IMG/VR virus record: IMGVR_UViG_3300046009_012809
Coordinates: 1 to 37,140 of that record
Strand: one strand, 5' to 3'
Source: a virus
DNA length: 37,140 nucleotides
In this document: piece after piece, positions 1 to 37,140 of the stretch
How positions within the stretch are numbered: position 1 is the first letter of the stretch
Layout: every line of letters starts with the position of its first letter
Notes under the pieces: generated by a model
Told to the model about the DNA's origin: nothing
Databases searched by the model: none
The model's input: only the letters and a program-made list of their open reading frames with translations
Translations under genes and position numbers: made by a program

Positions 1-7
1 ATCGTGA

Positions 8-1120
8 TTATTCATAGCTATCTCTATCAATAGCAACCACATAAGGAAATCTTGGCACATCATCGGGCGTATAATTGAAGAATTTTATAGTAGCTTTCTT
101 GCCAACTAATTGATTTCTTTGTTTATAAAGTTCTTTGAGATAAGCAAAATCGCCTTTGATATTACTCTTAAAATATTTACCTTTAGCATTTGTAAATTCC
201 ATATAGCCAGCAGTTCCTTTTCGGTTGCCTTCACCTTCTTTAACTCCATTGATAATAAATTCGGCATCCATAAACTCTTTTCTTTTAAGAAGAAACTTGC
301 TTCGTTTATTTTCATAAGGTCTGTTAAGTCTAACCATTTGACCTTCATAACCATTCTCCATATACATCTCGTAAGATTCAGTAAGTTCTTTTTCGCTACT
401 TACCTTGAGAGTAGTTACAACAACGATACTTGTATATTTTCTTTTAGTAAGAGCATTAGAAACTGATTCATACCTCTCATAGAATAAATCACTTTGATCT
501 AACATTCCAATTTTAGGTGCATCATAAACCCAATACTGAATACTATCTGCACTTTCCTCTAGTTCTTCATCAGTGGGTTTAGTTCTTTTTACAAGAGAGC
601 AAATCTTATTAAAGTCATTTGCAAACTTATCACAATATAACTCACCATCAAGAATTGCATTAGGATAATCTTTAAAGAATAAATCTAGATTCTGACGAAT
701 ATGAGGAGCAGAAATAATCTTCTTGCCGTTTCTGCTAAACATTCCATCTTTCGTTACAATACAACGAATACCATCAAGTTTGGGTTGGCTATAAACTGGA
801 TAATTAATTTCGTGATCTTCATACTTTTGTGCAAGCATTGGCTCAAAGTATTGAACCTTATTAATATCTTTGATAGATTCAAAGTAGCCAGATTCTAATT
901 TCTTCTTGCGTTTTGCTTCTGCTTCTTTAATTGCTTGTTCTTCTGGAGTAGTAGAGTTGGAGCGACCAGCGTTCTTTACATCGCAATCTGTCCACTCATT
1001 AACGATCTTTTCGCCATCAATATGACCAGAAATTGTGCGGTATTGATTTCCTTTTACTTCAATAGTCCACTCTTGGACTTTACCAGTTTTAGTCTTTTTA
1101 TAAATTGTAGGTAACTTCAT
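8..1120 (-). CDS. ATP-dependent DNA ligase
   Basis: This 370-residue enzyme should seal nicks in phage DNA using ATP. The nucleotidyltransferase core is clear: the adenylation motif KLDGIR with catalytic Lys114, motif III as LDGELY (158-162), motif IIIa around YWVYDAP (196-202), motif IV as YEGQMVR (258-264) and motif V as KFLLKRK (275-281). An OB-fold-like C-terminus follows. The first ~90 residues are a separate basic domain with a WGR-like feel (EWTIEV, NEWTDCDVKNAGRSN), common in phage and bacterial ligases of this size. The ATG at 1118-1120 is preceded, 9 nt away, by GTATAA, a variant of the promoter-like hexamer seen elsewhere in this window. The gene looks intact, with its stop 8 nt from the window edge. 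Confidence 0.93.
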   Translation of the reverse strand: MKLPTIYKKTKTGKVQEWTIEVKGNQYRTISGHIDGEKIVNEWTDCDVKNAGRSNSTTPEEQAIKEAEAKRKKKLESGYFESIKDINKVQYFEPMLAQKYEDHEINYPVYSQPKLDGIRCIVTKDGMFSRNGKKIISAPHIRQNLDLFFKDYPNAILDGELYCDKFANDFNKICSLVKRTKPTDEELEESADSIQYWVYDAPKIGMLDQSDLFYERYESVSNALTKRKYTSIVVVTTLKVSSEKELTESYEMYMENGYEGQMVRLNRPYENKRSKFLLKRKEFMDAEFIINGVKEGEGNRKGTAGYMEFTNAKGKYFKSNIKGDFAYLKELYKQRNQLVGKKATIKFFNYTPDDVPRFPYVVAIDRDSYE

Positions 1121-1151
1121 AGTCTCAGTTTATACTGGACTAGCCAACTTG

Positions 1152-1340
1152 TCAAATTTTGTTTTTTTTTGATTTAGAAGGAGTTGCAATTTTAAGCAAA
1201 CTCCAAGTTCCATCTTTATTATCGTGCCAATCTATCGTATCACCAATTTTCCAGCCCATCTTTTTTATTAAAGAATTTGGTAGTTCAATATACTGATAAC
1301 CATTCTCCTCTTTTATTTCAAGAGTATAAGAGTTTTTCAT
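1152..1340 (-). CDS. AbrB/MazE-like DNA-binding protein
   Basis: A 62-residue protein matching the swapped-hairpin AbrB/SpoVT fold: a short beta strand, then ELPNSLIKKMGWKIGDTIDW, then a second hairpin (DGTWSLLKI) and a lysine-rich tail. Small AbrB-like proteins with a GW-x-x-GD-x-(I/L)-x-W core are common in T4-like phages, where their role is mostly unknown; DNA binding or transcriptional control is the family expectation. It overlaps the upstream gene by 4 nt (ATGA), so it is probably translationally coupled to it. No antitoxin-type partner (toxin gene) is visible next to it, so I do not call it an antitoxin. Confidence 0.7.
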   Translation of the reverse strand: MKNSYTLEIKEENGYQYIELPNSLIKKMGWKIGDTIDWHDNKDGTWSLLKIATPSKSKKNKI

Positions 1341-1999
1341 CTAGGAGTCAAAACTTTAACAATGAATCTAATACCACGCCAGTTAAGCCAATTAAGAGCA
1401 TTGATTAATTTTGTGCAAACTTTTGATACTCTCCAGCCAAGATTTTCTACAACACGCACATAATAATTAAAATAAATTCTATAAACTGGATTACGCATCT
1501 TTTTTTCGTGAAGATTAATTTCTGCTTCTAGTTTTAATTGAGATTCAATTCTATCTTTACTAGGATACTTTTGATATTCTGAAAGAATCGTAAGTTCTTT
1601 TACCTCGCCATTAATTACAACAGCTTTCCAATCTGGATAAAAGTCTGTGCCATCAATATTATCACCATTCACAACACACCCAAAAACAAAACTGCCAGTA
1701 TAATCATCCCTAAACTTTTCATACTTTTTATCAACAACAAATTTATCATTCCAAATAGAAGAAAATCTCACGCCAAATAATTTCTTATCTTGTTCTAATT
1801 CTTCTTTAGACTTTGGTTCGTGATGTCCTTCAGTTATTTCCTCAAATAATTTATTACCTCTTAAAATATAGGTAGAAAGACAATTTTCTTCCAACTCTTT
1901 TGTCTGAAATTCCTCGTCACGCCAATTACGATTTAGCGTTTTTAATGTAGCGTCAAGAGGAAGCTCTTGTTCTACTCGAATATAATTAAATAATCCCAT
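1337..1999 (-). CDS. Phage protein of unknown function (MGLFNYI family)
   Basis: A 220-residue soluble protein beginning MGLFNYIRVEQELPLD. Proteins with this kind of N-terminus recur in T4-like and cyanophage genomes, but I know of no assigned function. It is rich in aromatic and acidic residues through residue 150. The C-terminal ~50 residues (YFNYYVRVVENLGWRVSK onward) are basic and aromatic and may form an amphipathic helix. There is no signal peptide. It overlaps the AbrB-like gene by 4 nt. Upstream, CTATAA lies 8 nt before the ATG, a variant of the hexamer found at other unit starts. The gap to the phosphoesterase gene is only 15 nt. Confidence 0.6.
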   Translation of the reverse strand: MGLFNYIRVEQELPLDATLKTLNRNWRDEEFQTKELEENCLSTYILRGNKLFEEITEGHHEPKSKEELEQDKKLFGVRFSSIWNDKFVVDKKYEKFRDDYTGSFVFGCVVNGDNIDGTDFYPDWKAVVINGEVKELTILSEYQKYPSKDRIESQLKLEAEINLHEKKMRNPVYRIYFNYYVRVVENLGWRVSKVCTKLINALNWLNWRGIRFIVKVLTPR

Positions 2000-2014
2000 A
2001 CTATTTATTATAGT

Positions 2015-2674
2015 TTAAATTTTTATTAAGTCAATATTATTTTTATTGTCTATTATAACAAAAGAGGCTCTTTCCTCGCAGAAACTACCAGTATTAATAT
2101 ATTTGTCAGAGTATTCAGCTATATGTGAATGACCGCAAATTACTTTATCATAGTTATTATTTTGTATATATTTGAGAGCGTTTCTTTTCATATCAGAGCT
2201 TTTCTCTGCAAAACTATTTGTGTGATTTCTAAATAATCTAAAGAAATCATCAGCAAATGGAGTATAATGTCTGAATATATAATATAATCTTACAATAAAA
2301 TTCGTTATATATTTAAATCTAGTAAAATAAATATCAAAAATATCGCCGTGAACAACAAGAATCTTTTGATCTTTTAGTTCTAAAATATATTCGTCTTTGC
2401 AATCAAATCCTAGAAGGATGCTCATAAACTCTGCTTTGAGAAAACAATGGTTTCCAATAAGGTAAATTACTTTTTGTTTCTTTGATAATTTTCTTAATTT
2501 AGATAATACTTTCCAATGATTACCTTTTAAACGATTCAAGTTATGATGGTCAAAAAGATCGCCAGCAATTATAATTGTTTTGGCTTTATATTTCTTTAAA
2601 ACTTTTAATAGGATTTCCGCTTTGCAATCTTTGTCTCCAAGGTGAATATCGGAAACTATAAGATATTTATTCAT
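2015..2674 (-). CDS. LpxH-like calcineurin-type metallophosphoesterase
   Basis: A 219-residue phosphoesterase with all the binuclear-metal motifs: SDIH (Asp9, His11), AGDLFDHH (Asp39), IGNH (Asn75, His76), VVHGD (His109, Asp111) and ICGHSH (His182, His184). The order and length fit the UDP-2,3-diacylglucosamine hydrolase (LpxH) branch, which acts in lipid A synthesis. The sequence FIVRLYYIFRHYTPFADDFFRLF (residues 126-148) forms the helical cap typical of that branch, described here by position and character only. Lipid A precursor cleavage is family knowledge, not something this sequence proves, and a nucleotide or phospholipid substrate is equally possible. It overlaps the uvsE-like gene by 4 nt (ATGA), so the two are co-translated. 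Confidence 0.8.
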   Translation of the reverse strand: MNKYLIVSDIHLGDKDCKAEILLKVLKKYKAKTIIIAGDLFDHHNLNRLKGNHWKVLSKLRKLSKKQKVIYLIGNHCFLKAEFMSILLGFDCKDEYILELKDQKILVVHGDIFDIYFTRFKYITNFIVRLYYIFRHYTPFADDFFRLFRNHTNSFAEKSSDMKRNALKYIQNNNYDKVICGHSHIAEYSDKYINTGSFCEERASFVIIDNKNNIDLIKI

Positions 2675-3564
2675 AAACTAGCAAAAGATTTTTCCTTCAT
2701 TTTTAATTCAAAATCTACATCTACATTTAATCCGTATGAATCTGGTATGCGAGTTGCATAATCAGCGTGTTTGCGTGGATTCTTATGTCCTTCAATACTT
2801 TCTGAATAATGGAACAATGGAGTAGTATTCCAAGTAGAATAAGCTAATTCAAACGCTTGCTTCTCGGTTAATCCATCTGGATGACACTTGTGATGAAGAT
2901 AATCAAAAGTAATTGGTATAGCTGTGACAGAATGAAAATGTCTCATAAGTTTCTTGATAGACCAGCAAGAATCTTTATCATCGTTTTCTATAACTAATCT
3001 GGTCTTAACATCCTCTGATAGTTTATCAAAGTTGCTCATAAACTTCTTGACTATGCTATTTAGATCGCCCTTGGAATTATGTATGTGCATATTCATAGGC
3101 GAGTTATAGTTTAGTGGACAACCAATTTGCGTCATAAACCAACCATAGAAGTTTAATTCTTTGATTGTTTTATCTACGGCATTTTGATTGTCACTAGCAA
3201 GAACATTAAATTCAGAGGGATGACAAGAAACTCTTACATTAGTAGATTGAATTAGAGATTTGATCTTATTGAATTGATCTAGTATTAGATTATAGTCTGG
3301 TAAATCTTGTAGTGATACATTCGCTTTATCATAAGTAATAAGAGGAAACAAATCAGAAGATAATCTATATGCGTGTCCATTATCCGCACAATATTTAATA
3401 GCGTGATATGTGACATCCATATTATTAAGAATACGAGAGGATAACTCTCTCAACGCTTCTTCTCTAGGAAGTTGAGAAAATCTTTTATATGTCATCGTCT
3501 TGAACTTTTTAGGAACATCTTGCTCCTCTAGAGTTAAGACGATACAGCATACTCCTTTTCTCAT
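2671..3564 (-). CDS. uvsE: UV damage endonuclease (UvsE/UVDE family)
   Basis: A 297-residue TIM-barrel endonuclease that nicks DNA 5' of cyclobutane dimers and 6-4 photoproducts, starting an excision route independent of UvrABC. Diagnostic elements are YRLSSDLFPL (66-75), SCHPSEF with metal ligands His115 and Glu118, MNMHIH (157-162), RLVIENDD with Glu193, and FDYLHHKCHPDG (220-231) with an Asp and clustered His ligands. Length matches bacterial UvsE (about 300 residues). The gene precedes the phosphoesterase in the same operon with a 4-nt overlap. A phage carrying it is likely exposed to sunlight or to DNA damage. The symbol is given by family resemblance. Confidence 0.92.
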   Translation of the reverse strand: MRKGVCCIVLTLEEQDVPKKFKTMTYKRFSQLPREEALRELSSRILNNMDVTYHAIKYCADNGHAYRLSSDLFPLITYDKANVSLQDLPDYNLILDQFNKIKSLIQSTNVRVSCHPSEFNVLASDNQNAVDKTIKELNFYGWFMTQIGCPLNYNSPMNMHIHNSKGDLNSIVKKFMSNFDKLSEDVKTRLVIENDDKDSCWSIKKLMRHFHSVTAIPITFDYLHHKCHPDGLTEKQAFELAYSTWNTTPLFHYSESIEGHKNPRKHADYATRIPDSYGLNVDVDFELKMKEKSFASL

Positions 3565-3576
3565 TATCTAAATATA

Positions 3577-3978
3577 TTAACTATTGTCAATTTTGTCAAT
3601 ATCTACTTTCTCAAAGAATCCAAAGCTATTTAACCTTGTCGTGCCGTGAAACTTATATTTCATTGTAAATCTTTCTGGCTCAATAAGAGACAAGAATCTT
3701 CTGCCTTCTTCTGCTTCGTATAAATAATAATCTTGACCTATAATACATTCTATTCTGCACTCAAAAGTATCCACAAAACTATTCCATTCGTGCAAAGAAA
3801 CCAACGCATCATATTCTGCTTTAATCTCTTGTAATCTAGTCTCGATTTTTTTATTGAGATTTAAGTGTCTAACTTGTTGTAGTTTATCAAGATCCGCAAG
3901 TTCAATCTTTGGAGCAGAGTATTCTGCTATGTAAGAAGCACTTGCACGATTCTCTAAAGCTCTTTTGAAATCCGTCAT
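3577..3978 (-). CDS. DUF2452-like phage protein
   Basis: A 133-residue protein with a helical N-terminal half (LQEIKAEYDALVSLHEWNSF, residues 49-68) and a beta-rich half with the pattern GQDYYLYEAEEGRRFLSLIEPERF. This resembles the DUF2452 family of small proteins found in phages and bacteria. Function is unknown. Its ATG overlaps the stop codon of the small upstream gene (ATGA), which strongly supports both the start and the reality of that small gene. The C-terminus (GFFEKVDIDKIDNS) is acidic. No catalytic motif or signal peptide is visible. Confidence 0.55.
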   Translation of the reverse strand: MTDFKRALENRASASYIAEYSAPKIELADLDKLQQVRHLNLNKKIETRLQEIKAEYDALVSLHEWNSFVDTFECRIECIIGQDYYLYEAEEGRRFLSLIEPERFTMKYKFHGTTRLNSFGFFEKVDIDKIDNS

Positions 3979-4151
3979 TTGTAAATATATGTAGATGAAC
4001 CATTTTGTTTTTTTAATTCTTTTTTAATCAACGACTTTTGATTTTCTTCTTTCCAAAAAATGCTATCATAGTTTTCTTTAAACCTATTAGAGAAACAATT
4101 TCTTGGTGAATCACCTTTTCCAGCCCCTTTATTTGGCGTTTTTTCGTTCAC
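3975..4151 (-). CDS. Small conserved-type GKGD protein, GTG start
   Basis: A 58-residue ORF that begins with GTG: (M)NEKTPNKGAGKGDSPRN, followed by CFSNRFKENYDSIFWKEE and a lysine-rich tail. The arrangement GKGDxxRN...F..NYDxIFWK is familiar from tiny proteins of T4-like phages. The stop codon TGA shares an ATGA overlap with the next gene, the same junction used all over this window. The unusual point is that the GTG and the first eight codons lie inside copy 1 of the 27-nt repeats (4130-4156), so the repeat encodes the N-terminus. No ATG lies in frame nearby. Function is unknown; the high charge suggests nucleic-acid contact, as inference only. Confidence 0.65.
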   Translation of the reverse strand: MNEKTPNKGAGKGDSPRNCFSNRFKENYDSIFWKEENQKSLIKKELKKQNGSSTYIYK

Positions 4152-4263
4152 AAATATGACTTTTTATATATTTGGCGTTTTTTCGTTAGCAAATATGGCT
4201 TTATTTGCAAAAATCCTGTTAGCAAATATGGTGTTATATTTGGAATTTTTTTGTTAGCAAATA
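4130..4263. repeat. Four 27-nt dyad repeats in a cluster
   Basis: Four imperfect copies, each exactly 27 nt, lie at 4130-4156, 4169-4195, 4202-4228 and 4237-4263, separated by 13, 6 and 8 nt (counting to the next copy start). Each begins TATTTG and ends CAAATA, an inverted pair. The middle is T-rich on the plus strand, usually GGCGTTTTTTCG followed by TTAG. Copies 1 and 2 differ at two positions, while 3 and 4 have diverged middles but intact ends. The conserved ends and variable centre suggest binding by a dimeric protein or a weak hairpin. A fifth copy lies at 4824-4850. Copies 2 and 4 also carry TATATTTG, which matches the TAnnTTTG -7 element of Bacteroidota promoters, possibly by chance. 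Confidence 0.8.
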
Positions 4264-4557
4264 TTACTTTTTAAAGTCACCAAGATCGCGATCAAAAGAA
4301 AATTTACCAGTCTTTTCTACAAGACCTTCGTAAGTTTCTTCTGTGCATCCAGCCATCTCAGTAAATGGAGCTACTACTGCAAAGATCCCAAAAGCACCAA
4401 TTGTTGCGGCTGATGAAATTGGGCGAACTACAACTAGATCGCCAGCAGCTAGAAATCCATCTGATACATCAAAATCATTATTTGATTCGCCAGCGTCAGC
4501 AAATCCTAAAGAAGCTGTAAAAGCTAAAGATAGTATAATATTTTTAATTTTATTCAT
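4264..4557 (-). CDS. Small predicted exported or membrane protein
   Basis: A 97-residue protein beginning MNKIKNIILSLAFTASLGFADAG, a good Sec signal peptide with probable cleavage after the FADA segment, and containing a second hydrophobic stretch (SSAATIGAFGIFAVVAPF). The C-terminal part (GCTEETYEGLVEKTGKFSFDRDLGDF) resembles small exported proteins of Gram-negative bacteria that end in an F-x-R-x-L-G-D-F motif. An ATG five codons upstream exists, but starting there would put YNKY before the signal peptide, and GTATAA lies 7 nt before the chosen ATG. The stop codon abuts repeat copy 4. A role at the host envelope (for example superinfection exclusion) is speculation. It may have been acquired from a host. 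Confidence 0.65.
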   Translation of the reverse strand: MNKIKNIILSLAFTASLGFADAGESNNDFDVSDGFLAAGDLVVVRPISSAATIGAFGIFAVVAPFTEMAGCTEETYEGLVEKTGKFSFDRDLGDFKK

Positions 4558-4587
4558 ATATTTATTATACATATATATATTAAAAAA

Positions 4588-4803
4588 TCAAGTATTATTT
4601 TGAGGGATAAAATTAACTAAGGCTTCGTCGCCATATACTTTAAATGATTTTAATTTATACTCTTTTCTTTCGAGCATATTCTTTAATTCGTTAATATATT
4701 CGCTTTTCATATAGACAACTATGCTTTCGCCATCTTCTATATCTACGCCATATTCATCTGCAAATTCAGAGCAAATAGCAAGGGCTTCGTTTTCGTTGCT
4801 CAT
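4588..4803 (-). CDS. Small acidic protein, unknown
   Basis: A 71-residue acidic protein: MSNENEALAICSEFADEYGVDIEDGESIVVYMKSEYINELKNML, then a basic beta-rich end (KEYKLKSFKVYGDEALVNFIPQNN). The predicted pattern is helix, strand, helix, strand, strand, so a small alpha/beta fold. No known motif is recognised. GTGTAA lies exactly 8 nt before the ATG on this strand. The divergent gene at 4870 has the same hexamer at the same distance, so the 66-nt space between them appears to hold two back-to-back promoters and the fifth 27-nt repeat. Confidence 0.6.
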   Translation of the reverse strand: MSNENEALAICSEFADEYGVDIEDGESIVVYMKSEYINELKNMLERKEYKLKSFKVYGDEALVNFIPQNNT

Positions 4804-4811
4804 AGTATATA

Positions 4812-4817
4812 TTACAC
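4812..4817 (-). promoter_or_regulatory. GTGTAA start-proximal element
   Basis: GTGTAA on the minus strand, 8 nt before the ATG of the small acidic gene (4803). It is one of a set with fixed 8-9 nt spacing. The likely reading is the core of a phage promoter giving an almost leaderless transcript. Confidence 0.5.
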
Positions 4818-4823
4818 CTTATA

Positions 4824-4850
4824 TATTTGGCATTTTTGTTTTAGTAAATA
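4824..4850. repeat. Fifth copy of the 27-nt dyad repeat
   Basis: TATTTGGC, a T-rich centre, then TTAGTAAATA: 27 nt, the same length and start as the clustered copies at 4130-4263, with the last six bases TAAATA instead of CAAATA. It lies between the divergent starts at 4803 and 4870, next to both GTGTAA elements. That position argues for a regulatory role rather than a coding remnant. It also contains TATATTTG at 4822-4829. Confidence 0.7.
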
Positions 4851-4855
4851 AAATA

Positions 4856-4861
4856 GTGTAA
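4856..4861 (+). promoter_or_regulatory. GTGTAA start-proximal element
   Basis: GTGTAA, 8 nt before the ATG at 4870. No Shine-Dalgarno sequence lies between them. It follows directly after repeat copy 5. Confidence 0.5.
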
Positions 4862-4869
4862 AACATAAT

Positions 4870-5412
4870 ATGGCTTTGACTTATACCTATATCGCCTTAT
4901 CTTCAATTAGTACTACCCCATATTATAGACTAACAGGAGGAGGATGTACCATTGGGTCAAATGTAATAATTCCAGACTTTTACGATGATGGTATAAATGG
5001 AAGTTTACCTGTTAAGCAAATTGGTCAGTTCGTATTTATAAATTGTTCGGTTATAACATCTGTAATTACTGGCGATAATCTTATAGATATACAAAGAGGT
5101 TGTTTTGCTGGCGCAACTAATTTAAGATTTGTCCAATTTGGAAAAAAATTTTCTAGAATAGGTTTTAGAAGCTTTGAAAATAATAGTAATAATTTAGTAA
5201 TTATTTTTTTTGGAAATGCGCCTACGGTTTACGACGCATTAAATAATCCTAGTTCAATTGGAGGGATTGGAAATTCAACCTGTTATCGAATTGGTGGTAC
5301 TAAAGGCTGGGGAATAGAAAATACTTTTCAAGGAAGACCGCTTTTTTATTATTATAAAAACCTAATAAAAGCTGGTGGGACTGGAAAATTAACTACTAAA
5401 AAAAGAAACTAA
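4870..5412 (+). CDS. BspA-type leucine-rich-repeat protein, possible virion protein
   Basis: A 180-residue protein with BspA/LRR_5-type repeats: VKQIGQFVFINCSVITSVITGDNLIDIQRGCFAGATNLRFVQFGKKFSRIGFRSFENNS is described by positions 48-106 and has the I-x-x-x-x-F and L-x-x-V spacing of that fold. The N-terminus MALTYTYIALSSIS is strand-rich, without a signal peptide, as in many phage structural proteins. LRR_5 domains usually bind surfaces or other proteins, so a decoration or host-contact role is reasonable inference. The C-terminus is basic (TGKLTTKKRN). It has its own start element (GTGTAA at 4856) and is isolated between minus-strand genes. Confidence 0.65.
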   Translation: MALTYTYIALSSISTTPYYRLTGGGCTIGSNVIIPDFYDDGINGSLPVKQIGQFVFINCSVITSVITGDNLIDIQRGCFAGATNLRFVQFGKKFSRIGFRSFENNSNNLVIIFFGNAPTVYDALNNPSSIGGIGNSTCYRIGGTKGWGIENTFQGRPLFYYYKNLIKAGGTGKLTTKKRN

Positions 5413-5413
5413 T

Positions 5414-5501
5414 CGGAACGAGTAGGATTCGAACCTACGGATGATATAGAACCATCGGAAGCTTAGTAGGCTTCTGCTTTAGACCTCTCAGCCATCGTTC
5501 C
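5414..5501 (-). tRNA. tRNA-Ser, anticodon ACU
   Basis: An 88-nt type II tRNA on the minus strand. The acceptor stem GGAACGA pairs with TCGTTCC, followed by discriminator G; CCA is not encoded. The D arm reads TGGCTGAGAGGTCTAAAGC, typical of serine tRNAs. The anticodon stem GAAGC/GCTTC closes a seven-base loop CTACTAA, giving U33 and anticodon ACU, which pairs with the AGU serine codon. A long variable arm (CGATGG...CCATC-type pairing) and T arm with GGTTCGAATCC follow. Bacterial AGY-reading serine tRNAs normally have GCU, so A34 is unusual. It sits 2 nt downstream of the reductase stop codon and could be processed from that transcript. Confidence 0.93.
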
Positions 5502-5503
5502 AA

Positions 5504-6118
5504 TTACTTTAACCAAACAGATGTAGGATTATATGCTTCTGTATCAAGATAATCCCAAACTTTCCAATCTTTTTCTCCTTTAGAATAAGAGATAATGTTA
5601 GAAAGAAATGCTTGCAAATCTTCAATATGCCAAACATCGTCAAGTAATTTTTTACCAAGATATCTAGATTGATGAGCGACATGATCTGCGTAGCTGTATG
5701 CAAAAGCTGAAAATGGAGGAAGAACGCACCCCATTGAACAAAGGACACCCTGCATGCGAGAAGCTACTTCTTTCCCACCAACGGAATGCATAGTTACAAT
5801 TACTCCCGCTGGTTTACCAAGCAAATGCTTTTTGCCTTCGATCTCTGTCATTTTTTCAAAAAGTTGTTGCATATTTGAACCCCAACTATCCCAATATGTT
5901 CCAGTGCAAAAAATAAGGGCATCACTCTCTTTAATAATATGACGAACTTTTGGCCAATAGAAATCTTTATGAAGATGAACAATCTTTATCTTTATATTTG
6001 AATCAATACGATTAATTTTTTTTCTTATCTTCTTGATAAGAGATGCTGTATTGCCACTCTTTCCGCCAATCGATCCATTAATTATAGTAAGAGTTTTTTT
6101 CTTTTCTGGCGAGTTCAT
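5504..6118 (-). CDS. Flavodoxin-fold NAD(P)H-dependent reductase
   Basis: A 204-residue protein of the NADPH-dependent FMN reductase / flavodoxin-like superfamily. The phosphate-binding loop for FMN is NGSIGGKSGNT (14-24). The second flavin-binding loop is FCTGTYWDSWGSNMQQLFEKM, residues 70-90, and a third conserved segment follows (GVIVTMHSVGGKEVASRMQG, 105-124). Expected activity is reduction of flavin or a quinone-like substrate, but the natural substrate in a phage is unknown. It could supply electrons or counter oxidative stress. It overlaps the upstream small gene by 41 nt and ends 2 nt before the tRNA. Length agrees with family members. Confidence 0.82.
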   Translation of the reverse strand: MNSPEKKKTLTIINGSIGGKSGNTASLIKKIRKKINRIDSNIKIKIVHLHKDFYWPKVRHIIKESDALIFCTGTYWDSWGSNMQQLFEKMTEIEGKKHLLGKPAGVIVTMHSVGGKEVASRMQGVLCSMGCVLPPFSAFAYSYADHVAHQSRYLGKKLLDDVWHIEDLQAFLSNIISYSKGEKDWKVWDYLDTEAYNPTSVWLK

Positions 6119-6371
6119 CTATATAGTCCTTTATTATATTGTATAATCTAGATTCTTCTGGATTTGCTTCTCTCTCAACTTCATCAAAATTATAGAATAT
6201 ATATTCTTTTAATTGGTGGTGCTTGAATCTATGAATTCCTTTTTTATCGTCTCCACTAACGAATATATATCTAAATGGCAATGGTTCATTTTTTATTTTA
6301 TATAATTTTCCATATTTGAGAGAAATTGATTCGCTTTTATCTAAAAAATTTAATATCTTTTTAAAGATCAT
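6078..6371 (-). CDS. Small protein, unknown
   Basis: A 97-residue protein, basic overall: MIFKKILNFLDKSESISLKYGKLYKIKNEPLPFRYIFVSGDDKK, then a His-rich patch GIHRFKHHQLKEYIFYNF and an acidic helical end. I do not recognise a family. It starts with a 4-nt overlap (ATGA) with the preceding membrane-protein gene, and its last 41 nt overlap the start of the reductase gene, which is more than usual here. The reductase might therefore use a different start, but its flavin loop begins only 13 residues in, leaving little room to move it. Confidence 0.5.
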   Translation of the reverse strand: MIFKKILNFLDKSESISLKYGKLYKIKNEPLPFRYIFVSGDDKKGIHRFKHHQLKEYIFYNFDEVEREANPEESRLYNIIKDYIDELARKEKNSYYN

Positions 6372-6571
6372 AGGATTCCAAAAACCTTTAACATAACAAT
6401 TGAAGAAACGATTGCGCCGATCAGACTACTACAAGTTCTAATTATTTCTAATTTATGATTATGGTGATCTACCCATATCTCGAAAGGATCTCTTAGTTTT
6501 CCTTTCGCTAGGAGTTTCTTTCTTTGTTTTTTACTTAACTTTAGATTAGATATATCTCTTAATGTTATCAT
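6368..6571 (-). CDS. Small C-tail-anchored membrane protein
   Basis: A 67-residue protein starting MITLRDISNLKLSKKQRKKL. The first half is very basic; the end (SLIGAIVSSIVMLKVFGIL) is one transmembrane helix, predicting a tail-anchored inner-membrane protein with its basic domain in the cytoplasm. A start six codons upstream is open, but the chosen ATG makes the 4-nt ATGA overlap with the methyltransferase stop that is the rule in this window. Its own stop overlaps the next gene in the same way. Function is not recognisable. Confidence 0.55.
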   Translation of the reverse strand: MITLRDISNLKLSKKQRKKLLAKGKLRDPFEIWVDHHNHKLEIIRTCSSLIGAIVSSIVMLKVFGIL

Positions 6572-7215
6572 TTTTTTATTGCTCCCCATATTCCTGCAAA
6601 ATATCCAAAATCTTCAAATCGATCTTTTTTATCTCTTACTTCTTCATCTACCGCCTTTTTAAGTTCTTGGAAATCGCTTGCTGTAGGATCTGGATAATCA
6701 TGACCTATCATAATTCCATTCTTCTTTAATTTTGGATACCAAGCTAGAATATCAGCTTTTACATTTTCATAATCATGAGCTGCATCAATAAAGATAATAT
6801 CGCAACTCTCATCTTTATGTAAATTTACGATCTCTAACGAAGGCCCTTGTTGTATATTAACTCTATTTAAGAAATTAAATTTATTTAAATTTTGCTTAAA
6901 TTCTTCTAGGAGATTTGAAGTGTCAAGATCTTTATGCTCTTCACTACCTTTCCAAGTATCTACGCAATATATCTCTACATCTTTATGTTCTGTAGCAAAA
7001 CAAAAAACTGAACTAGATTTACCTTTCCAACTACCAACTTCTACAAGCTTACCCTTTAGATGAGATGCAATCGCATATAGTGTATATGCTTGATATGGCC
7101 ATAGCCATCCTTGTATTTGATCAACTGTAGCATATAACCCATCTAAGAATCTTTTGTCATATATTTGTATACTTTTTATATATTTATTAAACATCCCAAA
7201 ATTATTCATATTCAT
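6568..7215 (-). CDS. Class I SAM-dependent methyltransferase
   Basis: A 215-residue methyltransferase of the Methyltransf_24 type. The SAM-binding glycine loop is LVEVGSWKGKSS (57-68); the acidic end of strand 2 is CVDTW; the later motif IFIDAAHDYENVKADILAWYPKL and KNGIMIGHDY form the usual fourth and fifth strands. Enzymes with this pattern are often encoded beside glycosyltransferases and methylate sugars, but here the neighbours are unrelated small genes, so the acceptor is unknown. A related enzyme is in the glycan island (26891-27451), sharing the D-x-x-x-WYPKLKKNGI core. It overlaps small genes on both sides by 4 nt. Confidence 0.85.
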   Translation of the reverse strand: MNMNNFGMFNKYIKSIQIYDKRFLDGLYATVDQIQGWLWPYQAYTLYAIASHLKGKLVEVGSWKGKSSSVFCFATEHKDVEIYCVDTWKGSEEHKDLDTSNLLEEFKQNLNKFNFLNRVNIQQGPSLEIVNLHKDESCDIIFIDAAHDYENVKADILAWYPKLKKNGIMIGHDYPDPTASDFQELKKAVDEEVRDKKDRFEDFGYFAGIWGAIKK

Positions 7216-7385
7216 CTCTTCTTATTCCTTGCTGGTTTCCATAATATATCATTAATATCTAGATCAGAACTCCAAAGCATTAATTTTGAATATAATCCAT
7301 ATCCAAAGCCATTAAGCCATCGCATCGTTGTTCTACTTATAATATCTCCCATATAATAAAAAATATAAACAAAAAATAATCTCAT
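7212..7385 (-). CDS. Small conserved-type phage protein (57 aa)
   Basis: An unlisted 57-residue gene: MRLFFVYIFYYMGDIISRTT, then MRWLNGFGYGLYSKLMLWSSDLDI and a basic end (WKPARNKKR). The pattern MGDxxSR...GFGYxLYxxLMLWSxDLD is familiar from very small proteins of T4-like phages of unknown role. The stop codon makes an ATGA overlap with the methyltransferase gene, strong support that it is real. The first ten residues are aromatic and hydrophobic and could be a partial membrane segment; a start at the second Met (MGDIIS) is the alternative. It is the first gene of the minus-strand unit that runs to the tRNA. Confidence 0.7.
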   Translation of the reverse strand: MRLFFVYIFYYMGDIISRTTMRWLNGFGYGLYSKLMLWSSDLDINDILWKPARNKKR

Positions 7386-7438
7386 AATATATGATATTTT
7401 TTATAATAAATTATGTCTAATAATTATAATCTTAATAT

Positions 7439-7444
7439 GTGTAA
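7439..7444 (+). promoter_or_regulatory. GTGTAA start-proximal element
   Basis: GTGTAA, 9 nt before the ATG at 7454, with no Shine-Dalgarno sequence between. It lies in the divergent space between the minus-strand gene starting at 7385 and this plus-strand unit. Confidence 0.5.
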
Positions 7445-7453
7445 TACTACAAT

Positions 7454-8245
7454 ATGAGCGTTTGTCAACCAGATATCACATTCCCATCTTATTTAGATAA
7501 CTTGATTAAAGAGATTGAGCAGGGTAGCGATAAGAATAAGAAACAATGCGCTTGCTCACTAAAAGTTCAAAGAAATAATGATGGATGTCCAATTCTAGAT
7601 GATGATGATAAAGCTGGTGGATTCAATGAGTGTTTAAATATTGGTACTCCTCCAGAATCTGGCCCAGATACAAATTATCCATTTTCAATGAATTTATCTG
7701 AAATATCAAAGATATACTGGCAGGGAAAAAAATGGAAGATGACATTTTCTGTGAGTTCGTGGAATGAAACTGGTGATTGTGGAAGAAGTTCTGTTTTCTC
7801 GCAAGACGGAACAAATAATCCAAAAGAATCAAATATCATTGCTCCAGAGGATCTAAAAGAAAGGATCTGTTCTGCATCATTTCAAACTGCATCAACATCA
7901 GTTAATGGAAAATCAAAAGTTAAGCCTAACAGTGTAAATCCTTGTGAAGAAGAGTCTGAGACAGAAGCTGGCGCTTCTTTTGGTCCTACTGTAACAATAG
8001 ATCTATCTTCTTCATATCTACAAGAAGATGGTACTTTCTGGCCACATATTACATTAGGTGGTGGATTTAGTTTATCGCCAGTAGGCGCAACGAAAGTAAG
8101 AGCTAAATTACCAAATGGTATTGATTTTAAAATTTTTGGTAAAAAATTACCTAAAGTTTATTACGACTGGTATCCAGCCTGGCATGATGATGCAGCTTGG
8201 AATTGGAGCGGTGGAGTTATAGCGGATTTTGATGTACAATATTAA
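7454..8245 (+). CDS. Cysteine-containing beta-rich protein, candidate virion component
   Basis: A 263-residue protein with no signal peptide and eight cysteines, several in C-x-C or spaced pairs (QCACS at 32-36, GDCGRS). The composition is rich in Ser, Thr, Gly and Asn with many predicted strands (WKMTFSVSSWNETGDCG; FWPHITLGGGFSLSP), as in phage tail or decoration proteins. It ends with an aromatic stretch (YYDWYPAWHDDAAWNWSGG). I recognise no family. It resembles in style, though not clearly in sequence, the genes at 10794 and 23665, which also carry the GTGTAA start element. A structural role is inference from composition and shared promoter element. Confidence 0.5.
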   Translation: MSVCQPDITFPSYLDNLIKEIEQGSDKNKKQCACSLKVQRNNDGCPILDDDDKAGGFNECLNIGTPPESGPDTNYPFSMNLSEISKIYWQGKKWKMTFSVSSWNETGDCGRSSVFSQDGTNNPKESNIIAPEDLKERICSASFQTASTSVNGKSKVKPNSVNPCEEESETEAGASFGPTVTIDLSSSYLQEDGTFWPHITLGGGFSLSPVGATKVRAKLPNGIDFKIFGKKLPKVYYDWYPAWHDDAAWNWSGGVIADFDVQY

Positions 8246-8756
8246 TTTTTTAAATAAAGATATTGATTCTTTAAAATTAGAAAATATTTTTGAGTCTCTA
8301 ACAGATTTTGTTATTCTATTAAATGATAATAATATCTCATATGCTATCGGTGGATATCTATCTTTAGTTTTTAAAAGCAAAAAAATCTATAGGACTCCAA
8401 AAGATATTGATTTAAGTATTCATAATTGGGATGATTATAATAAATTAGAATCTATTCTTCGTTTAGATCCTAAATATAAAATAAGTCTTTCTAAAAATCA
8501 GATTGAGAAAGGCTCTGCGTTTAAGTTAACATTTAATTTAAATAGTATAATTATGAAAGTTAGAACGACAAAAAACGATACGCCTATAAGAATAGATATA
8601 TTCTATAATGAAAATGAACAAGACAAGGAAATATTTAAAATGAAAGATTTAGATATCTTTTATAACTACAAGACTTGTTTATCTACAAAAAAATATTATA
8701 TAGAAAACAGCTCATCTATAGATAAGCATCAAAAAGACTTATCTATGTTTATTTGA
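8232..8756 (+). CDS. Nucleotidyltransferase-fold protein
   Basis: A 174-residue protein with the signature of the DNA-polymerase-beta-like nucleotidyltransferase superfamily: YAIGGYLSLVF (Gly40, Gly41), a basic stretch, then RTPKDIDLSIH with metal-binding Asp58 and Asp60. A third acidic residue is likely in PIRIDIFYNENE. This arrangement matches the small AbiEii/MNT-like and uncharacterised nucleotidyltransferases, which transfer NMP to RNA, protein or small molecules. There is no adjacent HEPN or AbiEi partner, so a toxin-antitoxin role is not supported. An in-frame TTG precedes the ATG; I chose the ATG. It overlaps the upstream gene by 14 nt and ends 2 nt before the convergent adenylosuccinate synthetase. 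Confidence 0.65.
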   Translation: MYNINFLNKDIDSLKLENIFESLTDFVILLNDNNISYAIGGYLSLVFKSKKIYRTPKDIDLSIHNWDDYNKLESILRLDPKYKISLSKNQIEKGSAFKLTFNLNSIIMKVRTTKNDTPIRIDIFYNENEQDKEIFKMKDLDIFYNYKTCLSTKKYYIENSSSIDKHQKDLSMFI

Positions 8757-8758
8757 TT

Positions 8759-9751
8759 TTAGATTAATTCTTTATTACCAGAAAAAACTATTTCGATTGG
8801 TTGATCTAAGGCATGAAGTAGCTGGCTTTTTATAAAAGATTGCATAGCTTGTAGGGTATTAAATTTATAAAGATTATTATTCTGGAGAAGTTTATAGGTA
8901 TGTACCCTTTCAAGAATATCACACTTATTGATAATTAATTTAGTCACACCAGAAATTTTAATTGCATCAATTAATTTATTTAGATTTAACCAGTTCGCAA
9001 TTCTTCTACGACCAGTAGTTGATCCAAATTCTTGACCAGTTTCTATCAGCATATTCAACTCTGAGTCTTGCCAAAGACTTTCTGGAAATAGCGGATCTAC
9101 TCCACTTTTTGTATCGTAAATCTTTGCTACTCCAATGATATCTCTAATCTTTTTAGGTGAAAAGCCTAGAGAACAAGCGGAATAAGGTAGAGTTTCACTA
9201 CTTGTGACATATGGATAGTCGCCATAATTAATGTCTAACCAAAAACTTTGCGCGCCTTCACAGAGAATATTTCCGTAAAGTTCACCATCCCAAAGATAAT
9301 TTTTATCAATATAATCTCTTGCGAGTTTACCAATTCGTAACATTTTGTCTCCGTAAGCAGGAGCAATACCTTGACCAGTTGTTCCAAGTTTTTTCTTTAA
9401 TACGGCTAGATCATAATTTATATGTCTTTCTGTAATAATATGAGCTTTTGGACTTACTTTAATTAAAGATGTATCGAACCCTTCTTTTTGGAGATAGTCT
9501 ATCTCATCAAAAAATTTATCAACATTAATAACGCAATTAGGACCAATAACACTAAGTTTATTTTGGAATACTCCACATGGAATAATATGAGTTTTATATT
9601 TTTTATCTCCCAAATATACAGTATGTCCTGCATTTGGACCACCATTCCAGCGACAAACGATATCATAATTTTTGCTAATAGCATTACTTATTTTGCCTTT
9701 TCCTTCATCTCCCCAAGCTAATCCAAAGATAATATCTACTGAATTTATCAT
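8759..9751 (-). CDS. purA: Adenylosuccinate synthetase, short archaeal/phage type
   Basis: A 330-residue member of the PurA/PurZ family, which joins aspartate to IMP (PurA) or dGMP (PurZ) using GTP or ATP. Visible are the P-loop-like WGDEGKGK with Asp15, the catalytic His43 in GGPNAGHTV, the substrate loop GTTGQGIAPAYGDK, the arginine loop GSTTGRRR, and the guanine-specificity motif NKCD near residue 280. It is about 100 residues shorter than bacterial PurA and close to archaeal PurA and phage PurZ lengths. The general base Asp15 is retained, whereas known PurZ enzymes of Z-genome phages have Ser there, so I favour IMP as substrate. The NKxD motif favours GTP. It pairs functionally with the GMP-reductase-like gene at 12386. 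Confidence 0.87.
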   Translation of the reverse strand: MINSVDIIFGLAWGDEGKGKISNAISKNYDIVCRWNGGPNAGHTVYLGDKKYKTHIIPCGVFQNKLSVIGPNCVINVDKFFDEIDYLQKEGFDTSLIKVSPKAHIITERHINYDLAVLKKKLGTTGQGIAPAYGDKMLRIGKLARDYIDKNYLWDGELYGNILCEGAQSFWLDINYGDYPYVTSSETLPYSACSLGFSPKKIRDIIGVAKIYDTKSGVDPLFPESLWQDSELNMLIETGQEFGSTTGRRRIANWLNLNKLIDAIKISGVTKLIINKCDILERVHTYKLLQNNNLYKFNTLQAMQSFIKSQLLHALDQPIEIVFSGNKELI

Positions 9752-9786
9752 TATATTATTATAATCAAAATATAAAAGAAATACAA

Positions 9787-9792
9787 GTGTAA
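9787..9792 (+). promoter_or_regulatory. GTGTAA start-proximal element
   Basis: GTGTAA, 9 nt before the ATG at 9802, in the 50-nt divergent space between the adenylosuccinate synthetase and the membrane protein. Confidence 0.5.
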
Positions 9793-9801
9793 ATTACTTA
9801 T

Positions 9802-10779
9802 ATGTTTAAATATATATTAGGATTTTCAGCATTCGTATTAGCTTCGTGTGCAGCCTTCTTTTCTGTAAAAGGAATTGCTCTTCTTTTTGCTGCAAGCTTT
9901 TGGAGCGTAGCAGTAATGGCTGGTAGCCTTGAACTGGCTAAACTAATATCAGCTAGTTATCTCTATCGTTACTGGAAAGAAATAAATAGAATTCTTAAAA
10001 ACTATATGTTAGCGGCAACTATTCTGCTCATGGGTATTACTAGTCTTGGTATATTTGGTTTTCTTTCGGACGCATTTCAAAGAAATTTCTCGCAATATAG
10101 CTTAAACTTATCAAAGATTAATAGTCTAAAATCTCAACAGACTTTCATAACTTCTCAGATAGAATTTAATAAGAATAAATTAAAAGATTTAATAGAGCTT
10201 CAAAAGACATATCAATCATCTTTAGATAATGCAGTCAAACAAGATGTGACTACTACAAAAACTACAAGTGGTGGATTATTTAATAGTGGTAAAACTGAAA
10301 AAGTTACAGATATAAAATTAGTAGAAAGCAGAAATAAAATAGTAGAAGGGTCTCAGCAGAATATTAATAATCTATTCTCGCAAATATCTACTGTTACTAG
10401 TGACCTTCAAAATTTAGAGAAACAATCTTCTGAAAATGCTCAGACTATTATACAATTAGAAAGCGATAATACGAAGGGCGAGATAGGCACATTTAAATTT
10501 GTTGCAGAGGCTTTTGGTATGAATATAGAAACTGCTGTAAGAATATTTATTATATTAATAGTAATTGTATTTGATCCACTAGCAGTTTGCTTAGTAATAG
10601 CTTATAATTCTTTAAATAAAAAAGAATATAAAATAGAAACAAAAGAGATCGTTAAAGAACAGAAAATAGAAAAGATAGTAGAAAAACCTATAGAAAAATT
10701 AAAAATTATTTATAGAGACTTTAAAAGAGGAACAAAAGCTAGACACAATCCAGATTTCGCAGATCCTAATCTAAATTAG
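9802..10779 (+). CDS. Four-helix membrane protein with long coiled coil
   Basis: A 325-residue protein. Three hydrophobic helices occupy roughly residues 4-22, 24-45 and 68-90; a polar, heptad-rich coiled coil spans about 95-235 (KINSLKSQQTFITSQIEFNK onward, with many Gln, Asn and Ser); a fourth helix follows at 246-270 (IFIILIVIVFDPLAVCLVIAYN), and the C-terminus is a charged KIVEKPIEKLK-type tail. The phrase VFDPLAV is shared with large membrane/coiled-coil proteins in other phages, where function is unknown. The topology puts a rod between membrane segments, which could act in virion-associated membrane contact or host membrane remodelling. It has its own GTGTAA element. Confidence 0.65.
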   Translation: MFKYILGFSAFVLASCAAFFSVKGIALLFAASFWSVAVMAGSLELAKLISASYLYRYWKEINRILKNYMLAATILLMGITSLGIFGFLSDAFQRNFSQYSLNLSKINSLKSQQTFITSQIEFNKNKLKDLIELQKTYQSSLDNAVKQDVTTTKTTSGGLFNSGKTEKVTDIKLVESRNKIVEGSQQNINNLFSQISTVTSDLQNLEKQSSENAQTIIQLESDNTKGEIGTFKFVAEAFGMNIETAVRIFIILIVIVFDPLAVCLVIAYNSLNKKEYKIETKEIVKEQKIEKIVEKPIEKLKIIYRDFKRGTKARHNPDFADPNLN

Positions 10780-10784
10780 TGTAA
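10779..10784 (+). promoter_or_regulatory. GTGTAA start-proximal element
   Basis: GTGTAA, 9 nt before the ATG at 10794. The first base overlaps the stop codon of the preceding gene, showing that even closely packed genes carry their own copy. Confidence 0.5.
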
Positions 10785-10793
10785 TTTTTTCAT

Positions 10794-11957
10794 ATGTCAT
10801 CTTCATGCTCTTCAGAATATAATGTATGCTCGGCTTGCGCACCAAATTTAAGTTTATTTGCTATAAGTACCAGTGTTTCTCAGGCTAAATTTGGATATGC
10901 GTGTTTGGATGAAAGTGCTGGTGGCCCATTTCTTGCTACTTCTACTAGTTCTAATTTAAACAGCCAAGGTATAGAAACTCTTATCTGTGGCGCAAATAAT
11001 ACACTTTGCTCATACTCCTTCTCATCTCGTTTAAATTATGGAGTAGATAGTTATGGTCAAATATTTATAGGAACAAATAGTAGTTTACTTTACTCGTATA
11101 ATATTTATTCTAAAGATGGATGTGGTTCTTGTTCTCCACCAAGCCAATCTTCTAACACAGACTATTACTCTAGTCAAACTATCTCTAAAAGAAATGCTTG
11201 TGAAGAAGACAGAACAATATCTTCCGATTCATTTGGACCACCAAACCTTTGCATGGTTCCTTGTGATAGCGCAGGATGCTCTAATTCATATTCATGTGAA
11301 AAAGTAATCAATACAGAATCTGATAGTACTAATTTTAATGGCATATTTACACCTACTCCTCCATGTACTGATTGTAATGGCAATCCTATAACATGTCCAC
11401 CTCCATTTGGTTATTCTGTAACATCTAATTTATCTGCAAACATTATCAAATCCGTATCAAACATCTGTACCTTATCTCTCGTTTACAGCCTTTGTAAATC
11501 TTCAGCAGAAGTAAAAATGTCTCTTCTAGAATCTAATGGACCTCAAAATTGTCAAAATGGAAAATGTGGAGATGGAAAAAAAGATGATTGCTGGGGAATC
11601 ACTTCATCTTTCTCAATAACTGATAATAATCTCGATGATCCTAGCGCAAACTCTACCACATCTCAGAAACTAAAGTTTAAAATTGCTGCTCCCAAAGAAG
11701 GTTTCGATGAAAAATATAAGAGTATTTCTGGAAGGGTTATTTTTTATTATGGTGGAACTGAAGGAAAGACTCCTTGCTGTGATGATGATTTTGATGGTAC
11801 GATTGTAGAGGAAAAATCGTACTCTATCTCATCTGGGCCAACTTTTAAGGATGATTATTTTGCGGTAGATTGTGGCGACTTTGATAACGACAATCAAAGT
11901 CTAGTAGGCGAAACTATAAATATTTGTTATACTGTAGATAATATTTCTTTTATTTAA
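10794..11957 (+). CDS. Highly cysteine-rich protein, candidate virion component
   Basis: A 387-residue protein with about 25 cysteines by my count, clustered as C-x-x-C and C-x-(5-6)-C pairs: NVCSACAPN (11-19), DGCGSCSPP, LCMVPCDSAGCSNSYSCEKV, PPCTDCNGNPITCPPP, NCQNGKCGDGKKDDCWG and TPCCDDD. There is no signal peptide or membrane segment. Ser, Asn and Gly are abundant and the C-terminal third is strand-rich and acidic. The spacing could fit zinc sites or disulfides; disulfides in a protein lacking a signal peptide would fit an assembled virion surface after lysis. No family is recognised. It overlaps the convergent small gene at 11954 by 4 nt. Confidence 0.55.
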   Translation: MSSSCSSEYNVCSACAPNLSLFAISTSVSQAKFGYACLDESAGGPFLATSTSSNLNSQGIETLICGANNTLCSYSFSSRLNYGVDSYGQIFIGTNSSLLYSYNIYSKDGCGSCSPPSQSSNTDYYSSQTISKRNACEEDRTISSDSFGPPNLCMVPCDSAGCSNSYSCEKVINTESDSTNFNGIFTPTPPCTDCNGNPITCPPPFGYSVTSNLSANIIKSVSNICTLSLVYSLCKSSAEVKMSLLESNGPQNCQNGKCGDGKKDDCWGITSSFSITDNNLDDPSANSTTSQKLKFKIAAPKEGFDEKYKSISGRVIFYYGGTEGKTPCCDDDFDGTIVEEKSYSISSGPTFKDDYFAVDCGDFDNDNQSLVGETINICYTVDNISFI

Positions 11958-12145
11958 TATTTCTTAATCTTATAATTTTTATTAGATGGATCTATCTTAA
12001 GTATATGAGCTTTGGCTTTAGACAAGCCTTCTTTTGATGGAGGAAATACTCCATAAAGAAAATTATCATTTTTACTAAAAATAGCGTAGTACTTATGTTT
12101 TAGTTTCTTCTGATTCTGATTTTTTGTCTTGGTTTTCTTTTTCAT
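11954..12145 (-). CDS. Small basic protein, unknown
   Basis: A 63-residue, strongly basic protein: MKKKTKTKNQNQKKLKHKYYAIFSKNDNFLYGVFPPSKEGLSKA, ending KNYKIKKY. The N-terminal 16 residues are almost all Lys, Thr, Asn and Gln, while the rest looks like a small folded alpha/beta unit. Its first 53 nt overlap the end of the SEC-C gene in another frame, an unusually long overlap. No alternative Met start exists in the ORF, so the true start may use a non-ATG codon further in. It ends 4 nt inside the convergent Cys-rich gene. Confidence 0.45.
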   Translation of the reverse strand: MKKKTKTKNQNQKKLKHKYYAIFSKNDNFLYGVFPPSKEGLSKAKAHILKIDPSNKNYKIKKY

Positions 12146-12356
12146 TTACTAATTTCATTAGATGTTCTTTTAGAGCATCTCTAGCTTTATCGCAAAAATC
12201 TTGTCCCATTTGACCGCAGCAATTCTTAAACTTCTTGCCACTATAAGGACACATAGTGTTTCTTGAAATCTTTGGATATATTCTTACTATAGGACTAAAT
12301 TCTGTAGCCCTAGCATATTCTATTGAAGTTAATTTATCTACGTTTTCTTTGTCCAT
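12093..12356 (-). CDS. SEC-C zinc-binding motif protein
   Basis: An 87-residue protein with a SEC-C motif, SRNTMCPYSGKKFKNCCG (31-48), which binds one zinc through the Cys and Cys/Cys residues. The motif occurs at the C-terminus of SecA and in many small proteins as a protein-interaction or recruitment module. Here it is preceded by a basic strand region (EFSPIVRIYPKI) and followed by an acidic/lysine helical tail (EHLMKLVNEKENQDKKSESEE). A phage role is unknown; targeting host SecB, ribosome or chaperone contacts is speculation. CTATAA lies 6 nt before the ATG. Confidence 0.75.
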   Translation of the reverse strand: MDKENVDKLTSIEYARATEFSPIVRIYPKISRNTMCPYSGKKFKNCCGQMGQDFCDKARDALKEHLMKLVNEKENQDKKSESEETKT

Positions 12357-12385
12357 AATAGATTATAGGTTATTTATTAAGTAAA

Positions 12386-13498
12386 TCAAATTTTTCCGTG
12401 AGCAAAACCTTCATACATACTATTAGGGCTATTTCTAACAGCTTGAATTTTATTAAGCCAAAGGCCACCTCTCATATCTTTAAGATGTCTGAATCCTAGA
12501 TAGCTCATTGCACTTCTTAATCCGTTAGCAAAATCATAAACAACATCCTCTAAGGATTTATTTTCTATAATAGGAATCAAAGTATTATCGCCTTCTACAA
12601 AAAGATTCTTCTTTGTTCCATCGTACAATTCATAATCCTCAACGACATCCCTACTTGCCATTCCTCTATATTTTGCAAATCTTTTACCATCTTTCTCAAC
12701 TATATCTTGATCATCAATAACATCTGATAATCCAGCGAAGATTCTGCCACATATAACTGCATCACAACCACTAGCTATAGCTTTGACAAGATCCTTTGGA
12801 TATCTAATTCCTCCATCGGTTAGTATACTTGGTCTATTTGAGGGATCTGGTTCGTTTGAATTAAATAAATCTACTTGAGATAATTCCCAATTTCTAACCG
12901 CTTTCCAAGCATAGTAATTACCAGTAAGACTTGGGCATCCTATGCCAGTTTTTACTTGAGTTAAACACATTGAGCCTGGACCAATTAAATGTCTAAATCC
13001 GTCTGCTTTTAATGTAGCTAATCTATAAACACTTTGTTTTGTTAATGTATTACCAACGATGATGTCTTGTCTAAAACCTGCGGTTTTGTACCATCTCAAA
13101 AAGTCTTCTACATTTTTAGCGAGACCATTTGCTGTATCAAGAAAATAAATATCTGTATATGTGCTTGTGGCTCTAATTCTATTATCTGCATCTTTTAAAC
13201 CAATAGCTGTAATACAAAAACCACTTTCGTCCTTAATAATCTTTGATTTACTTGCTTGATCATCAATAGACATAAATCTATGTATTACTCCTGCCCCGCC
13301 TAATTTATTAATTTTAACGCAAGATTTTACAGAAGATACTGTATCCATTGGAGATAAAATGATAGGTATCTTTATCTCATGATTCTTGGAAATTTTAGTT
13401 TTTGTACTAACTTCTTTTCTGGAATTTATATCTGAAAAATTTGGTAGTAATGAGATATCATCGTAACTTAGGGCTTCTTTAAATTCTTGTTTTTGCAT
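12386..13498 (-). CDS. guaC: GMP reductase-like enzyme (IMPDH/GMPR family)
   Basis: A 370-residue TIM-barrel enzyme of the IMPDH/GMP reductase family. It begins LSYDDISLLPNFS (10-22) and carries DTANG (121-125), the catalytic loop GPGSMCLTQVKTGIGCP with Cys178, LTDGGIRYPKDLVKA (226-240), CGRIFAG and YRGMAS (277-282). CBS domains are absent. Two points favour GMP reductase (GMP + NADPH to IMP + NH3): DTANG resembles the DVANG of GuaC rather than the DSSQG type of IMPDH, and only about 22 residues separate GMAS from EGD with no Arg-Tyr flap dyad, whereas IMPDH has a longer mobile flap. The upstream start (13534) adds 12 residues and is less likely because family members begin near this Met. Confidence 0.8.
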   Translation of the reverse strand: MQKQEFKEALSYDDISLLPNFSDINSRKEVSTKTKISKNHEIKIPIILSPMDTVSSVKSCVKINKLGGAGVIHRFMSIDDQASKSKIIKDESGFCITAIGLKDADNRIRATSTYTDIYFLDTANGLAKNVEDFLRWYKTAGFRQDIIVGNTLTKQSVYRLATLKADGFRHLIGPGSMCLTQVKTGIGCPSLTGNYYAWKAVRNWELSQVDLFNSNEPDPSNRPSILTDGGIRYPKDLVKAIASGCDAVICGRIFAGLSDVIDDQDIVEKDGKRFAKYRGMASRDVVEDYELYDGTKKNLFVEGDNTLIPIIENKSLEDVVYDFANGLRSAMSYLGFRHLKDMRGGLWLNKIQAVRNSPNSMYEGFAHGKI

Positions 13499-13577
13499 AT
13501 AAGATATATTAAACGATTCTTTTGAAAGAATCAAGTAAAATGTTGACTGGAAAAATAAAAAGTAGTAATATATAACT

Positions 13578-13646
13578 ATGGATCAAATGTTTATGCAAAT
13601 TATTATTGGTCTCTGTATTGCTATATACTGGAATATTAAAAGTTAA
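13578..13646 (+). CDS. Possible 22-residue hydrophobic peptide
   Basis: A tiny ORF, MDQMFMQIIIGLCIAIYWNIKS, 22 residues (written here as MDQMFMQIIIGLCIAI then YWNIKS). It is one short hydrophobic helix with a charged end, like very small membrane peptides. It stops one base before the deaminase ATG. TAGTAA with a TATATAACT spacer lies 9 nt before its ATG, the same layout as the GTGTAA elements, and the deaminase itself lacks such an element, so this ORF may be the first cistron. It could instead be a leader region of the deaminase mRNA. Confidence 0.35.
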   Translation: MDQMFMQIIIGLCIAIYWNIKS

Positions 13647-13647
13647 T

Positions 13648-14061
13648 ATGAGCAAAAGAATCTCATTTTTAGAAGCCGCACTAGAGACGGCAAAAATCTG
13701 GTCTACAAGATCAGAAGATCTCCATAAGAAGGTTGGTGCTTGCATTTTAAATAAGGAAGGTAGAGTTCTATCTGTTGGGTATAATGGTCTTACTCCAAAA
13801 TTAACTGTTGATGATAATTTTTGGGAGAATAGAGAGTATAGAAGAGACTATGTTGTGCATGCTGAAATTAATGCCTTAGCTCTTATCAGAAAACAAGATG
13901 AACCATATATTATAGCTACAACACTTTTACCATGCTCTAATTGCGCTACAAATATAGCTTGCTATGGAATTAAAACTGTGGTATATACTGAGGAGTATGA
14001 TAAAGATCAAAAAGCGAAAGATATATTCAAATTCTATAATATAGATCTATATAAAATATGA
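13648..14061 (+). CDS. dCMP/cytidine-type deaminase
   Basis: A 137-residue zinc-dependent deaminase. The core is HAE (His in VVHAEINALAL, with Glu as proton shuttle) and PCSNC (in LLPCSNCATNIACYGIK), the three zinc ligands being His, Cys and Cys. Residues LHKKVGACILNKEGRVLSVGYNG are the typical N-terminal sheet. Size and pattern match ComEB/dCMP deaminase, which makes dUMP for dTMP synthesis. The upstream extension in the same frame (13606) is rejected because it would overlap the 22-residue ORF and family members start at about MSKRISFLEAA. It is joined to the next gene by a 4-nt overlap. Confidence 0.88.
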   Translation: MSKRISFLEAALETAKIWSTRSEDLHKKVGACILNKEGRVLSVGYNGLTPKLTVDDNFWENREYRRDYVVHAEINALALIRKQDEPYIIATTLLPCSNCATNIACYGIKTVVYTEEYDKDQKAKDIFKFYNIDLYKI

Positions 14062-14531
14062 AACTATTACTAATATTAATATTTTGCTCAGTAACAGTAT
14101 ACTCACAGAATGGAAAAGTATTTGATACATATTATACTCGTGGTGACTCTACAAACGAATCTCATCAGACAATATTTCCTAAACCATTCCAATCATATAA
14201 TTATATTAAAACTCACAGAGGAATTGAAGTATATGAAACCTATAAGACTAAAAATTATTCAACGAATGAATCAAAGGGAACAATTTTCTCAAAACCTTTT
14301 CCAACTTATATAATAATTGATGACAAGATGTATTCTACATATAAAAACCAAAATGGCTCAACAAATGAATCTCATGGGACAATATTTACAAAACCATTTG
14401 AATCAAAACAAATATTTAATTTGACAGACAAATCAAAGAATAAAAATCAAATTAAAGTTACTTATGAGGTAAAATACAAAGAGCCACTACCAAAATATAA
14501 TGGTTCTGGAGATATAACATATGGAGAATAA
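14058..14531 (+). CDS. Exported protein with three STNES-TIF-KPF repeats
   Basis: A 157-residue protein with a clear signal peptide (MKLLLILIFCSVTVYS, cleavage probably before Gln17). The mature part has three copies of a motif STNES-x-x-TIF-x-KPF at residues 31-44, 68-81 and 101-114, each preceded by a tyrosine-rich stretch (YYTRGD, YKTKNY, YKNQNG), giving repeat units of 37 and 33 residues. A basic tail follows (KVTYEVKYKEPLPKY). The repeats are spaced like short beta hairpins, but no known domain is recognised. Export suggests a periplasmic or surface role, such as a lysis or superinfection function. The gene starts with an ATGA overlap and its end overlaps the kinase gene. Confidence 0.7.
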   Translation: MKLLLILIFCSVTVYSQNGKVFDTYYTRGDSTNESHQTIFPKPFQSYNYIKTHRGIEVYETYKTKNYSTNESKGTIFSKPFPTYIIIDDKMYSTYKNQNGSTNESHGTIFTKPFESKQIFNLTDKSKNKNQIKVTYEVKYKEPLPKYNGSGDITYGE

Positions 14532-15120
14532 TATGATAGGACTAACTGGCGTAGCAAGATCTGGAAAAGACACCTTCTTTTCTATCTTAAAAAGATATCT
14601 AAAAGAGAAGAATATAGAATCTCAAAGAATTGCTCTAGCTGATAATCTAAAATATGAATTAGGAGATTTCGTCAAAGATAAATTTAAAATAGATTTAGCG
14701 AAATGTGATGGATCAGATAAGGAATTAATTAGACCATTAATGGTATCTTATGGCAAATGCAGAAGAATTCAAACAGAAGGAAAATATTGGACATCTCTAG
14801 TAGAACCAAAGATAAAAGATCTAAATAAGTCTAACGTGCTTCCTATAATTACAGATATTAGATATATAGAATATAAAGAAGATGAATATACTTGGTTAAA
14901 AGCCCATAATGGAATCTTAATACATATATCAAGAAAACTAGACGATGGAACACTCGTACCTCCAGCAAATATAGAAGAAAAATCGAATGATAATAAATTA
15001 AAGGCTGTTGCAGATTACTCTGTGTCTTGGGAAACTTGTCAGGACGTTAATTTCTTATATGAATTGATGCAAAAGCATTTAAAAAATATATATGAAAAAT
15101 TTTTAGAAAATAAAAAATAA
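14521..15120 (+). CDS. Deoxynucleoside monophosphate kinase
   Basis: A 199-residue P-loop kinase resembling T4 gp1 dNMP kinase. The Walker A motif is GVARSGKDT (10-18). DLxYELGDFVKDKF and the arginine-rich lid (KCRRIQTEGKYW, LIHISRKLDD) fit nucleotide-kinase helices. It would phosphorylate dNMPs, such as those produced by host DNA breakdown and by the deaminase route, feeding dNDP/dNTP pools for phage replication. Two starts are possible: 14521 or the ATG at 14533, which has GGAG 7 nt upstream, one of the few good Shine-Dalgarno sequences here. I list the longer form. Confidence 0.8.
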   Translation: MENNMIGLTGVARSGKDTFFSILKRYLKEKNIESQRIALADNLKYELGDFVKDKFKIDLAKCDGSDKELIRPLMVSYGKCRRIQTEGKYWTSLVEPKIKDLNKSNVLPIITDIRYIEYKEDEYTWLKAHNGILIHISRKLDDGTLVPPANIEEKSNDNKLKAVADYSVSWETCQDVNFLYELMQKHLKNIYEKFLENKK

Positions 15121-15122
15121 TT

Positions 15123-15716
15123 ATGAATATAACACTAGACGATAATACATTAGTAAAAAACGTACAAGAAAAGAATGATGAAGAAGCGTTAAAAATGCTT
15201 ATAGATCGTCATTCTGCTCTTTGCAACTCTTTATATAAAAAATACTCTAACTCTATGCTTAATTCTGGCGTTTATTTGCAAGATATCGTAGATCAAAAAG
15301 ATTATATAGTATATAAATCTGCAATGTCTTTTGATCCTTGTAAAAACTCAAAATTCTCAACTTGGTTATATAATCAAGTTAGATATCAGTGCTTAAATTG
15401 TATGAATGAAAATAGTCACTATTTAACATTAGAGACTGATAAACTTAACTATATTATAGAAAAACAAGCTCCGCCTGAAAAAGAGTATAAAAATATTAAT
15501 GAATATATATTTAATATTATTGATTCTTGTTCAGATAAAAGAGTCCAAAAGATATTCAAGATGAGGTATCTAAATAATAGTAATAAAAAAATGCCTTGGA
15601 ATAAAATAGCTAAAAAACTAAAGATTAGTACTCAAACAGCTATAAATATTCATAATAAAGCTTTAAAGCTACTAAAAAATAAAATAGAGAGTAAAAATTG
15701 TTTTGACAAAATTTAA
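15123..15716 (+). CDS. Sigma-70-family RNA polymerase sigma factor
   Basis: A 197-residue factor with sigma regions 2 and 4 only. Region 2 spans about 15-95: EEALKMLIDRHSALCNSLYKKY (2.1), QDIVDQKDYIVYKSAMSFDP (2.2, with the coiled-coil binding face), KFSTWLYNQVRYQCLN (2.3/2.4). Region 4 spans about 135-190: RVQKIFKMRYLNNSNKKMPW and an HTH (NKIAKKLKISTQTAINIHNKALKLLKNKI). The short form with no region 1 or 3 matches the late sigma factors of T4-like phages (gp55 type). It probably redirects host RNA polymerase to a phage promoter class, and the GTGTAA elements in this window are natural candidates. It begins 3 nt after the kinase stop. Confidence 0.85.
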   Translation: MNITLDDNTLVKNVQEKNDEEALKMLIDRHSALCNSLYKKYSNSMLNSGVYLQDIVDQKDYIVYKSAMSFDPCKNSKFSTWLYNQVRYQCLNCMNENSHYLTLETDKLNYIIEKQAPPEKEYKNINEYIFNIIDSCSDKRVQKIFKMRYLNNSNKKMPWNKIAKKLKISTQTAINIHNKALKLLKNKIESKNCFDKI

Positions 15717-15740
15717 TATAAGGAGTAACATATATAAACT

Positions 15741-16052
15741 ATGAATAATAACAACAATAATAATCAAAATAAGAATCAAGAGCTTGGCGCTCTATGGAAA
15801 AAGAAAAGTAAAACTGGAATGTCTTTCCTGTCTGGATATATTAATGATCATGATGGTCAAAGAATTGACGTTGTAGTTTTTGCTAATGGCAATAAAAAGA
15901 ATGAGAAAGCTCCAGATTATAGGCTTTATGTTTCTAGGCCTCTAGAAAATAAGCAAAATAATTCTGCTGCTGCTACTCGTCAAGCTCCAGTTAAGCAAGC
16001 TCCACAAAAGAAAGTTCAGCAAGTTCAAGAAGACGAAGACGATATTCTATGA
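15741..16052 (+). CDS. DUF736-like ssDNA-binding-type protein with acidic tail
   Basis: A 103-residue protein. The N-terminus is a poly-Asn run (MNNNNNNNQNKNQ), followed by a compact beta domain ELGALWKKKSKTGMSFLSGYIN and QRIDVVVFANGNKKNEKAPDYRLYVSRP (14-68). This is the DUF736 pattern, a small OB-like fold. Then comes a disordered Ala/Gln/Pro linker and an acidic tip, EDEDDIL (97-103). That tail resembles the protein-binding tip of bacterial SSB proteins. Together they suggest an SSB-like accessory protein, but this is inference. AGGAG lies 17-20 nt upstream, too far for a normal Shine-Dalgarno. It overlaps the glycosyltransferase gene by 4 nt. Confidence 0.6.
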   Translation: MNNNNNNNQNKNQELGALWKKKSKTGMSFLSGYINDHDGQRIDVVVFANGNKKNEKAPDYRLYVSRPLENKQNNSAAATRQAPVKQAPQKKVQQVQEDEDDIL

Positions 16053-17134
16053 GTTTGAGTTTTAATTTGCCCATAAATACAGTAAGTTTTGGACAAATAT
16101 CTACTCTAATTCTTAGGGAGTTATTCTCTTTAAATAAAAATATCAATCTATTACCAATAGGTAATCCAGATCTATCAACTCAATCTGATATTACTCCCCA
16201 ACTTGGGGAATGGTTACAAAAGAGCATTAATGATTCTCTAGCTAATCACTCTAGAGAAGATAAAATATTTAAGCTATGGCATTTAAATGGTTCATTTGAA
16301 AGTTATTCAAATAAACAAATTCTGCTTAGTTTTTATGAACTAGATCAGCCAACAAGAGTTGAAGTGAATACAGTAAAAAATAATCATAAAGTATTATTCT
16401 CGTCTCAAGAAACTGTTGATCTATATAAAAACTTAGGATGTAAAAATGTAGAATACATTCCTCTTGCGTTTGATAAATATAATTTCAATAAAATTGATAA
16501 GACATATTTTACAGATGATAGAATAGTATTTAATATTGTTGGAAAATTAGAGAAAAGAAAGCATCATGCTAAACTAGTACAGCTATGGGCTAATAAATTT
16601 GGTAATAATAAAAAATACGCTCTACAATGTTCTATTTTTAATCCATTCATGAAACCAGAGGATCAAAATGCGATTATATCTCAAGCTCTACAAGGTAAAT
16701 CTTATTTTAATATAAACTTTCTACCTTTTATGGGTCAAAATAAGATATATAATGATTACTTAAATAGCGCTAATATCATAATCGGAATGAGCGGTGGTGA
16801 AGGGTGGGGTTTACCAGAATTTCATTCTGTAGCTATGGGAAAGCATGCTGTCATCATGAACGCTCATGGATATAAGTCTTGGGCTGATGAAGGTAATAGC
16901 GTGCTAGTAGAACCTAATTCAAAAATTGAAGCATATGATGGAGTATTTTTCCATAAAGGATTACCATACAATCAAGGTACTATTTATGATTTCAATGGTG
17001 ATGATTTTATTTCTGCTTGTGAGTTAGCTATAAAAAGAGTAGAAAAAAATAAATCAAATGTAAATGGACTATCTTTACAAGAGAAATTTTCATCTGATAA
17101 ATTTATAAATAATGTACTTAAACATTTAGAATAA
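16049..17134 (+). CDS. GT-B glycosyltransferase
   Basis: A 361-residue GT-B (GT4-like) glycosyltransferase. The N-terminal half is a Rossmann acceptor domain; the C-terminal donor domain contains GKLEKRKHHAKLVQLW (167-182) and the nucleotide-sugar motif SGGEGWGLPEFHSVAMGK, followed by CAELAIKR-type helices. The two glutamates of the E-x7-E signature are in GEGWGLPEF. The donor and acceptor are unknown. It is separate from the main glycan island at 25081. Family enzymes act on capsule, LPS or, in some phages, on phage DNA or virion proteins. The start is coupled by ATGA to the upstream gene. Confidence 0.85.
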   Translation: MSLSFNLPINTVSFGQISTLILRELFSLNKNINLLPIGNPDLSTQSDITPQLGEWLQKSINDSLANHSREDKIFKLWHLNGSFESYSNKQILLSFYELDQPTRVEVNTVKNNHKVLFSSQETVDLYKNLGCKNVEYIPLAFDKYNFNKIDKTYFTDDRIVFNIVGKLEKRKHHAKLVQLWANKFGNNKKYALQCSIFNPFMKPEDQNAIISQALQGKSYFNINFLPFMGQNKIYNDYLNSANIIIGMSGGEGWGLPEFHSVAMGKHAVIMNAHGYKSWADEGNSVLVEPNSKIEAYDGVFFHKGLPYNQGTIYDFNGDDFISACELAIKRVEKNKSNVNGLSLQEKFSSDKFINNVLKHLE

Positions 17135-17484
17135 TGCCTATATATACATATATACATCCAGAAACGGAAGAAACTATTGATATCGTACAATCTGTACACG
17201 ACAAACATATATATATTGACTCAAAAGGTATTGAATGGAAAAGAGTTTTTACTGTTCCAGAAATAAATACTCAAGGCACATTAAAAGCAACATGCTCCGA
17301 TAAAGAGTTTTCAGAGTTTACAAAAAATAAAAAAGGAACACTAGGAGATATGTTTGATCGTAGTGCTGAACTTTCTGAAAAAAGAAAAAAGATATATGGT
17401 AAAGATCCTGTAAAAGAAAAGTATTTCAAAGATTGGTCAAAAAAACGCAAAGGAAAGATACACCCAAAAAGTCAGTCAGACTGA
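17134..17484 (+). CDS. FmdB-like small protein without zinc cysteines
   Basis: A 116-residue protein starting MPIYTYIHPETEETIDIVQSVHDKHIY, which mirrors the start of FmdB-type zinc-ribbon proteins (MPxYxFxC) and their phage relatives, but the zinc cysteines are missing from this segment; only one Cys is present (ATCSDKEF). The middle (WKRVFTVPEINTQGTL) matches the family pattern, and the C-terminus is a basic helical tail (KKRKGKIHPKSQSD). Role unknown. The start codon shares one base with the preceding stop codon (TAATG), indicating coupling. I place it in this family with moderate confidence only. Confidence 0.55.
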   Translation: MPIYTYIHPETEETIDIVQSVHDKHIYIDSKGIEWKRVFTVPEINTQGTLKATCSDKEFSEFTKNKKGTLGDMFDRSAELSEKRKKIYGKDPVKEKYFKDWSKKRKGKIHPKSQSD

Positions 17485-17554
17485 ATTGTTTATAACTTTC
17501 TATTTTTTTCTTTATTAATTCTAAAAATCAATGTAATATTATACTCATAGTGTT

Positions 17555-19810
17555 ATGAGTATAAAAGTAAAAAAAAGAAGTGGTTCAACTGAAAATTTTA
17601 ATATAGAAAAAATTCATAGAGTAATCAACTGGGCAATTAAAGATTTGTCTAATGTAAGCTTAACCGACGTAGAGATTAACGCAAAGATTAGTATCAATGA
17701 TGGTGTTACTACTAAAGAGATTCATAAACTCTTAATTGAATCTGCAGCAAATTTGATATCAATAGAAAAACCTAATTATCAATATGTAGCCGGTAGACTT
17801 TTAAATTATCAATTGCGTAAGGATGTTTGGAAAGGTAAACATGCTCCCAGACTATTAGAATTTATTAATCAAGGACTAAAAAATAAAATATATGACCCTA
17901 TTATTCTAGAAAAATATGACGAAGATGAATTAAATAAGATGGGAGAATTTATAGATCATGAAAGAGACTATAATTTCACCTACGCTGGTATAAAACAATT
18001 ATGCGATAAGTATCTTATTAAAGATCGCGTCACAGGTAAAATATATGAAACTCCGCAATTCGCTTACATATTAATCTCTGCCTATGCTTTTATAAATTAT
18101 CCAAAAGAGAATAGATTAAGTTATGTTCGTAAGTTCTATGACGCAATCAGTAAACATAAAATAAATCTTCCAACTCCTGTAATGGCTGGAGTAAGAACTC
18201 CAAGTAAAAATTATGCAAGTTGCTGTTTAATTGGAGTAGATGATAGTAGGGATAGTATAACTGCTAGTGCTACAGCTGTAAGTATGGCTACTGCTAGTAG
18301 ATGTGGAATTGGAATTGATGTATCAAAGATTAGAGCTATCGGTTCTCCAATTAAGAATGGGGAAGTCGTTCATACTGGTTTGATCCCATTTCTTAAAATT
18401 TATGAAAGTAGTGTTAAGGCATGGCAACAAAATGGTCTTCGCGGAGGAAGCGCTACTTGCAATATTCAATGGTGGCATTATGAGATCGAAGACATTGTAG
18501 TGTTAAAAAATAATGCAGGTACAGATGATAATCGCGTCCGCAAATTAGATTATACAGTCGGTATGAGTAAACTATTCTATGATAGAGTATTAAAAGATGA
18601 AGATATTACTTTATTTAATACAGCTGAAGTTCCAGAACTATATGAAGCTTGGGGAACTAAAGACTTCGATAAGTTATATAAAGAATGCGAATCTAAAAAA
18701 CTAAAAATCAAGAAAAAAGTATCTGCTCGTAAGTTATTCTCTTTAATTATCAAAGAAAGAGTAGAAACTGGTAGAATTTATATTCTTAACGTAGATCACG
18801 CTAATAATCATGGAGCTTGGTTAGATAAAGTCACAATGAGTAATCTTTGTACTGAAGTTATCCACCCAACTACTCCATTAAATGACTATCACGACAAAAA
18901 TGGCGAAATTGGTATGTGCATTCTTTCGGCAGTGAATATGCTAGAAATTAAAAACTGGCAGGATCTTGAAAAGACTTGCGATCTTATCGTAAGATTTCTA
19001 GATGAAATCATTGAAATTCAAGATTACTTCAATATTGCTGCTGAAAATTTTGCAAAAAAACGTCGTAGTCTTGGAATTGGTATAACTAATTTGGCAGCCT
19101 ATCTTGCTAAAAATGAATTAAAATACACCTCAGATAAAACACTTCCAATTCTTGATGAATGGATGGAACATTTTCAATACTACCTTTTAAAGTCAAGTTT
19201 AGAGCTTGCTAAAGAAAAAGGTAAATGCGAAAAATTTGACAGGACAAAATACTCGAAAGGAATTCTACCTATTGATACTTACAAAGATAAAGTAGATGAA
19301 TTATGTAAAAGGAAATTATCTCTTGATTGGGAAAAATTAAGAAAAGAAATAAAAGAATTTGGATTAAGACATTCTACATTATCATCTTGTATGCCATGCG
19401 AAAGTAGTTCTGTAATTCAATCTTCAACTAATGGCGTAGAACCAATTCGTAGTTTAATTACTTATAAAATGAGCAAGATGGGTAAGTTACCAGTACTAGT
19501 TCCTGGAGTTGGAAAGTATGATGAGAATTATGAATTAGCGTATGATTTTAAAGATAACTCAGGTTTATTAAAAATTAACGCTATTATTCAAAAGTATATT
19601 GACATGGCGATATCAACTAATGTATACTATAATTATTCTCATTATGAAAATAATGTTCTTCCAGACGCAAAAGTAATGAAAGAAATTATGCAAGCATATT
19701 CTCTTGGTCTAATTAGTCTTTATTATAATAATACTGACGATGGCGATAAGGAGCAGTTAATGAATCAAAAAGAAGATCGCGATTGTTCTTCTGGAGCGTG
19801 TAAATTATAA
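17555..19810 (+). CDS. nrdA: Class Ia ribonucleotide reductase, large subunit
   Basis: A 751-residue protein, nearly the length of E. coli NrdA (761). It reduces NDPs to dNDPs with the radical-bearing small subunit. An ATP-cone domain occupies about residues 1-95 (KVKKRSGSTENFNIEKIHRVI...NYQYVAGRL). Active-site cysteines are Cys223 (in NYASCCLIG) and Cys455 (MCILSAVNM), with the thiyl cysteine Cys432 in NLCTEVIHP beside Asn430 and Glu434. The tyrosine pair YY is at 723-724 (SLYYNNTDDG) and the tail ends CSSGACKL, with the redox-shuttle cysteines, as in CESGACKI of E. coli. The start TAATATTATACTCATAGTGTT region upstream holds no clear Shine-Dalgarno. The small subunit follows after 3 nt. Confidence 0.96.
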   Translation: MSIKVKKRSGSTENFNIEKIHRVINWAIKDLSNVSLTDVEINAKISINDGVTTKEIHKLLIESAANLISIEKPNYQYVAGRLLNYQLRKDVWKGKHAPRLLEFINQGLKNKIYDPIILEKYDEDELNKMGEFIDHERDYNFTYAGIKQLCDKYLIKDRVTGKIYETPQFAYILISAYAFINYPKENRLSYVRKFYDAISKHKINLPTPVMAGVRTPSKNYASCCLIGVDDSRDSITASATAVSMATASRCGIGIDVSKIRAIGSPIKNGEVVHTGLIPFLKIYESSVKAWQQNGLRGGSATCNIQWWHYEIEDIVVLKNNAGTDDNRVRKLDYTVGMSKLFYDRVLKDEDITLFNTAEVPELYEAWGTKDFDKLYKECESKKLKIKKKVSARKLFSLIIKERVETGRIYILNVDHANNHGAWLDKVTMSNLCTEVIHPTTPLNDYHDKNGEIGMCILSAVNMLEIKNWQDLEKTCDLIVRFLDEIIEIQDYFNIAAENFAKKRRSLGIGITNLAAYLAKNELKYTSDKTLPILDEWMEHFQYYLLKSSLELAKEKGKCEKFDRTKYSKGILPIDTYKDKVDELCKRKLSLDWEKLRKEIKEFGLRHSTLSSCMPCESSSVIQSSTNGVEPIRSLITYKMSKMGKLPVLVPGVGKYDENYELAYDFKDNSGLLKINAIIQKYIDMAISTNVYYNYSHYENNVLPDAKVMKEIMQAYSLGLISLYYNNTDDGDKEQLMNQKEDRDCSSGACKL

Positions 19811-19813
19811 CCT

Positions 19814-20878
19814 ATGAAAAGTGTTTTAAATCTTAAAAATATAGATTATACAAAGCAACCATTATTCTTTGGCGAAGATCTTAATCTTCAAAGATATGAT
19901 CGTTTTAAATATCCTATCTTTTTTGAGTTATTTAAAAAACAAGAAGAATTCTTTTGGTGGCCTCATGAGATTGCTTTAAATAAAGATCGTAGCGATTATA
20001 AAGAATTGGCTGGTCAAGAAAGATTTGTTTTTGACACTAATTTAAAATTTCAAACTCTTGGGGATAGTATGCTCTCAAGAAGTATCCATTCATTAAAAGA
20101 TTACGTAAGTAATCCAGAACTTGAAATATGCATGAATACTTGGCAAAGATTCGAAGGAATACATAGTTATTCTTATTCATATTTACTCAATAATGTTCAT
20201 CCAGACGCTAGTAAATTCTTTGATAGCATTATGGAAGATAAAGAAATTGTATCCCGTGCCGAATTAATAAGAAATAATTTTGATAAAATACTTGGAGATG
20301 ATGATAAGAAAGATCTAAAACAGAAAATCTTTGATTGTATTCTTTCTGTTAATGTTATGGAAGGACTTGTGTTCTATGTATCATTTGCCTGTTCATTTTA
20401 TTTTGGATATCGTGGAAAAATGGAAGGTAATGCTAAAATTATTAAGTTTATTCAAAGAGATGAAGCTTTACATTTTGCTACAACCCAAAATCTACTTAAA
20501 ATTCTTAAAGAGGAAGATAAAGAAGGTTTTACTTCTATCGTAAAGAAAAGTGAAGATAAAGTATATGCGTTTTATGAACAAGCTGCTAAAAATGAAATCG
20601 AGTGGGCTGAGTATCTATTTAGCAAAGGGTCTCTACTAGGATTAAACGCTGAAGTTCTAGGTGGTTACTCTAAATGGCTTTGCGATGCTCGTTTGCGATC
20701 ATTAGGATATAAGAAAATTTTTAATCAAAAAGATAATCCTATTGCTGGTTGGTTGGATAGCTATCTTGATAGTAGCAAGGTCCAAGTTGCTCCACAAGAA
20801 ACAGAAATTTCAACGTATAAAATTGGTGCAAGAAAAACTGATATATCTGATGACGATTTTGGCGATATGAAGCTATAA
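19814..20878 (+). CDS. nrdB: Class Ia ribonucleotide reductase, small subunit
   Basis: A 354-residue R2 protein. The diiron ligands are all present: Asp84, Glu114, His117, Glu183, Glu217 and His220 (motifs LGDSML, FEGIHSYSY, VMEGL, RDEALHF). The radical tyrosine Tyr121 in HSYSY is retained, so a Fe2-Tyr class Ia enzyme is predicted. The C-terminus (DDDFGDMKL) is the acidic tail that docks into NrdA. It starts 3 nt after NrdA. GTGTAA also occurs 10 nt before this ATG, inside the last codons of nrdA, but there it is part of Cys-Lys-Leu codons and may be coincidence. Confidence 0.96.
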   Translation: MKSVLNLKNIDYTKQPLFFGEDLNLQRYDRFKYPIFFELFKKQEEFFWWPHEIALNKDRSDYKELAGQERFVFDTNLKFQTLGDSMLSRSIHSLKDYVSNPELEICMNTWQRFEGIHSYSYSYLLNNVHPDASKFFDSIMEDKEIVSRAELIRNNFDKILGDDDKKDLKQKIFDCILSVNVMEGLVFYVSFACSFYFGYRGKMEGNAKIIKFIQRDEALHFATTQNLLKILKEEDKEGFTSIVKKSEDKVYAFYEQAAKNEIEWAEYLFSKGSLLGLNAEVLGGYSKWLCDARLRSLGYKKIFNQKDNPIAGWLDSYLDSSKVQVAPQETEISTYKIGARKTDISDDDFGDMKL

Positions 20879-20901
20879 TATAATACAAAAGTGTATTATA
20901 T
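20878..20901 (+). other. Perfect 9-bp AT-rich hairpin after nrdB
   Basis: ATATAATAC (20878-20886) pairs with GTATTATAT (20893-20901) around a 6-nt loop. It begins at the last base of the nrdB stop codon. The right arm overlaps the GTGTAT element of the next gene. There is no U-run after it, so it is not a standard terminator. It could protect an mRNA end, or only reflect AT-rich sequence. Confidence 0.4.
20891..20896 (+). promoter_or_regulatory. GTGTAT start-proximal element
   Basis: GTGTAT, 8 nt before the GTG start at 20905. It lies in the loop and right arm of the hairpin at 20878-20901. Last base differs from the common GTGTAA. Confidence 0.4.
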
Positions 20902-20904
20902 AGT

Positions 20905-21105
20905 GTGAACGAAACTAAAAAGAAAAAGAAAGTAAATCAACTAACAATTAAAGAGTGCGAAGCTATCCTAACTAGACTAGCTGGACAAGTAGAATGTAAG
21001 TATTATCAGCATGTTTTAAATCACTATAGAAGGCTATTACCTTCTCATGGGATGGCTATTGAACTATCTAATATCCCAAGTGATAATAATGCAACTTTAC
21101 CTTAA
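20905..21105 (+). CDS. Small basic protein, unknown
   Basis: A 66-residue protein with a GTG start: (M)NETKKKKKVNQLTIKECEAIL, then TRLAGQVECKYYQHVLNHYRRLLP and a polar tail (NIPSDNNATLP). The first ten residues are lysine-rich, and the middle is a probable pair of helices with two Cys. The pattern VNQLTxKECEAIL...Q-x-ECKYYQHVL...YRxLLP looks like a conserved small phage protein, but I cannot name it. The GTG start follows the GTGTAT element after 8 nt; no ATG is in frame. Confidence 0.55.
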   Translation: MNETKKKKKVNQLTIKECEAILTRLAGQVECKYYQHVLNHYRRLLPSHGMAIELSNIPSDNNATLP

Positions 21106-21131
21106 TTTTAATTAAAAATAATAATCTATAA

Positions 21132-21137
21132 GTGTAA
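21132..21137 (+). promoter_or_regulatory. GTGTAA start-proximal element
   Basis: GTGTAA, 8 nt before the GTG start at 21146. Context ATAAGTGTAAATATAT. Confidence 0.5.
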
Positions 21138-21145
21138 ATATATGT

Positions 21146-21484
21146 GTGAATTTAGATATCACAACAGTATTTAATCTTGTAATAGGAGCCTTATCATTCC
21201 TAGGCGGATGGCTTTTTACTAGAGTATTTTCTATATCTGATAGGCAAGAGAAGCTTATTAAAGATTTAAATGATAAAACTTTTAGTGATTTTATAGCTTT
21301 AAGAAAAGAAGTAGAAATTGAAAGTAGAAAACATCAGCAAGAGATAGCCGATTTAGCACTAAAAGTTAGCACTACTTATGTAACTAAAGAATCATTTGAA
21401 GCTTATTTTGATAGAATAGAAGCTAAACTAGATCGTAATTTTGAAACAATACAAAATTATTTAATGAACAAAAATAAAAATTAA
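21146..21484 (+). CDS. Membrane-anchored coiled-coil protein
   Basis: A 112-residue protein with a GTG start. An N-terminal hydrophobic helix (TVFNLVIGALSFLGGWLFTRVF, residues 7-28, described by position) precedes a long charged coiled coil (about 35-110: SDRQEKLIKDLNDKTFSDFI, RKEVEIESRKHQQEIADLAL, FEAYFDRIEAKLDRNFETIQNYL). This single-TM plus coiled-coil plan is common in phage lysis or virion-associated proteins; the N-out or N-in orientation is not determinable. It could be an accessory to holin or spanin, though no lysis genes are nearby, so this remains a guess. Confidence 0.6.
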   Translation: MNLDITTVFNLVIGALSFLGGWLFTRVFSISDRQEKLIKDLNDKTFSDFIALRKEVEIESRKHQQEIADLALKVSTTYVTKESFEAYFDRIEAKLDRNFETIQNYLMNKNKN

Positions 21485-21490
21485 CTGTAA
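21485..21490 (+). promoter_or_regulatory. CTGTAA start-proximal element
   Basis: CTGTAA, 8 nt before the GTG start at 21499. It begins on the bases just after the stop codon of the preceding gene. Confidence 0.35.
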
Positions 21491-21498
21491 TAGTTAAT

Positions 21499-22014
21499 GT
21501 GACGGTTTCTGAAAGAGATATAGATTTTTTTGCTAAAAAATTAGGCTTATCACCAGAAAAGACTTTCCTATTATTACAAGATCCAGATTGTCTGCCAGAG
21601 ATTTTAAATAAAGTATCAGAGGATAATATAGATGGTATTGTGGATATTAGTTTTCCAGTTTTTGCAGAACTAACTATAATAAAATATAGTAAAGATTTAA
21701 ATTACTCATTTGAAGAAAAGGAATATATATCTGAGACGGTTGGTACAAAATTCTATGATCTTATAGAATATCCATTGCAAAATAAATATTTTTTTACGTT
21801 AGAACATAATGAAGACACAGCGAAATCTGTATTAGTATTTCTAGGTTTCTTTTATAAAGGTTTATATAAAACTAGAAGATGTTATCCATCTGAAAATATA
21901 TATTATAATATAGCAAAAAATGGCTTTGAGAATTCAGAAAAAGAAGAGATATCTTATCATTTAAAAGATTGGATTAAAGTATTAAGAATCATACATAATG
22001 AAGTTTGGTTTTAA
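21499..22014 (+). CDS. Protein of unknown function, mostly helical
   Basis: A 171-residue protein with a GTG start: (M)TVSERDIDFFAKKLGLSPEK, then helical and aromatic segments including FLGFFYKGLYKTRRCYPS and EISYHLKDWIKVLRIIHNEVWF at the end. It is acidic in the first half and basic in the second. No family or catalytic motif is recognised, and there is no signal peptide. It is the last protein gene before the gene-free, structured stretch 22015-22400. A CTGTAA element precedes it. Confidence 0.5.
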   Translation: MTVSERDIDFFAKKLGLSPEKTFLLLQDPDCLPEILNKVSEDNIDGIVDISFPVFAELTIIKYSKDLNYSFEEKEYISETVGTKFYDLIEYPLQNKYFFTLEHNEDTAKSVLVFLGFFYKGLYKTRRCYPSENIYYNIAKNGFENSEKEEISYHLKDWIKVLRIIHNEVWF

Positions 22015-22049
22015 TACTAAATCCTCAAATTATTTAACTTTTCTTTGAT

Positions 22050-22320
22050 ATCCAAAAGGGCTTTACCTCCAGATTTTATATATCTGAAGTTGGGTATTAT
22101 CAATCCAACTTTTCTTTTGACTCCAAATTTACCGCGATCTCAGCGATAAACGGGCCATCGCACTTATGGGTCAGAGGTAGCTTCGACCACTACATTCTGC
22201 GATGCCTATAGCTACATTTCCTTCAAAAGCCATATTATGTACAAAAGAAGGTTTTAATAGTTGTCAGCCCTTTAGACATTGCTATCTCAAGGATTGATAG
22301 TTGATTATTTGACATCAACA
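22050..22320 (+). ncRNA. Candidate structured noncoding RNA, unidentified
   Basis: Bases 22015-22400 hold no gene, but hold many perfect inverted repeats. A long-range pair AAAGGGCT (22055-22062) / AGCCCTTT (22266-22273) encloses hairpins CAGAT/ATCTG (22070-22086), AAGTTGG/CCAACTT (22087-22111), CATCGCA/TGCGATG (22156-22204), and, inside the last, GTAG/CTAC (22177-22193), which with GGTC/GACC (22169-22188) would form an H-type pseudoknot. A further GTTGAT/ATCAAC hairpin follows at 22300-22319, then a T-rich run near 22360. These stems use GC pairs in an AT-rich genome. Conserved cores of RNase P RNA, SRP RNA, 6S RNA and group I introns were not found. Strand is assigned by the trailing T-run only. 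Confidence 0.55.
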
Positions 22321-22400
22321 AACTGCTCTAATTGGAAGCTATGTTAACTTATATACTATTATTTTTTTATTTTTTTGTCAAATCTTTTTATAATATATAA

Positions 22401-22610
22401 ATGGAAATAATTAAAAATAAAGCTAAGTGGTCAGTTTATTCTCAAAAGTGCATAAAGCATTATAATATAAACAATGAGAATATTTATGACGAACCTAATG
22501 AATATCCATGTATCGCAATACCTCAATTAATATCAGATATAAATGGCTCAAGAGTTAAATTTAATTTTGTTTACAAAAAAGATTGCCAAAAATTATTAAA
22601 AGCTTTATAA
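22401..22610 (+). CDS. Small protein, unknown
   Basis: A 69-residue basic protein: MEIIKNKAKWSVYSQKCIKHYN, then DEPNEYPCIAIPQLISDINGSRVKFNFVYKKDCQKLLKAL. It has three Cys, no signal peptide and probable alpha/beta character. No known family is recognised. It lies between the structured RNA region and the tmRNA, with a 12-nt distance from its stop to the GTGTAA element of the tmRNA. TTATAA lies 7 nt before its ATG. Confidence 0.5.
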   Translation: MEIIKNKAKWSVYSQKCIKHYNINNENIYDEPNEYPCIAIPQLISDINGSRVKFNFVYKKDCQKLLKAL

Positions 22611-22611
22611 T

Positions 22612-22617
22612 GTGTAA
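22612..22617 (+). promoter_or_regulatory. GTGTAA element upstream of tmRNA
   Basis: GTGTAA located 24 nt before the mature tmRNA 5' end, with no ORF start at 8-9 nt. If GTGTAA acts as a promoter core, transcription would begin near 22626 and a short leader would be removed by RNase P. This instance argues against GTGTAA being a ribosome-binding signal. Confidence 0.45.
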
Positions 22618-22640
22618 AATAGTATAAGTTCTTTCTCATT

Positions 22641-23028
22641 GGGCCAGATTTGGTTTCGATTTTAGGAATCGGAATTAGAATGCAAGTAGAGGTTTAGGTG
22701 GGTCTCTTTAAAAAGCCTTAAAAGTATTAACTGCCAAAACAGCTAAATACAAAGGTCATATCTCTGCTAGAGTTTCTCTAGTTGAGGAGACCGTTTCTGT
22801 AGCTTAAGTTCTACAGCGTGATTACCATGACACATCTAATGGATAGTTGCGTATTTAGATGTCTTCTCTTATAAAGTTTTTTTATTCTTTATAAGTTTAG
22901 TATTCAAAATAGAATCGCCGAGTATGTTTGTTCTTTATCTATACAAAGCTAAACACAAAAAGAACTAAACTTGTAGTATTTTAATTTAAATTCACTAAAA
23001 GACGGGGATTCGATTTCCCCCTGGTCCA
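22641..23028 (+). ncRNA. ssrA: tmRNA (transfer-messenger RNA)
   Basis: A 388-nt tmRNA. Its 5' end GGGCCAG pairs with CTGGTCC at 23021-23027 to form the 7-bp acceptor stem (one G-U), with discriminator A; CCA is not encoded. The T arm is GGGGATTCGATTTCCCC (23004-23020), and the 5' part GATTTGGTTTCGAT matches the D-arm-like region of known tmRNAs. The resume codon is GCC at 22733, preceded by TTAACT, and the tag reads 24 residues, AKTAKYKGHISARV ... VEETVSVA, ending at TAA (22805). Later helices include CTTATAAAG/CTTTATAAG. The tag is long compared with E. coli (11 residues). It rescues stalled ribosomes together with host SmpB. Phage tmRNAs are known in some mycobacteriophages and large phages. 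Confidence 0.93.
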
Positions 23029-23094
23029 AGTAAACGAATCTACTCGTCTCCATATTTATTAGAAATTTAATCACAAACAAAATATCATCTTAAT

Positions 23095-23646
23095 ATGGCA
23101 AGATCAATTGTAAAAGTAAAATGCACTTATTGTGGAAATGAATTCCAAAAATTAAAATCAGAATACGACAGAAAAATAAAAAATAATACCACAAATTTTT
23201 TCTGTAATTTAAAATGTTCGGGTCATTATTTTGATACGAAACACTTAGATAAATATAGAAAAATTTATAGTAAAAATATAAAAAATTATTCAAATAACAG
23301 ACTAGATGAGTTCAGTTCAATTAAATATTATTTAAATAGATGTATTTATCGAAGCAAAAAGAAAGGTATAAAATCTGATCTTACTTTAGAATATCTCAAA
23401 GATCTTTGGGAAAAACAAAACGGAATTTGTCCATATACTGGAATAAAAATGGAATTACCTAGAACAACTGCAGATGAAGATGTGAAAAAAACCCCAACTA
23501 AAGCAAGCCTAGATCAAATTATCCCATCCAAAGGTTATATAAAAGGTAATGTAGAATTTGTTTGCTATAGCATAAATGTAGCAAAAAATGATTTTTCTAA
23601 AGAAGAAATGATAGATTTTATTAATAAAATTAAAAAATATACATAA
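23095..23646 (+). CDS. HNH-type endonuclease with N-terminal zinc ribbon
   Basis: A 183-residue protein. The N-terminus has a zinc ribbon (CTYCG 10-14 and CNLKCSGHYF 37-46, four Cys). The C-terminal nuclease domain has CPYTG (112-116), then ASLDQIIPSKGYIKGNVEFVC (137-157) and NVAKND (161-166). This is the SLDxI..KGYxxGNVxxV...N..KND type of HNH found in phage homing endonucleases, with Gln141 where Arg or His often stands. It is free-standing, 67 nt after the tmRNA, and may be a mobile homing gene. Activity and target are unknown. It starts ATG after AATATCATCTTAAT and has no GTGTAA element. Confidence 0.72.
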   Translation: MARSIVKVKCTYCGNEFQKLKSEYDRKIKNNTTNFFCNLKCSGHYFDTKHLDKYRKIYSKNIKNYSNNRLDEFSSIKYYLNRCIYRSKKKGIKSDLTLEYLKDLWEKQNGICPYTGIKMELPRTTADEDVKKTPTKASLDQIIPSKGYIKGNVEFVCYSINVAKNDFSKEEMIDFINKIKKYT

Positions 23647-23649
23647 TAT

Positions 23650-23655
23650 GTGTAT
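23650..23655 (+). promoter_or_regulatory. GTGTAT start-proximal element
   Basis: GTGTAT, 9 nt before the ATG at 23665. It starts 4 nt after the HNH stop codon. It supports choosing 23665 rather than the ATG overlapping it. Confidence 0.45.
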
Positions 23656-23664
23656 ATATATTAT

Positions 23665-25044
23665 ATGGGTCAAAATTCTGTAGTAGGTCTAAAAATAGGC
23701 GAAGCTCAATTAAGAAGCGAAAGTAATATAACATCCGCGCTAAGTTCTTGCGCCTCTTGCTCTGCAGGCACCAAAGGATCAGGTCCAGCTTCAATAAATA
23801 TAGCTAATCTAACGATGGATCTAACACTTGAGATGCGTGTTTCAAAAAATTGGAATCCAACATTACCATATAGAAAACTTTATGATAGAAACGTAGCTTA
23901 TAAGACAAAAGCTAAACCTATAGGCGGTCTTAAAAAGGGTATCGTAGGAGATTACGACTCAGCAAAGCAGCAATTAAAAGATTGGTTTCAACAAACAACA
24001 AGTGTTGCTTTAGATGATGGTGCTGCTCAAGATATTCTTGATCAACTTTTTAAACAGGCTCAAGAAAAAGAAGATCAAATTATTGCTTCTGCAAAAGCAT
24101 CTCTAGATTCTGGAAATACTCAAACTGATGGATATCTACCACCAGCCAGCCAAGATTTTTGTGAAATATTTAGACAAGTATCTGCTTTTGAAGATTGGGA
24201 TTCAAATCTAGGTGTCACAATTAGACATATAAATGTAGAGATTAACGTAGCGATCACACCAACAATATCTGATTTCTGTGAATCTGATGATAAAAAAGGA
24301 ACTATAGAAGTAAAAGTTGGTCAGCTTTGTGGTTATTTTAATGCTGAATGGCAGGACGACAATGGAGGATTTCAACTTTATGTAAAAGATTATGTTGAGC
24401 CACCAAAAAATAATGTAAATTCAGATTATTTTTCAACTGAGAGTTGGGCGCAGTATGATACAGCAATGACCGCTGGACAATGGCAAAGCGCATCAGTTAG
24501 AAGCAGTATTTTACAAGCAGCACTAGATTCTCAAAATAATCCTGGAGCAGTATACCCAGTTGATGGAGGATTTGAAGCTAATGTAAATGGATTTTTGAAA
24601 TCTAGAATTATTACTGACCTTTCTGACGAACCACAAACACGTATGAGCATGTCAGTTGGTTTAGCTATCGGAGGTGGGATTGGATCAGACTATAATGAAA
24701 GACCGTTTCTAGAAGGAATTTGGACAGAGATTAATTTAGGCTCACCATCTAGTATTGCTGGAAATGTACAAGGATTAGTAACGCTTATAGGTCAAATGCT
24801 AAATCCTCGTCAACCACAGTTAGTTGGACTTGGTGATAGCCTAGATCAATTAAATCAAGATGTTGCAAATACTCCAGATGGTACGGTTGGTAACCCAATA
24901 AATACGATAGGAAGTGGTACGACTACACCAACTAGAATCGAAGGCGGAACTATAAGTAATGGTAGCACTTCTGGAAGTGGTACAATAAAAGTTAATCCTC
25001 CAGGAACTATAACTGAGCCAGTAGCACCAAGACCAAGAAGATAA
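23665..25044 (+). CDS. Candidate virion protein, Gly/Ser/Gln-rich
   Basis: A 459-residue protein beginning MGQNSVVGLKIGEAQLRS. Early CASC (residues 25-31 region LSSCASCSAGTKG) and two later Cys-containing turns are present. A helical, Gln-rich middle (KQQLKDWFQQTTSVALDDGA, QEKEDQIIASAKASLDSGN) is followed by strand-rich parts (GTIEVKVGQLCGYFNAEWQDDNGGFQLYV) and a low-complexity Gly/Thr/Pro/Ser tail (NPINTIGSGTTTPTRIEG...). No family is recognised; composition suggests a tail or fibre-like component. The upstream ATG (23650) would add MYIYY and is rejected because the start element then overlaps it. It is the last gene before the glycan island. Confidence 0.5.
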   Translation: MGQNSVVGLKIGEAQLRSESNITSALSSCASCSAGTKGSGPASINIANLTMDLTLEMRVSKNWNPTLPYRKLYDRNVAYKTKAKPIGGLKKGIVGDYDSAKQQLKDWFQQTTSVALDDGAAQDILDQLFKQAQEKEDQIIASAKASLDSGNTQTDGYLPPASQDFCEIFRQVSAFEDWDSNLGVTIRHINVEINVAITPTISDFCESDDKKGTIEVKVGQLCGYFNAEWQDDNGGFQLYVKDYVEPPKNNVNSDYFSTESWAQYDTAMTAGQWQSASVRSSILQAALDSQNNPGAVYPVDGGFEANVNGFLKSRIITDLSDEPQTRMSMSVGLAIGGGIGSDYNERPFLEGIWTEINLGSPSSIAGNVQGLVTLIGQMLNPRQPQLVGLGDSLDQLNQDVANTPDGTVGNPINTIGSGTTTPTRIEGGTISNGSTSGSGTIKVNPPGTITEPVAPRPRR

Positions 25045-25080
25045 TTTTGAAATATAAATAATAAAAGATATAATCTTTTA

Positions 25081-26046
25081 TTGAACATACTCTGGCCCGA
25101 CATTCATAAAAATCTCACTAAAAATATAGCAAAAGCACTAGAAAAGCTTGGCCACACTCTAATTTTACCAAGTAGCGAATATATTCCCACTAATTTTCCA
25201 CCAAAGCAATTTAATCAATGGATTTGGAATACTTCTTGGACCCAAGAAAAAGTAAACAATGAATTTACTTCAAAAAATATTAGAGTATTAAATAAAGAAC
25301 AAATTCTCGATCTTAAACCAGAAGTAATATTTATAACAAGTTTTGAGAGTCAGTTCGAAATTCTTAATGAGGTTTGGCCACATCTTAAAGATAAAAGTAA
25401 ACTAGCTTGTTATAGCGGAAATGATTATTGGGATGGTGCTTATCCTTTTTATATAATTAAAAATTATCTATGCGCGGATTATGTTGGTTACTATCTTGCA
25501 AATAAATATAAAGTAAATCATTTATACTACAAACCTTGGGTTGATTATGATAGATGCACTTTTGATGGCCCAACTGATGGAAATATAGTTGGTATTTATA
25601 TTTCAGAATATGAAAAGAACTTTAATCAAGAATATAATATGAGCCGAGAGTTGCAAAAATTAACTCCATATATAGATTATCACTACCATACAAATAGCTC
25701 TCAAGAAGAATTAACAAAAACACTAAAATCAAGTATTGCTACTCAACATATTAAACATCTTGAAGGTTATGGAATAGCTATTATTGAAAGTATGGCTTGC
25801 GGTAAACCAGTATTTATGCATCGCCTAATGGCTCAAAATAAAAGTCTTATGCAATGGAGTATAGAGAACGTAACAGCTTTATTTTTTGAAAGCGAATATG
25901 AATATATTGCTAAATTAAAAGCTTTACATGAAAGTAAAGATTATAGATATTTTCTACAAAATACAACCGCTAATGTAATTCGTCAAATTATAGATAATCA
26001 AAGAGAAACAGAAAAGCTTGGACATTTTCTTAATAATCTAGTATAA
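25081..26046 (+). CDS. GT-B glycosyltransferase, first gene of glycan island
   Basis: A 321-residue glycosyltransferase with a TTG start: (M)NILWPDIHKNLTKNIAKALEKLGHT. The donor-binding motif EGYGIAIIESMACGKPVF, residues ~222-239, has the two glutamates of GT4-like enzymes. No ATG lies in frame near the start, and residues NILWPDIH are a sensible first strand, so TTG is accepted. TATAAATA, the T4 late-promoter core, lies at 25053-25060, 20 nt before the start, but AT-rich sequence makes this weak. Substrates are unknown. The following genes continue the same pathway. Confidence 0.8.
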   Translation: MNILWPDIHKNLTKNIAKALEKLGHTLILPSSEYIPTNFPPKQFNQWIWNTSWTQEKVNNEFTSKNIRVLNKEQILDLKPEVIFITSFESQFEILNEVWPHLKDKSKLACYSGNDYWDGAYPFYIIKNYLCADYVGYYLANKYKVNHLYYKPWVDYDRCTFDGPTDGNIVGIYISEYEKNFNQEYNMSRELQKLTPYIDYHYHTNSSQEELTKTLKSSIATQHIKHLEGYGIAIIESMACGKPVFMHRLMAQNKSLMQWSIENVTALFFESEYEYIAKLKALHESKDYRYFLQNTTANVIRQIIDNQRETEKLGHFLNNLV

Positions 26047-26053
26047 TTTCATA

Positions 26054-26887
26054 ATGAAAATTTGGCTCTGTGGCATTACTCAAAACGAGAAGCAAAATAT
26101 AGATGACATGACGAAAGATATCTATCAATATTTTGATGGACTAATTTTCGTAGACGGCGGCTCAACAGATGGTACATTAGATATATTAAATGCAAGAAAA
26201 GGGCAAGGAAAGATTATAAATAGAGAATGGTCAAATGACCATGACCTTCAAATGAATGGCTTTTTAAGATCAAATATAATGCAAAATAGAGATTGGTTTA
26301 TTATTCGCGATAGTTGCGAAAGGTTAGATATAGACTGGGCAAAGAACTTGCGTAATTTTATAGAAAATTTCTTAGAAAAGAATAACGTAAATAGTTGTGT
26401 TGATAGACAAAAAGCTTTTCTTGTTAAATATTTTGACGATATGATATTTCAAGGAAGTCCTCATTGGGGGCTTCAAGGTATGAGGCCAGGATATCTTGAT
26501 CTTTATGAGTATTATGGAAAAAATCAAAAAATGTTTGCATGGGAAGAAAGACCATCTCAAAGAAAGCATTATATTGACAGTGATATGAAATATTATTTTA
26601 CTTATGGAAGATCAAATCATTGCGTTCTTCATTATTATGATAATGGAAAAACTCCAGAAAGATACCAACAGCAAGAAAGTATAAGACAAGCATTTAGATC
26701 TTTTTGCGAAAATTTAGGAATAAAATTTAATTTACAATCATTAAAAGATTATTGGCAAAAAAATATAATTGATGAAAAAATGAAATTTTTCATTAATAAT
26801 GAAAGATTAATAAAAAGATTTTATAGATTAAATATACTCAATGAAAGTATAGAATCTATAGATAAAAACGAACAATGGAGAATATAA
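26054..26887 (+). CDS. GT2-like glycosyltransferase
   Basis: A 277-residue GT-A enzyme: MKIWLCGITQNEKQNIDDM is the nucleotide-binding strand, and FVDGGSTDGTLDILNA (33-48) is the signature of inverting GT2 enzymes that read a metal-bound UDP- or GDP-sugar. RDSCERL stands where a DxD motif is expected. The sequence then has an unusual, basic, aromatic second half (WEERPSQRKHYIDSDMKYYF, HCVLHYYDNGKTPERYQQQE) that probably binds the acceptor. It starts 8 nt after the previous gene and ends 4 nt before the methyltransferase. Confidence 0.75.
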   Translation: MKIWLCGITQNEKQNIDDMTKDIYQYFDGLIFVDGGSTDGTLDILNARKGQGKIINREWSNDHDLQMNGFLRSNIMQNRDWFIIRDSCERLDIDWAKNLRNFIENFLEKNNVNSCVDRQKAFLVKYFDDMIFQGSPHWGLQGMRPGYLDLYEYYGKNQKMFAWEERPSQRKHYIDSDMKYYFTYGRSNHCVLHYYDNGKTPERYQQQESIRQAFRSFCENLGIKFNLQSLKDYWQKNIIDEKMKFFINNERLIKRFYRLNILNESIESIDKNEQWRI

Positions 26888-26890
26888 AAA

Positions 26891-27451
26891 ATGCAACACT
26901 TTTATGAAAATATACATGGATGGTTTGACTATCCAGATCTATACAAATATTATATTAATAACGCGAAAGATGATTCTAAATCAATAGAGATTGGAGTCTA
27001 CAAAGGCAGAAGCACAGCTTTCATGGGAGTAGAAATTATTAATAGTAATAAAAGATTAACTCATTACGCTTTAGACCATTTTTATGGTAATAATGAACAT
27101 AGAGAAGAAGGTAATTCAGCCTATACTCCAGAAGCAATTGATGGAACATTATATAATCTTTTTTTAAAAAATATAGAACCAGTAAAAGATGTTATTGTTC
27201 CGATAAACAAAGACTCAAGAGAAGCATACAAAGATTTTGAAAATGATTTTTTCGACTTAATATTCATAGATGGACATCATGGGTATGAAGAATGTCTGAC
27301 TGATATGAAATTATGGTATCCAAAATTAAAGAAAAATGGAATTTTTGCTGGTCATGATTTATGGGCAGAATCCGTTCAAAGAGCGGTTAATGAATTCTTG
27401 AATCGAGATTTTACAAGTTTCTCTGGGTGCTGGTTTCATATTAAAAAATAA
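26891..27451 (+). CDS. Class I SAM methyltransferase of the glycan island
   Basis: A 186-residue Methyltransf_24-type enzyme. The SAM loop is SIEIGVYKGRSTAFMGVEI, then ALDHFYG; the fourth-strand motif is LIFIDGHHGYEECLTDMKLWYPKLKKNGIFAGHDL, positions 131-165, and GC-W at the end. It resembles the phage methyltransferase at 6568-7215 (LWYPKLKKNGI versus AWYPKLKKNGI), so the two may be paralogues. Set among glycosyltransferases, it could methylate a sugar hydroxyl, a cap often used to stop chain extension. The next gene starts immediately after its stop. Confidence 0.85.
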   Translation: MQHFYENIHGWFDYPDLYKYYINNAKDDSKSIEIGVYKGRSTAFMGVEIINSNKRLTHYALDHFYGNNEHREEGNSAYTPEAIDGTLYNLFLKNIEPVKDVIVPINKDSREAYKDFENDFFDLIFIDGHHGYEECLTDMKLWYPKLKKNGIFAGHDLWAESVQRAVNEFLNRDFTSFSGCWFHIKK

Positions 27452-28351
27452 ATGAAAATAGTAGATTCTTTCATGTTCTTTAATGAAAGAGATTTAGTAC
27501 ATCTAAGAATTAAAGAGCTTTACGATGTAGTAGATTATTTTATTATTAATGAACTATCTACGACTCATAAAGGAATAGCTAAAGAATCCATTTTTTGGAA
27601 TGATAAGAGATTAGAATGTTTCAAGGATAAGATAAAATATAGATTTATAGACGTAGATCATAGGTACGATCAATTATTTAATATCAACTTTAAAGACTCC
27701 TCACATTTCATAGGCAGTTGGGCGGAGCATGAACAAAGACTCAGGTTAATGGATGAAATAAATGAATTAAATTTATCTGACGAAGATATTGTGCTTTTTT
27801 CAGATTGTGATGAAATTCCAAATAAAAATAAATTTAGTGAATTACAAAATTATGATTTTGTAGCGTTAAATCAAATGTTTTTCGTTCATTATATTAATCT
27901 TTATACAAATAAAAATGTAACTGGAACAATAGCAGTTAAGTATGGAAAAATTAAAGAAATAAATAAAAATAACCATAATTTAGGACTTCAAATTTTGAGA
28001 AGACATAAAGATTATATTCCAAGATTAGAAGATGGTGGATGGCATTATTCTTATATGGGTGGGCCTAAAACTATGAGCGAAAAAGTTATTTCTATTTATG
28101 AAGGTAATCCAGATTCACCATTAAAAGATGAAAATAAATGCAAAGAGTTTATTGATCAAACAATTAAAGATAATAAAAGCCCATTCTCTGATATGCCTCT
28201 TAGAGTATTAGATTTAAATGCTAGAAATTTATTCTTAACTTTTATAACTGCAAACTCTGGACAATGGGTAAAAGATGCATCGTACTGTCAAGTATTTCCA
28301 GAAATTGTAAATAAAATAGAATTCAATAATTTAATATTAGAAAATAAATAG
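27452..28351 (+). CDS. GT17-family glycosyltransferase
   Basis: A 299-residue member of GT17 (beta-1,4-mannosyl-glycoprotein N-acetylglucosaminyltransferase-like). The family start MKIVDSFMFFNERDLVHLRI (1-20), the DxD-like FSDCDEIP (113-120 region) and the conserved GWHYSYMGG are present, with a long helical middle containing EHEQRLRLMDEINE. Eukaryotic members add GlcNAc to mannose, and bacterial/phage members act in surface glycan assembly. The likely donor is UDP-GlcNAc or a related sugar, by family only. It follows the methyltransferase with no gap. Confidence 0.82.
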   Translation: MKIVDSFMFFNERDLVHLRIKELYDVVDYFIINELSTTHKGIAKESIFWNDKRLECFKDKIKYRFIDVDHRYDQLFNINFKDSSHFIGSWAEHEQRLRLMDEINELNLSDEDIVLFSDCDEIPNKNKFSELQNYDFVALNQMFFVHYINLYTNKNVTGTIAVKYGKIKEINKNNHNLGLQILRRHKDYIPRLEDGGWHYSYMGGPKTMSEKVISIYEGNPDSPLKDENKCKEFIDQTIKDNKSPFSDMPLRVLDLNARNLFLTFITANSGQWVKDASYCQVFPEIVNKIEFNNLILENK

Positions 28352-28356
28352 TTTTT

Positions 28357-29121
28357 ATGAAAATAAATTTTATAATACAAACATGGGGAGAAGACTTAGA
28401 AAGAGTTCAAAATTTTAAATTTTGTTTAAATCGTCTAAAGGTACTATCTGATTTTTTAAAAATACATGGCATAGAAACTAAAATATATCCATTTTGTTTT
28501 GGTACTATAAAAATTACAGAAGATAGTTTTCATTCAGATCTATCAGCGTTAACATATCATAAATCATTTAAAACAAACTATGCAATAAAACAAATGATTA
28601 AAGATAATAATATCGCAGATGTTTTATGTTATATAGATGCTGATATTTTTGTCCTAGAACAAGATTTTATAAATTTATTAAGCTATCTAAAACAAACTAA
28701 CTTCAAACAAAAGTATCTTACAAGCCGTTGGTTAGACACAGATTCAAGAGATTATTTTGATTTTGAAAATGATGTTATAAAAGAAAATATAAAAATAAGT
28801 AAAATGAGAGGAAGTGATGCTAGTGGTTTATTTATTGTGGATTTTGATATTCTATTAAAAATTGGTGGTTTTGATGAAAGATATACAGTTTGGGGAGCAG
28901 AAGATGATGATATGTGCAGGAGACTAGAAAGATATGGTTTACAAAAAGAATACATGAATTTTTATCCTATACATATAAAACATAAAAGATTAGATACTGA
29001 AAATAAAGACAGTCCAGTTAATAATCATGAAAAAATTTATTACCTTTATCAAGTTAAGATTTGTCAAGAGGATCAATCAATCGTTAGGCCAACAATTTTG
29101 AATAATTATTACATTGAATAA
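28357..29121 (+). CDS. GT-A glycosyltransferase with galactosyltransferase-type C-terminus
   Basis: A 254-residue protein: MKINFIIQTWGEDLERVQNF is the first strand; YIDADIFV is the DxD metal/nucleotide site (residues ~92-99); GGFDERYTVWGAEDDDMCRRLERYG is the WGxEDxD motif seen in Glyco_transf_7C and chondroitin-type enzymes, followed by HIKHKR, a late His/Lys patch. A retaining or inverting mechanism cannot be read from this. It overlaps the next gene by 8 nt. Confidence 0.8.
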   Translation: MKINFIIQTWGEDLERVQNFKFCLNRLKVLSDFLKIHGIETKIYPFCFGTIKITEDSFHSDLSALTYHKSFKTNYAIKQMIKDNNIADVLCYIDADIFVLEQDFINLLSYLKQTNFKQKYLTSRWLDTDSRDYFDFENDVIKENIKISKMRGSDASGLFIVDFDILLKIGGFDERYTVWGAEDDDMCRRLERYGLQKEYMNFYPIHIKHKRLDTENKDSPVNNHEKIYYLYQVKICQEDQSIVRPTILNNYYIE

Positions 29122-29965
29122 TATAAGAATAAAGTTTAACTGCAACTGGACAAATGATAAAGCTATTTATGATAGAGTTATATCAAATTATATTGGATAT
29201 GAGACACCAGAAGTTACATATAAAGATGACTATACGCACCTAGTAATCTTCAATAAAAAAACATGTGATCAAAAATGCGCTAAAGAAAATACATTTAGTT
29301 TTATCATGGAGCCAAGTTGGTCTCAAAATTGGGATAGAAATTTAACTGATTATTGTAATAAAGTATATTTTCATGATTTATCTCTAATAGAAAATCAAGT
29401 AAGTAACCTAGATAGATACATAGAACATCCAAGTTATATGATGTATCACATGCTGTACTCAGATAGTATTAATTATTTTTTGAACCAAAGATTTATAAAA
29501 AAATATAATTTAAGTTTTGTTGTAAGTTTTTCTCCAAATAATGAAAGCTACCTATATGGGTTAAGAACAAAATTAGCTCTAGATCTTTTAAAAACAAATT
29601 TAGACTTTCATATTTATGGAAATAATTGGCCAATTTTAGATCAAAGAATAAAAGGGGCAGTTTTGAATAAAAAAGACGCTTTGATTGATTACAAATACTC
29701 AATTGCTATAGAAAATAGCAGAGAAAAGAATTACATTACTGAAAAATTTATTGACTGCTTTCTCTGTAATACAACTCCAATATATTATGGTTGTCCAAAC
29801 ATCAAAGATGTATACCCACAAGATTCATTTATAGAATTACCAGATCTAAATGTTAATTCAATATTCAATATTATAGCAAAGCAAGAATATAATTTAGATA
29901 TACTAAAAAATATATATTTTAAAAAATTCAATATATTCAATACAATAAAAGAGCAAATCATATGA
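29114..29965 (+). CDS. GT10 fucosyltransferase-like protein, TTG start
   Basis: A 283-residue protein with the C-terminal signature of alpha-1,3-fucosyltransferases (GT10): YKYSIAIENSREKNYITEKFIDCF followed by TTPIYYGCPNIKDVYP, positions ~193-232. The donor for this family is GDP-fucose, and the island also encodes GDP-mannose 4,6-dehydratase, the enzyme that makes the precursor GDP-4-keto-6-deoxymannose. The only plausible start is TTG at 29114, which overlaps the end of the previous gene (TTGAATAA). The next ATG in frame is far inside the protein. It overlaps the following gene by 4 nt. Confidence 0.78.
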   Translation: MNNIRIKFNCNWTNDKAIYDRVISNYIGYETPEVTYKDDYTHLVIFNKKTCDQKCAKENTFSFIMEPSWSQNWDRNLTDYCNKVYFHDLSLIENQVSNLDRYIEHPSYMMYHMLYSDSINYFLNQRFIKKYNLSFVVSFSPNNESYLYGLRTKLALDLLKTNLDFHIYGNNWPILDQRIKGAVLNKKDALIDYKYSIAIENSREKNYITEKFIDCFLCNTTPIYYGCPNIKDVYPQDSFIELPDLNVNSIFNIIAKQEYNLDILKNIYFKKFNIFNTIKEQII

Positions 29966-30693
29966 AATATTCTATAGGTATAGTATCCTTTAACAAGAGA
30001 TTTGAAAGCTATTTTAAACCTTTAATTAAATTTATTAAAGATAATTCTGATCTAGAAGTAGTAGTTTGCATAAATGGATCTCTTAGAGAGGAATTTGACG
30101 AGGTTTATAGAAAAGAACTCCTAGGTTTCTTGTCTCAATATGATAAAGTATATCCAATGATATTTACATCTTTTAGATCGTTAAGCAAATTATGGAATAA
30201 TTTAATTATCAATTCTACAAATGATAATATTTTAATACTAAATGATGATGTTAAAATACTTAATGGTAAATTTTTTGAAGATGTAGAAAAGAATATTAAT
30301 AATGATTTATTTACAATAAATGGTAGTTGGTCGCACTTTGTGGCAAATAAAAATCAAATGATTGAATTAGGTTTTTTTGATGAAAGATTGTTGGGTGTTG
30401 GAGAAGAAGATGGAGATATGGTATTTCGATATATAAATAAATATGGACAACGACCAAAAGATATTATTTCAGAGAATTTATATAATATATCTTCAAATGA
30501 AAATCAAGACAATATGAAGAAAGGCATTGGTAAATATTCTTTATTTAATAGATTATTTATGTTTAATTATAAATATTTGATGAATCCCAGCGGTATAAAA
30601 GGTATGTTTGATTATCCAGTAACACAAAATATTCAAGACACTAATTTGTATCCATACGAAAAATTCTACCTAGATAATATACATAACTTATGA
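29962..30693 (+). CDS. GT-A glycosyltransferase
   Basis: A 243-residue GT-A fold enzyme: KYSIGIVSFNKRFESYFKPL, then VVVCINGSLRE; the metal site is ILNDDVKI (92-99), and GFFDERLLGVGEEDGDMVFRY is the acceptor-side acidic motif analogous to GGFDER..GxEDxD in the preceding enzymes. The second half (MKKGIGKYSLFNRLFMFNYKYL) is basic and aromatic. Donor and acceptor unknown. It overlaps both neighbours by 4 nt, which indicates tight co-translation of the island. Confidence 0.75.
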   Translation: MKYSIGIVSFNKRFESYFKPLIKFIKDNSDLEVVVCINGSLREEFDEVYRKELLGFLSQYDKVYPMIFTSFRSLSKLWNNLIINSTNDNILILNDDVKILNGKFFEDVEKNINNDLFTINGSWSHFVANKNQMIELGFFDERLLGVGEEDGDMVFRYINKYGQRPKDIISENLYNISSNENQDNMKKGIGKYSLFNRLFMFNYKYLMNPSGIKGMFDYPVTQNIQDTNLYPYEKFYLDNIHNL

Positions 30694-31466
30694 AAAAATT
30701 AAATTATTACATTGTATATCATTCTACTATAGAAGAATCTTTTACGGATTCTATTCCTAATGATACAAGAATTTTTACAAAAGTAGGATTTAGTGAATCT
30801 AAGATTAGAAAAGAGCTGCAAAAACTAGAATTAAATTCTTTACCTAATTATTTTCAATTATCACAAAGTTATGGAGAGGGACAAGTTTTATTTAATTTAT
30901 TTTTAAACCCACAGGTCTATACTCAATCTGAATATATAGGCTTTGGACAATATGATATACAACTTTTAGTACCTTATAAAAATTTTGAAAATTATATAAA
31001 ACCAAATAATCTTTTAGCTTTTGAATATTCTACACTACGGCAAGATTATAATCAAAGAATATTAATGGATCTAAATCAAAGAAATAAATTGTGCGGCGAA
31101 GGATATAATTGCTATAATCAAATAATAAAAGATTATAATTATTTTTTTAAAACTAATCATAAACTTGAGGATCATTGGCATAAAGAAATAGCGTTATGTT
31201 CAGCATTTATTATAAAAACTGAAATTTATACTAAATTAATGAATTGGTTATATGTAATGATACTATCAAATAAATGGAATTGGTTTGATGAAAATAATCA
31301 GCACAGAATTCAAGCTGGACTTTTTGAAAGACATTGCGCTGTATTCTTAATGTTAGAAAATTTAAACTATATTAGGATACCCACGATACATCATGGAACC
31401 CCAGAGTTTAAACAATATATAAAAACAAAATATTTAGAAATAAACGATAAGTCTAACTATTATTGA
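30690..31466 (+). CDS. Probable glycosyltransferase, DUF4422-like
   Basis: A 258-residue protein. The segment YIGFGQYDIQLLVPYKNF (83-100) and the later QHRIQAGLFERHCAVFLM (210-228) match the pattern of DUF4422-type and capsule-related glycosyltransferases. The middle has many Asn, Tyr and Lys (DYNYFFKTNHKLEDHWHKEI). It has no DxD motif that I can identify with certainty, so activity is uncertain. It starts with a 4-nt overlap with the previous gene and ends against the next gene. Confidence 0.6.
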   Translation: MKKLNYYIVYHSTIEESFTDSIPNDTRIFTKVGFSESKIRKELQKLELNSLPNYFQLSQSYGEGQVLFNLFLNPQVYTQSEYIGFGQYDIQLLVPYKNFENYIKPNNLLAFEYSTLRQDYNQRILMDLNQRNKLCGEGYNCYNQIIKDYNYFFKTNHKLEDHWHKEIALCSAFIIKTEIYTKLMNWLYVMILSNKWNWFDENNQHRIQAGLFERHCAVFLMLENLNYIRIPTIHHGTPEFKQYIKTKYLEINDKSNYY

Positions 31467-31468
31467 TA

Positions 31469-31999
31469 ATGGCAACAACACTTAGACAAGATTTATTTCA
31501 TAAATATTCACAGGGATCAGAGGTATTCTTTGAGACTGGTACATATAAAGGAGAAGGAATAGAGGAAGCCTTAAAATATAATTTTAAGGAATTTTATAGC
31601 ATAGAACTTTTTAAACCATTATATAATTTTTGTATAGAAAAATTTAAAAATCAAGATAATATTAAAATATATTTTGGAGATAGTTCTGAAATATTAGGAG
31701 ATATTGTAAAAAGTATAGATAAAAAAATAACTTTTTGGCTAGATGGACATTTTTCTGGAGATCATACAGCAAAAGGCAAAAAAATATCGCCAATAATTGA
31801 AGAATTAAATCAAATACAAAATCATAAAAGAAATGATCATATAATTATGATTGATGATCTAAGATATGTAAGGCAAGGCTATTATGAAATGAATATGCCT
31901 CAAATTATCAATAAATTAAAAGATATTAACAAAGATTATGAAATACTTTTTGAAAATGGCGTAGATGTAGATGATATTCTGGTAGCATATATTAAATGA
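31469..31999 (+). CDS. SAM methyltransferase-like protein
   Basis: A 176-residue protein with a Rossmann methyltransferase start: FFETGTYKGEGIEEAL (SAM loop), YSIELF (acidic end of strand 2), IYFGDSSEIL, and FWLDGHFSGDHTAKGKK (strand 4), then HIIMIDDLRYVRQG. The pattern is shared with glycan-cluster enzymes. The ATG at 31469 was chosen over a TTG at 31463 that overlaps the preceding stop; the two differ by only two residues. The last codon overlaps the epimerase start (ATGA). Confidence 0.7.
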   Translation: MATTLRQDLFHKYSQGSEVFFETGTYKGEGIEEALKYNFKEFYSIELFKPLYNFCIEKFKNQDNIKIYFGDSSEILGDIVKSIDKKITFWLDGHFSGDHTAKGKKISPIIEELNQIQNHKRNDHIIMIDDLRYVRQGYYEMNMPQIINKLKDINKDYEILFENGVDVDDILVAYIK

Positions 32000-32445
32000 A
32001 AATATTAATTACTGGTGGAGCAGGAATGATCGGTAGTGTTTTATCTAGATATTTTCTTGATAAAAAATATAATATCATTCTATTGGATAATTTAAGCGGA
32101 GGATTTAAAGAAAATCTTCCTGAGAATATTAAATTTTATTTAAATGATATTTGCGATACTAATTCTATAAATAAAATATTTGAATTAGAGAATCCAGACT
32201 ATGTGATACATTGCGCTGCATATGCAGCCGAGATTTTAAGTCCATTTATAAGAAAATATAATTATGAAAACAATTTAATAGGATCGATAAATATCATAAA
32301 TGCTTGTATAAATTACAATGTTAAAAAGATAATCAATTTTTCTAGTTTTGCAACATATGGAGATGGCAATCCACCCTTTAAAGAAGATCACGTAAGAAAT
32401 CCTAAAGATCCATATGGTATTGCAAAATTAGCCATAGAGCTTTGA
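31996..32445 (+). CDS. NAD-dependent sugar epimerase, N-terminal half (split)
   Basis: A 149-residue protein with the NAD-binding half of an extended short-chain dehydrogenase/epimerase: GGAGMIG (7-13), DICD, HCAAYAAE, and the catalytic Ser (FSSFATYGDG, 115-124) and YxxxK (Tyr140, Lys144 in YGIAK). It stops directly after IEL with TGA, where other epimerases continue into the substrate domain. The continuation is in the next ORF, one base back. As a separate protein it could bind NAD but would lack the substrate domain, so either the two polypeptides assemble or a -1 frameshift joins them. Confidence 0.75.
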   Translation: MKILITGGAGMIGSVLSRYFLDKKYNIILLDNLSGGFKENLPENIKFYLNDICDTNSINKIFELENPDYVIHCAAYAAEILSPFIRKYNYENNLIGSINIINACINYNVKKIINFSSFATYGDGNPPFKEDHVRNPKDPYGIAKLAIEL

Positions 32446-32984
32446 AAGAAGCTTATGAACATTTTGGATTAAAGTATTCTACAATATTACCGCACAATGT
32501 TGTATCAAAATATCAAAACTATTGGGATAAATATAGAAATGCTATAGCAATTTGGATTAGACAAGCTTCTCTTGGAGAGGATATTACTATTTTTGGAGAT
32601 GGGTTACAAACGAGAGCTTTTTCAGATTGTCAATTTTTATGTGATCCAATAGAAAAACTATTAACGAATTATGATGATCATTTTTTTAATATAGGATCAG
32701 ATCGTCCAGTATCAATTAAAGATGCAGCTGAACTAGTTCTAAATATAGGTAAGGATTTTGGATTTAATAAATCAAAGCTCGTATTTCTAGAAAAAAGAAG
32801 AGAGGTAGTACATGCTTTTTGCGACCATCAAAAAGCTAAAGATTTATTAAATTTTAAAGATAAGACAGATCTTAAAAATCTTATAAAAGAGATGTATGAA
32901 TATTATATTCAATTTCCAAATAAAAAAGTAGAGTATATGAACTATGAAATAGATAAGAATATATACTCTTTTTGGAAAAAATGA
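32442..32984 (+). CDS. Sugar epimerase, C-terminal half (split)
   Basis: A 180-residue ORF that continues the epimerase: KEAYEHFGLKYSTILPHNVV, GDGLQTRAFSDCQFLCDPIEKLL, FFNIGSDRPVSIKDAAELVL and a helical end. These are the substrate-binding and late strands of the family (the GxGxQTRxFxxxxF pattern). It begins TTG at 32442, overlapping the first ORF by 4 nt (TTGA), in the -1 frame. One extra T in the TTT at 32441-32443 would fuse both ORFs into a normal-length enzyme. It could be a true split gene with coupling, a programmed shift, or a sequencing error. Confidence 0.7.
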   Translation: MKEAYEHFGLKYSTILPHNVVSKYQNYWDKYRNAIAIWIRQASLGEDITIFGDGLQTRAFSDCQFLCDPIEKLLTNYDDHFFNIGSDRPVSIKDAAELVLNIGKDFGFNKSKLVFLEKRREVVHAFCDHQKAKDLLNFKDKTDLKNLIKEMYEYYIQFPNKKVEYMNYEIDKNIYSFWKK

Positions 32985-32985
32985 A

Positions 32986-33585
32986 ATGAATAAAGCTTAT
33001 ATTAAAAATCTTTTAAAAAAAGATAATCCTATTATTTTTGAAATTGGTTGCGCAGATGGGATTGATACCCAACAATTTTTAAATGAGTTTTCTGAAATCA
33101 AAATTTATGCTTTTGAACCAGATCCATATAATCTAAATATTATTAAGAATAAAAATTTTGATAAAAGATTTAATATCTTCAAAGGGGTTGTAAGTAGTAC
33201 TGATGGTACTAGATATTTTTTAAGGTCTGATGGATCTAGACATTCTGGATCAATACTAAAACCTAAAAATCATTTAAATATTTGGCCAGAAGTACATTTT
33301 ACAGAACAAATAGAAGTAGAATCAATTAGATTAGATACATTCTGTGAAATTAATTTAATTAATCAAATAGATTTTATATGGATAGATGCGCAGGGAGCAG
33401 AGGGTGAAATCCTCAAGAGTGGAAAAAATATATTAAAAAATACAAAATATATATATACAGAATACTCTGATAATGAATGGTATGAGAATCAACCAAATCT
33501 ACAAATGTTAATAGATATTTTAGGTGAAAATTGGATTTTAAAAGAAAAATTTCAAGCAGATGTTCTATTTGAAAATATAAATTAA
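32986..33585 (+). CDS. FkbM-family methyltransferase
   Basis: A 199-residue FkbM-type O-methyltransferase. The SAM loop is IIFEIGCADGIDTQQF (16-31), followed by YAFEPDPYN (42-50), then the marker of the family, IDFIWIDAQGAEGEILKSG (128-146). FkbM enzymes methylate hydroxyls of sugars and polyketides, fitting the glycan context. It lacks any long N-terminal extension. It starts 2 nt after the epimerase end, with no promoter-like element, and probably belongs to the same transcript. Confidence 0.85.
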   Translation: MNKAYIKNLLKKDNPIIFEIGCADGIDTQQFLNEFSEIKIYAFEPDPYNLNIIKNKNFDKRFNIFKGVVSSTDGTRYFLRSDGSRHSGSILKPKNHLNIWPEVHFTEQIEVESIRLDTFCEINLINQIDFIWIDAQGAEGEILKSGKNILKNTKYIYTEYSDNEWYENQPNLQMLIDILGENWILKEKFQADVLFENIN

Positions 33586-33602
33586 ATTAATAGTATTATA
33601 TA

Positions 33603-34739
33603 ATGAATAATATTCAAGAAACTTATTACGGAAAAAAGATAGACACCGCAAATATCTTAAATATTGAGGATGCCAGTAAGTTGATCAATGGAAGAAGAAC
33701 TGTAGTAATAACTGGAGTAACTGGTCAAGATGGAAGCCATATGGTTGATTTTCTACTGAAAAATACAGATTATGTTATCTTTGGTGGAGTAAGAAGATTA
33801 AGCGTTTATAATCACGAAAATATTAAACATATAAATTCAAATAGATTTTATCTTATTAATTTTGATTTAACTGATTCTCATGCTATATCTAGAACAATAG
33901 AAAAAATTCAACCAGATTATTTTATTAACTTTGCTGCTCAAAGTTTTGTGGCTAGTAGCTGGGATTTTGCTCGACAAACTTGGCAAACTAATTCTACTGC
34001 AGTACTTGATATTTTAGAAGCCATTAGACTTTATAAACCATCTTGTAGACTTTATCAAGCTGGATCTAGCGAAGAATTTGGGAATGTTCAGTATATCCCA
34101 CAAGACGAAAATCATCCGTTAAAACCTCGAAGTCCATACGGAGCAAGTAAAGCCGCCTCTAGACAATTGGTTAAAGTATATAGAGAATCTTATAATATTT
34201 ACGCTATTCAAGGATGGCTATTTAATCATGAAGGCACAAGACGAGGCGAAGAATTCGTGACTAGAAAAATTACAAAAAATGTAGCAAGAATTTATAATGC
34301 AATAAAAAATAATAAGGAATTTAAACCACTTGAATTAGGCAATATAGACGCAAAAAGAGATTGGAGCGATGCAGAAGATTTTGTAGAAGGCGTTTGGATG
34401 ATGTTAAATCAAGATAAATATAATTTAAATTACGATGGAATACCAAAAGAATATATTTTTTCATCTAATGAAACTCACACAATTCGAGAATTTGCAGAGA
34501 AAGCTTTTACTTACGCTGGTATCAGTGGAGAATGGGTTGGACAGAAAGAACATGAGGTATATCTTTCAAAAGATAAGAAAGTGTTAATTCAAATCAATCC
34601 AAAATTCTATAGACCTGCTGAAGTAGATCTTTTACTTGGAACATCAGATAAAGCTAGGAAAGAATTAAATTGGAAGCCTAAAATCTCATTTGATAATCTT
34701 ATTAAAAAAATGATAGATCACGATATTAATAATGAATAA
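33603..34739 (+). CDS. gmd: GDP-mannose 4,6-dehydratase
   Basis: A 378-residue enzyme that converts GDP-D-mannose into GDP-4-keto-6-deoxy-D-mannose, the precursor of GDP-fucose, GDP-rhamnose and GDP-perosamine. The NADP loop is GVTGQDG (38-44), the catalytic set is Ser155/Ser156, Glu157 (GSSEEFG) and Tyr179/Lys183 (SPYGASK), and the family-specific [18 protein letters not shown] and [15 protein letters not shown] are present. About 32 residues precede the usual start of the family ([19 protein letters not shown] onward). It overlaps the next gene by 8 nt. Confidence 0.93.
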
Positions 34740-35808
34740 TTTTAAAAAAAAGATTTTAGTAACAGGATCATCAGGTTTAATTGGATCTGAAACTGTATCA
34801 TTTTTTTATTTACAAAATTATGAGATACATGGTATAGACAATAATCAGAGAGCAGTATTTTTTGGTCCAAATGGAGATACTCGCTGGAACCAATTAGAAA
34901 TGCAAAGAAAATATAAAAATTTTGTACATCATGAAATAGATATAAGAGATAGAAATGGTATATTAAATTTAATAGAAAAAATAAAACCAGATATTATTAT
35001 TCATACAGCAGCTCAACCTAGTCATGATTTAGCAGCAACAATTCCATTTGAAGATTTTGATACAAATGCGGTTGGAACATTAAATTTACTGGAAGCCGCA
35101 AGGAGATTCTGTCCAGATGTAATTTTCATACATATGTCTACTAATAAAGTCTATGGAGATAGACCAAACCAAATAAAATTAAAAGAATTAGAAACGAGAT
35201 GGGATTATGAAGATATAAATTATATAAATGGCATTAATGAAAATTTTTCAATAGATAATAGTAAACACTCACTTTTTGGTGCATCAAAATTAGCTTCAGA
35301 TATAATGGTTCAAGAATATGGTAGATATTTTAATATTAAAACTTGCTGCTTGAGAGGTGGATGTCTTACTGGGCCAAATCACAGTGGGGTTGAGCTACAT
35401 GGATTTTTATCATATTTAATAAAATGTAATCTAGAAGAAAGAGTATTTAAAATTTACGGATACAAAGGCAAGCAGGTTAGAGATAATATTCATTCTGTAG
35501 ATGTAGTTAATTTTATAATGAATTTTATAGAATCTCCAAGAATTGGAGAAGTATATAATTTAGGAGGAGGAAGAGATAATAGCTGTTCTATATTAGAAGC
35601 ATTTTCAAAAATAGAAACTATAACTAATAAGAAGATGAAATATGAATATATAGAGAAGAATCGCGAAGGAGATCATATCTGCTATATATCAGATTTGTCA
35701 AAGATTCATAAACATTTCCCTAATTGGAAAATAACTAAATCGTTAGATTCAATTCTAATCGAAATAGCAGAATCTTGGAAAAAAAGAATAGAAATTGATT
35801 GTAATTAG
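34732..35808 (+). CDS. NAD-dependent epimerase of the CDP-paratose 2-epimerase-like family
   Basis: A 358-residue extended short-chain dehydrogenase. The NAD loop is TGSSGLIG (11-18); [11 protein letters not shown] (43-53) and [13 protein letters not shown] (134-146) mark the CDP-paratose/tyvelose epimerase-like branch; [18 protein letters not shown] and [12 protein letters not shown] follow. The usual YxxxK tyrosine is replaced by Phe182 (HSLFGASK, Lys186). This substitution appears in the family branch as I know it, so it is probably not a defect, but it makes the reaction uncertain. The likely substrate is a nucleotide-linked 6-deoxyhexose. It starts inside the end of gmd. Confidence 0.8.
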
Positions 35809-35834
35809 TATTTATTTATTGTATTATACTATTA

Positions 35835-36173
35835 ATGCATAATCATAAACTTTGTCAATTTATAGCTAAAAAATATATAAAAGGAAATATTAATTGGCCA
35901 AGAGAAATTAAAATAGCTCAAAAATTAACTAAAAAATTAAAAGAATTTGAATTTTGGGAAAACCTTCAAGATCTTAAGAGTCCACCTCCATCACTAGCAT
36001 GGTTTCTTAAACCAGAAGGTAAAGCCTTTCTATTAAAAGAATATGAAAAATTTAAATTAAATTTAAATACCGAAACTGTAAAACTAGAAGAAAATAAAGT
36101 CCAAGATGATAAAAAGATTTGCCAAAAACCTAAAACCTTGATAGAATTTATAAGATATGGGAAGAAAACCTAA
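35835..36173 (+). CDS. Small phage protein, unknown
   Basis: A 112-residue, lysine-rich protein: MHNHKLCQFIAKKYIKGNINWPREIKIAQKLTKKL, then EFWENLQDLKSPPPSLAWFLKPEGKAFLLKEYEKF and a polar tail. Likely helical; the KSPPPSLAWFLKPEGK segment (48-63) may be a conserved phage motif. It precedes and overlaps the recombinase gene by 17 nt, so a role in replication or recombination is possible by position. No known family is recognised. Confidence 0.5.
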   Translation: MHNHKLCQFIAKKYIKGNINWPREIKIAQKLTKKLKEFEFWENLQDLKSPPPSLAWFLKPEGKAFLLKEYEKFKLNLNTETVKLEENKVQDDKKICQKPKTLIEFIRYGKKT

Positions 36174-37140
36174 AGAAGAAATTATTGAATCATCTGGTCC
36201 AAGCGCATCAGATAGACTACTATCCTTTTTAAAGGAAAATAAAGAAGATCATTATAATTTTGAAGATGAAATCTATTATAAAGTATCTACTGGTAGTTTA
36301 AATCTTGATATTGCTACAGGTGGTGGTCTATGTCCAGGACTCCATAGATTTATTGGAATGAATGAAGGTGGAAAAACTTCAGAAGCACTTGAAGTAACAA
36401 AAAATTTTCTTAGAACAGTAGATAATTCTAGAGCTTTACTTTTTAAAGCGGAAGGAAGATTGAGTAAAGAAATCAAAGAACGCTCTGGAATTAAATTCGT
36501 AACTGATCCCAAAGAATGGGTTGATGGGACTTGTTTCGTATTTGAGTCTAATATTTTTGAAACAGTTTCAGAATTAATGAAAGACTTGATCCAATCCAAT
36601 GATGAGAATAAAAGATATATGTTTATTCTTGATTCGGTTGATGGATTGATGACTAAAGGCGATGCTCAAAAAAGTATGACAGAAGCAACAAAGGTTGCAG
36701 GAGGAGCAGTAATTTCATCCATGTTGATGAAGAAAATTTCTCTTGCACTTTCTAAACGTGGGCATATGGCTATCTTTATTAGTCAAGTCAGATCTGATAT
36801 TAAACTTGATCCTTATGCTGCAAATAAAGATATCCGTCAAACTACTGCAACAGGTGGAAATGCTTTGCTACATTTTGCTAATTGGATTCTTGAATTTGAA
36901 CCAAAGTTTAATAAAGATCTTATCCTTGAAAAACCAAACGATAAATACGATCCAGTTAAGAATAAGATAATTGGACACAATGTTAAAATTGTGATTAAAA
37001 AATCAACAAATGAATCCACCAACTCTAAGATTCAATATCCAATTAAATATGGTCGTAAAGATGGTTCTTCTGTTTGGAGAGAATACGAGGTTATCGATCA
37101 AATCCTAGCTTGGGAATTTGCAACTGCAAAAGGAGTTTCT
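36157..37140 (+). CDS. RecA/UvsX-family recombinase, partial
   Basis: The first 328 codons of a recombinase that runs past the window end. It begins MGRKPKEEIIESSGPSASDRL; the Walker A motif is GMNEGGKTS (67-75), the RecA catalytic-glutamate region is LLFKAEGRL (Glu99), Walker B is YMFILDSVDGL (154-164), and the DNA-loop/ATP-sensor strand is MAIFISQVRSD. The L2-like loop and QTTATGGNALLHFANWI follow. It would drive strand exchange in repair and recombination-dependent replication. A RecA-like fold is certain; UvsX or RecA subfamily cannot be resolved by eye. It overlaps the preceding gene by 17 nt. Confidence 0.9.
   Translation, partial: MGRKPKEEIIESSGPSASDRLLSFLKENKEDHYNFEDEIYYKVSTGSLNLDIATGGGLCPGLHRFIGMNEGGKTSEALEVTKNFLRTVDNSRALLFKAEGRLSKEIKERSGIKFVTDPKEWVDGTCFVFESNIFETVSELMKDLIQSNDENKRYMFILDSVDGLMTKGDAQKSMTEATKVAGGAVISSMLMKKISLALSKRGHMAIFISQVRSDIKLDPYAANKDIRQTTATGGNALLHFANWILEFEPKFNKDLILEKPNDKYDPVKNKIIGHNVKIVIKKSTNESTNSKIQYPIKYGRKDGSSVWREYEVIDQILAWEFATAKGVS

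Follow-up and report, generated by a model that had tools for sequence, protein, structure and literature searches.

The window analysed here is the virus record IMGVR_UViG_3300046009_012809 in its entirety (37,140 nt). It carries a tmRNA gene (22641..23028, plus strand), NrdA and NrdB, and a gene for a sigma-like protein, which we call A (15123..15716, plus strand). It also carries nine genes whose start codons are preceded at a fixed distance by GTGTAA or a close variant. We give this distance as the gap, the number of nucleotides between hexamer and start codon. On the minus strand, GTGTAA at 4812..4817 lies at gap 8 from the start at 4803. On the plus strand it lies at gap 8 at 4856..4861 (start 4870) and 21132..21137 (GTG start 21146), and at gap 9 at 7439..7444 (start 7454), 9787..9792 (start 9802) and 10779..10784 (start 10794). 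The variant GTGTAT precedes both the GTG start at 20905 (20891..20896, gap 8), which opens a 66-aa ORF uncalled by the gene caller, and the start at 23665 (23650..23655, gap 9), while CTGTAA precedes the GTG start at 21499 (21485..21490, gap 8), all on the plus strand. An earlier note on this DNA had listed these nine starts, and all nine have the hexamer at exactly 8 or 9 nt, on both strands (GTGTAA six times, GTGTAT twice and CTGTAA once).

Nine of the 53 window starts examined (gene calls plus short ORFs that the gene caller left out, such as that at 20905) therefore carry the motif at gap 8-9, against a resampled mean of 0.08 and a maximum of 3 in 2,000 draws. Simple over-representation of the word is ruled out by shuffling the window, whose 10 GTGTAA sites are not above the 12.3 found in shuffles (sd 3.5). 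It is the placement that is non-random, with 6 of the 10 sites in gap-8/9 slots (binomial P ~2e-15). Two of the other four are intragenic (7932; 11347, minus strand), one precedes the tmRNA, and one lies at 19798..19803 (plus strand), 10 nt before NrdB, where it encodes Cys-Lys at the end of NrdA. This last site is probably a coincidence rather than a promoter, although of the 7 members of the NrdB family 86 percent keep it.

The same placement recurs across related phages. We pooled 831 gene starts, taken from the window and from seven related phage records of IMG/VR. Their strongest positional hexamer is GTGTAA at gap 8-9, with 45 occurrences at gap 8, 28 at gap 9 and 2 at gap 7. Starts without an upstream stop, or closer to the end of a stretch than 60 nt (90 nt for the 829-start and family sets used below), were dropped. 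In an ortholog-heavy start set, repeated words from one conserved region outrank GTGTAA; that set is dominated by the orthologues of the one region, and this was corrected by drawing a single representative per family for 445 gene families. GTGTAA then ranked first in 50/50 draws, with means per draw of 35.5 at gap 8 and 1.4 at gap 7. Ranked record by record, it comes first in 6/8; in G004 the top positional hexamer is TTGACA, and in G013, which retains the motif, GTGTAA drops to third place and its peak is blunter, spread over gaps 8-11. In ten further records the motif was matched 80 times and the reversed pattern 13 times, with a motif match in 9/10 of these records; the most distant contig carrying the gene for a second sigma-like protein, B (5.5 kb), has none. 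Chance, AT-rich composition or an artefact of start-codon choice might be invoked for such a pattern, and the lack of overall over-representation of the hexamer would suit these explanations. Against them stand its placement in the window, its first rank among all tested hexamers at one member per family, the agreement of the further records, and a gene caller whose choice of starts drew on nothing but codon score and start-codon type. We regard the probability of such an artefact as negligible.

Conservation within gene families follows the same lines. The motif is kept in all members of six families (24/24, 14/14, 9/9, 8/8, 7/7 and 7/7), and in the families of the window genes the motif or a variant is found in 7/7 members for the start at 21146, in 6/8 for that at 9802 and, at gap 7-13, in 7/8 for that at 4803. 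The hexamer identities within families come from members that have the motif to begin with, so that independent evidence lies in these member fractions alone. The 24/24 and 14/14 families look like versions of one gene. The extended form of the motif is GTGTAAWW, and GTG start codons are enriched with it (19/210 vs 25/997 distinct starts, 12 of the 19 coming from three families).

The geometry around these starts is that of a leaderless promoter, in which a -10-like box places the predicted transcription start at the start codon. The spread of gaps is one-sided and breaks off sharply below gap 8. The majority base at -1 is T in 41/43 gap-8 families, compared with 164/299 families without a signal (P 3e-8), an initiator-like signature that would be expected if transcription began on the start codon. 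Gap-9 families show no clear signature (12/20 with T at -1), which suggests that some leaders may be ~2 nt long. The tail of motif distances fades by gap 13, in agreement with L. cremoris, in which leaders of 4-14 nt were not seen according to PMC10986495.

Other initiation signals are nearly excluded from these starts. The earlier note's remark that Shine-Dalgarno sequences are scarce is borne out, with GGAG, GAGG or AGGA found in the last 20 nt before 0/9 of the listed starts. When 829 starts were classed, 115 fell into the GTGTAA class (GTGTAA, GTGTAT or CTGTAA at gap 7-12), 120 into a sigma70-type class and 119 into a Shine-Dalgarno class; only 1/115 GTGTAA-class starts also had a sigma70-type site and only 2/115 a Shine-Dalgarno sequence. 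No -35 element was found in 73 aligned GTGTAA sites, in which all positions 16-45 nt upstream hold <=0.25 bits. The host-sigma70 layout (a TATAAT-like -10, a TTGACA-like -35 and a 16-18 nt spacer) occurs at 1/115 starts of the class. The motif is rare before genes that follow a same-strand neighbour at a gap of <=4 nt (6/352) and common where the upstream neighbour lies on the opposite strand (37/93). GTGTAA is absent from the 53 nt before the G006 terminase, and a weak capsid candidate has a Shine-Dalgarno sequence in its place, so that both genes would need read-through or another promoter.

The tie to start codons and the near-exclusivity with Shine-Dalgarno sequences could also mean that GTGTAA is an RNA-level translation signal, replacing the Shine-Dalgarno sequence within an ordinary 5' leader. 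The tmRNA locus speaks against this. GTGTAA at 22612..22617 lies directly 3' of a TATAAT (22606-22611), itself separated by a 17-nt spacer from TTGCCA (22583-22588), and together they form a composite promoter-like region on the plus strand. The earlier note had recorded this GTGTAA 24 nt before the tmRNA; it is present, and its distance to the mature 5' end is 23 nt. Across the window and 12 relatives, GTGTAA lies 22-23 nt before the tmRNA in 13/13 loci, adjoining TATAAT in 12 of the 13 and one base apart from it in L042. These are 13 of 15 tmRNA hits; the two omitted, L022 (on a contig shared with L018) and L014 (here identical to L011), agree with the pattern when read separately. Conservation before a tmRNA argues for action at the DNA level, in line with the earlier note's view that the motif is not a ribosome-binding signal. 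An RNA-level signal is further disfavoured by the near-exclusion of sigma70-type promoters as well, by the one-sided spacing with its hard edge, and by the dependence on neighbouring genes described above. We consider it very improbable.

A second, TTGACA/TATAAT class, missed by the earlier note along with the phage sigma-like genes, is likewise set at start codons, at nearly the same distance as GTGTAA. It has the sigma70 layout: per draw of 77 families, 30 have TTGA at the proper distance, where 1.2 would be expected. Two window sites that had been taken for weak versions of GTGTAA instead fit this separate class on sequence, as each has TTGACA or TTGACT at gap 29 with a TANNNT box closer in, at gap 6-7. 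They lie on the minus strand at 1127..1155 (TTGACA 1150-1155, TAAACT 1127-1132, gap 6, start 1120) and 2007..2034 (TTGACT 2029-2034, TATAAT 2007-2012, gap 7, start 1999), and 6/6 members of the start-1999 family have such a site. A third supposed weak version, TAGTAA before 13578, does lie at gap 9; the gene caller begins that gene at 13648, and the site is placed in neither promoter class. A further promoter-like set has TAGA replacing TTGA in 8/77 families; it precedes the sigma-B operon in 42/43 members and is elsewhere too thin to class.

A different possibility is that the host's sigma70 holoenzyme, possibly helped by a phage activator, reads GTGTAA as a variant -10 box in place of a phage sigma factor. 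TGTAAT is one base off TATAAT, both classes lie at nearly equal distance from start codons, and phage activators can replace the -35 contact. However, the differing base is one on which sigma70 depends strongly, the GTGTAA class lacks a -35 element, the two classes seldom coincide and are divided by gene family and region, and sigma-like genes are present. We regard host sigma70 recognition as possible but rather unlikely.

Two proteins are candidate readers of GTGTAA, neither of them tied to the motif. In protein A, regions 2 and 4 are recognisable; it matches RpoD over both (E 7e-7) as well as an ECF chimera, and its region 4 has a fold match to domain 4 of S. aureus SigA (TM 0.75 by target, E 0.4). 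Protein B (L035:17239-17922) matches a PHROG sigma family over region 2 (E 0.0035) and had no match in a PDB sequence search; its listed fold matches (E 0.0047 or worse) are sigma factors or polymerase complexes by title. These likenesses to RpoD and ECF sigma factors rest in part on low-confidence predicted models (pTM 0.41 for A and 0.39 for B), with best fold-match E values of 0.0068 and 0.0047. Both genes occur together on two records, G006 and G013. The protein A of G013, a record that keeps the motif, is only 43.5 percent alike. In 50,697 named phage records, A has one weak match (E 0.03) and B none. A search that detected 14/14 controls turned up no beta/beta' RNA polymerase families in 10 records, any of which may be a fragment; a search for single-subunit RNA polymerases was uninformative, detecting 0/14 controls.

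The fixed spacing, the T at -1, the near-exclusion of Shine-Dalgarno and sigma70-type signals and the conservation before the tmRNA make a -10-like leaderless promoter the best-supported reading, and they lend support to the earlier note's proposal of a -10-like element with near-leaderless mRNAs. From them we infer promoter function and the transcription start site. It is likely, in our judgement, that GTGTAA is a phage-specific -10-like promoter without a -35 element, probably late, that gives leaderless or near-leaderless mRNAs by way of a phage sigma-like protein. Host RNA polymerase carrying that protein would recognise GTGTAA, and transcription would start ~9 nt past the hexamer, either at the start codon's first base or at most ~5 nt upstream of it; the resulting mRNAs would be translated without a Shine-Dalgarno sequence. 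The lateness of the class and the identity of the reader are likewise inferred. The chances seem to us even that these uncultured phages form a widespread family running a largely leaderless programme, in which early and middle genes use sigma70-type promoters and late genes use GTGTAA through a dedicated phage sigma factor, both starting at the start codon. On leaderless messages ribosomes would have to start without their usual landing site, and a phage family that appears to make such mRNAs from two promoter classes would lend itself naturally to the study of bare-AUG initiation. The GTGTAA signature could help to correct start codons and operons across many genomes of uncultured phages, and the two sigma-like proteins supply candidates for testing.

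Among the closest known systems is the T4-type late promoter, a gp55-dependent 8-bp box beginning at positions -13/-12, and the comparison drawn in the earlier note is right as an analogy. Both systems have a -10-like box, no conserved -35 and A+T-rich sequence downstream, and aligning TGTAA with the TATAA of the T4 octamer puts the gap-8 start codon at +1. Unlike in T4, the second box position of GTGTAA is G, with a further G in front, so that the box does not match a TATAAATA-like octamer; T4 late mRNAs, for their part, have leaders with Shine-Dalgarno sequences. Late promoters of Aeh1 are described as having a/gC at -13/-12 (PMC2988020). In Deinococcus-Thermus and other groups, a TANNNT -10 box lies just before the ORF, with no Shine-Dalgarno sequence and a leaderless mRNA (PMC12340547, PMC3160421); this is the layout of the phages' TATAAT class, whereas GTGTAA departs from the TANNNT pattern and is phage-borne. 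Most middle and late mRNAs of the Thermus phage phiYS40 are leaderless, and that phage raises IF2 and lowers IF3 (PMC3594737); host and phage differ from ours, and the likeness drawn here is in leaderless mRNAs. Phage transcripts are often leaderless, those of AR9 not, according to PMC5312081. No GTGTAA-type phage promoter was found in titles and the beginnings of abstracts in the open-licence literature, which does not imply its absence from print, and the accessible parts of PMC3037559, PMC7403470 and PMC7892664 hold nothing on the motif.

Kinship with T4, suggested by a ribonucleotide reductase match, was rejected. Few of the 47 reference proteins of the T4-like pelagiphage HTVC008M match the window or G006, namely NrdA, NrdB, PhoH (34 percent), terminase (27 percent) and gp41 helicase (24 percent). 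A relation of proteins A and B to gp55 was not detected by hhalign against the one HTVC008M sequence, with shallow alignments (probability 0.21 percent for A and 0.05 percent for B). HTVC008M itself has TAAATA at gap 5 before 8/166 starts, and totals of TAAATA-N2-12-ATG are below those of the reversed control in both HTVC008M (39 vs 43) and T4 (48 vs 57). A pilin-like protein, used as a query for the host, had 13 weak hits spread over several phyla, including Planctomycetes, and pointed to no host. For G006, Pfam scans took in 88 proteins (~60 percent of its calls), and a second list names 25 of 51 families. Also set against kinship with T4 are two genes of the longest relative, which encode a polymerase of the Pol III type and a tail protein of the lambda J type.

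The placement of GTGTAA at a fixed distance before start codons is confirmed. All nine starts for which the earlier note had reported this hexamer or the variants GTGTAT and CTGTAA (4803 on the minus strand; 4870, 7454, 9802, 10794, 20905, 21146, 21499 and 23665 on the plus strand) have it at a gap of 8 or 9 nt from hexamer to start codon. The word itself occurs no more often than in shuffles of the window (10 sites versus 12.3), and the gap-8/9 slots of the 53 listed starts hold six of these ten sites (P about 2e-15). Counting both variants, 9/53 starts carry the signal, against a mean of 0.08 and a maximum of 3 in 2,000 trials with resampled upstream sequences. In related IMG/VR phage records the pattern GTGTAA-N7-9-ATG matched 104 times, in 15/15 records of a set that includes overlapping or near-identical members, compared with 19 matches to the reversed pattern; ten other records gave 80 against 13, nine of them with a match.

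Gene calling by codon score, applied to the window and to seven records, yielded 831 starts, at which GTGTAA at gap 8-9 was the strongest positional peak among all hexamers tested. Its counts were 2 at gap 7, 45 at 8, 28 at 9, 15 at 10, 10 at 11 and 5 at 12. GTGTAA ranked first in six of the eight records, the others being G004, where TTGACA led, and G013, where it ranked third with a blunter peak. With one member drawn from each of 445 families it came first in 50/50 draws (mean 1.4 at gap 7, 35.5 at gap 8).

These data support the earlier proposal of a -10-like promoter element for near-leaderless mRNAs; its start position, timing and reader protein are inferences. Initiation some 9 nt downstream of the hexamer would explain both the sharp lower limit at gap 8 and the short tail, since any earlier start codon would be lost from the mRNA. 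Transcription usually starts at a pyrimidine/purine step, which matches the T found as majority base before the start codon in 41/43 families of gap-8 genes (A in none; T in 164/299 families without a signal); at gap 9 the signature is not clear (12/20). Furthermore, among 829 starts the GTGTAA class (115, variants included, gap 7-12) shared only two members with the 119 Shine-Dalgarno starts and one with a sigma70-type class of 120. It is rare at touching same-strand genes (6/352) and common where the upstream neighbour lies on the opposite strand (37/93). GTGTAA, adjoining a TATAAT box, is also kept upstream of the tmRNA in 13/13 loci (window and 12 relatives), and we count this towards a promoter because the 5' end of tmRNA is not translated. 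No -35 element was seen in 73 aligned GTGTAA sites. The phage-borne tmRNA itself (window 22641-23028; also L001, L002, L003, L006 and other related loci) encodes a long, conserved tag peptide ending in SVA.

The sigma70-type class, which would also start transcription at the start codon, shows two peaks among the 831 starts, one of TTGACA at gap 28-29 and one of TATAAT at gap 6-8. Within a set of 77 families that carry a near-consensus -10 box at gap 5-8 and lack GTGTAA, TTGA lay 18-19 nt before the box in 30 per draw versus 1.2 expected. Of the three sites previously taken for weaker versions of GTGTAA (before 1120, 1999 and 13578), the first two fit this class instead. Its families include the gp41-like helicase (5/5), the gene at 1337-1999 (6/6) and IMP dehydrogenase (8/11), and those of GTGTAA include two that follow terminase on G006, the longest record (37/41 and 24/24); from this split we infer that the GTGTAA class is probably late. 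At 46 loci around the gene for sigma-like protein B (485 distinct starts), GTGTAA stood at gap 8-9 67 times and TTGACA at gap 28-29 once.

Since sigma-like genes are present and beta and beta' genes were not found in ten records, the likeliest reader is host RNA polymerase with a phage sigma, for which proteins A and B are both candidates. Protein A (15123-15716) matches RpoD in regions 2 and 4 (E 7e-7). To protein B (L035:17239-17922, plus strand, on the longest relative; 3/15 records, 48 loci) a weak Pfam region-2 match was assigned by inspection; PHROG gave a sigma match at E 0.0035, and the E values of its fold matches to sigma factors were no lower than 0.0047. Both occur together on G006 and G013, the remaining records being fragments. 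Identity on G013 has fallen to 43.5 percent for protein A and is 67 percent for protein B, and the motif is still present there; this weakly favours protein B. Protein B contains a cysteine-rich insert and lies about 2 kb ahead of the terminase gene on G006; the gene preceding it has a promoter-like TAGA...TATAAT sequence in 42/43 members.

A search of the open-licence literature turned up no description of GTGTAA as a motif of this kind. Deinococcus-Thermus and other groups have leaderless genes in which TANNNT precedes the ORF (PMC12340547, PMC3160421), and a review describes leaderless middle and late mRNAs of phage phiYS40 (PMC3594737). A study of L. cremoris, where leaders of 4-14 nt were not seen (PMC10986495), is in line with the short tail of GTGTAA gaps. 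Nearest in architecture is the T4 late promoter (PMC2988020). That comparison, drawn earlier, holds for how the promoter works and not for ancestry. Shallow alignments of proteins A and B with HTVC008M gp55 showed no detectable relation. In pelagiphage HTVC008M (KC465899; L071-L073) the T4-type box TAAATA lies exactly 5 nt before 8/166 starts, several of them structural, hinting at leaderless late mRNAs there too, with TAAATA totals not above control.

The window is the entire 37,140-base virus record (G+C 25 to 33 percent) and encodes an ATP-dependent ligase, a ribonucleotide reductase (54 percent to HTVC008M), a sigma-like protein, tRNA-Ser and tmRNA. Relatives were reached through the sigma-like gene (nineteen loci) and the 9802 gene (fifteen), with two contigs common to both sets. 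The ribonucleotide reductase match does not imply T4 kinship, since the Pfam matches of G006 (133.6 kb; 88 proteins scanned) include DNA polymerase III alpha, DnaB-type helicase and minor tail families, and the tail fibre J family is matched by one of its proteins, of 1,230 aa. The longest relative also encodes a protein that we take to be PEP-CTERM-like (L035:8550-9296) and a pilin-like protein (L035:11736-12404; database matches weak and spread out), which may point to the host phylum. The tRNA-Ser (5413-5502, minus strand), seen again in many related loci, has anticodon ACT, with A at the wobble position; in bacteria the tRNA-Ser reading these codons usually carries GCT.

Follow-up and report, generated by a model that had tools for sequence, protein, structure and literature searches.

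A PurA-type adenylosuccinate synthetase and a GMP-reductase-like enzyme as a probable guanylate-to-adenylate module in a T4-like water phage

Two genes of a T4-like water phage, one for a short PurA and one for a GMP reductase (GMPR)-like enzyme, probably form a module that converts guanylate to adenylate, judging from their sequences. Phages remake pyrimidine pools with dCMP deaminase and thymidylate synthase, and they make 2-aminoadenine through PurZ. In the open-licence literature we found neither these two enzymes as a phage pair nor a phage purine arm running from guanylate to adenylate, and the Far-T4 paper mentions neither enzyme. We observed the genes themselves, their active-site residues, a conserved neighbourhood, and, in other phages, the repeated pairing of a canonical GMP reductase with PurA of this subfamily. 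From these we infer the reactions, the use of ribo- over deoxynucleotides, and a benefit to the phage. The GMPR-like enzyme would reduce GMP to IMP with release of ammonia, the phage PurA would combine IMP and aspartate into adenylosuccinate, and host PurB would release AMP from it by cleavage. Host kinases and the phage NrdAB would then take the AMP on to dATP. A C-to-T counterpart would come from dCMP deaminase and ThyX, the latter located elsewhere in related genomes. The gain would be extra adenylate for phage DNA or for ATP during infection. The window, meaning the whole stretch of DNA analysed here, is a 37,140-base IMG/VR virus record with 29.6% GC. Its relevant features are as follows.

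8759..9751, minus strand: predicted short adenylosuccinate synthetase, PurA type, 330 aa, first enzyme from IMP to AMP (PF00709, 1.6e-79)
12093..12356, minus strand: small CPYSGKKFKNCCG (SEC-C-like zinc) protein, position kept between GMPR and PurA
12386..13498, minus strand: putative GMP-reductase-like enzyme, IMPDH/GMPR family, 370 aa (PF00478, 1.9e-61)
13648..14061, plus strand: dCMP deaminase (dCMP to dUMP), pyrimidine arm (PF00383, 9.9e-16; PHROG_174, 6e-35; HAE/PCxxC)
14521..15120, plus strand: deoxynucleoside monophosphate (dNMP) kinase, weak (PHROG_139, 7.8e-17; Pfam below cut-off)
17555..19810, plus strand: NrdA, class Ia ribonucleotide reductase alpha (NF006578, 913.6 bits, cut-off 813)
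19814..20878, plus strand: NrdB, class Ia ribonucleotide reductase beta (NF006576, 348.9 bits, cut-off 346)

The source virus is a T4-like water phage. The window ends on the right in a UvsX/RecA-like gene and also encodes NrdAB, a weak sigma-factor match, and a tmRNA. Its NrdA was nearest to those of Pelagibacter phages and T4-like cyanophages (50–54%), and its UvsX reached only ~25% identity to anything in a 50,697-record phage collection. The phage-encoded tmRNA (22641–23029, plus strand) matched Rfam RF00023 over its full length at 104 bits, with the predicted tag AKTAKYKGHISARVSLVEETVSVA. A single tRNA-Ser (5413–5502, minus strand) had the unusual anticodon ACT, with A at the wobble position. 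About 11 kb of the plus strand (25081–35808) held glycosyltransferases, methyltransferases, a GDP-mannose dehydratase, and epimerases, making up a sugar-nucleotide and glycan cluster within a T4-like phage.

An earlier sequence-only reading of this DNA had called a synthetase and a GMP-reductase-like enzyme, together with a dCMP deaminase at 13648, NrdAB, and a dNMP kinase. All were recovered, the kinase weakly, and Pfam placed the first two as a synthetase and an enzyme of the IMPDH/GMPR fold. The PurA-like ORF runs on the minus strand from an ATG at 9751 to 8759. The GMPR-like ORF was listed with a TTG start at 13534, while the ATG at 13498 gives a 370 aa protein beginning MQKQEF that agrees with the start in the family. 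Values of dN/dS against relatives were ~0.01–0.16 for both genes, indicating purifying selection on each.

PurA-type synthetase. By its residues and tree position, the protein predicted at 8759–9751 is a PurA-type adenylosuccinate synthetase. It contained PF00709 and retained the WGDEGKGK motif with Asp15 (the equivalent of the catalytic E. coli Asp13), NAGH(T), and TTGRxR. It scored 261.8 bits against the NCBIfam PurA equivalog, below the cut-off of 402, but it lacks a segment at profile positions ~154–209 and the C-terminal part, and full-length models therefore under-score it. Short forms are also known among PurA and PurZ. No record in the 50,697-record phage collection had >40% identity to the subfamily. 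The predicted structure was mediocre (pLDDT 60.9, from a shallow alignment). One related contig (L031) carried two PurA copies, at 464–1459 and 11697–12704, ~10 kb apart on opposite strands.

The PHROG_1211 label for this protein is '2-aminooxy adenylosuccinate synthetase'. PurZ has Ser in place of the catalytic Asp in all 147 phage sequences examined (PMC12884076), whereas every aligned member of the window's PurA subfamily had Asp at this position. The PurZ model NF038379 gave 97.7 bits against a cut-off of 300, and the tree separated the window's PurA family from PurZ with support of 100/99. On the kept Asp and the tree position we rejected a PurZ identity and place the protein with PurA, contrary to its label. 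Such a label would mislead automatic annotation, and a phage PurA should not default to PurZ.

The ribose-side loop differed from that of E. coli. The window PurA has K215-S216 where E. coli has R272-V273, so that T-R-V-G in E. coli corresponds to T-K-S-G in the two larger pair-carrying phage groups and to T-R-S-G in a third. Replacement of V273 by Ser was invariant across all pair-bearing groups, and replacement of R272 by Lys was found in the two larger ones. The PurA Arg that contacts O2' (E. coli R303) is displaced in PurZ (PMC8342488) but was retained in the phage PurA of the pair carriers. The retained Arg would favour ribonucleotides, and the Ser at V273 leaves room for an altered ribose specificity.

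GMPR-like enzyme. The protein at 12386–13498 most likely has the activity of a GMP reductase, although it belongs to neither GMPR1 nor GMPR2. This reading follows from the kept Cys/Thr/Glu set, the lack of CBS domains, and the lack of an Arg-Tyr flap. Cys178, Thr180, Glu302, and Asp228 (of the DGG motif) were invariant in the family alignment, and the first three correspond to E. coli Cys186, Thr188, and Glu289, the residues by which a GMP reductase is recognised. In E. coli GMPR, mutation of this Cys, Thr, or Glu impairs activity in vivo, and hydrolysis by IMPDH needs the Arg-Tyr flap, loss of whose Arg costs ~1000-fold (PMC2525682). The flap was absent in every GMPR-like member examined and present in all four IMPDH references compared. 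A conserved insertion that follows the catalytic loop was also specific to the family.

Profile scores were low throughout. Curated GMPR models gave 110.8–131 bits against cut-offs of 344–492, and the TIGR01302 IMPDH equivalog gave 169 bits against 481.5, so that raw scores were slightly nearer IMPDH than GMPR (169 vs 131 bits). The family is divergent and reached none of the NCBIfam cut-offs for IMPDH or GMPR, so its assignment as GMPR is one that we infer. In the phylogeny the family sat on its own long branch outside the characterised GMPR clades, and its place is not fixed because of the long branches. No bacterial relatives were found in the scanned genome contigs, and a cellular source may still exist because such scans reach close relatives only. 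The predicted structure was too poor to use (pLDDT 43.7, from a shallow alignment). With the Arg-Tyr flap missing, we rejected IMPDH as the most likely identity.

Conserved neighbourhood. Among related loci drawn from viral contigs, we compared 74 non-redundant ones that carry the GMPR-like gene. A dCMP deaminase lay within 4 kb of it in 74/74. PurA occurred in 68 of these loci, 59 of which had it on the strand of the GMPR-like gene; deaminase, GMPR, and PurA all shared one strand in 45 of the 74. The recurrent order was deaminase, GMPR, SEC-C-like protein, PurA. The window cluster has the same genes, interrupted by two plus-strand genes and with the deaminase on the opposite strand. The SEC-C-like zinc mini-protein (12093–12356), for which no Pfam match was found, occurred in most related loci and on the strand of GMPR wherever found, and the dNMP kinase was conserved near the deaminase. 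Both enzymes were encoded in 40/40 tested clade contigs of at least 21 kb, a co-occurrence that reflects retention rather than independent events because the clade contigs share ancestry. PurA was found in 46/49 GMPR contigs, the exceptions being two ~11 kb fragments and one 64 kb contig; such absences are weak because the contigs are fragments.

Two further points raised in the sequence-only reading concerned genes outside this cluster, namely a host PurB for the last step and a possible thymidylate synthase elsewhere in the genome, and the relatives agree with both. PurB (PF00206) had no match in 29 relatives or in 18 further ones, and host PurB would thus be needed. No thymidylate synthase was identified within the 37,140-base window; ThyX was present in 25/29 large related contigs, and no ThyA scored over the cut-off in those 29. 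In one 118 kb record (L035, ~45729–47330), the ThyX frame was 563 aa with its domain in two pieces ~1 kb apart, pointing to an insertion in frame, perhaps an intein.

Pairing with other reductases. Searching from a more distant PurA reached a second set of phages that has hardly any other genes in common with the window. A PF00478 gene was present in 21/34 contigs of this set, and some PurA carriers had none on contigs of up to 87 kb. In 23 loci the PF00478 gene lay upstream and shared the strand of PurA, and in five more it lay upstream on the opposite strand. In the main group, this enzyme was only ~24% identical to the window's GMPR-like enzyme and was a canonical GMP reductase (NF003470, 511–516 bits, cut-off 397) that clustered with E. 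coli GuaC in the tree. A third small group (L289, L290, L296) combined the same PurA subfamily with another flap-less enzyme lineage. PurA was absent from seven named or assembled phages of other lineages that bear a GMPR or IMPDH gene.

The reductase that accompanies the PurA subfamily thus varies between phages. The repeated pairing of the same PurA with different reductases points to a linked function from GMP through IMP to adenylosuccinate and suggests that the pairing itself is under selection. It is better evidence than conservation within one clade, and it supports the GMPR reading of the window enzyme. Both the pairing and the direction of flow proposed in the sequence-only reading are therefore favoured by the residues and by independent pairing. 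Because the module has been assembled repeatedly from different reductases, phages may gain from controlling the G:A ratio. A fuller version, in which a PurA subfamily with a kept Asp and a KSG/RSG loop joined separately with three GMPR-like enzymes as a recurrent G-to-A module, in the window's clade beside enzymes for C-to-T conversion, and perhaps tuned to deoxynucleotides (host-DNA dGMP to dAMP), is possible but doubtful.

In the second group (L245–L288, cluster 3, e.g. L262:2729–3115), GuaC and PurA were accompanied by a small protein with MHSELDA and PCxxCxxWC motifs. Its only match was the PHROG dCMP deaminase at E = 0.006, and profile comparison gave a probability of 1.5%, with no confident family match; it tentatively looks like an undescribed protein of the cytidine-deaminase fold, and these two values make any deaminase label tentative.

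Base composition. The sequence-only reading had explained the enzymes as shifting host pools toward A and T to match AT-rich phage DNA. The window-clade loci had 25–34% GC (median 29%), and for this clade the explanation is plausible. It does not hold generally, since the GuaC-type pair loci had 34–49% GC (median 38%): the pair is not confined to AT-rich phages, and the rationale fails for carriers at 45–49%.

Several results weigh against the proposed module: the scores of the GMPR-like family below every curated cut-off and slightly nearer IMPDH, its long branch in the tree, the invariant Ser for V273 near the ribose in PurA, the PurA carriers without a PF00478 gene, and, for the AT-rich rationale, the carriers at 45–49% GC. 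The Ser bears on a deoxy route, in which dGMP from host DNA would pass through dIMP to dAMP by way of a deoxy-tolerant PurA and NrdAB would be bypassed. We consider this route rather unlikely. The loop substitutions of PurA and the adjoining deoxynucleotide enzymes (dCMP deaminase and dNMP kinase) fit it, but the O2'-contacting Arg is retained, unlike in PurZ, and so is the Asp of the DGG motif in the GMPR-like enzyme, a residue that holds the ribose hydroxyls in IMPDH and GMPR. The low scores bear on the other enzyme, which might be a CBS-less IMPDH for GMP synthesis whose nearness to PurA is a mere purine-gene neighbourhood. Raw scores that were higher with IMPDH than with GMPR models, a weak position close to IMPDH in the tree (86/61), and the persistence of some IMPDH activity without Arg418 via a Thr/Glu route (PMC2525682) would allow this; we judge it distinctly unlikely given that no member examined has the flap, that an unambiguous GMP reductase adjoins the same PurA in other phages, and that IMPDH and PurA would draw IMP in opposite ways.

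Occurrence of the pair in phages that are not AT-rich could also mean that its purpose is not to supply A but to drain GTP-related pools, for example so as to blunt (p)ppGpp or guanine-based signalling. No linked signalling gene was seen, and the co-conserved genes are a DNA-precursor set (deaminase, dNMP kinase, NrdAB, ThyX), making this very unlikely. Least probable of all is a role of the pair in supplying the precursor for an unusual DNA base, comparable to that of PurZ in 2-aminoadenine synthesis. The PHROG name hints at such a role, but it is at odds with the kept catalytic Asp, the PurZ model score far under its cut-off, and the tree position apart from PurZ. Guanylate-to-adenylate conversion is the reading that we prefer.

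The proposed module has the reaction order and catalytic residues of cellular guanine-to-adenine salvage by GuaC/GMPR1 with PurA and PurB, and the GuaC of the second phage group is near-canonical. It differs in being phage-encoded, in its shortened PurA with a KSG loop, in the lack of PurB, and, in the window, in a GMPR-like enzyme from a separate, divergent family marked by an insertion. One survey reported viral purA as enriched at low salinity (PMC13288924). The PurZ/PurZ0 systems of 2-aminoadenine phages (phiVC8, S-2L, Gordonia, Arthrobacter) likewise have a short phage PurA homologue and a phage-encoded purine branch dependent on host PurB. Here the residue is Asp rather than Ser, the clade is separate, and the partner is a GMPR-like enzyme, whereas PurZ is partnered by DatZ/MazZ/DutZ. 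CBS-less PF00478 enzymes are also found in Bacillus phage G (gp120), Caulobacter Cr30, Xanthomonas XacN1, Thermus phiYS40, and Microcystis Mel-JY01; these had 26–31% identity to the window's enzyme and no Arg-Tyr flap where checked, but PurA was in none of the genomes tested. The dCMP deaminase and ThyX of the window's clade would do the same job as the dCMP deaminase–thymidylate synthase route of T4, with the difference that here a purine arm is added and the synthase is ThyX, not ThyA.
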